Below, in pieces: positions 1 to 64,000 of a stretch of 64,000 nucleotides of DNA. Position 1 is the stretch's first letter. Every line of letters begins with the position of its first letter. The translations under genes were made by a program, and so were the position numbers. Under the pieces are notes generated by a model, which worked only from the letters and a program-made list of their open reading frames with translations, searched no databases and was not told the DNA's origin. This DNA comes from Alentia gelatinosa (lineage: Eukaryota > Annelida > Polychaeta > Phyllodocida > Polynoidae). The stretch spans positions 75,217,193 to 75,281,192 of the forward strand of contig OX465579.1 in the NCBI GenBank assembly GCA_950022655.1, read 5' to 3'.

Positions 1-88
1 CATCCTCTATCACAATGTTGAAAAAGGCTGCAAATTATCCATCTTAATTGTTTATAATGGTTACTTAGAAAGGTCTATTGGTACTCAC
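1..88 (-). other. Partial E2-E3 intron at the left edge
   Basis: Start of the intron that follows the E2 exon at 89-124 (donor gtgagtacc, reverse complement of 80-88). The E3 that should follow lies outside the window. Nothing else is visible. Confidence 0.75.
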
Positions 89-3000
89 TCGAAGGAATTT
101 CTGTTGAAGTTGGAGTTACCGATTCTGAAAGGTGATTTGAGACTCATGAGAAAGGGCCACCAACATAGATTGATTCAGTATTGTCCAAACCTTTTAAGCT
201 ACTAGTAACAGCAATAGGATTCCTCCTTATAAAAGATTCTGAATGAAAATGAAGCTTACCTGTAGTGCTCAGTAGTGTGGTTGTTTCCACAGCTGCTAAA
301 AGAAAAAATAAGACATGAAGTAAGATTGAACTATATATGGCGGTGAAAATCTCATCAAGTTCCCTTTTGGCCTGACAGTTGAACGAAGAGTATTGTACAC
401 TCTGACTATCACAGCTTGTGATAAAATTGGATTAAGACCCTCCCCAATATGTCCAAATCAGGTGCACTGGTTTAAATTTAATCACTACTAAGAATTATCT
501 GTTATCTACAGAGGTTCATTGACTTTATTATCCATCGTATACAAAGCCCCCATTGAAAATGTATAGGGACTCAGTAAACCACGACCCATTGTATAAAACC
601 TGTCAGATACAATAACTGTGGTATACGGATTCAAACCTGTGGTATACGGCCTTAAAACCATGGTATACGGGAAAAATAGTCCCTTTTGCTTTAGAGCAAA
701 GAAATAGTCCCCACTGTTATACCATTTAATGTGGCAATTACTGGGTTTAATTTATTCGAAAAGATGGATAATAAATACAATAAACGATGATTTTGTGGAC
801 AGGCGGCTCTGTAAACCACTCGAGGTTGACCTAGTAATACACTCGCTAGCGCTCGTGTATTACTAAGCGTCAACCTCTCGTGGTTTACGGCCGCCTGTCC
901 ACAAAACCATTGATTATTGTCTATATAGACCCTGCACTAGAGATCAAATGTGTGCTTGTGTAATTGATTAAAAGTACTTACAGGAAGAGCTCTGTTCTGA
1001 TGGTGTAGGTGCTCCAGAGACTACAAAGGAAAGATCAAAGCACATTTCAGGAAACTGGACTTGGATAGAACTGTGCAACTAGGATATGAAATTGCTAATA
1101 TCATAAAACTGAGATTGTGTTTCCTCATTTTGTCACTGATTTTGAGGGGTGAGCCACATAGATAAAAAGTAGAAATTAGGATGCTCTTGAAATAAATTGA
1201 CACATTTGTTGAAAACATCCATTTGTAACTCACCACTGGAATTGTCTCCTGATGTTGTTTCCACAGAGGCTAGAAATTAAATAGAGAGAACATCTTAAAA
1301 ATAGGCCTTTGCCTCAATGAACTATCATAATGTTCATTGTATATCTATTCTTATTTTTGTTGAGATAAAAAATCTTTGCACTGTGATGGAGATGGTCAAC
1401 ATATTTAAAAGTACCTTTCTGCTTCCGCTCCATAAAGAGTTCTATTCTTAAGATAATTATCAAATTTTTCACTTTTATTAACTCATTCTACACAAATGCA
1501 TCCTCTATCACAATGTTGAAAAAGGTTACAAATTATCCATCTTAATTGTTTATAATGGTTACTTAGAAAGGTCTATTGGTACTCACTCAAAGGAATTTCT
1601 GTTGAAGTTGGAGTTACCGATTCTGAAAGGTGATTTGAGACTCATGAGAAAGGGCCATCAACATAGATTGATTCAGTATTGTCCAAACCTTTTAAGCTAC
1701 TAGTAACAGCAATAGGATTCCTCCTTATAAAAGATTCTGAATGAAAATGAAGCTTACCTGTAGTGCTCAGTAGTGTGGTTGTTTCCACAGCTGCTAAAAG
1801 AAAAAATAAGACATGAAGTTAGATTGAACTATATATGGCGGTGAAAATCTCATCAAGTTCCCTTTTGGCCTGACAGTTGAACGAAGAGTATTGTACACTC
1901 TGACTATCACAGCTTGTGATAAAATTGGATTAAGACCCTCCCCAATATGTCCAAATCAGGTAGACTGGTTTAAATTTAATCACTACTAAGAATTATCTGT
2001 TATCTACAGAGGTTCATTGACTTTATTATCCATCGTATACAAAGCCCCCATTGAAAATGTATAGGGACTCAGTAAACCACGACCCATTGTATAAAACCTG
2101 TCAGATACCATAACTGTGGTATACGGATTCAAACCTGTGGTATACGGCCTTAAAACCATGGTATATGGGAAAAATAGTCCCTTTTGCTTTAGAGCAAAGA
2201 AATAGTCCCCACTGTTATACCATTTAATGTGGCAATTACTGGGTTTAATTTATTCGAAAAGATGGATAATAAATACAATAAAAGATGATTTTGTGGACAG
2301 GCGGCTCTGTAAACCACTCAAGGTTGACCTCGTAATACACTCGCTAGCGCTCGTGTATTACTAAGCGTCAACCTCTCGTGGTTTACGGCCGCCTATCCAC
2401 AAAACCATCGATTATTGTCTATATAGACCCTGCACTAGAGATCAAATGTGTGCTTGTGTAATTGATTAAAAGTACTTACAGGAAAAGCTCTCTTCTGATG
2501 TTGTAGGTGCTACAGACATTACAAAGGAAAGATCGAAGCACATTTCAGGAAACTGGACTTGGATAGAACTGTGCAACTAGGATATGAAATTCCTAATATC
2601 ATAAAACTGAGTTTGTGTTTCCTCATTTTGTCACTGATTTTGAGGGGTGAGCCACATAGATAAAAAGTAGAAATTAGGATGCTCTTGAAATAAATTGACA
2701 CATTTGTTGAAAACATCCATTTGTAACTCACCACTGGAAGTGTCTACTGATGTTGTTTCCACAGAGGCTAGAAATTAAATAGAGAGAACATCTTAAAAAT
2801 AGGCCTTTGCCTCAATGAACTATCATAATGTTCATTGTATATCTATTCTTATTTTTGTTGAGATAAAAAATCTTTGCATTGTAATGGAGATGGTCAACAT
2901 ATCTTATAAAACCTTTCTGCTTCCGCTCCATAAAGAGTACTATTCTTAAGATAATTATCAAATTTTTCAATTCTATTAACTCATTCTACACAAATGCATC

Positions 3001-6000
3001 CTCTATCACAATGTTGAAAAAGGTTGCAAATTATCCATCTTAATTGTTTATAATGGTTACTTAGAAAGGTCTATTGGTACTCACTCGAAGGAATTTCTGT
3101 TGAGGTTGGAGTAACCGATTCTGAAAGGTGATTTGAGACTCATGAGAAGGGGCCATCAACATAGATCGATTCAGTATTGTCCAAACCCTTTAAGCTATTA
3201 GTAACAGCAATAGGATTCCTCCTTATAAAAGATTCTGAATGAAAATGAAGCTTACCTGTAGTGCTCAGTAGTGTGGTTGTTTCCACATCTGCTAAAAGAA
3301 AAAATAAGACATGAAGTTAGATTGAACTATATATGGCGGTGAAAATCCCATCAATTTCCCTTTTGGCCTGACAGTTGAACGAAGAGTATTGTACACTCTG
3401 ACTATCACAGCTTGTGATAAAATTGGATAAAGACCCTCCCCAATATGTCCAAATCAGGTAGACTGGTTTAAATTTAATCACTACTAAGAATTATCTGTTA
3501 TCTACAGAGGTTCATTGACTATAGATCCTGCACTTGAGATCAAATGTGTGCTTGTGTAATTGATTAAAAGTATTTACAGGAAGAGCTCTCTTCTGATGTT
3601 GTAGGTGCTCCAGACACTACAAAGGAAAGATCAAAGCACTTTTCAGGAAACTGGACTTTGATAGAAATATGCAACTAGGATATGAAATTGCTAATATTAT
3701 AAAACTGAGAATGTGTTTCCTAATTTTGTCACTGATTTTGAGGGGTGAGCCACATACATAAAAAGTAGAAATAAGGATGCTCTTAAAATAAATTGACACA
3801 TTTGTTGAAAACATCCATTTGTAACTCACCACTGGAAGTGTCTACTGATGTTGTTTCCACAGAGGCTAGAAATTAAATAGAGAGAACATCTTAAAAATAG
3901 GCCTTTGCCTCAATGAACTATCATAATGTTCATTGTATATCTATTCTTATTTTTGTTGAGATAAAAAATCTTTGCATTGTAATGGAGATGGTCAACATAT
4001 CTTATAAAACCTTTCTGCTTCCGCTCCATAGAGAGTACTATTCTTAAGACAATTATCAAATTTTTCAATTCTATCAACACATACTACACAAATGCAGCCT
4101 CTATCACAATGTTGAAAAAGGCTGCAAATTATCCATCTTAATTGTTTATAATGATTACTTAGAAAGGTCTATTGGTACTCACTCGAAGGAATTTCTGTTG
4201 AAGTTGGAGTTACCGATTCTGAAAGGTGATTTGAGACTCATGAGAAAGGGCCATCAACATAGATTGATTCAGTATTGTCCAAACCTTTTAAGCTACTAGT
4301 AACAGCAATAGGATTCCTCCTTATAAAAGATTCTGAATGAAAATGAAGCTTACCTGTAGTGCTCAGTAGTGTGGTTGTTTCCACAGCTGCTAAAAGAAAA
4401 AATAAGACATGAAGTTAGATTGAACTATATATGGCGGTGAAAATCTCATCGAGTTCCCTTTTGGCCTGACAGTTGAACGAAGAGTATTGTACACTCTGAC
4501 TATCACAGCTTGTGATAAAATTGGATTAAGACCCTCCCCAATATGTCCAAATCAGGTAGACTGGTTTAAATTTAATCACTACTAAGAATTATCTGTTATC
4601 TACAGAGGTTCATTGACTTTTTTATCCATCGTATACAAAGCCCCCATTGAAAATGTATAGGGACTCAGTAAACCACGACCCATTGTATAAAACCTGTCAG
4701 ATACCATAACTGTGGTATACGGATTCAAACCTGTGGTATACGGGAAAAATAGTCCCTTATGCTTTAGAGCAAAGAAATAGTCCCCACTGTTATATCATTT
4801 AATGTGGCATTTACTGGGTTTAATTTATTCGAAATGATGGATAATAAATACAATAAACGATGATTTTGTGGACAGGCTGCTCTGTAAACCACTCGAGGTT
4901 GACCTCGTAATACACTCGCTAGCGCTCGTGTATTACTAAGCGTCAACCTCTCGTGGTTTACGGCCGCCTGTCCACAAAACCATCGATTATTGTCTATATA
5001 GACCCTGCACTAGAGATCAAATGTGTGCTTGTGTAATTGATTAAAAGTACTTACAGGAAGAGCTCTGTTCTGATGGTGTAGGTGCTCCAGAGACTACAAA
5101 GGAAAGATCAAAGCACATTTCAGGAAACTGGACTTGGATAGAACTGTGCAACTAGGATATGAAATTGCTAATATCATAAAACTGAGATTGTGTTTCCTCA
5201 TTTTGTCACTGATTTTGAGGGGTGAGCCACATAGATAAAAAGTAGAAACTAGGATGCTCTTGAAATAAATTGACACATTTGTTGAAAACATCCATTTGTA
5301 ATTCACCACTGGAAGTGTCTACTGATGTTGTTTCCACAGAGGCTAGAAATTAAATAGAGAGAACATGTTAAAAATAGGCCTTTGCCTCAATGAACTATCA
5401 TAATGTGCATTGTATTTCTATTCTTATTTTTGTTGAGATAAAAAATCTTTGCATTGTAATGGAGATGGTCAACATATTTAAAAGTACCTTTCTGCTTCCG
5501 CTCCATAGAGAGTTCTATTCTTAAGATAATTATCAAATTTTTCAATTCTATCAACACATACTACACAAATGCATCCTCTATCACAATGTTGAAAAAGGTT
5601 ACAAATTATCCATCTTAATTGTTTATAATGGTTACTTAGAAAGGTCTATTGGTACTCACTCGAAGGAATTTCTGTTGAGTTTGGAGTTACCGATTCTGAA
5701 AGGTGATTTGAGACTCATGAGAAAGGGCCATCAACATAGATCGATTCAGTATTGTCCAAACCCTTTAAGCTACTAGTAACAGCAATAGGATTCCTCCTTA
5801 TAAAAGATTCTGAGTGAAAATGAAGCTTACCTGTAGTGCTCAGTAGTGGGGTTGTTTCTACAGCTGCTAAAAGAAAAAAAAAGACATGAAGTTAGATTGA
5901 ACTATATATGGCGGTGAAAATCTCATCAATTTTCCTTTTGGCCCGACAGTTAAACCAAGAGTATTGTACATTCTGACTATCACAGCTTGTTATAAAATTG

Positions 6001-9000
6001 GATAAAGACCCTCCCCAATATGTCCAAATCAGGTAGACTGGTTTAAATTTAATCACTACTGAGAATTATGTGTTATCTACAGAGGTTCATTGATTATAGT
6101 CCCTGCACTAGAGATCAAATGTGTGCTTGTGTAATTGATTAAAAGTACTTACAGGAAAAGCTCTCTTCTGATGTTGTAGGTGCTACAGACACTACAAAGG
6201 AAACATCAAAGCACATTTCAGGAAACTGGACTTGGATAGAACTGTGCAACCAGGATATGAAATTGCTAATATCATAAAACTGAGTTTGTGTTTCCTCATT
6301 TTGTCACTGATTTTGAGGGGTGAGCCACATAGATAAAAAGTAGAAATTAGGATGCTCTTGAAATAAATTGACACATTTGTTGAAAACATCCATTTGTAAC
6401 TCACCACTGGAATTGTCTACTGATGTTGTTTCCACAGAGGCTAGAAATTAAAAAGAGAGAACATCTTAAAAATAGGCCTTTGCCTCAATAAACTATCATA
6501 ATGTTCATTGTATTTCTATTCTTATTTTTGTTGAGATAAAAAATCTTTGCATTGTAATGGAGATGGTCAACATATCTAAAAGTACTTTCTGCTTCCGCTC
6601 CATAGAGAGTACTTTTCTTAAGATAATTATCAAATTTTTCAATTCTATCAACACATACTACACAAATGCATCCTCTATCACAATGTTGAAAAAGGCTGCA
6701 AATTATCCATCTTAATTGTTTATAATGGTTACTTAGAAAGGTCTATTGGTACTCACTCAAAGGAATTTCTGTTGAAGTTGGAGTTACCGATTCTGAAAGG
6801 TGATTTGAGACTCATGAGAAAGGGTCATCAACATAGATTGATTCAGTATTGTCCAAACCTTTTAAGCTACTAGTAGCAGCAATAGGATTCCTCCTTATAA
6901 AAGATTCTGAATGAAAATGAAGCTTACCTGTAGTGCTCAGTAGTGTGGTTGTTTCCACAGCTGCTAAAAGAAAAAATAAGACATGAAGTTAGATTGAACT
7001 ATATATGGCGGTGAAAATCTCATCGAGTTCCCTTTTGGCCTGACAGTTGAACGAAGAGTATTGTACACTCTGACTATCACAGCTTGTGATAAAATTGGAT
7101 TAAGACCCTCCCCAATATGTCCAAATCAGGTAGACTGGTTTAAATTTAATCACTACTAAGAATTATCTGTTATCTACAGAGGTTCATTGACTTTTTTATC
7201 CATCGTATACAAAGCCCCCATTGAAAATGTATGGGGACTCAGTAAACCATGACCCATTGTATAAAACCTGTCAGATACAATAACTGTGGTATACGGATTC
7301 AAACCTGTGGTATACGGCCTTAAAACCATGGTATACGGGAAAAATAGTCCCTTTTGCTTTAGAGCAAAGAAATAGTCTCCACTGTTATACCATTTAATGT
7401 GGCAATTACTGGGTTTAATTTATTCGAAAAGATGGATAATAAATACAATAGACGATGATTTTGTGGACAGGCGGCTCTGTAAACCACTCGAGGTTGACCT
7501 CGTAATACACTCGCTAGCGCTCGTGTATTACTAAGCGTCAACCTCTCGTGGTTTACGGCCGCCTGTCCACAAAACCATCGATTATTGTCTATATAGACCC
7601 TGCACTAGAGATCAAATGTGTGCTTGTGTAATTGATTAAAAGTACTTACAGTAAGAGCTCTCTTCTGATGTTGTAGGTGCTCCAGAGACTACAAAGGAAA
7701 GATCAAAGCACATTTCAGGAAACTGGACTTGAATAGAACTGTGCAACTAGGATATGAAATTGCTAATATCATAAAACTGAGATTGTGTTTCCTCATTTTG
7801 TCACTGATTTTGAGGGGTGAGCCACATAGATAAAAAGTAGAAATTAGGATGCTCTTGAAATAAATTGACACATTTGTTGAAAACATCCATTTGTAACTCA
7901 CCACTGGAAGTGTCTACTGATGTTGTTTCCACAGAGGCTAGAAATTAAATATAGAGAACATCTTAAAAATAGGCCTTTGCCTCAATGAACTATCATAATG
8001 TGCATTGTATTTCTATTCTTATTTTTGGTGAGATAAAAAATCTTTGCACTGTGATGGAGATGGTCAACATATTTAAAAGTACCTTTCTGCTTCCGCTCCA
8101 TAAAGAGTTCTATTCTTAAGATAATTATCAAATTTTTCAATTCTATTAACTCATTCTACACAAATGCATCCTCTATCACAATGTTGAAAAAGGTTGCAAA
8201 TTATCCATCTTAATTGTTTATAATGGTTACTTAGAAAGGTCTATTGGTACTCACTCGAAGGAATTGCTGTTGAGGTTAGAGTTACCGATTCTGAAAGGTG
8301 ATTTGAGACTCATGAGAAAGGGCCATCAACATAGATCGATTCAGTATTGTCCAAACCCTTTAAGCTACTAGTAACAGCAATAGGATTCCTCCTTATAAAA
8401 GATTCTGAATGAAAATGAAGCTTACCTGTAGTGCTCAGTAGTGGGGTTGTTTCTACAGCTGCTAAAAGAAAAAAAAAGACATGAAGTTAGATTGAACTAT
8501 ATATGGCGGTGAAAATCTCATCAATTTTCCTTTTGGCCCGACAGTTAAACCAAGAGTATTGTACATTCTGACTATCACAGCTTGTTATAAAATTGGATAA
8601 AGACCCTCCCCAATATGTCCAAATCAGGTAGACTGGTTTAAATTTAATCACTACTGAGAATTATGTGTTATCTACAGAGGTTCATTGATTATAGTCCCTG
8701 CACTAGAGATCAAATGTGTGCTTGTGTAATTGATTAAAAGTACTTACAGGAAAAGCTCTCTTCTGATGTTGTAGGTGCTCCAGAGACTACAAAGGAAAGA
8801 TCAAAGCACATTTCAGGAAACTAGACTTGAATAGAACTGTGCAACTAGGATATGAAATTGCTAATATCATAAAACTGAGATTGTGTTTCCTCATTTTGTC
8901 ACTGATTTTGAGGGGTGAGCCACATAGATAAAAAGTAGAAATTAGGATGCTCTTGAAATAAATTGACACATTTGTTGAAAACATCCATTTGTAACTCACC

Positions 9001-12000
9001 ACTGGAAGTGTCTACTGATGTTGTTTCCACAGAGGCTAGAAATTAAATAGAGAGAACATCTTAAAAATAGGCCTTTGCCTCAATAAACTATCATAATGGG
9101 CATTGTATTTCTATTCTTATTTTTGGTGAGATAAAAAATCTTTGCACTGTGATGGAGATGCTCAACATATTTAAAAGTACCTTTCTGCTTCCGCACCATA
9201 AAGAGTTCTATTCTTAAGATAATTATCAAATTTTTCAATTCTATTAACTCATTCTACACAAATGCATCCTCTATCACAATGTTGAAAAAGGTTGCAAATT
9301 ATCCATCTTAATTGTTTATAATGGTTACTTAGAAAGGTCTATTGGTACTCACTCGAAGGAATTTCTGTTGAGGTTGGAGTAACCGATTCTGAAAGGTGAT
9401 TTGAGACTCATGAGAAAGGGCCACCAACATAGATTGATTCAGTATTGTCCAAACCTTTTAAGCTACTAGTAACAGCAATAGGATTCCTCCTTATAAAAGA
9501 TTCTGAATGAAAATGAAGCTTACCTGTAGTGCTCAGTAGTGTGGTTGTTTCCACAGCTGCTAAAAGAAAAAATAAGACATGAAGTAAGATTGAACTATAT
9601 ATGGCGGTGAAAATCTCATCAAGTTCCCTTTTGGCCTGACAGTTGAACGAAGAGTATTGTACACTCTGACTATCACAGCTTGTGATAAAATTGGATTAAG
9701 ACCCTCCCCAATATGTCCAAATCAGGTGCACTGGTTTAAATTTAATCACTACTAAGAATTATCTGTTATCTACAGAGGTTCATTGACTTTATTATCCATC
9801 GTATACAAAGCCCCCATTGAAAATGTATAGGGACTCAGTAAACCACGACCCATTGTATAAAACCTGTCAGATACAATAACTGTGGTATACGGATTCAAAC
9901 CTGTGGTATACGGCCTTAAAACCATGGTATACGGGAAAAATAGTCCCTTTTGCTTTAGAGCAAAGAAATAGTCCCCACTGTTATACCATTTAATGTGGCA
10001 ATTACTGGGTTTAATTTATTCGAAAAGATGGATAATAAATACAATAAACGATGATTTTGTGGACAGGCGGCTCTGTAAACCACTCGAGGTTGACCTAGTA
10101 ATACACTCGCTAGCGCTCGTGTATTACTAAGCGTCAACCTCTCGTGGTTTACGGCCGCCTGTCCACAAAACCATTGATTATTGTCTATATAGACCCTGCA
10201 CTAGAGATCAAATGTGTGCTTGTGTAATTGATTAAAAGTACTTACAGGAAGAGCTCTGTTCTGATGGTGTAGGTGCTCCAGAGACTACAAAGGAAAGATC
10301 AAAGCACATTTCAGGAAACTGGACTTGGATAGAACTGTGCAACTAGGATATGAAATTGCTAATATCATAAAACTGAGATTGTGTTTCCTCATTTTGTCAC
10401 TGATTTTGAGGGGTGAGCCACATAGATAAAAAGTAGAAATTAGGATGCTCTTGAAATAAATTGACACATTTGTTGAAAACATCCATTTGTAACTCACCAC
10501 TGGAAGTGTCTACTGATGTTGTTTCCACAGAGGCTAGAAATTAAATAGAGAGAACATGTAAATATAGGCCTTTGCCTCAATGAACTATCATAATGTGCAT
10601 TGTATTTCTATTCTTATTTTTGTTGAGATAAAAAATCTTTGCATTGTAATGGAGATGGTCAACATATTTAAAAGTACCTTTCTGCTTCCGCTCCATAGAG
10701 AGTACTATTCTTAAGATAATTATCAAATTTTTCAATTCTATCAACACATACTACACAAATGCATCCTCTATCACAATGTTGAAAAAAAGGTTACAAATTA
10801 TCCATCTTAATTGTTTATAATGGTTACTTAGAAAGGTCTATTGGTACTCACTCGAAGGAATTTCTGTTGAGGTTGGAGTCACCGATTCTGAAAGGTGATT
10901 TGAGACTCATGAGAAAGGGCCATCAACATAGATCGATCAGTATTGTCCAAACCTTTTAAGCTACTAGTAACAGCAATAGGATTCATCCTTATAAAAGATT
11001 CTGAATGAAAATGAAGCTTACCTGTAGTGCTCAGTAGTGGGGTTGTTTCCACAGCTGCTAAAAGAAAAAATAAGACATGAAGTTAGATTGAACTATATAT
11101 GGCGGTGAAAATCGCATCAATTTCCCTTTTGGCCTGACAGTTAAACCAAGAGTATTGTACACTCTGACTATCACAGCTTGTTATAAAATTGGATAAAGAC
11201 CCTCCCCAATATGTCCAAATCAGGTAGACTGGTTTAAATTTAATCACTACTAAGAATTATGTGTTATCTACAGAGGTTCATTGACTATAGTCCCTGCACT
11301 AGAGATCAAATGTGTGCTTGTGTAATTGATTAAAAGTACTTACAGGAAAAGCTCTCTTCTGATGTTGTAGGTGCTACAGACACTACAAAGGAAAGATCAA
11401 AGGACATTTCAGGAAACTGGACTTGGATAGAACTGTGCAACTAGGATATGAAATTGCTAATATCATAAAACTGAGTTTTTGTTTCCTCATTTTGTCACTG
11501 ATTTTGAGGGGTGAGCCACATAGATAAAAAGTAGAAATTCGGATGCTCTTGAAATAAATTGACACATTTGTTGAAAACATCCATTTGTAACTTACCACTG
11601 GAAGTGTCTACTGATGTTGTTTCCACAGAGGCTAGAAATTAAATAGAGAGAACATCTTAAAAATAGGCCTTTGCCTCAATGAACTATCATAATGTGCATT
11701 GATTTCTATTCTTATTTTTGTTGAGATAAAAAATCTTTGCACTGTGATGGAGATGGTCAACATATTTAAAAGTACCCTTCTGCTTCCGCTCCATAGAGAG
11801 TACTTTTCTTAAGATAATTATCAAATTTTTCAATTCTATTAACTCATTCTACACAAATGCATCCTCTATCACAATGTTGAAAAAGGCTGCAAATTATCCA
11901 TCTTAATTGTTTATAATGGTTACTTAGAAAGGTCTATTGGTACTCACCCGAAGGAATTTCTGTTGAGGTTGGAGTTACCGATTCTGAAAGGTGATTTGAG

Positions 12001-15000
12001 ACTCATGAGAAGGGGCCATTAACATAGATCGATTCAGTATTGTCCAAACCCTTTAAGCTATTAGTAACAGCAATAGGATTCCTCCTTATAAAAGATTCTG
12101 AATGAAAATGAAGCTTACCTGTAGTGCTCAGTAGTGTGGTTGTTTCCACATCTGCTAAAAGAAAAAATAAGACATGAAGTTAGATTGAATTATATATGGT
12201 GGTGAAAATCCCATCAATTTCCCTTCTGGCCTGACAGTTGAACCAAGAGTATTGTACACTCTGACTATCACAGCTTGTGACAAAATTGGATAAAGACCCT
12301 CCCCAATATGTCCAAATCAGGTAGACTGGTTTAAATTTAATCACTACTGAGAATTATTTGTTATCTACAGAGGTTCATTGACTATAGACCCTGCACTAGA
12401 GATCAAATGTGTGCTTGTGTAAATGATTAAAAGTACTTACAGGAAAGGCTCTCTTCTGATGTTGTAGGTGCTACAGACACTACAAAGGAAAGATCAAAGG
12501 ACATTTTAGGAAACTGGACTTGGATAGAACTGTGCAACTAGGATATGAAATTGCTAATATCATAAAACTGAGATTGTGTTTCCTCATTTTGTCACTGATT
12601 TTGAGGGGTGAGCCACATAGATAAAAAGTAGAAATTAGGATGCTCTTGAAATAAATTGACACATTTGTTGAAAACATCCATTTGTAACTCACCACTGGAA
12701 GTGTCTACTGATGTTGTTTCCACAGAGGCTAGAAATTAAATATAGAGAACATCTTAAAAATAGGCCTTTGCCTCAATGAACTATCATAATGTGCATTGTA
12801 TTTCTATTCTTATTTTTGGTGAGATAAAAAATCTTTGCACTGTGATGGAGATGGTCAACATATTTAAAAGTACCTTTCTGCTTCCGCTCCATAAAGAGTT
12901 CTATTCTTAAGATAATTATCAAATTTTTCAATTCTATTAACTCATTCTACACAAATGCATCCTCTATCACAATGTTGAAAAAGGTTGCAAATTATCCATC
13001 TTAATTGTTTATAATGGTTACTTAGAAAGGTCTATTGGTACTCACTCGAAGGAATTTCTGTTGAGGTTAGAGTTACCGATTCTGAAAGGTGATTTGAGAC
13101 TCATGAGAAAGGGCCATCAACATAGATCGATTCAGTATTGTCCAAACCCTTTAAGCTACTAGTAACAGCAATAGGATTCCTCCTTATAAAAGATTCTGAA
13201 TGAAAATGAAGCTTACCTGTAGTGCTCAGTAGTGGGGTTGTTTCTACAGCTGCTAAAAGAAAAAAAAAGACATGAAGTTAGATTGAACTATATATGGCGG
13301 TGAAAATCTCATCAATTTTCCTTTTGGCCCGACAGTTAAACCAAGAGTATTGTACATTCTGACTATCACAGCTTGTTATAAAATTGGATAAAGACCCTCC
13401 CCAATATGTCCAAATCAGGTAGACTGGTTTAAATTTAATCACTACTGAGAATTATGTGTTATCTACAGAGGTTCATTGATTATAGTCCCTGCACTAGAGA
13501 TCAAATGTGTGCTTGTGTAATTGATTAAAAGTACTTACAGGAAAAGCTCTCTTCTGATGTTGTAGGTGCTCCAGAGACTACAAAGGAAAGATCAAAGCAC
13601 ATTTCAGGAAACTAGACTTGAATAGAACTGTGCAACTAGGATATGAAATTGCTAATATCATAAAACTGAGATTGTGTTTCCTCATTTTGTCACTGATTTT
13701 GAGGGGTGAGCCACATAGATAAAAAGTAGAAATTAGGATGCTCTTGAAATAAATTGACACATTTGTTGAAAACATCCATTTGTAACTCACCACTGGAAGT
13801 GTCTACTGATGTTGTTTCCACAGAGGCTAGAAATTAAATAGAGAGAACATCTTAAAAATAGGCCTTTGCCTCAATAAACTATCATAATGGGCATTGTATT
13901 TCTATTCTTATTTTTGGTGAGATAAAAAATCTTTGCACTGTGATGGAGATGCTCAACATATTTAAAAGTACCTTTCTGCTTCCGCACCATAAAGAGTTCT
14001 ATTCTTAAGATAATTATCAAATTTTTCAATTCTATTAACTCATTCTACACAAATGCATCCTCTATCACAATGTTGAAAAAGGTTGCAAATTATCCATCTT
14101 AATTGTTTATAATGGTTACTTAGAAAGGTCTATTGGTACTCACTCGAAGGAATTTCTGTTGAGGTTGGAGTAACCGATTCTGAAAGGTGATTTGAGACTC
14201 ATGAGAAAGGGCCACCAACATAGATTGATTCAGTATTGTCCAAACCTTTTAAGCTACTAGTAACAGCAATAGGATTCCTCCTTATAAAAGATTCTGAATG
14301 AAAATGAAGCTTACCTGTAGTGCTCAGTAGTGTGGTTGTTTCCACAGCTGCTAAAAGAAAAAATAAGACATGAAGTAAGATTGAACTATATATGGCGGTG
14401 AAAATCTCATCAAGTTCCCTTTTGGCCTGACAGTTGAACGAAGAGTATTGTACACTCTGACTATCACAGCTTGTGATAAAATTGGATTAAGACCCTCCCC
14501 AATATGTCCAAATCAGGTGCACTGGTTTAAATTTAATCACTACTAAGAATTATCTGTTATCTACAGAGGTTCATTGACTTTATTATCCATCGTATACAAA
14601 GCCCCCATTGAAAATGTATAGGGACTCAGTAAACCACGACCCATTGTATAAAACCTGTCAGATACAATAACTGTGGTATACGGATTCAAACCTGTGGTAT
14701 ACGGCCTTAAAACCATGGTATACGGGAAAAATAGTCCCTTTTGCTTTAGAGCAAAGAAATAGTCCCCACTGTTATACCATTTAATGTGGCAATTACTGGG
14801 TTTAATTTATTCGAAAAGATGGATAATAAATACAATAAACGATGATTTTGTGGACAGGCGGCTCTGTAAACCACTCGAGGTTGACCTAGTAATACACTCG
14901 CTAGCGCTCGTGTATTACTAAGCGTCAACCTCTCGTGGTTTACGGCCGCCTGTCCACAAAACCATTGATTATTGTCTATATAGACCCTGCACTAGAGATC

Positions 15001-18000
15001 AAATGTGTGCTTGTGTAATTGATTAAAAGTACTTACAGGAAGAGCTCTGTTCTGATGGTGTAGGTGCTCCAGAGACTACAAAGGAAAGATCAAAGCACAT
15101 TTCAGGAAACTGGACTTGGATAGAACTGTGCAACTAGGATATGAAATTGCTAATATCATAAAACTGAGATTGTGTTTCCTCATTTTGTCACTGATTTTGA
15201 GGGGTGAGCCACATAGATAAAAAGTAGAAATTAGGATGCTCTTGAAATAAATTGACACATTTGTTGAAAACATCCATTTGTAACTCACCACTGGAAGTGT
15301 CTACTGATGTTGTTTCCACAGAGGCTAGAAATTAAATAGAGAGAACATGTAAATATAGGCCTTTGCCTCAATGAACTATCATAATGTGCATTGTATTTCT
15401 ATTCTTATTTTTGTTGAGATAAAAAATCTTTGCATTGTAATGGAGATGGTCAACATATTTAAAAGTACCTTTCTGCTTCCGCTCCATAGAGAGTACTATT
15501 CTTAAGATAATTATCAAATTTTTCAATTCTATCAACACATACTACACAAATGCATCCTCTATCACAATGTTGAAAAAAAGGTTACAAATTATCCATCTTA
15601 ATTGTTTATAATGGTTACTTAGAAAGGTCTATTGGTACTCACTCGAAGGAATTTCTGTTGAGGTTGGAGTCACCGATTCTGAAAGGTGATTTGAGACTCA
15701 TGAGAAAGGGCCATCAACATAGATCGATCAGTATTGTCCAAACCTTTTAAGCTACTAGTAACAGCAATAGGATTCATCCTTATAAAAGATTCTGAATGAA
15801 AATGAAGCTTACCTGTAGTGCTCAGTAGTGGGGTTGTTTCCACAGCTGCTAAAAGAAAAAATAAGACATGAAGTTAGATTGAACTATATATGGCGGTGAA
15901 AATCGCATCAATTTCCCTTTTGGCCTGACAGTTAAACCAAGAGTATTGTACACTCTGACTATCACAGCTTGTTATAAAATTGGATAAAGACCCTCCCCAA
16001 TATGTCCAAATCAGGTAGACTGGTTTAAATTTAATCACTACTAAGAATTATGTGTTATCTACAGAGGTTCATTGACTATAGTCCCTGCACTAGAGATCAA
16101 ATGTGTGCTTGTGTAATTGATTAAAAGTACTTACAGGAAAAGCTCTCTTCTGATGTTGTAGGTGCTACAGACACTACAAAGGAAAGATCAAAGGACATTT
16201 CAGGAAACTGGACTTGGATAGAACTGTGCAACTAGGATATGAAATTGCTAATATCATAAAACTGAGTTTTTGTTTCCTCATTTTGTCACTGATTTTGAGG
16301 GGTGAGCCACATAGATAAAAAGTAGAAATTCGGATGCTCTTGAAATAAATTGACACATTTGTTGAAAACATCCATTTGTAACTTACCACTGGAAGTGTCT
16401 ACTGATGTTGTTTCCACAGAGGCTAGAAATTAAATAGAGAGAACATCTTAAAAATAGGCCTTTGCCTCAATGAACTATCATAATGTGCATTGATTTCTAT
16501 TCTTATTTTTGTTGAGATAAAAAATCTTTGCACTGTGATGGAGATGGTCAACATATTTAAAAGTACCCTTCTGCTTCCGCTCCATAGAGAGTACTTTTCT
16601 TAAGATAATTATCAAATTTTTCAATTCTATTAACTCATTCTACACAAATGCATCCTCTATCACAATGTTGAAAAAGGCTGCAAATTATCCATCTTAATTG
16701 TTTATAATGGTTACTTAGAAAGGTCTATTGGTACTCACCCGAAGGAATTTCTGTTGAGGTTGGAGTTACCGATTCTGAAAGGTGATTTGAGACTCATGAG
16801 AAGGGGCCATTAACATAGATCGATTCAGTATTGTCCAAACCCTTTAAGCTATTAGTAACAGCAATAGGATTCCTCCTTATAAAAGATTCTGAATGAAAAT
16901 GAAGCTTACCTGTAGTGCTCAGTAGTGTGGTTGTTTCCACATCTGCTAAAAGAAAAAATAAGACATGAAGTTAGATTGAACTATATATGGTGGTGAAAAT
17001 CCCATCAATTTCCCTTCTGGCCTGACAGTTGAACCAAGAGTATTGTACACTCTGACTATCACAGCTTGTGACAAAATTGGATAAAGACCCTCCCCAATAT
17101 GTCCAAATCAGGTAGACTGGTTTAAATTTAATCACTACTGAGAATTATTTGTTATCTACAGAGGTTCATTGACTATAGACCCTGCACTAGAGATCAAATG
17201 TGTGCTTGTGTAAATGATTAAAAGTACTTACAGGAAAGGCTCTCTTCTGATGTTGTAGGTGCTACAGACACTACAAAGGAAAGATCAAAGGACATTTTAG
17301 GAAACTGGACTTGGATAGAAATGTGCAACTAGGATATGAAACTGCTAATATCATAAAACTGAGATTGTGCTTCCTCATTTTGTCACTGATTTTGAGGGGT
17401 GAGCCACATAGATAAAAAGTAAAAATTAGGATGCTCTTGAAATAAATTGACACATTTGTTGAAAACATCCATTTGTAACTCACCACTGGAAGTGTCTACT
17501 GATGTTGTTTCAACAGAGGCTAGAAATTAAAAAGAGAGAACATCTTAGAAATAGGCCTTTGCCTCAATGAACTATCATAATGGGCATTGTATTTCTATTC
17601 TTATTTTTGTTGAGATAATAAATCTTTGCATTGTAATGGAGATGGTCAACATATTTAAAAGTACCTTTCTGCTTCCGCTCCATAGAGAGTACTATTCTTA
17701 AGATAATTATCAAATGTTTCAATTCTATCAAATCGTACTACACAAATGCATCCTCTATCACAATGTTGAAAAAGGCTGCAAATTATCCATCTTAATTGTT
17801 TATAATGGTTACTTAGAAAGGTCTATTGGTACTCACTCGAAGGAATTTCTGTTGAGGTTGGAGTTACCGATTCTGAAAGGTGATTTGAGACTCATGAGAA
17901 AGGGCCATCAACATAGATTGATTCAGTATTGTCCAAACCCATTAAGCTACTAGTAACAGCAATAGGATTCCTCCTTATAAAAGATTCTGAATGAGAATGA

Positions 18001-21000
18001 AGCTTACCTGTAGTGCTCAGTAGTGTGGTTGTTTCCACAGCTGCTAAAAGAAAAAATAAGACATGAAGTTAGATTGAACTATATATGGCGGTGAAAATCC
18101 CATCAATTTCCCTTTTGGCCTGACAGTTGAACCAAGAGTATTGTACACTCTGACTATCACAGCTTGTGATAAAATTGGATAAAGACCCTCCCCAATATGT
18201 CCAAATCAGGTAGACTGGTTTAAATTTAATCACTACTAAGAATTATCTGTTATCTACAGTGGTTCATTGACTATAGACCCTGCACTAGAAATCAAATGTG
18301 TGCTTGTGTAATTGATTGAAGGTACTTACAGGAAGAGCTCGCTTCTGATGTTGTAGGTGCTACAGACGCTACAAAGGAAAGATCAAAGCACATTTCAGGA
18401 AACTGGACTTGGATAGAAATGTGCAACTAGGATATGAAATTGCTAATATCATAAAACTGAGATTGTGTTTCCTCATTTTGTCACTGATTTTGAGGGGTGA
18501 GCCACATAGATAAAAAGTAGAAAATAGGATGCTCTTGAAATAAATTGACACATTTGTTGAAAACATCCATTTGTAACTCACCACTGGAAGTGTCTACTAA
18601 TGTTGTTTCCACAGAGGCTAGAAATTAAAAAGAGAGAACATCATAGAAATAGGCCTTTGCCTCAATGAACTATCATAATGTGCATTGTATTTCTATTCTT
18701 ATTTTTGTTGAGATAAAAAATCTTTGCATTGTAATGGAAATGCTCAACATATTTAAAAGTACCTTTATGCTTCCGCGCCATAGAGAGTACTATTCTTAAG
18801 ATAATTATCAAATTTTTCAATTCTGTCAAATCGTACTACACAAATGCATCCTGTATCACAATGTTGAAAAAGGCTGCAAATTATCCATCTTAATTGTTTA
18901 TAATGGTTACTTAGAAAGGTCTATTGGTACTCACCCGAAGGAATTTCTGTTGAGGTTGGAGTTACCGATTCTGAAAGGTGATTTGAGACTCATGAGAAGG
19001 GGCCATTAACATAGATCGATTCAGTATTGTCCAAACCCTTTAAGCTATTAGTAACAGCAATAGGATTCCTCCTTATAAAAGATTCTGAATGAAAATGAAG
19101 CTTACCTGTAGTGCTCAGTAGTGTGGTTGTTTCCACATCTGCTAAAAGAAAAAATAAGACATGAAGTTAGATTGAACTATATATGGCGGTGAAAATCCCA
19201 TCAATTTCCCTTTTGGCCTGACAGTTAAACCAAGAGTATTGTACACTCTGACTATCACAGCTTGTTATAAAATTGGATAAAGACCCTCCCCAATATGTCC
19301 AAATCAGGTAGACTGGTTTAAATTTAATCACTACTAAGAATAATGTGTTATCTACAGAGGTTCATTGACTATAGTCCCTGCACTAGAGATCAAATGTGTG
19401 CTTGTGTAATTGATTAAAAGTACTTACAGGAAAAGCTCTCTTCTGATGTTGTAGGTGCTACAGACACTACAAAGGAAAGATCAAAGCACATTTCACGAAA
19501 CTGGACTTGGATAGAACTGTGCAACTAGGATATGAAATTGCTAATATCATAAAACTGAGTTTGTGTTTCCTCATTTTGTCACTGATTTTGAGGGGTGAGC
19601 CACATAGATAAAAAGTAGAAATTAGGATGCTCTTGAAATAAATTGACACATTTGTTGAAAACATCCATTTGTAACTCACCACTGGAAGTGTCTCCTGATG
19701 TTGTTTCCACAGAGGCTAGAAATTAGATAGAGAGAACATCTTAAAAATAGGCCTTTGCCTCAATGAACTATCATATTGTGCATTGTATTTCTATTCTTAT
19801 TTTTGTTGAGATAAAAAATCTTTGCATTGTAATGGAGATGGTCAACATATTTAAAAGTACCTTTCTGCTTCTGCTCCGTAGAGAGTACTATTCTTAAGAT
19901 AATTATCAAATATTTCAATTCTATTAACTCATTCTACACAAATGCATCCTCTATCACAATGTTGAAAAAGGCTGCAAATTATCCATCTTAATTGTTTATA
20001 ATGGTTACTTAGAAAGGTCTATTGGTACTCACCCGAAAGAATTTCTGTTGAGGTTGGAGTTACCGATTCTGAAAGGTGATTTGAGACTCATGAGAAAGGG
20101 CCATTAACATAGATCGATTCAGTATTGTCCAAACCCTTTAAGCTATTAGTAACAGCAATAGGATTCCTCCTTATAAAAGATTCTGAATGAAAATGAAGCT
20201 TACCTGTAGTGCCCGGTATTGTGGTTGTTTCTAAAGATGCTAAAAGAAAAAATAAGACATGAAGTTAGATTGAACTATATATGGCAGTGAAAATCCCACC
20301 AATTTACCTTTTGGCCTGACAGTTGAACGAAGAGTATTGTACACTCTGACTATCACAGCTTGCGATAAAATTGGAGAAAGACCCTCCCCAATATGTCCAA
20401 ATCAGGTAGACTGGTTTAAATTTAATCACTACTAAGAATTATCTGTTATCTACAGGTTTCATTGACTATAGACCCTGCAAAAGAGATCAAATGCGTGCTT
20501 GTGTAATTGATTAAAAGTACTTACAGGAAAGGCTCTCTTCTGATGTTGTAGGTGCTACAGACACTACAAAGGAAAGATCAAAGCACATTTCACGAAACTG
20601 GACTTGGATAGAAATGTGCAACTAGGATATGAAATTGCTAATATCATAAAACTGAGATTGTGTTTCCTCATTTTGTCACTGATTTTGAGGGGTGAGCCAT
20701 ATAGATAGAAAGTAGAAATAAGGATGCTCTTAAAATAAATTGGCACATTTGTTGAAAACATCCATTTGTAACTCACCACTGGAAGTATCTACTGATGTTG
20801 TTTCCACAGAGGCTAGAAATTAAAAAGAAAGAACATTTTAAAAATAGCCCTTTGCCTCATTGAACTATCATAATGTGCAATGTATTTCTATTCTTATTTT
20901 TGTTGAGATAAAAAATCTTTGCATTGTAATGGAGATGGTCAACATATTTAAAAGTACCTTTCTGCTACCGCTCCATAGAGAGTACTATTCTTAAGATAAT

Positions 21001-24000
21001 TATCAAATGTTTCAATTCTATCAAATCGTACTACACAAATGCATCCTCTATCACAATGTTGAAAAAGGCTGCAAATTATCCATCTTAATTGTTTATAATG
21101 GTTACTTAGAAAGGTCTACTGGTACTCACTCGAAGGAATTTCTGTTGAGTTTGGAGTTACCGATTCTGAAAGGTGATTTGAGACTCATGAGAAAGGGCCA
21201 TCAACATAGATCGATTCAGTATTGTCCAAACCCTTTAAGCTACTAGTAACAGCAATAGGATTCCTCCTTATAAAAGATTCTGAATGAAAATGAAGCTTAC
21301 CTGTAGTGCTCAGTAGTGTGGTTGTTTCCACAGCTGCTAAAAGAAAAAATAAGACATGAAGTTAGATTGAACTATATATGGCGGTGAAAATCCCATCAAT
21401 TTCCCTTTTGGCCTGACAGTTGAACGAAGAGTATTGTACACTCTGACTATCACAGCTTGTGATAAAATTGGATAAAGACCCTCCCCAATATGTCCAAATC
21501 AGGTAGACTGGTTTAAATTTAATCACTACTAAGAATTATCTGTTATCTACAGAGGTTCATTGACTATAGACCCTGCACTTGAGATCAAATGTGTGCTTGT
21601 GTAATTGATTAAAAGTATTTACAGGAAGAGCTCTCTTCTGATGTTGTAGGTGCTCCAGACACTACAAAGGAAAGATCAAAGCACTTTTCAGGAAACAGAA
21701 CTTTGATAGAAATATGCAACTAGGATATGAAATTGCTAATATCATAAAACTGAGATTGTGTTTCCTCATTTTGTCACTGATTTTGAGGGGTGAGCCACAT
21801 ACATAAAAAGTAGAAATTAGGATGCTCTTAAAATAAATTGACACATTTGTTGAAAACATCCATTTGTAACTCACCACTGGAAGTGTCTACTGATGTTGTT
21901 TCCACAGAGGCTAGAAATTAAATAGAGAGAACATGTTAAAAATAGGCCTTTGCCTCAATGAACTATCATAATGTTCATTGAATATCTATTCTTATTTTTG
22001 TTGAGATAAAAAATCTTTGCATTGTAATGGAGATGGTCAACATATCTTATAAAACCTTTCTGCTTCCGCTCCATAGAGAGTACTATTCTTAAGATAATTA
22101 TCAAATTTTTCAATTCTATCAACACATACTACACAAATGCATCCTCTATCACAATGTTGAAAAAGGCTGCAAATTATCCATCTTAATTGTTTATAATGGT
22201 TACTTAGAAAGGTCTATTGGTACTCACTGGAAGGAATTTCTGTTGAAGTTGGAGTTACCGATTCTGAAAGGTGATTTGAGACTCATGAGAAAGGGCCATC
22301 AACATAGATTGATTCAGTATTGTCCAAACCTTTTAAGCTAATAGTAACAGCAATAGGATTCCTCCTTATAAAAGATTCTGAATGAAAATGAAGCTTACCT
22401 GTAGTGCTCAGTAGTGTGGTTGTTTCCACAGCTGCTAAAAGAAAAAATAAGACATCAAGTTAGATTGAACTATATATGGCGGTGAAAATCTCATCACGTT
22501 CCCTTTTGGCCTGACAGTTGAACGAAGAGTATTGTACACTCTGACTATCACAGCTTGTGATAAAATTGGATAAAGACACTCCCCAATATGTCCAAATCAG
22601 GTAGACTGGTTTAAATTTAATCACTACTAAGAATTATCTGTTATCTACAGAGGTTCATTGACTTTATTATCCATCGTATACAAAGCCCCCATTGAAAATG
22701 TATAGGGACTCAGTAAACCACGACCCATTGTATAAAACCTGTCAGATACCATAACTGTGGTATACGGATTCAAACCTGTGGTATACGGCCTTAAAACCAT
22801 GGTATATGGGAAAAATAGTCCCTTTTGCTTTAGAGCAAAGAAATAGTCCCCACTGTTATACCATTTAATGTGGCAATTACTGGGTTTAATTTATTCGAAA
22901 AGATGGATAATAAATACAATAAACGATGATTTTGTGGACAGGCTGCTCTGTAAACCACTCAAGGTTGACCTCGTAATACACTCGCTAGCGCTCGTGTATT
23001 ACTAAGCGTCAACCTCTCGTGGTTTACGGCCGCCTGTCCACAAAACCATCGATTATTGTCTATATAGACCCTGCACTAGAGATCAAATGTGTGCTTGTGT
23101 AATTGATTAAAAGTACTTACAGGAAAAGCTCTCTTCTGATGTTGTAGGTGCTCCAGAGACTACAAAGGAAAGATCAAAGCACTTTTCAGGAAACTGGACT
23201 TTGATAGAAATATGCAACTAGGATATGAAATTGCTAATATCATAAAACTGAGATTGTGTTTCCTCATTTTGTCACTGATTTTGAGGGGTGAGCCACATAC
23301 ATAAAAAGTAGAAATTAGGATGCTCTTGAAATAAATTGACACATTTGTTGAAAACATCCATTTGTAACTCACCACTGGAAGTGTCTACTGATGTTGTTTC
23401 CACAGAGGCTAGAAATTAAAAAGAGAGAACATCTTAGAAATAGGCCTTTGCCTCAATGAACTATCATAATGTGCATTGTATTTCTATTCTTATTTTTGTT
23501 GAGATAAAAAATCTTTGCATTGTAATGGAGATGGTCAACATATTTAAAAGTACCTTTCTGCTTCCGCTCCATAAAGAGTACTATTCTTAAGATAATTATC
23601 AAATTTTTCAATTCTAATAACTCATTCTACACAAATGCATCCTCTATCACAATGTTGAAAAAGGTTGCAAATTATCCATCTTAATTGTTTATAATGGTTA
23701 CTTAGAAAGGTCTATTGGTACTCACTCGAAGGAATTTCTGTTGAGTTTGGAGTTACCGATTCTGAAAGGTGATTTGAGACTCATGAGAAAGGGCCATCAA
23801 CATAGATCGATTCAGTATTGTCCAAACCCTTTAAGCTACTAGTAACAGCAATAGGATTCCTCCTTATAAAAGATTCTGAATGAAAATGAAGCTTACCTGT
23901 AGTGCTCAGTAGTGTGGTTGTTTCCACAGCTGCTAAAAGAAAAAATAAGACATTAAAGTTAGATTGAACTATATATGGCGGTGAAAATCCCATCAATTTC

Positions 24001-27000
24001 CCTTTTGGCCTGACAGTTAAACCAAGAGTATTGTACACTCTGACTATCACAGCTTGTGATAAAATTGGATAAAGACCCTCCCCAATATGTCCAAATCAGG
24101 TAGACTGGTTTAAATTTAATCACTACTAAGAATTATCTGTTATCTACAGAGGTTCATTGACTAAAGTCCCTGCACTAGAGATCAAATGTGTGCTTGTGTA
24201 ATTGATTAAAAGTACTTACAGGAAAAGCTCTCTTCTGATGTTGTAGGTGCTACAGACATTACAAAGGAAAGATCGAAGCACATTTCAGGAAACTGGACTT
24301 TGATAGAAATATGCAACTAGGATATGAAATTGCTAATATCATAAAACTGAGAATGTGTTTCCTAATTTTGTCACTGATTTTGAGGGGTGAGCCACATACA
24401 TAAAAAGTGAAATAAGGATGCTCTTAAAATAAATTGACACATTTGTTGAAAACATCCATTTGTAACTCACCACTGGAAGTGTCTACTGATGTTGTTTCCA
24501 CAGAGGCTAGAAATTAAAAAGAGAGAACATCTTAAAAATAGGCCTTTGCCTCAATAAACTATCATAATGTTCATTGTATTTCTTTTCTTATTTTTGTTGA
24601 GATAAAAAATCTTTGCATTGTAATGGAGATGGTCAACATATCTAAAAGTACCTTTCTGCTTCCGCTCCATAGAGAGTACTTTTCTTAAGATAATTATCAA
24701 ATTTTTCAATTCTATCAACACATACTACACAAATGCATCCTCTATCACAATGTTGAAAAAGGCTGCAAATTATCCATCTTAATTGTTTATAATGGTTACT
24801 TAGAAAGGTCTATTGGTACTCACTCGAAGGAATTTCTGTTGAAGTTGGAGTTACCGATTCTGAAAGGTGATTTGAGACTCATGAGAAAGGGCCATCAACA
24901 TAGATTGATTCAGTATTGTCCAAACCTTTTAAGCTACTAGTAACAGCAATAGGATTCCTCCTTATAAAAGATTCTGAATGAAAATGAAGCTTACCTGTAG
25001 TGCTCAGTAGTGTGGTTGTTTCCACAGCTGCTAAAAGAAAAAATAAGACATGAAATTAGATTGAACTATATATGGTGGTGAAAATCTCATCGAGTTCCCT
25101 TTTGGCCTGACAGTTGAACGAAGAGTATTGTACACTCTGACTATCACAGCTTGTGATAAAATTGGATTAAGACCCTCCCCAATATGTCCAAATCAGGTAG
25201 ACTGGTTTAAATTTAATTACTACTAAGAATTATCTGTTATCTACAGAGGTTCATTGACTTTTTTATCCATCGTATACAAAGCCCCCATTGAAAATGTATA
25301 GGGACTCAGTAAACCACGACCCATTGTATAAAACCTGTCAGATACAATAACTGTGGTATACGGATTCAAACCTGTGGTATACGGCCTTAAAACCATGGTA
25401 TACGGGAAAAATAGTCCCTTTTGCTTTAGAGCAAAGAAATAGTCTCCACTGTTATACCATTTAATGTGGCAATTACTGGGTTTAATTTATTCGAAAAGAT
25501 GGATAATAAATACAATAAAAGATGATTTTGTGGACAGGCGGCTCTGTAAACCACTCAAGGTTGACCTCGTAATACACTCGCTAGCGCTTGTGTATTACTA
25601 AGCGTCAACCTCTCGTGGTTTACGGCCGCCTGTCCACAAAACCATCGATTATTGTCTATATAGACCCTGCACTAGAGATCAAATGTGTGCTTGTGTAATT
25701 GATTAAAAGTACTTACAGTAAGAGCTCTCTTCTGATGTTGTAGGTGCTCCAGAGACTACAAAGGAAAGATCAAAGCACATTTCAGGAAACTGGACTTGGA
25801 TAGAACTGTGCAACTAGGATATGAAATTGCTAATATCATAAAACTGAGATTGTGTTTCCTCATTTTGTCACTGATTTTGAGGGGTGAGCCACATAGATAA
25901 AAAGTAGAAACTAGGATGCTCTTGAAATAAATTGACACATTTGTTGAAAACATCCATTTGTAACTCACCACTGGAAGTGTCTACTGATGTTGTTTCCACA
26001 GAGGCTAGAAATTAAATAGAGAGAACATGTTAAAAATAGGCCTTTGCCTCAATGAACTATCATAATGTGCATTGTATTTCTATTCTTATTTTTGTTGAGA
26101 TAAAAAATCTTTGCATTGTAATGGAGATGGTCAACATATTTAAAAGTACCTTTCTGCTTCCGCTCCATAAAGAGTACTATTCTTAAGATAATTATCAAAT
26201 TTTTCAATTCTATCAAATTGTACTACACAAATGCATCCTCTATCACAATGTTGAAAAAGGTTACAAATTATCCATCTTAATTGTTTATAATGGTTACTTA
26301 GAAAGGTCTATTGGTACTCACTCGAAGGAATTTCTGTTGAGTTTGGAGTTACCGATTCTGAAAGGTGATTTGAGACTCATGAGAAAGGGCCATCAACATA
26401 GATCGATTCAGTATTGTCCAAACCCTTTAAGCTACTAGTAACAGCAATAGGATTCCTCCTTATAAAAGATTCTGAATGAAAATGAAGCTTACCTGTAGTG
26501 CTCAGTAGTGGGGTTGTTTCTACAGCTGCTAAAAGAAAAAAAAAGACATGAGGTTAGATTGAACTATATATGGCGGTGAAAATCTCATCAATTTTCCTTT
26601 TGGCCCGACAGTTAAACCAAGAGTATTTTACATTCTGACTATCACAGCTTGTTATAAAATTGGATAAAGACCCTCCCCAATATGTCCAAATCAGGTAGAC
26701 TCGTTTAAATTTAATCACTACTAAGAATTATGTGTTATCTACAGAGGTTCATTGATTATAGTCCCTGCACTAGAGATCAAATGTGTGCTTGTGTAAATGA
26801 TTAAAAGTACTTACAGGAAAAGCTCTCTTCTGATGTTGTAGGTGCTACAGACGCTACAAAGGAAAGATCAAAGCACATTTCAGGAAACTGGACTTGGATA
26901 GAACTGTGCAACCAGGATATGAAATTGCTAATATCATAAAACTGAGTTTGTGTTTCCTCATTTTGTCACTGATTTTGAGGGGTGAGCCACATAGATAAAA

Positions 27001-30000
27001 AGTAGAAATTAGGATGCTCTTGAAATAAATTGACACATTTGTTGAAAACATCCATTTGTAACTCACCACTGGAAGTGTCTACTGATGTTGTTTCCACAGA
27101 GGCTAGAAATTAAATAGAGAGAACATCTTAAAAATAGGCCTTTGCCTCAATGAACTATCATAATGTTCATTGTATTTCTATTCTTATTTTTGTTGAGATA
27201 AAAAATCTTTGCATTGTAATGGAGATGGTCAACATATTTAAAAGTACCTTTCTGCTTCCGCTCCATAGAGAGTACTTTTCTTAAGATAATTATCAAATTT
27301 TTCAATTCTATTAACTCATTCTACACAAATGCATCCTCTATCACAATGTTGAAAAAGGTTGCAAATTATCCATCTTAATTGTTTATAATGGTTACTTAGA
27401 AAGGTCTATTGGTACTCACTCGAAGGAATTTCTGTTGAGGTTAGAGTTACCGATTCTGAAAGGTGATTTGAGACTCATGAGAAAGGGCCATCAACATAGA
27501 TCGATTCAGTATTGTCCAAACCCTTTAAGCTACTAGTAACAGCAATAGGATTCCTCCTTATAAAAGATTCTGAATGAAAATGAAGCTTACCTGTAGTGCT
27601 CAGTAGTGGGGTTGTTTCTACAGCTGCTAAAAGAAAAAAAAAGACATGAAGTTAGATTGAACTATATATGGCGGTGAAAATCTCATCAATTTTCCTTTTG
27701 GCCCGACAGTTAAACCAAGAGTATTGTACATTCTGACTATCACAGCTTGTTATAAAATTGGATAAAGACCCTCCCCAATATGTCCAAATCAGGTAGACTG
27801 GTTTAAATTTAATCACTACTGAGAATTATGTGTTATCTACAGAGGTTCATTGATTATAGTCCCTGCACTAGAGATCAAATGTGTGCTTGTGTAATTGATT
27901 AAAAGTACTTACAGGAAAAGCTCTCTTCTGATGTTGTAGGTGCTCCAGAGACTACAAAGGAAAGATCAAAGCACATTTCAGGAAACTAGACTTGAATAGA
28001 ACTGTGCAACTAGGATATGAAATTGCTAATATCATAAAACTGAGATTGTGTTTCCTCATTTTGTCACTGATTTTGAGGGGTGAGCCACATAGATAAAAAG
28101 TAGAAATTAGGATGCTCTTGAAATAAATTGACACATTTGTTGAAAACATCCATTTGTAACTCACCACTGGAAGTGTCTACTGATGTTGTTTCCACAGAGG
28201 CTAGAAATTAAATAGAGAGAACATCTTAAAAATAGGCCTTTGCCTCAATAAACTATCATAATGGGCATTGTATTTCTATTCTTATTTTTGGTGAGATAAA
28301 AAATCTTTGCACTGTGATGGAGATGCTCAACATATTTAAAAGTACCTTTCTGCTTCCGCACCATAAAGAGTTCTATTCTTAAGATAATTATCAAATTTTT
28401 CAATTCTATTAACTCATTCTACACAAATGCATCCTCTATCACAATGTTGAAAAAGGTTGCAAATTATCCATCTTAATTGTTTATAATGGTTACTTAGAAA
28501 GGTCTATTGGTACTCACTCGAAGGAATTTCTGTTGAGGTTGGAGTAACCGATTCTGAAAGGTGATTTGAGACTCATGAGAAGGGGCCATCAACATAGATC
28601 GATTCAGTATTGTCCAAACCCTTTAAGCTATTAGTAACAGCAATAGGATTCCTCCTTATAAAAGATTCTGAATGAAAATGAAGCTTACCTGTAGTGCTCA
28701 GTAGTGTGGTTGTTTCCACATCTGCTAAAAGTAAAAATAAGACATGAAGTTAGATTGAACTATATATGGCGGTGAAAATCTCATCGAGTTCCCTTTTGGC
28801 CTGACAGTTGAACGAAGAGTATTGTACACTCTGACTATCACAGCTTGTGATAAAATTGGATAAAGACCCTCCCCAATATGTCCAAATCAGGTAGACTGGT
28901 TTAAATTTAATCACTACTAAGAATTATCTGTTATCTACAGAGGTTCATTGACTATAGACCCTGCACTTGAGATCAAATGTGTGCTTGTGTAATTGATTAA
29001 AAGTATTTACAGGAAGAGCTCTCTTCTGATGTTGGAGGTGCTCCAGACACTACAAAGGAAAGATCAAAGCACTTTTCAGGAAACTGGACTTTGATAGAAA
29101 TATGCAACTAGGATATGAAATTGCTAATATCATAAAACTGAGATTGTGTTTCCTCATTTTGTCACTGATTTTGAGGGGTGAGCCACATACATAAAAAGTA
29201 GAAATTAGGATGCTCTTAAAATAAATTGACACATTTGTTGAAAACATCCATTTGTAACTCACCACTGGAAGTGTCTACTGATGTTGTTTCCACAGAGGCT
29301 AGAAATTAAATAGAGAGAACATCTTAAAAATAGGCCTTTGCCTCAATGAACTATCATAATGTTCATTGTATATCTATTCTTATTTTTGTTGAGATAAAAA
29401 ATATTTGCATTGTAATGGAGATGGTCAACATATCTTAAAAAACCTTTCTGCTTCCGCTCCATAGAGAGTACTATTCTTAAGATAATTATCAAATTTTTCA
29501 ATTCTATCAACACATACTACACAAATGCATCCTCTATCACAATGTTGAAAAAGGCTGCAAATTATCCATCTTAATTGTTTATAATGGTTACTTAGAAAGG
29601 TCTATTGGTACTCACTCGAAGGAATTTCTGTTGAAGTTGGAGTTACCGATTCTGAAAGGTGATTTGAGACTCATGAGAAAGGGCCACCAACATAGATTGA
29701 TTCAGTATTGTCCAAACCTTTTAAGCTACTAGTAACAGCAATAGGATTCCTCCTTATAAAAGATTCTGAATGAAAATGAAGCTTACCTGTAGTGCTCAGT
29801 AGTGTGGTTGTTTCCACAGCTGCTAAAAGAAAAAATAAGACATGAAGTAAGATTGAACTATATATGGCGGTGAAAATCTCATCAAGTTCCCTTTTGGCCT
29901 GACAGTTGAACGAAGAGTATTGTACACTCTGACTATCACAGCTTGTGATAAAATTGGATTAAGACCCTCCCCAATATGTCCAAATCAGGTGCACTGGTTT

Positions 30001-33000
30001 AAATTTAATCACTACTAAGAATTATCTGTTATCTACAGAGGTTCATTGACTTTATTATCCATCGTATACAAAGCCCCCATTGAAAATGTATAGGGACTCA
30101 GTAAACCACGACCCATTGTATAAAACCTGTCAGATACAATAACTGTGGTATACGGATTCAAACCTGTGGTATACGGCCTTAAAACCATGGTATACGGGAA
30201 AAATAGTCCCTTTTGCTTTAGAGCAAAGAAATAGTCCCCACTGTTATACCATTTAATGTGGCAATTACTGGGTTTAATTTATTCGAAAAGATGGATAATA
30301 AATACAATAAACGATGATTTTGTGGACAGGCGGCTCTGTAAACCACTCGAGGTTGACCTAGTAATACACTCGCTAGCGCTCGTGTATTACTAAGCGTCAA
30401 CCTCTCGTGGTTTACGGCCGCCTGTCCACAAAACCATTGATTATTGTCTATATAGACCCTGCACTAGAGATCAAATGTGTGCTTGTGTAATTGATTAAAA
30501 GTACTTACAGGAAGAGCTCTGTTCTGATGGTGTAGGTGCTCCAGAGACTACAAAGGAAAGATCAAAGCACATTTCAGGAAACTGGACTTGGATAGAACTG
30601 TGCAACTAGGATATGAAATTGCTAATATCATAAAACTGAGATTGTGTTTCCTCATTTTGTCACTGATTTTGAGGGGTGAGCCACATAGATAAAAAGTAGA
30701 AATTAGGATGCTCTTGAAATAAATTGACACATTTGTTGAAAACATCCATTTGTAACTCACCACTGGAATTGTCTCCTGATGTTGTTTCCACAGAGGCTAG
30801 AAATTAAATAGAGAGAACATCTTAAAAATAGGCCTTTGCCTCAATGAACTATCATAATGTTCATTGTATATCTATTCTTATTTTTGTTGAGATAAAAAAT
30901 CTTTGCACTGTGATGGAGATGGTCAACATATTTAAAAGTACCTTTCTGCTTCCGCTCCATAAAGAGTTCTATTCTTAAGATAATTATCAAATTTTTCACT
31001 TTTATTAACTCATTCTACACAAATGCATCCTCTATCACAATGTTGAAAAAGGTTACAAATTATCCATCTTAATTGTTTATAATGGTTACTTAGAAAGGTC
31101 TATTGGTACTCACTCAAAGGAATTTCTGTTGAAGTTGGAGTTACCGATTCTGAAAGGTGATTTGAGACTCATGAGAAAGGGCCATCAACATAGATTGATT
31201 CAGTATTGTCCAAACCTTTTAAGCTACTAGTAACAGCAATAGGATTCCTCCTTATAAAAGATTCTGAATGAAAATGAAGCTTACCTGTAGTGCTCAGTAG
31301 TGTGGTTGTTTCCACAGCTGCTAAAAGAAAAAATAAGACATGAAGTTAGATTGAACTATATATGGCGGTGAAAATCTCATCAAGTTCCCTTTTGGCCTGA
31401 CAGTTGAACGAAGAGTATTGTACACTCTGACTATCACAGCTTGTGATAAAATTGGATTAAGACCCTCCCCAATATGTCCAAATCAGGTAGACTGGTTTAA
31501 ATTTAATCACTACTAAGAATTATCTGTTATCTACAGAGGTTCATTGACTTTATTATCCATCGTATACAAAGCCCCCATTGAAAATGTATAGGGACTCAGT
31601 AAACCACGACCCATTGTATAAAACCTGTCAGATACCATAACTGTGGTATACGGATTCAAACCTGTGGTATACGGCCTTAAAACCATGGTATATGGGAAAA
31701 ATAGTCCCTTTTGCTTTAGAGCAAAGAAATAGTCCCCACTGTTATACCATTTAATGTGGCAATTACTGGGTTTAATTTATTCGAAAAGATGGATAATAAA
31801 TACAATAAAAGATGATTTTGTGGACAGGCGGCTCTGTAAACCACTCAAGGTTGACCTCGTAATACACTCGCTAGCGCTCGTGTATTACTAAGCGTCAACC
31901 TCTCGTGGTTTACGGCCGCCTATCCACAAAACCATCGATTATTGTCTATATAGACCCTGCACTAGAGATCAAATGTGTGCTTGTGTAATTGATTAAAAGT
32001 ACTTACAGGAAAAGCTCTCTTCTGATGTTGTAGGTGCTACAGACATTACAAAGGAAAGATCGAAGCACATTTCAGGAAACTGGACTTGGATAGAACTGTG
32101 CAACTAGGATATGAAATTCCTAATATCATAAAACTGAGTTTGTGTTTCCTCATTTTGTCACTGATTTTGAGGGGTGAGCCACATAGATAAAAAGTAGAAA
32201 TTAGGATGCTCTTGAAATAAATTGACACATTTGTTGAAAACATCCATTTGTAACTCACCACTGGAAGTGTCTACTGATGTTGTTTCCACAGAGGCTAGAA
32301 ATTAAATAGAGAGAACATCTTAAAAATAGGCCTTTGCCTCAATGAACTATCATAATGTTCATTGTATATCTATTCTTATTTTTGTTGAGATAAAAAATCT
32401 TTGCATTGTAATGGAGATGGTCAACATATCTTATAAAACCTTTCTGCTTCCGCTCCATAAAGAGTACTATTCTTAAGATAATTATCAAATTTTTCAATTC
32501 TATTAACTCATTCTACACAAATGCATCCTCTATCACAATGTTGAAAAAGGTTGCAAATTATCCATCTTAATTGTTTATAATGGTTACTTAGAAAGGTCTA
32601 TTGGTACTCACTCGAAGGAATTTCTGTTGAGGTTGGAGTAACCGATTCTGAAAGGTGATTTGAGACTCATGAGAAGGGGCCATCAACATAGATCGATTCA
32701 GTATTGTCCAAACCCTTTAAGCTATTAGTAACAGCAATAGGATTCCTCCTTATAAAAGATTCTGAATGAAAATGAAGCTTACCTGTAGTGCTCAGTAGTG
32801 TGGTTGTTTCCACATCTGCTAAAAGAAAAAATAAGACATGAAGTTAGATTGAACTATATATGGCGGTGAAAATCCCATCAATTTCCCTTTTGGCCTGACA
32901 GTTGAACGAAGAGTATTGTACACTCTGACTATCACAGCTTGTGATAAAATTGGATAAAGACCCTCCCCAATATGTCCAAATCAGGTAGACTGGTTTAAAT

Positions 33001-36000
33001 TTAATCACTACTAAGAATTATCTGTTATCTACAGAGGTTCATTGACTATAGATCCTGCACTTGAGATCAAATGTGTGCTTGTGTAATTGATTAAAAGTAT
33101 TTACAGGAAGAGCTCTCTTCTGATGTTGTAGGTGCTCCAGACACTACAAAGGAAAGATCAAAGCACTTTTCAGGAAACTGGACTTTGATAGAAATATGCA
33201 ACTAGGATATGAAATTGCTAATATTATAAAACTGAGAATGTGTTTCCTAATTTTGTCACTGATTTTGAGGGGTGAGCCACATACATAAAAAGTAGAAATA
33301 AGGATGCTCTTAAAATAAATTGACACATTTGTTGAAAACATCCATTTGTAACTCACCACTGGAAGTGTCTACTGATGTTGTTTCCACAGAGGCTAGAAAT
33401 TAAATAGAGAGAACATCTTAAAAATAGGCCTTTGCCTCAATGAACTATCATAATGTTCATTGTATATCTATTCTTATTTTTGTTGAGATAAAAAATCTTT
33501 GCATTGTAATGGAGATGGTCAACATATCTTATAAAACCTTTCTGCTTCCGCTCCATAGAGAGTACTATTCTTAAGACAATTATCAAATTTTTCAATTCTA
33601 TCAACACATACTACACAAATGCAGCCTCTATCACAATGTTGAAAAAGGCTGCAAATTATCCATCTTAATTGTTTATAATGATTACTTAGAAAGGTCTATT
33701 GGTACTCACTCGAAGGAATTTCTGTTGAAGTTGGAGTTACCGATTCTGAAAGGTGATTTGAGACTCATGAGAAAGGGCCATCAACATAGATTGATTCAGT
33801 ATTGTCCAAACCTTTTAAGCTACTAGTAACAGCAATAGGATTCCTCCTTATAAAAGATTCTGAATGAAAATGAAGCTTACCTGTAGTGCTCAGTAGTGTG
33901 GTTGTTTCCACAGCTGCTAAAAGAAAAAATAAGACATGAAGTTAGATTGAACTATATATGGCGGTGAAAATCTCATCGAGTTCCCTTTTGGCCTGACAGT
34001 TGAACGAAGAGTATTGTACACTCTGACTATCACAGCTTGTGATAAAATTGGATTAAGACCCTCCCCAATATGTCCAAATCAGGTAGACTGGTTTAAATTT
34101 AATCACTACTAAGAATTATCTGTTATCTACAGAGGTTCATTGACTTTTTTATCCATCGTATACAAAGCCCCCATTGAAAATGTATAGGGACTCAGTAAAC
34201 CACGACCCATTGTATAAAACCTGTCAGATACCATAACTGTGGTATACGGATTCAAACCTGTGGTATACGGGAAAAATAGTCCCTTATGCTTTAGAGCAAA
34301 GAAATAGTCCCCACTGTTATATCATTTAATGTGGCATTTACTGGGTTTAATTTATTCGAAATGATGGATAATAAATACAATAAACGATGATTTTGTGGAC
34401 AGGCTGCTCTGTAAACCACTCGAGGTTGACCTCGTAATACACTCGCTAGCGCTCGTGTATTACTAAGCGTCAACCTCTCGTGGTTTACGGCCGCCTGTCC
34501 ACAAAACCATCGATTATTGTCTATATAGACCCTGCACTAGAGATCAAATGTGTCCTTGTGTAATTGATTAAAAGTACTTACAGGAAGAGCTCTGTTCTGA
34601 TGGTGTAGGTGCTCCAGAGACTACAAAGGAAAGATCAAAGCACATTTCAGGAAACTGGACTTGGATAGAACTGTGCAACTAGGATATGAAATTGCTAATA
34701 TCATAAAACTGAGATTGTGTTTCCTCATTTTGTCACTGATTTTGAGGGGTGAGCCACATAGATAAAAAGTAGAAACTAGGATGCTCTTGAAATAAATTGA
34801 CACATTTGTTGAAAACATCCATTTGTAATTCACCACTGGAAGTGTCTACTGATGTTGTTTCCACAGAGGCTAGAAATTAAATAGAGAGAACATGTTAAAA
34901 ATAGGCCTTTGCCTCAATGAACTATCATAATGTGCATTGTATTTCTATTCTTATTTTTGTTGAGATAAAAAATCTTTGCATTGTAATGGAGATGGTCAAC
35001 ATATTTAAAAGTACCTTTCTGCTTCCGCTCCATAGAGAGTTCTATTCTTAAGATAATTATCAAATTTTTCAATTCTATCAACACATACTACACAAATGCA
35101 TCCTCTATCACAATGTTGAAAAAGGTTACAAATTATCCATCTTAATTGTTTATAATGGTTACTTAGAAAGGTCTATTGGTACTCACTCGAAGGAATTTCT
35201 GTTGAGTTTGGAGTTACCGATTCTGAAAGGTGATTTGAGACTCATGAGAAAGGGCCATCAACATAGATCGATTCAGTATTGTCCAAACCCTTTAAGCTAC
35301 TAGTAACAGCAATAGGATTCCTCCTTATAAAAGATTCTGAGTGAAAATGAAGCTTACCTGTAGTGCTCAGTAGTGGGGTTGTTTCTACAGCTGCTAAAAG
35401 AAAAAAAAAGACATGAAGTTAGATTGAACTATATATGGCGGTGAAAATCTCATCAATTTTCCTTTTGGCCCGACAGTTAAACCAAGAGTATTGTACATTC
35501 TGACTATCACAGCTTGTTATAAAATTGGATAAAGACCCTCCCCAATATGTCCAAATCAGGTAGACTGGTTTAAATTTAATCACTACTGAGAATTATGTGT
35601 TATCTACAGAGGTTCATTGATTATAGTCCCTGCACTAGAGATCAAATGTGTGCTTGTGTAATTGATTAAAAGTACTTACAGGAAAAGCTCTCTTCTGATG
35701 TTGTAGGTGCTACAGACACTACAAAGGAAACATCAAAGCACATTTCAGGAAACTGGACTTGGATAGAACTGTGCAACCAGGATATGAAATTGCTAATATC
35801 ATAAAACTGAGTTTGTGTTTCCTCATTTTGTCACTGATTTTGAGGGGTGAGCCACATAGATAAAAAGTAGAAATTAGGATGCTCTTGAAATAAATTGACA
35901 CATTTGTTGAAAACATCCATTTGTAACTCACCACTGGAATTGTCTACTGATGTTGTTTCCACAGAGGCTAGAAATTAAAAAGAGAGAACATCTTAAAAAT

Positions 36001-39000
36001 AGGCCTTTGCCTCAATAAACTATCATAATGTTCATTGTATTTCTATTCTTATTTTTGTTGAGATAAAAAATCTTTGCATTGTAATGGAGATGGTCAACAT
36101 ATCTAAAAGTACTTTCTGCTTCCGCTCCATAGAGAGTACTTTTCTTAAGATAATTATCAAATTTTTCAATTCTATCAACACATACTACACAAATGCATCC
36201 TCTATCACAATGTTGAAAAAGGCTGCAAATTATCCATCTTAATTGTTTATAATGGTTACTTAGAAAGGTCTATTGGTACTCACTCAAAGGAATTTCTGTT
36301 GAAGTTGGAGTTACCGATTCTGAAAGGTGATTTGAGACTCATGAGAAAGGGTCATCAACATAGATTGATTCAGTATTGTCCAAACCTTTTAAGCTACTAG
36401 TAGCAGCAATAGGATTCCTCCTTATAAAAGATTCTGAATGAAAATGAAGCTTACCTGTAGTGCTCAGTAGTGTGGTTGTTTCCACAGCTGCTAAAAGAAA
36501 AAATAAGACATGAAGTTAGATTGAACTATATATGGCGGTGAAAATCTCATCGAGTTCCCTTTTGGCCTGACAGTTGAACGAAGAGTATTGTACACTCTGA
36601 CTATCACAGCTTGTGATAAAATTGGATTAAGACCCTCCCCAATATGTCCAAATCAGGTAGACTGGTTTAAATTTAATCACTACTAAGAATTATCTGTTAT
36701 CTACAGAGGTTCATTGACTTTTTTATCCATCGTATACAAAGCCCCCATTGAAAATGTATGGGGACTCAGTAAACCATGACCCATTGTATAAAACCTGTCA
36801 GATACAATAACTGTGGTATACGGATTCAAACCTGTGGTATACGGCCTTAAAACCATGGTATACGGGAAAAATAGTCCCTTTTGCTTTAGAGCAAAGAAAT
36901 AGTCTCCACTGTTATACCATTTAATGTGGCAATTACTGGGTTTAATTTATTCGAAAAGATGGATAATAAATACAATAGACGATGATTTTGTGGACAGGCG
37001 GCTCTGTAAACCACTCGAGGTTGACCTCGTAATACACTCGCTAGCGCTCGTGTATTACTAAGCGTCAACCTCTCGTGGTTTACGGCCGCCTGTCCACAAA
37101 ACCATCGATTATTGTCTATATAGACCCTGCACTAGAGATCAAATGTGTGCTTGTGTAATTGATTAAAAGTACTTACAGTAAGAGCTCTCTTCTGATGTTG
37201 TAGGTGCTCCAGAGACTACAAAGGAAAGATCAAAGCACATTTCAGGAAACTGGACTTGAATAGAACTGTGCAACTAGGATATGAAATTGCTAATATCATA
37301 AAACTGAGATTGTGTTTCCTCATTTTGTCACTGATTTTGAGGGGTGAGCCACATAGATAAAAAGTAGAAATTAGGATGCTCTTGAAATAAATTGACACAT
37401 TTGTTGAAAACATCCATTTGTAACTCACCACTGGAAGTGTCTACTGATGTTGTTTCCACAGAGGCTAGAAATTAAATATAGAGAACATCTTAAAAATAGG
37501 CCTTTGCCTCAATGAACTATCATAATGTGCATTGTATTTCTATTCTTATTTTTGGTGAGATAAAAAATCTTTGCACTGTGATGGAGATGGTCAACATATT
37601 TAAAAGTACCTTTCTGCTTCCGCTCCATAAAGAGTTCTATTCTTAAGATAATTATCAAATTTTTCAATTCTATTAACTCATTCTACACAAATGCATCCTC
37701 TATCACAATGTTGAAAAAGGTTGCAAATTATCCATCTTAATTGTTTATAATGGTTACTTAGAAAGGTCTATTGGTACTCACTCGAAGGAATTGCTGTTGA
37801 GGTTAGAGTTACCGATTCTGAAAGGTGATTTGAGACTCATGAGAAAGGGCCATCAACATAGATCGATTCAGTATTGTCCAAACCCTTTAAGCTACTAGTA
37901 ACAGCAATAGGATTCCTCCTTATAAAAGATTCTGAATGAAAATGAAGCTTACCTGTAGTGCTCAGTAGTGGGGTTGTTTCTACAGCTGCTAAAAGAAAAA
38001 AAAAGACATGAAGTTAGATTGAACTATATATGGCGGTGAAAATCTCATCAATTTTCCTTTTGGCCCGACAGTTAAACCAAGAGTATTGTACATTCTGACT
38101 ATCACAGCTTGTTATAAAATTGGATAAAGACCCTCCCCAATATGTCCAAATCAGGTAGACTGGTTTAAATTTAATCACTACTGAGAATTATGTGTTATCT
38201 ACAGAGGTTCATTGATTATAGTCCCTGCACTAGAGATCAAATGTGTGCTTGTGTAATTGATTAAAAGTACTTACAGGAAAAGCTCTCTTCTGATGTTGTA
38301 GGTGCTCCAGAGACTACAAAGGAAAGATCAAAGCACATTTCAGGAAACTAGACTTGAATAGAACTGTGCAACTAGGATATGAAATTGCTAATATCATAAA
38401 ACTGAGATTGTGTTTCCTCATTTTGTCACTGATTTTGAGGGGTGAGCCACATAGATAAAAAGTAGAAATTAGGATGCTCTTGAAATAAATTGACACATTT
38501 GTTGAAAACATCCATTTGTAACTCACCACTGGAAGTGTCTACTGATGTTGTTTCCACAGAGGCTAGAAATTAAATAGAGAGAACATCTTAAAAATAGGCC
38601 TTTGCCTCAATAAACTATCATAATGGGCATTGTATTTCTATTCTTATTTTTGGTGAGATAAAAAATCTTTGCACTGTGATGGAGATGCTCAACATATTTA
38701 AAAGTACCTTTCTGCTTCCGCACCATAAAGAGTTCTATTCTTAAGATAATTATCAAATTTTTCAATTCTATTAACTCATTCTACACAAATGCATCCTCTA
38801 TCACAATGTTGAAAAAGGTTGCAAATTATCCATCTTAATTGTTTATAATGGTTACTTAGAAAGGTCTATTGGTACTCACTCGAAGGAATTTCTGTTGAGG
38901 TTGGAGTAACCGATTCTGAAAGGTGATTTGAGACTCATGAGAAAGGGCCACCAACATAGATTGATTCAGTATTGTCCAAACCTTTTAAGCTACTAGTAAC

Positions 39001-42000
39001 AGCAATAGGATTCCTCCTTATAAAAGATTCTGAATGAAAATGAAGCTTACCTGTAGTGCTCAGTAGTGTGGTTGTTTCCACAGCTGCTAAAAGAAAAAAT
39101 AAGACATGAAGTAAGATTGAACTATATATGGCGGTGAAAATCTCATCAAGTTCCCTTTTGGCCTGACAGTTGAACGAAGAGTATTGTACACTCTGACTAT
39201 CACAGCTTGTGATAAAATTGGATTAAGACCCTCCCCAATATGTCCAAATCAGGTGCACTGGTTTAAATTTAATCACTACTAAGAATTATCTGTTATCTAC
39301 AGAGGTTCATTGACTTTATTATCCATCGTATACAAAGCCCCCATTGAAAATGTATAGGGACTCAGTAAACCACGACCCATTGTATAAAACCTGTCAGATA
39401 CAATAACTGTGGTATACGGATTCAAACCTGTGGTATACGGCCTTAAAACCATGGTATACGGGAAAAATAGTCCCTTTTGCTTTAGAGCAAAGAAATAGTC
39501 TCCACTGTTATACCATTTAATGTGGCAATTACTGGGTTTAATTTATTCGAAAAGATGGATAATAAATACAATAAACGATGATTTTGTGGACAGGCGGCTC
39601 TGTAAACCACTCGAGGTTGACCTAGTAATACACTCGCTAGCGCTCGTGTATTACTAAGCGTCAACCTCTCGTGGTTTACGGCCGCCTGTCCACAAAACCA
39701 TTGATTATTGTCTATATAGACCCTGCACTAGAGATCAAATGTGTGCTTGTGTAATTGATTAAAAGTACTTACAGGAAGAGCTCTGTTCTGATGGTGTAGG
39801 TGCTCCAGAGACTACAAAGGAAAGATCAAAGCACATTTCAGGAAACTGGACTTGGATAGAACTGTGCAACTAGGATATGAAATTGCTAATATCATAAAAC
39901 TGAGATTGTGTTTCCTCATTTTGTCACTGATTTTGAGGGGTGAGCCACATAGATAAAAAGTAGAAATTAGGATGCTCTTGAAATAAATTGACACATTTGT
40001 TGAAAACATCCATTTGTAACTCACCACTGGAAGTGTCTACTGATGTTGTTTCCACAGAGGCTAGAAATTAAATAGAGAGAACATGTAAATATAGGCCTTT
40101 GCCTCAATGAACTATCATAATGTGCATTGTATTTCTATTCTTATTTTTGTTGAGATAAAAAATCTTTGCATTGTAATGGAGATGGTCAACATATTTAAAA
40201 GTACCTTTCTGCTTCCGCTCCATAGAGAGTACTATTCTTAAGATAATTATCAAATTTTTCAATTCTATCAACACATACTACACAAATGCATCCTCTATCA
40301 CAATGTTGAAAAAAAGGTTACAAATTATCCATCTTAATTGTTTATAATGGTTACTTAGAAAGGTCTATTGGTACTCACTCGAAGGAATTTCTGTTGAGGT
40401 TGGAGTCACCGATTCTGAAAGGTGATTTGAGACTCATGAGAAAGGGCCATCAACATAGATCGATCAGTATTGTCCAAACCTTTTAAGCTACTAGTAACAG
40501 CAATAGGATTCATCCTTATAAAAGATTCTGAATGAAAATGAAGCTTACCTGTAGTGCTCAGTAGTGGGGTTGTTTCCACAGCTGCTAAAAGAAAAAATAA
40601 GACATGAAGTTAGATTGAACTATATATGGCGGTGAAAATCGCATCAATTTCCCTTTTGGCCTGACAGTTAAACCAAGAGTATTGTACACTCTGACTATCA
40701 CAGCTTGTTATAAAATTGGATAAAGACCCTCCCCAATATGTCCAAATCAGGTAGACTGGTTTAAATTTAATCACTACTAAGAATTATGTGTTATCTACAG
40801 AGGTTCATTGACTATAGTCCCTGCACTAGAGATCAAATGTGTGCTTGTGTAATTGATTAAAAGTACTTACAGGAAAAGCTCTCTTCTGATGTTGTAGGTG
40901 CTACAGACACTACAAAGGAAAGATCAAAGGACATTTCAGGAAACTGGACTTGGATAGAACTGTGCAACTAGGATATGAAATTGCTAATATCATAAAACTG
41001 AGTTTTTGTTTCCTCATTTTGTCACTGATTTTGAGGGGTGAGCCACATAGATAAAAAGTAGAAATTCGGATGCTCTTGAAATAAATTGACACATTTGTTG
41101 AAAACATCCATTTGTAACTTACCACTGGAAGTGTCTACTGATGTTGTTTCCACAGAGGCTAGAAATTAAATAGAGAGAACATCTTAAAAATAGGCCTTTG
41201 CCTCAATGAACTATCATAATGTGCATTGATTTCTATTCTTATTTTTGTTGAGATAAAAAATCTTTGCACTATGATGGAGATGGTCAACATATTTAAAAGT
41301 ACCCTTCTGCTTCCGCTCCATAGAGAGTACTTTTCTTAAGATAATTATCAAATTTTTCAATTCTATTAACTCATTCTACACAAATGCATCCTCTATCACA
41401 ATGTTGAAAAAGGCTGCAAATTATCCATCTTAATTGTTTATAATGGTTACTTAGAAAGGTCTATTGGTACTCACCCGAAGGAATTTCTGTTGAGGTTGGA
41501 GTTACCGATTCTGAAAGGTGATTTGAGACTCATGAGAAGGGGCCATTAACATAGATCGATTCAGTATTGTCCAAACCCTTTAAGCTATTAGTAACAGCAA
41601 TAGGATTCCTCCTTATAAAAGATTCTGAATGAAAATGAAGCTTACCTGTAGTGCTCAGTAGTGTGGTTGTTTCCACATCTGCTAAAAGAAAAAATAAGAC
41701 ATGAAGTTAGATTGAATTATATATGGTGGTGAAAATCCCATCAATTTCCCTTCTGGCCTGACAGTTGAACCAAGAGTATTGTACACTCTGACTATCACAG
41801 CTTGTGACAAAATTGGATAAAGACCCTCCCCAATATGTCCAAATCAGGTAGACTGGTTTAAATTTAATCACTACTGAGAATTATTTGTTATCTACAGAGG
41901 TTCATTGACTATAGACCCTGCACTAGAGATCAAATGTGTGCTTGTGTAAATGATTAAAAGTACTTACAGGAAAGGCTCTCTTCTGATGTTGTAGGTGCTA

Positions 42001-45000
42001 CAGACACTACAAAGGAAAGATCAAAGGACATTTTAGGAAACTGGACTTGGATAGAACTGTGCAACTAGGATATGAAATTGCTAATATCATAAAACTGAGA
42101 TTGTGTTTCCTCATTTTGTCACTGATTTTGAGGGGTGAGCCACATAGATAAAAAGTAGAAATTAGGATGCTCTTGAAATAAATTGACACATTTGTTGAAA
42201 ACATCCATTTGTAACTCACCACTGGAAGTGTCTACTGATGTTGTTTCCACAGAGGCTAGAAATTAAATATAGAGAACATCTTAAAAATAGGCCTTTGCCT
42301 CAATGAACTATCATAATGTGCATTGTATTTCTATTCTTATTTTTGGTGAGATAAAAAATCTTTGCACTGTGATGGAGATGGTCAACATATTTAAAAGTAC
42401 CTTTCTGCTTCCGCTCCATAAAGAGTTCTATTCTTAAGATAATTATCAAATTTTTCAATTCTATTAACTCATTCTACACAAATGCATCCTCTATCACAAT
42501 GTTGAAAAAGGTTGCAAATTATCCATCTTAATTGTTTATAATGGTTACTTAGAAAGGTCTATTGGTACTCACTCGAAGGAATTTCTGTTGAGGTTAGAGT
42601 TACCGATTCTGAAAGGTGATTTGAGACTCATGAGAAAGGGCCATCAACATAGATCGATTCAGTATTGTCCAAACCCTTTAAGCTACTAGTAACAGCAATA
42701 GGATTCCTCCTTATAAAAGATTCTGAATGAAAATGAAGCTTACCTGTAGTGCTCAGTAGTGGGGTTGTTTCTACAGCTGCTAAAAGAAAAAAAAAGACAT
42801 GAAGTTAGATTGAACTATATATGGCGGTGAAAATCTCATCAATTTTCCTTTTGGCCCGACAGTTAAACCAAGAGTATTGTACATTCTGACTATCACAGCT
42901 TGTTATAAAATTGGATAAAGACCCTCCCCAATATGTCCAAATCAGGTAGACTGGTTTAAATTTAATCACTACTGAGAATTATGTGTTATCTACAGAGGTT
43001 CATTGATTATAGTCCCTGCACTAGAGATCAAATGTGTGCTTGTGTAATTGATTAAAAGTACTTACAGGAAAAGCTCTCTTCTGATGTTGTAGGTGCTCCA
43101 GAGACTACAAAGGAAAGATCAAAGCACATTTCAGGAAACTAGACTTGAATAGAACTGTGCAACTAGGATATGAAATTGCTAATATCATAAAACTGAGATT
43201 GTGTTTCCTCATTTTGTCACTGATTTTGAGGGGTGAGCCACATAGATAAAAAGTAGAAATTAGGATGCTCTTGAAATAAATTGACACATTTGTTGAAAAC
43301 ATCCATTTGTAACTCACCACTGGAAGTGTCTACTGATGTTGTTTCCACAGAGGCTAGAAATTAAATAGAGAGAACATCTTAAAAATAGGCCTTTGCCTCA
43401 ATAAACTATCATAATGGGCATTGTATTTCTATTCTTATTTTTGGTGAGATAAAAAATCTTTGCACTGTGATGGAGATGCTCAACATATTTAAAAGTACCT
43501 TTCTGCTTCCGCACCATAAAGAGTTCTATTCTTAAGATAATTATCAAATTTTTCAATTCTATTAACTCATTCTACACAAATGCATCCTCTATCACAATGT
43601 TGAAAAAGGTTGCAAATTATCCATCTTAATTGTTTATAATGGTTACTTAGAAAGGTCTATTGGTACTCACTCGAAGGAATTTCTGTTGAGGTTGGAGTAA
43701 CCGATTCTGAAAGGTGATTTGAGACTCATGAGAAAGGGCCACCAACATAGATTGATTCAGTATTGTCCAAACCTTTTAAGCTACTAGTAACAGCAATAGG
43801 ATTCCTCCTTATAAAAGATTCTGAATGAAAATGAAGCTTACCTGTAGTGCTCAGTAGTGTGGTTGTTTCCACAGCTGCTAAAAGAAAAAATAAGACATGA
43901 AGTAAGATTGAACTATATATGGCGGTGAAAATCTCATCAAGTTCCCTTTTGGCCTGACAGTTGAACGAAGAGTATTGTACACTCTGACTATCACAGCTTG
44001 TGATAAAATTGGATTAAGACCCTCCCCAATATGTCCAAATCAGGTGCACTGGTTTAAATTTAATCACTACTAAGAATTATCTGTTATCTACAGAGGTTCA
44101 TTGACTTTATTATCCATCGTATACAAAGCCCCCATTGAAAATGTATAGGGACTCAGTAAACCACGACCCATTGTATAAAACCTGTCAGATACAATAACTG
44201 TGGTATACGGATTCAAACCTGTGGTATACGGCCTTAAAACCATGGTATACGGGAAAAATAGTCCCTTTTGCTTTAGAGCAAAGAAATAGTCCCCACTGTT
44301 ATACCATTTAATGTGGCAATTACTGGGTTTAATTTATTCGAAAAGATGGATAATAAATACAATAAACGATGATTTTGTGGACAGGCGGCTCTGTAAACCA
44401 CTCGAGGTTGACCTAGTAATACACTCGCTAGCGCTCGTGTATTACTAAGCGTCAACCTCTCGTGGTTTACGGCCGCCTGTCCACAAAACCATTGATTATT
44501 GTCTATATAGACCCTGCACTAGAGATCAAATGTGTGCTTGTGTAATTGATTAAAAGTACTTACAGGAAGAGCTCTGTTCTGATGGTGTAGGTGCTCCAGA
44601 GACTACAAAGGAAAGATCAAAGCACATTTCAGGAAACTGGACTTGGATAGAACTGTGCAACTAGGATATGAAATTGCTAATATCATAAAACTGAGATTGT
44701 GTTTCCTCATTTTGTCACTGATTTTGAGGGGTGAGCCACATAGATAAAAAGTAGAAATTAGGATGCTCTTGAAATAAATTGACACATTTGTTGAAAACAT
44801 CCATTTGTAACTCACCACTGGAAGTGTCTACTGATGTTGTTTCCACAGAGGCTAGAAATTAAATAGAGAGAACATGTAAATATAGGCCTTTGCCTCAATG
44901 AACTATCATAATGTGCATTGTATTTCTATTCTTATTTTTGTTGAGATAAAAAATCTTTGCATTGTAATGGAGATGGTCAACATATTTAAAAGTACCTTTC

Positions 45001-48000
45001 TGCTTCCGCTCCATAGAGAGTACTATTCTTAAGATAATTATCAAATTTTTCAATTCTATCAACACATACTACACAAATGCATCCTCTATCACAATGTTGA
45101 AAAAAAGGTTACAAATTATCCATCTTAATTGTTTATAATGGTTACTTAGAAAGGTCTATTGGTACTCACTCGAAGGAATTTCTGTTGAGGTTGGAGTCAC
45201 CGATTCTGAAAGGTGATTTGAGACTCATGAGAAAGGGCCATCAACATAGATCGATCAGTATTGTCCAAACCTTTTAAGCTACTAGTAACAGCAATAGGAT
45301 TCATCCTTATAAAAGATTCTGAATGAAAATGAAGCTTACCTGTAGTGCTCAGTAGTGGGGTTGTTTCCACAGCTGCTAAAAGAAAAAATAAGACATGAAG
45401 TTAGATTGAACTATATATGGCGGTGAAAATCGCATCAATTTCCCTTTTGGCCTGACAGTTAAACCAAGAGTATTGTACACTCTGACTATCACAGCTTGTT
45501 ATAAAATTGGATAAAGACCCTCCCCAATATGTCCAAATCAGGTAGACTGGTTTAAATTTAATCACTACTAAGAATTATGTGTTATCTACAGAGGTTCATT
45601 GACTATAGTCCCTGCACTAGAGATCAAATGTGTGCTTGTGTAATTGATTAAAAGTACTTACAGGAAAAGCTCTCTTCTGATGTTGTAGGTGCTACAGACA
45701 CTACAAAGGAAAGATCAAAGGACATTTCAGGAAACTGGACTTGGATAGAACTGTGCAACTAGGATATGAAATTGCTAATATCATAAAACTGAGTTTTTGT
45801 TTCCTCATTTTGTCACTGATTTTGAGGGGTGAGCCACATAGATAAAAAGTAGAAATTCGGATGCTCTTGAAATAAATTGACACATTTGTTGAAAACATCC
45901 ATTTGTAACTTACCACTGGAAGTGTCTACTGATGTTGTTTCCACAGAGGCTAGAAATTAAATAGAGAGAACATCTTAAAAATAGGCCTTTGCCTCAATGA
46001 ACTATCATAATGTGCATTGATTTCTATTCTTATTTTTGTTGAGATAAAAAATCTTTGCACTGTGATGGAGATGGTCAACATATTTAAAAGTACCCTTCTG
46101 CTTCCGCTCCATAGAGAGTACTTTTCTTAAGATAATTATCAAATTTTTCAATTCTATTAACTCATTCTACACAAATGCATCCTCTATCACAATGTTGAAA
46201 AAGGCTGCAAATTATCCATCTTAATTGTTTATAATGGTTACTTAGAAAGGTCTATTGGTACTCACCCGAAGGAATTTCTGTTGAGGTTGGAGTTACCGAT
46301 TCTGAAAGGTGATTTGAGACTCATGAGAAGGGGCCATTAACATAGATCGATTCAGTATTGTCCAAACCCTTTAAGCTATTAGTAACAGCAATAGGATTCC
46401 TCCTTATAAAAGATTCTGAATGAAAATGAAGCTTACCTGTAGTGCTCAGTAGTGTGGTTGTTTCCACATCTGCTAAAAGAAAAAATAAGACATGAAGTTA
46501 GATTGAACTATATATGGTGGTGAAAATCCCATCAATTTCCCTTCTGGCCTGACAGTTGAACCAAGAGTATTGTACACTCTGACTATCACAGCTTGTGACA
46601 AAATTGGATAAAGACCCTCCCCAATATGTCCAAATCAGGTAGACTGGTTTAAATTTAATCACTACTGAGAATTATTTGTTATCTACAGAGGTTTATTGAC
46701 TATAGACCCTGCACTAGAGATCAAATGTGTGCTTGTGTAAATGATTAAAAGTACTTACAGGAAAGGCTCTCTTCTGATGTTGTAGGTGCTACAGACACTA
46801 CAAAGGAAAGATCAAAGGACATTTTAGGAAACTGGACTTGGATAGAAATGTGCAACTAGGATATGAAACTGCTAATATCATAAAACTGAGATTGTGCTTC
46901 CTCATTTTGTCACTGATTTTGAGGGGTGAGCCACATAGATAAAAAGTAAAAATTAGGATGCTCTTGAAATAAATTGACACATTTGTTGAAAACATCCATT
47001 TGTAACTCACCACTGGAAGTGTCTACTGATGTTGTTTCAACAGAGGCTAGAAATTAAAAAGAGAGAACATCTTAGAAATAGGCCTTTGCCTCAATGAACT
47101 ATCATAATGGGCATTGTATTTCTATTCTTATTTTTGTTGAGATAATAAATCTTTGCATTGTAATGGAGATGGTCAACATATTTAAAAGTACCTTTCTGCT
47201 TCCGCTCCATAGAGAGTACTATTCTTAAGATAATTATCAAATGTTTCAATTCTATCAAATCGTACTACACAAATGCATCCTCTATCACAATGTTGAAAAA
47301 GGCTGCAAATTATCCATCTTAATTGTTTATAATGGTTACTTAGAAAGGTCTATTGGTACTCACTCGAAGGAATTTCTGTTGAGGTTGGAGTTACCGATTC
47401 TGAAAGGTGATTTGAGACTCATGAGAAAGGGCCATCAACATAGATTGATTCAGTATTGTCCAAACCCATTAAGCTACTAGTAACAGCAATAGGATTCCTC
47501 CTTATAAAAGATTCTGAATGAGAATGAAGCTTACCTGTAGTGCTCAGTAGTGTGGTTGTTTCCACAGCTGCTAAAAGAAAAAATAAGACATGAAGTTAGA
47601 TTGAACTATATATGGCGGTGAAAATCCCATCAATTTCCCTTTTGGCCTGACAGTTGAACCAAGAGTATTGTACACTCTGACTATCACAGCTTGTGATAAA
47701 ATTGGATAAAGACCCTCCCCAATATGTCCAAATCAGGTAGACTGGTTTAAATTTAATCACTACTAAGAATTATCTGTTATCTACAGTGGTTCATTGACTA
47801 TAGACCCTGCACTAGAAATCAAATGTGTGCTTGTGTAATTGATTGAAGGTACTTACAGGAAGAGCTCGCTTCTGATGTTGTAGGTGCTACAGACGCTACA
47901 AAGGAAAGATCAAAGCACATTTCAGGAAACTGGACTTGGATAGAAATGTGCAACTAGGATATGAAATTGCTAATATCATAAAACTGAGATTGTGTTTCCT

Positions 48001-51000
48001 CATTTTGTCACTGATTTTGAGGGGTGAGCCACATAGATAAAAAGTAGAAAATAGGATGCTCTTGAAATAAATTGACACATTTGTTGAAAACATCCATTTG
48101 TAACTCACCACTGGAAGTGTCTACTAATGTTGTTTCCACAGAGGCTAGAAATTAAAAAGAGAGAACATCATAGAAATAGGCCTTTGCCTCAATGAACTAT
48201 CATAATGTGCATTGTATTTCTATTCTTATTTTTGTTGAGATAAAAAATCTTTGCATTGTAATGGAAATGCTCAACATATTTAAAAGTACCTTTATGCTTC
48301 CGCGCCATAGAGAGTACTATTCTTAAGATAATTATCAAATTTTTCAATTCTGTCAAATCGTACTACACAAATGCATCCTGTATCACAATGTTGAAAAAGG
48401 CTGCAAATTATCCATCTTAATTGTTTATAATGGTTACTTAGAAAGGTCTATTGGTACTCACCCGAAGGAATTTCTGTTGAGGTTGGAGTTACCGATTCTG
48501 AAAGGTGATTTGAGACTCATGAGAAGGGGCCATTAACATAGATCGATTCAGTATTGTCCAAACCCTTTAAGCTATTAGTAACAGCAATAGGATTCCTCCT
48601 TATAAAAGATTCTGAATGAAAATGAAGCTTACCTGTAGTGCTCAGTAGTGTGGTTGTTTCCACATCTGCTAAAAGAAAAAATAAGACATGAAGTTAGATT
48701 GAACTATATATGGCGGTGAAAATCCCATCAATTTCCCTTTTGGCCTGACAGTTAAACCAAGAGTATTGTACACTCTGACTATCACAGCTTGTTATAAAAT
48801 TGGATAAAGACCCTCCCCAATATGTCCAAATCAGGTAGACTGGTTTAAATTTAATCACTACTAAGAATAATGTGTTATCTACAGAGGTTCATTGACTATA
48901 GTCCCTGCACTAGAGATCAAATGTGTGCTTGTGTAATTGATTAAAAGTACTTACAGGAAAAGCTCTCTTCTGATGTTGTAGGTGCTACAGACACTACAAA
49001 GGAAAGATCAAAGCACATTTCACGAAACTGGACTTGGATAGAACTGTGCAACTAGGATATGAAATTGCTAATATCATAAAACTGAGTTTGTGTTTCCTCA
49101 TTTTGTCACTGATTTTGAGGGGTGAGCCACATAGATAAAAAGTAGAAATTAGGATGCTCTTGAAATAAATTGACACATTTGTTGAAAACATCCATTTGTA
49201 ACTCACCACTGGAAGTGTCTCCTGATGTTGTTTCCACAGAGGCTAGAAATTAGATAGAGAGAACATCTTAAAAATAGGCCTTTGCCTCAATGAACTATCA
49301 TATTGTGCATTGTATTTCTATTCTTATTTTTGTTGAGATAAAAAATCTTTGCATTGTAATGGAGATGGTCAACATATTTAAAAGTACCTTTCTGCTTCTG
49401 CTCCGTAGAGAGTACTATTCTTAAGATAATTATCAAATATTTCAATTCTATTAACTCATTCTACACAAATGCATCCTCTATCACAATGTTGAAAAAGGCT
49501 GCAAATTATCCATCTTAATTGTTTATAATGGTTACTTAGAAAGGTCTATTGGTACTCACCCGAAAGAATTTCTGTTGAGGTTGGAGTTACCGATTCTGAA
49601 AGGTGATTTGAGACTCATGAGAAAGGGCCATTAACATAGATCGATTCAGTATTGTCCAAACCCTTTAAGCTATTAGTAACAGCAATAGGATTCCTCCTTA
49701 TAAAAGATTCTGAATGAAAATGAAGCTTACCTGTAGTGCCCGGTATTGTGGTTGTTTCTAAAGATGCTAAAAGAAAAAATAAGACATGAAGTTAGATTGA
49801 ACTATATATGGCAGTGAAAATCCCACCAATTTACCTTTTGGCCTGACAGTTGAACGAAGAGTATTGTACACTCTGACTATCACAGCTTGCGATAAAATTG
49901 GAGAAAGACCCTCCCCAATATGTCCAAATCAGGTAGACTGGTTTAAATTTAATCACTACTAAGAATTATCTGTTATCTACAGGTTTCATTGACTATAGAC
50001 CCTGCAAAAGAGATCAAATGCGTGCTTGTGTAATTGATTAAAAGTACTTACAGGAAAGGCTCTCTTCTGATGTTGTAGGTGCTACAGACACTACAAAGGA
50101 AAGATCAAAGCACATTTCACGAAACTGGACTTGGATAGAAATGTGCAACTAGGATATGAAATTGCTAATATCATAAAACTGAGATTGTGTTTCCTCATTT
50201 TGTCACTGATTTTGAGGGGTGAGCCATATAGATAGAAAGTAGAAATAAGGATGCTCTTAAAATAAATTGGCACATTTGTTGAAAACATCCATTTGTAACT
50301 CACCACTGGAAGTATCTACTGATGTTGTTTCCACAGAGGCTAGAAATTAAAAAGAAAGAACATTTTAAAAATAGCCCTTTGCCTCATTGAACTATCATAA
50401 TGTGCAATGTATTTCTATTCTTATTTTTGTTGAGATAAAAAATCTTTGCATTGTAATGGAGATGGTCAACATATTTAAAAGTACCTTTCTGCTACCGCTC
50501 CATAGAGAGTACTATTCTTAAGATAATTATCAAATGTTTCAATTCTATCAAATCGTACTACACAAATGCATCCTCTATCACAATGTTGAAAAAGGCTGCA
50601 AATTATCCATCTTAATTGTTTATAATGGTTACTTAGAAAGGTCTACTGGTACTCACTCGAAGGAATTTCTGTTGAGTTTGGAGTTACCGATTCTGAAAGG
50701 TGATTTGAGACTCATGAGAAAGGGCCATCAACATAGATCGATTCAGTATTGTCCAAACCCTTTAAGCTACTAGTAACAGCAATAGGATTCCTCCTTATAA
50801 AAGATTCTGAATGAAAATGAAGCTTACCTGTAGTGCTCAGTAGTGTGGTTGTTTCCACAGCTGCTAAAAGAAAAAATAAGACATGAAGTTAGATTGAACT
50901 ATATATGGCGGTGAAAATCCCATCAATTTCCCTTTTGGCCTGACAGTTGAACGAAGAGTATTGTACACTCTGACTATCACAGCTTGTGATAAAATTGGAT

Positions 51001-54000
51001 AAAGACCCTCCCCAATATGTCCAAATCAGGTAGACTGGTTTAAATTTAATCACTACTAAGAATTATCTGTTATCTACAGAGGTTCATTGACTATAGACCC
51101 TGCACTTGAGATCAAATGTGTGCTTGTGTAATTGATTAAAAGTATTTACAGGAAGAGCTCTCTTCTGATGTTGTAGGTGCTCCAGACACTACAAAGGAAA
51201 GATCAAAGCACTTTTCAGGAAACAGAACTTTGATAGAAATATGCAACTAGGATATGAAATTGCTAATATCATAAAACTGAGATTGTGTTTCCTCATTTTG
51301 TCACTGATTTTGAGGGGTGAGCCACATACATAAAAAGTAGAAATTAGGATGCTCTTAAAATAAATTGACACATTTGTTGAAAACATCCATTTGTAACTCA
51401 CCACTGGAAGTGTCTACTGATGTTGTTTCCACAGAGGCTAGAAATTAAATAGAGAGAACATGTTAAAAATAGGCCTTTGCCTCAATGAACTATCATAATG
51501 TTCATTGAATATCTATTCTTATTTTTGTTGAGATAAAAAATCTTTGCATTGTAATGGAGATGGTCAACATATCTTATAAAACCTTTCTGCTTCCGCTCCA
51601 TAGAGAGTACTATTCTTAAGATAATTATCAAATTTTTCAATTCTATCAACACATACTACACAAATGCATCCTCTATCACAATGTTGAAAAAGGCTGCAAA
51701 TTATCCATCTTAATTGTTTATAATGGTTACTTAGAAAGGTCTATTGGTACTCACTGGAAGGAATTTCTGTTGAAGTTGGAGTTACCGATTCTGAAAGGTG
51801 ATTTGAGACTCATGAGAAAGGGCCATCAACATAGATTGATTCAGTATTGTCCAAACCTTTTAAGCTAATAGTAACAGCAATAGGATTCCTCCTTATAAAA
51901 GATTCTGAATGAAAATGAAGCTTACCTGTAGTGCTCAGTAGTGTGGTTGTTTCCACAGCTGCTAAAAGAAAAAATAAGACATCAAGTTAGATTGAACTAT
52001 ATATGGCGGTGAAAATCTCATCACGTTCCCTTTTGGCCTGACAGTTGAACGAAGAGTATTGTACACTCTGACTATCACAGCTTGTGATAAAATTGGATAA
52101 AGACCCTCCCCAATATGTCCAAATCAGGTAGACTGGTTTAAATTTAATCACTACTAAGAATTATCTGTTATCTACAGAGGTTCATTGACTTTATTATCCA
52201 TCGTATACAAAGCCCCCATTGAAAATGTATAGGGACTCAGTAAACCACGACCCATTGTATAAAACCTGTCAGATACCATAACTGTGGTATACGGATTCAA
52301 ACCTGTGGTATACGGCCTTAAAACCATGGTATATGGGAAAAATAGTCCCTTTTGCTTTAGAGCAAAGAAATAGTCCCCACTGTTATACCATTTAATGTGG
52401 CAATTACTGGGTTTAATTTATTCGAAAAGATGGATAATAAATACAATAAACGATGATTTTGTGGACAGGCTGCTCTGTAAACCACTCAAGGTTGACCTCG
52501 TAATACACTCGCTAGCGCTCGTGTATTACTAAGCGTCAACCTCTCGTGGTTTACGGCCGCCTGTCCACAAAACCATCGATTATTGTCTATATAGACCCTG
52601 CACTAGAGATCAAATGTGTGCTTGTGTAATTGATTAAAAGTACTTACAGGAAAAGCTCTCTTCTGATGTTGTAGGTGCTCCAGAGACTACAAAGGAAAGA
52701 TCAAAGCACTTTTCAGGAAACTGGACTTTGATAGAAATATGCAACTAGGATATGAAATTGCTAATATCATAAAACTGAGATTGTGTTTCCTCATTTTGTC
52801 ACTGATTTTGAGGGGTGAGCCACATACATAAAAAGTAGAAATTAGGATGCTCTTGAAATAAATTGACACATTTGTTGAAAACATCCATTTGTAACTCACC
52901 ACTGGAAGTGTCTACTGATGTTGTTTCCACAGAGGCTAGAAATTAAAAAGAGAGAACATCTTAGAAATAGGCCTTTGCCTCAATGAACTATCATAATGTG
53001 CATTGTATTTCTATTCTTATTTTTGTTGAGATAAAAAATCTTTGCATTGTAATGGAGATGGTCAACATATTTAAAAGTACCTTTCTGCTTCCGCTCCATA
53101 AAGAGTACTATTCTTAAGATAATTATCAAATTTTTCAATTCTAATAACTCATTCTACACAAATGCATCCTCTATCACAATGTTGAAAAAGGTTGCAAATT
53201 ATCCATCTTAATTGTTTATAATGGTTACTTAGAAAGGTCTATTGGTACTCACTCGAAGGAATTTCTGTTGAGTTTGGAGTTACCGATTCTGAAAGGTGAT
53301 TTGAGACTCATGAGAAAGGGCCATCAACATAGATCGATTCAGTATTGTCCAAACCCTTTAAGCTACTAGTAACAGCAATAGGATTCCTCCTTATAAAAGA
53401 TTCTGAATGAAAATGAAGCTTACCTGTAGTGCTCAGTAGTGTGGTTGTTTCCACAGCTGCTAAAAGAAAAAATAAGACATTAAAGTTAGATTGAACTATA
53501 TATGGCGGTGAAAATCCCATCAATTTCCCTTTTGGCCTGACAGTTAAACCAAGAGTATTGTACACTCTGACTATCACAGCTTGTGATAAAATTGGATAAA
53601 GACCCTCCCCAATATGTCCAAATCAGGTAGACTGGTTTAAATTTAATCACTACTAAGAATTATCTGTTATCTACAGAGGTTCATTGACTAAAGTCCCTGC
53701 ACTAGAGATCAAATGTGTGCTTGTGTAATTGATTAAAAGTACTTACAGGAAAAGCTCTCTTCTGATGTTGTAGGTGCTCCAGACACTACAAAGGAAAGAT
53801 CAAAGCACTTTTCAGGAAACTGGACTTTGATAGAAATATGCAACTAGGATATGAAATTGCTAATATCATAAAACTGAGATTGTGTTTCCTCATTTTGTCA
53901 CTGATTTTGAGGGGTGAGCCACATACATAAAAAGTAGAAATTAGGATGCTCTTGAAATAAATTGACTCATTTGTTGGAAACATCCATTTATAACTCACCA

Positions 54001-57000
54001 CTGGAAGTGTCTACTGATGTTGTTTCCACAGAGGCTAGAAATTAAAAAGAGAGAACATCTTAAAAATAGGCCTTTGCCTCAATGAACTATCATAATGTTC
54101 ATTGAATATCTATTCTTATTTTTGTTGAGATAAAAAATCTTTGCATTGTAATGGAGATGGTCAACATATCTTATAAAACCTTTCTGCTTCCGCTCCATAG
54201 AGAGTACTATTCTTAAGATAATTATCAAATTTTTCAATTCTATCAACACATACTACACAAATGCATCCTCTATCACAATGTTGAAAAAGGCTGCAAATTA
54301 TCCATCTTAATTGTTTATAATGGTTACTTAGAAAGGTCTATTGGTACTCACTCGAAGGAATTTCTGTTGAAGTTGGAGTTACCGATTCTGAAAGGTGATT
54401 TGAGACTCATGAGAAAGGGCCATCAACATAGATTGATTCAGTATTGTCCAAACCTTTTAAGCTACTAGTAACAGCAATAGGATTCCTCCTTATAAAAGAT
54501 TCTGAATGAGAATGAAGCTTACCTGTAGTGCTCAGTAGTGTGGTTGTTTCCACAGCTGCTAAAAGAAAAAACAAGACATGAAGTTAGATTGAACTATATA
54601 TGGCGGTGAAAATTTCATCAAGTTCCCTTTTGGCCTGACAGTTGAACGAAGAGTATTGTACACTCTGACTATCACAGCTTGTGATGAAATTGGATAAAGA
54701 CCCTCCCCAATATGTCCAAATCAGGTAGACTGGTTTAAATTTAATCACTACTAAGAATTATCTGTTATCTACAGAGGTTCATTGACTTTATTATCCATCG
54801 TATACAAAGCCCCCATTGAAAATGTATAGGGACTCAGTAAACCACGACCCATTGTATAAAACCTGTCAGATACCATAACTGTGGTATACGGATTCAAACC
54901 TGTGGTATACGGCCCTAAAACCATGGTATATGGGAAAAATAGTCCCTTTTGCTTTAGAGCAAAGAAATAGTCCCCACTGTTATACCATTTAATGTGGCAA
55001 TTACTGGGTTTAATTTATTCGAAAAGATGGATAATAAATACAATAAACGATGATTTTGTGGACAGGCTGCTCTGTAAACCACTCAAGGTTGACCTCGTAA
55101 TACACTCGCTAGCGCTCGTGTATTACTAAGCGTCAGCCTCTCGTGGTTTACGGCCGCCTGTCCACAAAACCATCGATTATTGTCTATATAGACCCTGCAC
55201 TAGAGATCAAATGTGTGCTTGTGTAATTGATTAAAAGTACTTACAGGAAAAGCTCTCTTCTGATGTTGTAGGTGCTCCAGAGACTACAAAGGAAAGATCA
55301 AAGCACATTTCAGGAAACTGGACTTGGATAGAACTGTGCAACTAGGATATGAAATTGCTAATATCATAAAACTGAGATTGTGTTTCCTCATTTTGTCACT
55401 GATTTTGAGGGGTGAGCCACATACATAAAAAGTAGAAATTAGGATGCTCTTGAAATAATTTGACACATTTGTTGAAAACATCCATTTGTAACTCACCACT
55501 GGAAGTGTCTACTGATGTTGTTTCCACAGAGGCTAGAAATTAAATAGAGAGAACATCTTAGAAATAGGCCTTTGCCTCAATGAACTATCATAATGTGCAT
55601 TGTATTTCTATTCTTATTTTTGTTGAGATAAAAAATCTTTGCATTGTAATGGAGATGGTCAACATATTTAAAAGTACCTTTCTGCTTCCGCTCCATAAAG
55701 AGTACTATTCTTAAGATAATTATCAAATTTTTCAATTCTAATAACTCATTCTACACAAATGCATCCTCTATCACAATGTTGAAAAAGGTTGCAAATTATC
55801 CATCTTAATTGTTTTTAATGGTTACTTAGAAAGGTCTATTGGTACTCACTCGAAGGAATTTCTGTTAAGTTTGGAGTTACCGATTCTGAAAGGTGATTTG
55901 AGACTCATGAGAAAGGGCCATCAACATAGATCGATTCAGTATTGTCCAAACCCTTTAAGCTACTAGTAACAGCAATAGGATTCCTCCTTATAAAAGATTC
56001 TGAATGAAAATGAAGCTTACCTGTAGTGCTCAGTAGTGTGGTTGTTTCCACAGCTGCTAAAAGAAAAAATAAGACATTAAAGTTAGATTGAACTATATAT
56101 GGCGGTGAAAATCCCATCAATTTCCCTTTTGGCCTGACAGTTAAACCAAGAGTATTGTACACTCTGACTATCACAGCTTGTGATAAAATTGGATAAAGAC
56201 CCTCCCCAATATGTCCAAATCAGGTAGACTGGTTTAAATTTAATCACTACTAAGAATTATCTGTTATCTACAGAGGTTCATTGACTAAAGTCCCTGCACT
56301 AGAGATCAAATGTGTGCTTGTGTAATTGATTAAAAGTACTTACAGGAAAAGCTCTCTTCTGATGTTGTAGGTGCTACAGACATTACAAAGGAAAGATCGA
56401 AGCACATTTCAGGAAACTGGACTTTGATAGAAATATGCAACTAGGATATGAAATTGCTAATATCATAAAACTGAGAATGTGTTTCCTAATTTTGTCACTG
56501 ATTTTGAGGGGTGAGCCACATACATAAAAAGTGAAATAAGGATGCTCTTAAAATAAATTGACACATTTGTTGAAAACATCCATTTGTAACTCACCACTGG
56601 AAGTGTCTACTGATGTTGTTTCCACAGAGGCTAGAAATTAAAAAGAGAGAACATCTTAAAAATAGGCCTTTGCCTCAATAAACTATCATAATGTTCATTG
56701 TATTTCTTTTCTTATTTTTGTTGAGATAAAAAATCTTTGCATTGTAATGGAGATGGTCAACATATCTAAAAGTACCTTTCTGCTTCCGCTCCATAGAGAG
56801 TACTTTTCTTAAGATAATTATCAAATTTTTCAATTCTATCAACACATACTACACAAATGCATCCTCTATCACAATGTTGAAAAAGGCTGCAAATTATCCA
56901 TCTTAATTGTTTATAATGGTTACTTAGAAAGGTCTATTGGTACTCACTCGAAGGAATTTCTGTTGAAGTTGGAGTTACCGATTCTGAAAGGTGATTTGAG

Positions 57001-60000
57001 ACTCATGAGAAAGGGCCATCAACATAGATTGATTCAGTATTGTCCAAACCTTTTAAGCTACTAGTAACAGCAATAGGATTCCTCCTTATAAAAGATTCTG
57101 AATGAAAATGAAGCTTACCTGTAGTGCTCAGTAGTGTGGTTGTTTCCACAGCTGCTAAAAGAAAAAATAAGACATGAAATTAGATTGAACTATATATGGT
57201 GGTGAAAATCTCATCGAGTTCCCTTTTGGCCTGACAGTTGAACGAAGAGTATTGTACACTCTGACTATCACAGCTTGTGATAAAATTGGATTAAGACCCT
57301 CCCCAATATGTCCAAATCAGGTAGACTGGTTTAAATTTAATTACTACTAAGAATTATCTGTTATCTACAGAGGTTCATTGACTTTTTTATCCATCGTATA
57401 CAAAGCCCCCATTGAAAATGTATAGGGACTCAGTAAACCACGACCCATTGTATAAAACCTGTCAGATACAATAACTGTGGTATACGGATTCAAACCTGTG
57501 GTATACGGCCTTAAAACCATGGTATACGGGAAAAATAGTCCCTTTTGCTTTAGAGCAAAGAAATAGTCTCCACTGTTATACCATTTAATGTGGCAATTAC
57601 TGGGTTTAATTTATTCGAAAAGATGGATAATAAATACAATAAAAGATGATTTTGTGGACAGGCGGCTCTGTAAACCACTCAAGGTTGACCTCGTAATACA
57701 CTCGCTAGCGCTTGTGTATTACTAAGCGTCAACCTCTCGTGGTTTACGGCCGCCTGTCCACAAAACCATCGATTATTGTCTATATAGACCCTGCACTAGA
57801 GATCAAATGTGTGCTTGTGTAATTGATTAAAAGTACTTACAGTAAGAGCTCTCTTCTGATGTTGTAGGTGCTCCAGAGACTACAAAGGAAAGATCAAAGC
57901 ACATTTCAGGAAACTGGACTTGGATAGAACTGTGCAACTAGGATATGAAATTGCTAATATCATAAAACTGAGATTGTGTTTCCTCATTTTGTCACTGATT
58001 TTGAGGGGTGAGCCACATAGATAAAAAGTAGAAACTAGGATGCTCTTGAAATAAATTGACACATTTGTTGAAAACATCCATTTGTAACTCACCACTGGAA
58101 GTGTCTACTGATGTTGTTTCCACAGAGGCTAGAAATTAAATAGAGAGAACATGTTAAAAATAGGCCTTTGCCTCAATGAACTATCATAATGTGCATTGTA
58201 TTTCTATTCTTATTTTTGTTGAGATAAAAAATCTTTGCATTGTAATGGAGATGGTCAACATATTTAAAAGTACCTTTCTGCTTCCGCTCCATAAAGAGTA
58301 CTATTCTTAAGATAATTATCAAATTTTTCAATTCTATCAAATTGTACTACACAAATGCATCCTCTATCACAATGTTGAAAAAGGTTACAAATTATCCATC
58401 TTAATTGTTTATAATGGTTACTTAGAAAGGTCTATTGGTACTCACTCGAAGGAATTTCTGTTGAGTTTGGAGTTACCGATTCTGAAAGGTGATTTGAGAC
58501 TCATGAGAAAGGGCCATCAACATAGATCGATTCAGTATTGTCCAAACCCTTTAAGCTACTAGTAACAGCAATAGGATTCCTCCTTATAAAAGATTCTGAA
58601 TGAAAATGAAGCTTACCTGTAGTGCTCAGTAGTGGGGTTGTTTCTACAGCTGCTAAAAGAAAAAAAAAGACATGAGGTTAGATTGAACTATATATGGCGG
58701 TGAAAATCTCATCAATTTTCCTTTTGGCCCGACAGTTAAACCAAGAGTATTTTACATTCTGACTATCACAGCTTGTTATAAAATTGGATAAAGACCCTCC
58801 CCAATATGTCCAAATCAGGTAGACTCGTTTAAATTTAATCACTACTAAGAATTATGTGTTATCTACAGAGGTTCATTGATTATAGTCCCTGCACTAGAGA
58901 TCAAATGTGTGCTTGTGTAAATGATTAAAAGTACTTACAGGAAAAGCTCTCTTCTGATGTTGTAGGTGCTACAGACGCTACAAAGGAAAGATCAAAGCAC
59001 ATTTCAGGAAACTGGACTTGGATAGAACTGTGCAACCAGGATATGAAATTGCTAATATCATAAAACTGAGTTTGTGTTTCCTCATTTTGTCACTGATTTT
59101 GAGGGGTGAGCCACATAGATAAAAAGTAGAAATTAGGATGCTCTTGAAATAAATTGACACATTTGTTGAAAACATCCATTTGTAACTCACCACTGGAAGT
59201 GTCTACTGATGTTGTTTCCACAGAGGCTAGAAATTAAATAGAGAGAACATCTTAAAAATAGGCCTTTGCCTCAATGAACTATCATAATGTTCATTGTATT
59301 TCTATTCTTATTTTTGTTGAGATAAAAAATCTTTGCATTGTAATGGAGATGGTCAACATATTTAAAAGTACCTTTCTGCTTCCGCTCCATAGAGAGTACT
59401 TTTCTTAAGATAATTATCAAATTTTTCAATTCTATCAACACATACTACACAAATGCATCCTCTATCACAATGTTGAAAAAGGCTGCAAATTATCCATCTT
59501 AATTGTTTTTAATGGTTACTTAGAAAGGTCTATTGGTACTCACTCGAAGGAATTTCTGTTGAAGTTGGAGTTACCGATTCTGAAAGGTGATTTGAGACTC
59601 ATGAGAAAGGGCCATCAACATAGATCGATTCAGTATTGTCCAAACCTTTTAAGCTACTAGTAACAGCAATAGGATTCCTCCTTATAAAAGATTCTGAATG
59701 AAAATGAAGCTTACCTGTAGTGCTCAGTAGTGTGGTTGTTTCCACAGCTGCTAAAAGAAAAAATAAGACATGAAGTTAGATTGAACTATATATGGCGGTG
59801 AAAATCTCATCGAGTTCCCTTTTGGGCTGACAGTTGAACGAAGAGTATTGTACACTCTGACTATCACAGCTTGTGATAAAATTGGATTAAGACCCTTCCC
59901 AATATGTCCAAATCAGGTAGACTGGTTTAGATTTAATCACTACTAAGAATTATCTGTTATCTACAGAGGTTCATTGACTTTTTTATCCATCGTATACAAA

Positions 60001-63000
60001 GCCCCCATTGAAAATGTATGGGGACTCAGTAAACCACGACCCATTGTATAAAACCTGTCAGATACAATAACTGTGGTATACGGATTCAAACCTGTGGTAA
60101 ACGGCCCTAAAACCATGGTATATGGGAAAAATAGTCCCTTTTGCTTTAGAGCAAAGAAATAGTCTCCACTGTTATACCATTTAATGTGGCAATTACTGGG
60201 TTTAATTTATTCGAAAAGATGGATAATAAATACAATAGACGATGATTTTGTGGACAGGCGGCTCTGTAAACCACTCAAGGTTGACCTCGTAATACACTCG
60301 CTAGCGCTCGTGTATTACTAAGCGTCAACCTCTCGTGGTTTACGGCCGCCTATCCACAAAACCATCGATTATTGTCTATATAGACCCTGCACTAGAGATC
60401 AAATGTGTGCTTCTGTAATTGATTAAAAGTACTTACAGGAAGAGCTCTCTTCTGATGTTGTTGGTGCTCCAGAGACTACAAAGGAAAGATCAAAGCACTT
60501 TTCAGGAAACTGGACTTGGATAGAACTGTGCAACTAGGATATGAAATTGCTAATATCATAAAACTGAGATTGTGTTTCCTCATTTTGTCACTGATTTTGA
60601 GGGGTGAGCCACATAGATAAAAAGTAGAAATTAGGATGCTCTTGAAATAAATTGACACATTTGTTGAAAACATCCATTTGTAACTCACCACTGGAAGTGT
60701 CTACTGATGTTGTTTCCACAGAGGCTAGAAATTAAATAGAGAGAACATCTTAAAAATAGGCCTTTGCCTCAATGAACTATCATAATGGGCATTGTTTTTC
60801 TATTCTTATTTTTGTTGAGATAAAAAATCTTTGCACTGTGATGGAGATGGTCAACATATTTAAAAGTACCTTTCTGCTTCCGCTCCATAAAGAGTTCTAT
60901 TCTTAAGATAATTATCAAATTTTTCAATTCTATCAACTCATTCTACACAAATGCATCCTCTATCACAATGTTGAAAAAGGTTGCAAATTATCCATCTTAA
61001 TTGTTTATAATGGTTACTTAGAAAGGTCTATTGGTACTCACTCGAAGGAATTTCTGTTGAGGTTGGAGTAACCGATTCTGAAAGGTGATTTGAGACTCAT
61101 GAGAAGGGGCCATCAACATAGATCGATTCAGTATTGTCCAAACCCTTTAAGCTATTAGTAACAGCAATAGGATTCCTCCTTATAAAGATTCTGAATGAAA
61201 ATGAAGCTTACCTGTAGTGCTCAGTAGTGTGGTTGTTTCCACATCTGCTAAAAGAAAAAATAAGACATGAAGTTAGATTGAACTATATATGGCGGTGAAA
61301 ATCTCATCGAGTTCCCTTTTGGCCTGACAGTTGAACGAAGAGTATTGTACACTCTGACTATCACAGCTTGTGATAAATTTGGATTAAGACCCTCCCCAAT
61401 ATGTCCAAATCAGGTAGACTGGTTTAGATTTAATCACTACTAAGAATTATCTGTTATCTACAGAGGTTCATTGACTTTTTTATCCATCGTATACAAAGCC
61501 CCCATTGAAAATGTATGGGGACTCAGTAAACCACGACCCATTGTATAAACCTGTCAGATACAATAACTGTGGTATACCGATTCAAACCTGTGGTATACGG
61601 CCTTAAAACCATGGTATACAGGAAAAATAGTCCCTTTTGCTTTAGAGCAAAGAAATAGTCTCCACTGTTATACCATTTAATGTGGCAACTACTGGGTTTA
61701 ATTTATTCGAAAAGATAGACAATAAATACAATAGACGATGATTTTGTGGACAGGCGGCTCTGTAAACCACTCAAGGTTGACCTCGTAATACACTCGCTAG
61801 CGCTCGTGTATTACTAAGCGTCAACCTCTCATGGTTTACGGCCGCCTATCCACAAAACCATCGATTATTGTCTATATAGACCCTGCACTAGAGATCAAAT
61901 GTATGCTTCTGTAATTGATTAAAAGTACTTACAGGAAGAGCTCTCTTCTGATGTTGTAGGTGCTCCAGAGACTACAAAGGAAAGATCAAAGCACTTTTCA
62001 GGAAACTGGACTTGGATAGAACTGTGCAACTAGGATATGAAATTGCTAATATCATAAAACTGAGATTGTGTTTCCTCATTTTGTCACTGATTTTGAGGGG
62101 TGAGCCACATAGATAAAAAGTAGAAATTAGGATGCTCTTGAAATAAATTGACACATTTGTTGAAAACATCCATTTGTAACTCACCACTGGAAGTGTCTAC
62201 TGATGTTGTTTCCACAGAGGCTAGAAATTAAATAGAGAGAACATCTTAAAAATAGGCCTTTGCCTCAATGAACTATCATAATGGGCATTGTTTTTCTATT
62301 CTTATTTTTGTTGAGATAAAAAATCTTTGCACTGTGATGGAGATGGTCAACATATTTAAAAGTACCTTTCTGCTTCCGCTCCATAAAGAGTTCTATTCTT
62401 AAGATAATTATCAAATTTTTCAATTCTATCAACTCATTCTACACAAATGCATCCTCTATCACAATGTTGAAAAAGGTTGCAAATTATCCATCTTAATTGT
62501 TTATAATGGTTACTTAGAAAGGTCTATTGGTACTCACTCGAAGGAATTTCTGTTGAGGTTGGAGTCACCGATTCTGAAAGGTGATTTGAGACTCATGAGA
62601 AAGGGCCATCAACATAGATCGATTCAGTATTGTCCAAACCTTTTAAGCTACTAGTAACAGCAATAGGATTCATCCTTATAAAAGATTCTGAATGAAAATG
62701 AAGCTTACCTGTAGTGCTCAGTAGTGGGGTTGTTTCCACAGCTGCTAAAAGAAAAAAAAAGACATGAAGTTAGATTGAACTATATATGGCGGTGAAAATC
62801 TCATCAATTTCCCTTTTGGCCCGACAGTTAAACCAAGAGTATTGTACACTCTGACTATCACAGCTTGTGACAAAATTGGATAAAGACCCTCCCCAATATG
62901 TCCAAATTAGGTAGACTGGTTTAAATTTGATCACTACTAAGAATTATGTGTTATCTACAGGTTTCATTGAATATAGACCCTGCACTAGAAATCAAATGTG

Positions 63001-64000
63001 TGCTTGTGTAATTGATTAAAAGTACTTACAGGAAGAGCTCTCTTCTGATGTTGTAGGTGCTACAGACACTACAAAGGAAAGATCAAAGGACATTTTAGGA
63101 AACTGGACTTGGATAGAAATGTGCAACTAGGATATGAAATTGCTAATATCATAAAACTGAGATTGTGTTTCCTCATTTTGTCACTGATTTTGAGAGGTGA
63201 GCCATATAGATAAAAAGTAGAAATTAGGATGCTCTTGAAATAAATTGACACATTTGTTGAAAACATCCATTTGTAACTCACCACTGGAAGTGTCTACTGA
63301 TGTTGTTTCCACAGAGGCTAGAAATTAAAAAGAAAGAACATTTTAAAAATAGCCCTTTGCCTCATTGAACAATCATAATGTGCAATGTATTTCTATTCTT
63401 ATTTTTGTTGAGATAAAAAATCTTTGCATTGTAATGGAGATGGTCAACATATTTAAAAGTACCTTTCTGCTACCGCTCCATAGAGAGAACTATTCTTAAG
63501 ATAATTATCAAATTTTTCAATTCTATTAACTCATTCTACACAAATGCATCCTCTATCACAATGTTGAAAAAGGCTGCAAATTATCCATCTTAATTGTTTA
63601 TAATGGTTACTTAGAAAGGTCTATTGGTACTCACTGGAAGGAATTTCTGTTGAGGTTGGAGTTACCGATTCTGAAAGGTGATTTGAGACTCATGAGAAAG
63701 GGCCATCAACATAGATTGATTCAGTATTGTCCAAATCCTTTAAGCTACAAGTAACAGCAATAGGATTCCTCCTAATAAAAGATTCTGTATGAAAATGAAG
63801 CTTACCTGTAGTGCTCAGTAGTATGGTTGTTTCCACAGCTGCTAAAAGAAAAAATAAGACATGAAGTTAGATTGAACTATATATGGTGGTGAAAATCCCA
63901 CCAATTTCCCTTTTGGCCTGACAGTTGAACCAAGAGTATTGTACACTCGGACTATCACAGCTTGTGATAAAATTGGATAAAGACCCTCCCCAATATGTCC
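1..64000 (-). CDS. Interior of a giant micro-exon gene encoding a mucin-like Ser/Thr/Pro-rich repeat domain (both ends outside the window)
   Basis: Seen: 206 exon candidates of 36 or 39 nt on the minus strand. Acceptors read cttttag, cctttcag, atttctag and cctttgtag before E1 to E4. Donors read gtaagcttc, gtgagtacc, gtgagttac and gtaagtact after them. All are phase 1, with split codons T|CA Ser, G|AA Glu, A|CC Thr and G|TC or G|TG Val. No exon has an indel or in-frame stop. Joined, they give a 49-residue repeat, about 63% Ser/Thr/Pro, without Lys, Arg or Cys. Family knowledge: such PTS repeats are O-glycosylated mucin domains of secreted or surface proteins; phase 1-1 exons are usual for extracellular modules. 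Inference: this is the stalk region of a secreted or membrane mucin. No signal peptide, cysteine-rich domain, membrane anchor or poly(A) site lies in the window, so the final product is unknown. A decayed, untranscribed array is the main alternative, made unlikely by the intact exons. Confidence 0.82.
89..295 (-). CDS. Unit 1 (partial): exons E1-E2
   Basis: E1 260-295 AVETTTLLSTT; E2 89-124 SVTPTSTEIPS. The E3 and E4 of this unit are beyond the left edge. The intron between them is 125-259 (135 nt). Confidence 0.8.
524..923. mobile_element. 400-bp foldback insert, copy 1 (reference copy)
   Basis: Defined by comparing long with short introns: exactly 400 bp lies between cattgac (517-523) and tatagaccc (924-932). 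Contents: TTTATTATCCATC at 524-536, which pairs with GATGGATAATAAA further in; gtaaaccacga near 574-584, which matches the hairpin arms; three 21-bp repeats around 617-670; a small TTTGCT/AGCAAA hairpin near 680-695; and a 116-bp imperfect palindrome at 791-906 with arms of about 52 bp starting TTTTGTGGACAGGCGG. No open frame of note and no clean target-site duplication. Probably an old non-autonomous foldback or MITE-like element; family not recognised. Confidence 0.6.
616..677. repeat. 21-bp sub-repeat inside the foldback insert
   Basis: Three direct copies built on TGTGGTATACGG at 617-628, 638-649 and (as CATGGTATACGG) 659-670. It recurs in each insert and is the site of length change in two of them. 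Confidence 0.7.
982..1793 (-). CDS. Unit 2: exons E1-E4
   Basis: E1 1758-1793 AVETTTLLSTT; E2 1587-1622 SVTPTSTEIPL (last full codon TTG instead of TCG); E3 1234-1269 SVETTSGDNSS, in which N-S-S forms an N-glycosylation sequon; E4 982-1020 SGAPTPSEQSSS, the Pro/Gln form of E4. This unit is followed in transcription by a long E4-E1 intron. Confidence 0.8.
1270..1586 (-). other. E2-E3 intron (317 nt), the representative long constant intron
   Basis: Runs from donor gtgagtacc (1578-1586, reverse strand) to acceptor atttctag (1270-1277). It holds an 8-bp perfect inverted repeat, CAATGAAC at 1315-1322 and GTTCATTG at 1332-1339, which most other copies carry with one mismatch. No coding potential. 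A 27-nt exon-like stretch near 1420-1450 was considered and rejected. Confidence 0.6.
2022..2421. mobile_element. Foldback insert, copy 2
   Basis: Palindrome at 2289-2404. The third 21-bp repeat reads gtatatgg instead of gtatacgg, and the right arm has TATCC for TGTCC. Confidence 0.6.
2480..3291 (-). CDS. Unit 3: exons E1-E4, E4 acceptor changed
   Basis: E1 3256-3291 DVETTTLLSTT; E2 3085-3120 SVTPTSTEIPS; E3 2732-2767 SVETTSVDTSS; E4 2480-2518 SVAPTTSEESFS. The AG before E4 reads AA (bases 2519-2520 are tt on the plus strand). An AG nine bases into the exon would give a 30-nt, in-frame exon at 2480-2509. Confidence 0.75.
3292..3577 (-). other. E4-E1 intron, short form (286 nt)
   Basis: The insert-free version of the intron, showing the empty site (cattgac followed directly by tatagatcctg, 3514-3531) that is occupied by the 400-bp insert in long units. 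The acceptor is a pyrimidine-rich tract ending cttttag. Nothing else is visible. Confidence 0.65.
3578..4389 (-). CDS. Unit 4: exons E1-E4
   Basis: E1 4354-4389 AVETTTLLSTT; E2 4183-4218 SVTPTSTEIPS; E3 3830-3865 SVETTSVDTSS; E4 3578-3616 SGAPTTSEESSS. The E4 donor is gtaaata, weaker than the usual gtaagta. Confidence 0.8.
4618..4996. mobile_element. Foldback insert, copy 3 (379 bp)
   Basis: Palindrome at 4864-4979. Lacks one 21-bp repeat, so ctgtggtatacgg runs straight into gaaaaatag near 4741. Confidence 0.6.
5055..5866 (-). CDS. Unit 5: exons E1-E4, weakened E3 donor
   Basis: E1 5831-5866 AVETTPLLSTT; E2 5660-5695 SVTPNSTEIPS (NST sequon); E3 5307-5342 SVETTSVDTSS, whose donor is gtgaat rather than gtgagt, losing the +5 G; E4 5055-5093 SGAPTPSEQSSS. 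Confidence 0.78.
6153..6963 (-). CDS. Unit 6: exons E1-E4
   Basis: E1 6928-6963 AVETTTLLSTT; E2 6757-6792 SVTPTSTEIPL; E3 6405-6440 SVETTSVDNSS (NSS sequon); E4 6153-6191 SVAPTTSEESFS. A single C is missing from the E2-E3 intron near 6585, so the unit is one base short while the exons are unaffected. Confidence 0.8.
7192..7591. mobile_element. Foldback insert, copy 4
   Basis: Palindrome at 7459-7574. Left end reads ttttttatcc rather than tttattatcc. Confidence 0.6.
7650..8461 (-). CDS. Unit 7: exons E1-E4
   Basis: E1 8426-8461 AVETTPLLSTT; E2 8255-8290 SVTLTSTAIPS (Pro to Leu and Glu to Ala); E3 7902-7937 SVETTSVDTSS; E4 7650-7688 SGAPTTSEESSY, with Tyr replacing the last Ser. Confidence 0.8.
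8748..9559 (-). CDS. Unit 8: exons E1-E4
   Basis: E1 9524-9559 AVETTTLLSTT; E2 9353-9388 SVTPTSTEIPS; E3 9000-9035 SVETTSVDTSS; E4 8748-8786 SGAPTTSEESFS. Near-identical to the unit at 13539-14350, 4,791 bp to the right. Confidence 0.8.
9788..10187. mobile_element. Foldback insert, copy 5
   Basis: Palindrome at 10055-10170. Same subtype as copy 1, with ctagtaatac in the left arm. Confidence 0.6.
10246..11057 (-). CDS. Unit 9: exons E1-E4
   Basis: E1 11022-11057 AVETTPLLSTT; E2 10852-10887 SVTPTSTEIPS; E3 10498-10533 SVETTSVDTSS; E4 10246-10284 SGAPTPSEQSSS. The introns carry three small indels: an A-run gains two bases near 10786, a base is lost near 10560, and a T is lost near 10938. The exons have none. 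Confidence 0.8.
11344..12154 (-). CDS. Unit 10: exons E1-E4
   Basis: E1 12119-12154 DVETTTLLSTT; E2 11948-11983 SVTPTSTEIPS, ending in G, so the split codon with E3 becomes Ala instead of Thr; E3 11596-11631 SVETTSVDTSS with the consensus donor gtaagt; E4 11344-11382 SVAPTTSEESFS. Confidence 0.8.
12441..13252 (-). CDS. Unit 11: exons E1-E4
   Basis: E1 13217-13252 AVETTPLLSTT; E2 13046-13081 SVTLTSTEIPS; E3 12693-12728 SVETTSVDTSS; E4 12441-12479 SVAPTTSEESLS. Confidence 0.8.
13539..14350 (-). CDS. Unit 12: exons E1-E4
   Basis: E1 14315-14350 AVETTTLLSTT; E2 14144-14179 SVTPTSTEIPS; E3 13791-13826 SVETTSVDTSS; E4 13539-13577 SGAPTTSEESFS. Copy of unit 8 in the 4.79-kb duplication. Confidence 0.8.
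14579..14978. mobile_element. Foldback insert, copy 6
   Basis: Palindrome at 14846-14961. Repeats copy 5 at an offset of 4,791 bp. Confidence 0.6.
15037..15848 (-). CDS. Unit 13: exons E1-E4
   Basis: E1 15813-15848 AVETTPLLSTT; E2 15643-15678 SVTPTSTEIPS; E3 15289-15324 SVETTSVDTSS; E4 15037-15075 SGAPTPSEQSSS. Copy of unit 9, sharing all three of its intron indels. Confidence 0.8.
16135..16945 (-). CDS. Unit 14: exons E1-E4
   Basis: E1 16910-16945 DVETTTLLSTT; E2 16739-16774 SVTPTSTEIPS ending in G (Ala split codon); E3 16387-16422 SVETTSVDTSS with donor gtaagt; E4 16135-16173 SVAPTTSEESFS. Copy of unit 10. Confidence 0.8.
17232..18043 (-). CDS. Unit 15: exons E1-E4
   Basis: E1 18008-18043 AVETTTLLSTT; E2 17837-17872 SVTPTSTEIPS; E3 17484-17519 SVETTSVDTSS with a silent GTG to GTT change; E4 17232-17270 SVAPTTSEESLS. 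The 4.79-kb identity to unit 11 ends just after this E4, near 17320. Confidence 0.8.
18330..19141 (-). CDS. Unit 16: exons E1-E4
   Basis: E1 19106-19141 DVETTTLLSTT; E2 18935-18970 SVTPTSTEIPS ending in G (Ala split codon); E3 18582-18617 SVETTLVDTSS; E4 18330-18368 SVAPTTSEASSS, beginning CG so that the split codon with E3 is Ala rather than Val. Confidence 0.8.
19428..20239 (-). CDS. Unit 17: exons E1-E4, most divergent E1
   Basis: E1 20204-20239 SLETTTIPGTT, which has five changes from the common form yet keeps its length and splice sites; E2 20033-20068 SVTPTSTEILS ending in G; E3 19680-19715 SVETTSGDTSS; E4 19428-19466 SVAPTTSEESFS. Confidence 0.8.
20525..21336 (-). CDS. Unit 18: exons E1-E4
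   Basis: E1 21301-21336 AVETTTLLSTT; E2 21130-21165 SVTPNSTEIPS (NST sequon); E3 20777-20812 SVETTSVDTSS; E4 20525-20563 SVAPTTSEESLS. Confidence 0.8.
21623..22434 (-). CDS. Unit 19: exons E1-E4
   Basis: E1 22399-22434 AVETTTLLSTT; E2 22228-22263 SVTPTSTEIPS with a silent TCG to TCC change in the last codon; E3 21875-21910 SVETTSVDTSS; E4 21623-21661 SGAPTTSEESSS with donor gtaaata. Confidence 0.8.
22663..23062. mobile_element. Foldback insert, copy 7
   Basis: Palindrome at 22930-23045. Left arm has the ggctgctctg variant, mismatching the right arm. Confidence 0.6.
23121..23932 (-). CDS. Unit 20: exons E1-E4
   Basis: E1 23897-23932 AVETTTLLSTT; E2 23726-23761 SVTPNSTEIPS (sequon); E3 23373-23408 SVETTSVDTSS; E4 23121-23159 SGAPTTSEESFS. 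A one-base intron insertion near 23953 happens to open an 89-residue frame through E1, which I do not regard as a gene. Confidence 0.8.
24220..25030 (-). CDS. Unit 21: exons E1-E4, E4 acceptor changed
   Basis: E1 24995-25030 AVETTTLLSTT; E2 24824-24859 SVTPTSTEIPS; E3 24471-24506 SVETTSVDTSS; E4 24220-24258 SVAPTTSEESFS, with AG to AA at its acceptor (24259-24260) and the same in-frame AG nine bases downstream as unit 3. One base is missing from the E3-E4 intron near 24410. Confidence 0.75.
25259..25658. mobile_element. Foldback insert, copy 8
   Basis: Palindrome at 25526-25641. The loop reads cgctagcgcttg. Confidence 0.6.
25717..26528 (-). CDS. Unit 22: exons E1-E4
   Basis: E1 26493-26528 AVETTPLLSTT; E2 26322-26357 SVTPNSTEIPS (sequon); E3 25969-26004 SVETTSVDTSS; E4 25717-25755 SGAPTTSEESSY. 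Confidence 0.8.
26815..27626 (-). CDS. Unit 23: exons E1-E4
   Basis: E1 27591-27626 AVETTPLLSTT; E2 27420-27455 SVTLTSTEIPS; E3 27067-27102 SVETTSVDTSS; E4 26815-26853 SVAPTTSEESFS beginning CG (Ala split codon). Confidence 0.8.
27913..28724 (-). CDS. Unit 24: exons E1-E4
   Basis: E1 28689-28724 DVETTTLLSTT; E2 28518-28553 SVTPTSTEIPS; E3 28165-28200 SVETTSVDTSS; E4 27913-27951 SGAPTTSEESFS. It lies in the 2.2-kb stretch not included in the second 29.5-kb copy. Confidence 0.8.
29011..29822 (-). CDS. Unit 25: exons E1-E4, at the 29.5-kb junction
   Basis: E1 29787-29822 AVETTTLLSTT; E2 29616-29651 SVTPTSTEIPS; E3 29263-29298 SVETTSVDTSS; E4 29011-29049 SGAPPTSEESSS, with a Thr to Pro change and donor gtaaata. 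Its E1 and E2 correspond to 260-295 and 89-124. Confidence 0.8.
30051..30450. mobile_element. Foldback insert, copy 9
   Basis: Palindrome at 30318-30433. Counterpart of 524-923 in the second 29.5-kb block. Confidence 0.6.
30509..31320 (-). CDS. Unit 26: exons E1-E4 (copy of unit 2)
   Basis: E1 31285-31320; E2 31114-31149 (EIPL form); E3 30761-30796 (GDNSS form with sequon); E4 30509-30547 (Pro/Gln form). Matches 982-1793 at an offset of 29,527. Confidence 0.8.
31549..31948. mobile_element. Foldback insert, copy 10
   Basis: Palindrome at 31816-31931. Counterpart of 2022-2421, with the same gtatatgg change. Confidence 0.6.
32007..32818 (-). CDS. Unit 27: exons E1-E4 (copy of unit 3), E4 acceptor changed
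   Basis: E1 32783-32818 DVETTTLLSTT; E2 32612-32647; E3 32259-32294; E4 32007-32045, with the AA acceptor at 32046-32047 inherited from the block duplication. Confidence 0.75.
33105..33916 (-). CDS. Unit 28: exons E1-E4 (copy of unit 4)
   Basis: E1 33881-33916; E2 33710-33745; E3 33357-33392; E4 33105-33143 SGAPTTSEESSS with donor gtaaata. Confidence 0.8.
34145..34523. mobile_element. Foldback insert, copy 11 (379 bp)
   Basis: Palindrome at 34391-34506. Carries the same 21-bp deletion as 4618-4996. Confidence 0.6.
34582..35393 (-). CDS. Unit 29: exons E1-E4 (copy of unit 5)
   Basis: E1 35358-35393 AVETTPLLSTT; E2 35187-35222 with NST sequon; E3 34834-34869 with the weak gtgaat donor; E4 34582-34620 SGAPTPSEQSSS. 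A G to C difference from copy 1 lies in the following intron (34554 against 5027). Confidence 0.78.
35680..36490 (-). CDS. Unit 30: exons E1-E4 (copy of unit 6)
   Basis: E1 36455-36490; E2 36284-36319 (EIPL form); E3 35932-35967 (VDNSS form with sequon); E4 35680-35718 SVAPTTSEESFS. Shares the one-base intron deletion of unit 6. Confidence 0.8.
36719..37118. mobile_element. Foldback insert, copy 12
   Basis: Palindrome at 36986-37101. Counterpart of 7192-7591. Confidence 0.6.
37177..37988 (-). CDS. Unit 31: exons E1-E4 (copy of unit 7)
   Basis: E1 37953-37988 AVETTPLLSTT; E2 37782-37817 SVTLTSTAIPS; E3 37429-37464; E4 37177-37215 SGAPTTSEESSY. Confidence 0.8.
38275..39086 (-). CDS. Unit 32: exons E1-E4 (copy of unit 8)
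   Basis: E1 39051-39086; E2 38880-38915; E3 38527-38562; E4 38275-38313 SGAPTTSEESFS. Confidence 0.8.
39315..39714. mobile_element. Foldback insert, copy 13
   Basis: Palindrome at 39582-39697. Differs from its counterpart at 9788-10187 by C to T at 39501. Confidence 0.6.
39773..40584 (-). CDS. Unit 33: exons E1-E4 (copy of unit 9)
   Basis: E1 40549-40584 AVETTPLLSTT; E2 40379-40414; E3 40025-40060; E4 39773-39811 SGAPTPSEQSSS. Confidence 0.8.
40871..41681 (-). CDS. Unit 34: exons E1-E4 (copy of unit 10)
   Basis: E1 41646-41681 DVETTTLLSTT; E2 41475-41510 ending in G; E3 41123-41158 with donor gtaagt; E4 40871-40909 SVAPTTSEESFS. A G to A difference from copy 1 lies in the E2-E3 intron (41271 against 11744). 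Confidence 0.8.
41968..42779 (-). CDS. Unit 35: exons E1-E4 (copy of unit 11)
   Basis: E1 42744-42779 AVETTPLLSTT; E2 42573-42608 SVTLTSTEIPS; E3 42220-42255; E4 41968-42006 SVAPTTSEESLS. Confidence 0.8.
43066..43877 (-). CDS. Unit 36: exons E1-E4 (copy of unit 12)
   Basis: E1 43842-43877; E2 43671-43706; E3 43318-43353; E4 43066-43104 SGAPTTSEESFS. Confidence 0.8.
44106..44505. mobile_element. Foldback insert, copy 14
   Basis: Palindrome at 44373-44488. Counterpart of 14579-14978. Confidence 0.6.
44564..45375 (-). CDS. Unit 37: exons E1-E4 (copy of unit 13)
   Basis: E1 45340-45375 AVETTPLLSTT; E2 45170-45205; E3 44816-44851; E4 44564-44602 SGAPTPSEQSSS. Confidence 0.8.
45662..46472 (-). 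CDS. Unit 38: exons E1-E4 (copy of unit 14)
   Basis: E1 46437-46472 DVETTTLLSTT; E2 46266-46301 ending in G; E3 45914-45949 with donor gtaagt; E4 45662-45700 SVAPTTSEESFS. Confidence 0.8.
46759..47570 (-). CDS. Unit 39: exons E1-E4 (copy of unit 15)
   Basis: E1 47535-47570; E2 47364-47399; E3 47011-47046 with silent GTT; E4 46759-46797 SVAPTTSEESLS. A C to T difference from copy 1 lies in the following intron (46694 against 17167). Confidence 0.8.
47857..48668 (-). CDS. Unit 40: exons E1-E4 (copy of unit 16)
   Basis: E1 48633-48668 DVETTTLLSTT; E2 48462-48497 ending in G; E3 48109-48144 SVETTLVDTSS; E4 47857-47895 SVAPTTSEASSS beginning CG. Confidence 0.8.
48955..49766 (-). CDS. Unit 41: exons E1-E4 (copy of unit 17)
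   Basis: E1 49731-49766 SLETTTIPGTT, the divergent form; E2 49560-49595 SVTPTSTEILS ending in G; E3 49207-49242 SVETTSGDTSS; E4 48955-48993 SVAPTTSEESFS. Confidence 0.8.
50052..50863 (-). CDS. Unit 42: exons E1-E4 (copy of unit 18)
   Basis: E1 50828-50863; E2 50657-50692 with NST sequon; E3 50304-50339; E4 50052-50090 SVAPTTSEESLS. Confidence 0.8.
51150..51961 (-). CDS. Unit 43: exons E1-E4 (copy of unit 19)
   Basis: E1 51926-51961; E2 51755-51790; E3 51402-51437; E4 51150-51188 SGAPTTSEESSS with donor gtaaata. Confidence 0.8.
52190..52589. mobile_element. Foldback insert, copy 15
   Basis: Palindrome at 52457-52572. Counterpart of 22663-23062. Confidence 0.6.
52648..53459 (-). CDS. Unit 44: exons E1-E4 (copy of unit 20)
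   Basis: E1 53424-53459; E2 53253-53288 with NST sequon; E3 52900-52935; E4 52648-52686 SGAPTTSEESFS. Last complete unit before the two 29.5-kb copies fall out of step. Confidence 0.8.
53747..54558 (-). CDS. Unit 45: exons E1-E4, in the block absent from copy 1
   Basis: E1 54523-54558 AVETTTLLSTT; E2 54352-54387 SVTPTSTEIPS; E3 53999-54034 SVETTSVDTSS; E4 53747-53785 SGAPTTSEESFS, in a form that begins TG. Private intron changes around 53967-53991 set it apart from its neighbours. Confidence 0.8.
54787..55186. mobile_element. Foldback insert, copy 16
   Basis: Palindrome at 55054-55169. Lies in the 2,597-bp block absent from copy 1; the right arm has cgtcagcctc for cgtcaacctc. Confidence 0.6.
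55245..56056 (-). CDS. Unit 46: exons E1-E4, in the block absent from copy 1
   Basis: E1 56021-56056 AVETTTLLSTT; E2 55850-55885 SVTPNLTEIPS, where the third-position change in the sequon keeps it valid (NLT); E3 55497-55532 SVETTSVDTSS; E4 55245-55283 SGAPTTSEESFS. Confidence 0.8.
56344..57154 (-). CDS. Unit 47: exons E1-E4 (copy of unit 21), E4 acceptor changed
   Basis: E1 57119-57154; E2 56948-56983; E3 56595-56630; E4 56344-56382 with an AA acceptor at 56383-56384. Offset from copy 1 is now 32,124. Confidence 0.75.
57383..57782. mobile_element. Foldback insert, copy 17
   Basis: Palindrome at 57650-57765. Counterpart of 25259-25658. Confidence 0.6.
57841..58652 (-). CDS. Unit 48: exons E1-E4 (copy of unit 22)
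   Basis: E1 58617-58652 AVETTPLLSTT; E2 58446-58481 with NST sequon; E3 58093-58128; E4 57841-57879 SGAPTTSEESSY. Confidence 0.8.
58939..59750 (-). CDS. Unit 49: exons E1-E4, identity to copy 1 ends inside
   Basis: E4 58939-58977 SVAPTTSEESFS (CG start) and E3 59191-59226 match unit 23. Beyond about 59434 the sequence departs: E2 59544-59579 is SVTPTSTEIPS and E1 59715-59750 is AVETTTLLSTT, where unit 23 has SVTLTSTEIPS and AVETTPLLSTT. Confidence 0.8.
59979..60378. mobile_element. Foldback insert, copy 18
   Basis: Palindrome at 60246-60361. The second 21-bp repeat is damaged (ggtaaacgg). Confidence 0.6.
60437..61247 (-). CDS. Unit 50: exons E1-E4
   Basis: E1 61212-61247 DVETTTLLSTT; E2 61042-61077 SVTPTSTEIPS; E3 60689-60724 SVETTSVDTSS; E4 60437-60475 SGAPTTSEESSS with a silent CCT to CCA change. 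One A is missing from the E1-E2 intron near 61186. Confidence 0.8.
61476..61874. mobile_element. Foldback insert, copy 19 (399 bp)
   Basis: Palindrome at 61742-61857. One base is missing near 61548; several further substitutions (gtataccg, gtatacagg, aagatagac) make it the most decayed copy. Confidence 0.6.
61933..62744 (-). CDS. Unit 51: exons E1-E4
   Basis: E1 62709-62744 AVETTPLLSTT; E2 62538-62573 SVTPTSTEIPS; E3 62185-62220 SVETTSVDTSS; E4 61933-61971 SGAPTTSEESSS. Flanking introns share private changes with unit 50. Confidence 0.8.
63030..63841 (-). CDS. Unit 52: exons E1-E4
   Basis: E1 63806-63841 AVETTILLSTT; E2 63635-63670 SVTPTSTEIPS; E3 63282-63317 SVETTSVDTSS; E4 63030-63068 SVAPTTSEESSS. 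Its introns carry the most single-base differences from the other units. Confidence 0.8.
63842..64000 (-). other. Partial E4-E1 intron at the right edge
   Basis: 3' part of the intron ending at the acceptor cttttag before E1 at 63806-63841. The preceding E4 is outside the window. Nothing else is visible. Confidence 0.7.

Follow-up and report, generated by a model that had tools for sequence, protein, structure and literature searches.

The locus poses the question of whether a satellite-like tandem array, lacking long open reading frames, is the interior of a protein-coding gene. The window, i.e., the whole 64,000-nucleotide stretch of annelid DNA that was analysed, had been described in an earlier note as an array of micro-exons for a mucin-like protein, hidden among conventional frames too short to attract attention. 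The shortness of those frames was borne out, as no closed ATG-started open reading frame of at least 80 amino acids was present on either strand of the window. A tRNA scan of the window returned none. TRF run at score 200 also reported nothing in the window, and since its longest period was 500, the repeat unit described below was missed.

Structure of the micro-exon array

Every minus-strand position of the 64-kb window was compared with four ungapped templates, each consisting of an exon with 9-11 nt of upstream and 10 nt of downstream sequence, and matches of 70% or more were accepted. The scan gave 206 exon-like stretches (52 E1, 52 E2, 51 E3, and 51 E4), which follow each other strictly in the order 1-2-3-4 from position 63841 down to 89, with no gap in the series. 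The array (89..63841, minus strand) comprises 51 complete units and E1-E2 of the next, and all of its exons are phase 1. Exon lengths of E1, E2, E3, and E4 were 36, 36, 36, and 39 nt in 206 of 206 cases without exception. On the minus strand, the first E1 lies at 63806..63841 (the last at 260-295), the first E2 at 63635..63670 (last, 89-124), the first E3 at 63282..63317 (last, 1234-1269), and the first E4 at 63030..63068 (last, 982-1020). The array runs across both edges of the window. The count of at least 206 micro-exons, their lengths, and the continuation of the array past both edges were therefore as the earlier note had given them, and no break in the order and no altered length was found.

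A GT donor was present in all 206 exons. The donor was GTAAGC in 52/52 E1 and GTGAGT in 52/52 E2; E3 (n = 51) carried GTGAGT in 45, GTAAGT in four, and GTGAAT in two cases, and E4 (n = 51) GTAAGT in 46 and GTAAAT in five. An AG acceptor was found in 202 of the 206 exons, and the other four were E4 exons with AA in its place (56344..56382, 32007-32045, 24220-24258, and 2480-2518, minus strand). These four belong to two distinct units, and in each of them an AG follows in frame, 9 nt into the exon. The claim that all exons have proper splice sites thus held for the donors and, with these four exceptions, for the acceptors. In addition, 50 of the 52 E1 exons are preceded by a tandem acceptor of the NAGNAG type, TAGCAG (e.g., just above 63841), so that two in-frame lengths of E1, 36 and 33 nt, are possible.

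The introns E1-E2, E2-E3, and E3-E4 were 134-135, 316-318, and 212-213 nt long, respectively. The E4-E1 intron occurred in two forms: of the 51 complete cases, 32 measured 285-287 nt and 19 measured 665-686 nt. Units were 1,097-1,099, 1,477, or 1,497-1,498 nt long (up to 1,499 nt), compared with the about 1.1 kb given in the earlier note.

Properties of the conceptual protein

The exons add up to 7,569 nt, or 11.8% of the window, in agreement with the roughly 7.6 kb of coding sequence suggested before. When they were joined in phase 1, the frame remained open over 2,522 codons with no stop; the other two frames of the join contained 187 and 2 stops, one of them thus being nearly open too. The conceptual translation is a 49-residue repeat. 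Serine, threonine, and proline made up 60.6% of the 2,522 residues and 61.2% of the unit consensus (62.5% with E1 = 33 nt), slightly below the share of about 63% that had been stated along with this repeat. The most frequent residues were S (26.9%), T (26.8%), E (11.8%), V (10.7%), and P (6.9%). Acidic residues accounted for 14.2%, and C, H, K, M, R, and W were absent from all 2,522 residues. All 13 asparagines were located within N-x-S/T sequons. Thr-to-Asn changes occur at two repeat positions, in E2 (Pro-Asn variants) and in E3 (Asp-Asn variants), and each creates an N-glycosylation sequon.

PTS domains of mucins contain little or no cysteine. The translation is likewise a Pro/Thr/Ser-rich tandem repeat, with no cysteine in 2,522 residues. 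Mucins also have a secretion signal and flanking domains (VWD, CysD, SEA, or an anchor). No signal peptide, anchor, cysteine-rich domain, gene start, or gene end was present in the window, which was counted against its assignment to a giant gene.

Protein searches with queries of 490, 196, and 1,029 residues, in each of which 7,982-7,991 candidates were scored, gave no relative at E-values of 0.001, 10, and 10, respectively. For so repetitive a query, missing matches are weak evidence, and composition-bias correction may suppress queries of this kind. A Pfam search (245/2,522 residues) gave a single match with an E-value of 0.15, below the cut-off.

Probable identity as the interior of a giant mucin-type gene

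Judged from the sequence, the window is probably the interior of one giant mucin-type gene on the minus strand, to which we assign a probability of about 0.75. In such a gene, a Ser/Thr/Pro-rich domain would be encoded by a tandem series of units, some 1.1 or 1.5 kb long, with four symmetric phase-1 micro-exons apiece. Once transcribed, the array would be spliced E1-E2-E3-E4-E1 and onward into the 49-residue repeat. The presumably secreted product would be acidic and free of cysteine and basic residues, with dense possible O-glycosylation sites and occasional N-glycosylation sequons. Because the exons are multiples of three and the introns are in phase 1, units could be gained or lost, or exons skipped, without a change of frame. 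The number of units would probably change by unequal crossing-over, and the length of the domain would drift like that of a VNTR. Of the earlier proposal of a mucin-like coding array, the anatomy, phase, count, and composition were confirmed; a working gene is the most likely reading of them, although no homologous protein was matched and the exons vary as much as the introns do.

In its most far-reaching form, this interpretation assigns more than 206 near-identical phase-1 micro-exons to one gene of an animal. Roughly 12% of the satellite-like array, which spans at least 64 kb, would be spliced to give a mucin domain exceeding 2,500 residues, and the domain would evolve in length via unequal exchange of whole four-exon cassettes and of blocks comprising as many as about 19 of them. 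We put this form at even odds. If the array does belong to a single gene, we know of no larger homogenised micro-exon array. A large secreted or surface protein would then have escaped standard annotation, its exons being 36-39 nt long and probably repeat-masked as satellite, and "satellite" DNA of other assemblies may conceal mucins as well. Such a gene would also offer a test bed for the order and fidelity of the spliceosome across more than 200 near-identical introns, and another for unequal crossing-over as the process that sets mucin length. Symmetric mini-exons of the same phase inside megasatellites are a cheap target for scanning.

Divergence among units and block duplication

Pairwise comparison of the units gave a mean of 40.2 substitutions. 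Over 1,275 unit pairs, identity averaged 96.6% (minimum, 94.1%) in introns, calculated without a 400-bp insert described below, and 95.4% (minimum, 89.1%) in exons. At most three substitutions separated 33 of the 1,275 pairs. When units with three or fewer substitutions and similar length were collapsed, 27 of the 51 units remained as distinct.

A block of 23,637 bp with 19 units occurs twice on the minus strand, as units 9-27 (29823..53459) and as units 33-51 (296..23932). The two copies differ by five mismatches with no gap (99.98% identity), and because of this doubling the 206 exons are not 206 independent ones. At the border of the block, units 5-6 are followed by 7-8-9, whereas their twins 31-32 lead directly to 33; units 7-8 have no counterpart between 32 and 33, so that the copies differ in structure at that border. 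Smaller near-identical runs were found inside the block (units 15-17, 19-21, 39-41, and 43-45).

Either a recent duplication or an error of assembly can account for the doubling. It is possible, though we incline against it, that the array is coding and yet inflated in size, two haplotypes or mis-joined reads having been assembled as successive copies. The length of the doubled segment and its five gapless mismatches speak for such an artefact. The surroundings of the two copies differ, however (6 to 7-8-9 versus 32 to 33), and the near-identical runs within the block suggest that blocks were duplicated repeatedly. With the second copy removed, the array would still hold 32 complete units. The size of the array, for which the earlier note knew of no described case, carries the caveat that 23.6 kb of it is present twice at 99.98% identity. 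An inflated size is compatible with the interpretation as a giant mucin-type gene, and the probabilities of the two overlap rather than add up to one.

Fixed or variable joining of exons

The gene may instead be transcribed with a variable subset of its exons joined, as schistosome micro-exon genes reportedly are, in which case the array would be a source of isoform diversity and not the template of one fixed giant mucin. This is unlikely in our estimation. Every exon is phase 1-1 and a multiple of three, hence skippable in frame, and the tandem TAGCAG acceptor of 50/52 E1 exons could yield either 36 or 33 nt. Splice sites are, however, nearly uniform across units, and few exons are marked as weaker (the four AA acceptors and a few donors). 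Variable joining overlaps with the giant mucin-type gene, and here too the probabilities are not additive to one.

Sequence constraint and the possibility of a relic

Constraint was assessed in the 27 collapsed units, using 867 intron columns that were more than 90% occupied and excluding insert and splice-site columns. Variable columns numbered 35 of 147 in exons versus 165 of 867 in introns. The exon variants comprised 27 nonsynonymous and nine synonymous changes, where the intron spectrum predicts 21.7 and 9.0. Neither column variability nor the nonsynonymous/synonymous counts gave evidence of purifying selection on exons within the array. Because the exons are no less variable than the introns, it is only by inference that we attribute a present function to the array.

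Splice-site columns varied less (acceptor, 1/12; polypyrimidine tract, 6/48; donor, 3/24) than the 0.19 used for comparison. The splice dinucleotides varied at one of 16 sites, no exon contained an indel, and no stop variant was found in exons versus 1.04 expected from the intron spectrum. The exon template was then slid round the unit, with variants and indels counted at each placement. At the real placement, one splice-breaking or frame-shifting variant was counted versus a mean of 4.7 over all placements, 4.9% of which were as low, a borderline result. Each measure singly was nonsignificant (splice dinucleotides, 18% of placements as low; exon indels, 19%), and the Poisson sum including stops was 0.028.

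An array without protein-level constraint would be plausible for a young, homogenised mucin domain and equally for a relic. A relic, in which exons and introns would derive from a real mucin gene while the cassette was amplified as a satellite and the array has ceased to belong to a working gene, is the main rival to the giant-gene interpretation, and we regard it as decidedly unlikely. It would account for exons that are no better conserved than introns and for nonsynonymous changes that are no rarer than neutrality predicts. Recent homogenisation, visible in the 33 of 1,275 pairs with no more than three substitutions, could also preserve exons without selection, and the loss of AG in four E4 exons (two distinct units) would suit decay. 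On the other hand, all 206 exons are free of indels and stops, and disabling variants are below expectation with p of about 0.03-0.05. The E4 exons lacking the AG also retain the in-frame AG 9 nt further on, an observation made with no control for chance.

Splice-site strength, exon kinship, and chance origin

When the 1,098-nt unit consensus was scored with matrices of the mammalian type, the four highest donor scores (12.4, 10.3, 7.8, and 7.3; next, 5.3) fell on the four exon donors. For these four donors, acceptors lie at 33 or 36, 36, 36, and 39 nt, which gives an open join. For comparison, 20,000 first-order Markov units were simulated, in which the four best donors were taken and any YAG with at least five pyrimidines in eight, 24-60 nt away, was accepted. 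Acceptors for all four best donors were found in 920 of them, the join was open in two, and none reached 45% Ser/Thr/Pro. The real unit has 62.5% (E1 = 33 nt), compared with a mean of 18% and a maximum of 41% across every 49-codon window of the unit on either strand.

Under the mammalian-type matrix, the acceptors of E2 and E3 fell outside the 12 best acceptors, which was counted against the giant mucin-type gene, and only E1 and E4 emerged as strong acceptor-donor pairs. Intronic decoy acceptors scored 6.7-7.1 versus 6.9 for the 36-nt form of E1. In 400 random units, strong acceptor-donor pairs occurred at a mean of 0.57 per unit (0.23 for multiples of three), and the opposite strand of the real unit has one such pair (50 nt, not a multiple of three). 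Splice-site strength as a standalone argument was rejected, since strong pairs arise in random units at this mean of 0.57. The case against chance lies in the joint phase, frame, and composition, not in splice-site scores taken singly.

Likeness among the exons was also found. E1 and E3 share a local match of 20 nt with 17 identities (p = 0.002 against codon-shuffled exons), and E3 and E4 one of 14 nt with 13 identities (p = 0.0095). The remaining four of the six exon pairs showed no significant likeness relative to codon-shuffled exons. None of 5,988 sampled pairs of intron 36-mers scored 12 or more, and the 100-nt upstream flanks of the six exon pairs had no likeness beyond shuffles; the downstream flanks were scored without a control. 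These results fit a history, inferred from the likeness itself, in which E1, E3, and E4 would descend from one exon, the introns having long diverged and the exons predating the amplification of the cassette.

The exon anatomy is real, and its origin by chance is very unlikely. A non-coding satellite with accidental exon-like stretches, to which a megasatellite structure without a long open reading frame, the frequency of single strong pairs in random units, and the pair on the opposite strand might point, is nearly refuted by the 0 of 20,000 simulated units matching in frame and composition, and it is hardly credible given also the six residue types missing from the translation and an E1-E3 and E3-E4 likeness confined to exons.

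Comparison with known systems

In another group of polymorphic mucins, short repeats are encoded by exons. Davis et al. in 1988 reportedly described, by the title of their paper, 81-base repeats of Schistosoma mansoni encoded by tandemly repeated exons; compared on that title, their system resembles the array in its tandemly repeated exons but has an 81-base repeat.

The closest known system is that of the S. mansoni polymorphic mucins (SmPoMuc), of which the array appears to be a larger variant, and the schistosome precedent invoked in the earlier note holds in this sense. According to the accessible part of PMC2576457, the 5' repeat units of SmPoMuc genes measure roughly 1 kb (trace records give 1,022-1,037 bp), with one 27-bp exon per unit and up to 20 genomic units per gene; transcripts with up to 100 repeats were reported, and exons 3-15 and an intronic hammerhead ribozyme lie outside the repeat region. 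Both systems, as far as that text goes, consist of tandem units of about 1 kb made up of exon and introns, with tiny in-frame exons and S/T/P repeats. SmPoMuc introns are more than 93-94% identical, comparable to the mean of 96.6% and minimum of 94.1% in the array, and the predicted pI of 4.3-5 matches the acidic translation obtained here (PMC2576457). A further likeness is the variation of SmPoMuc repeat number between genes (PMC2576457).

The array differs from SmPoMuc, as described there, in having four exons (36/36/36/39 nt) per unit instead of one of 27 bp, and more than 51 units instead of up to 20 (PMC2576457). SmPoMuc units are parted by imperfect GA microsatellites, whereas the longest GA run in the array was 6 nt and the longest purine run 16 nt (PMC2576457). 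As for the hammerhead ribozyme (PMC2576457), the Rfam scan of the window, which is array interior without gene ends, returned no match. Identity with SmPoMuc was rejected, as the one-exon unit and the GA microsatellites were not found. If the array is a gene, it would carry the SmPoMuc plan further, with cassettes of four exons and a unit number above 50.

Schistosome micro-exon genes (MEGs), according to the accessible parts of PMC10526429 and PMC4015677, have exons of 3-81 bp, mostly symmetrical multiples of three, with 10-20 very short exons, the majority of 15 bp; their products are secreted, and they are difficult for automatic annotation. All 206 exons of the window, at 36 or 39 nt, are of this micro-exon size (PMC10526429). 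Unlike the array, MEGs as described in those parts form no near-identical tandem array of one cassette (PMC10526429, PMC4015677), and the word "mucin" does not occur in PMC10526429. The likeness to PMC7177656 lies in polymorphic mucins, and "exon" occurs nowhere in the part of its text that was available. The accessible part of PMC10900676 has nothing on mucin exon arrays. No mucin array of this size was described among the matches listed in the literature search, which covered titles and the starts of abstracts, with subscription papers mostly outside its range.

Insert in the E4-E1 intron

The longer form of the E4-E1 intron is due to a 400-bp element, present at a constant site and in constant orientation in 19 of the 51 complete introns (the first at 61248..61932 and another at 1794-2479, minus strand). 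Two of the 19 carry a form about 21 nt shorter, and the end motif of the insert was absent from 32/32 short E4-E1 introns. The palindrome core had no exact match in genome contigs (27 and 20 bases) or viral contigs (27 and 18 bases). An imperfect palindrome of about 145 nt, which could fold into a long hairpin, lies at one end of the insert. The insert further contains 21-nt repeats in 2.3-2.6 copies, which TRF located at 14 places when run at score 40. One insertion that spread along with the units is the simplest account, and in its structure the insert looks like a non-autonomous mobile element carried by unit duplication.
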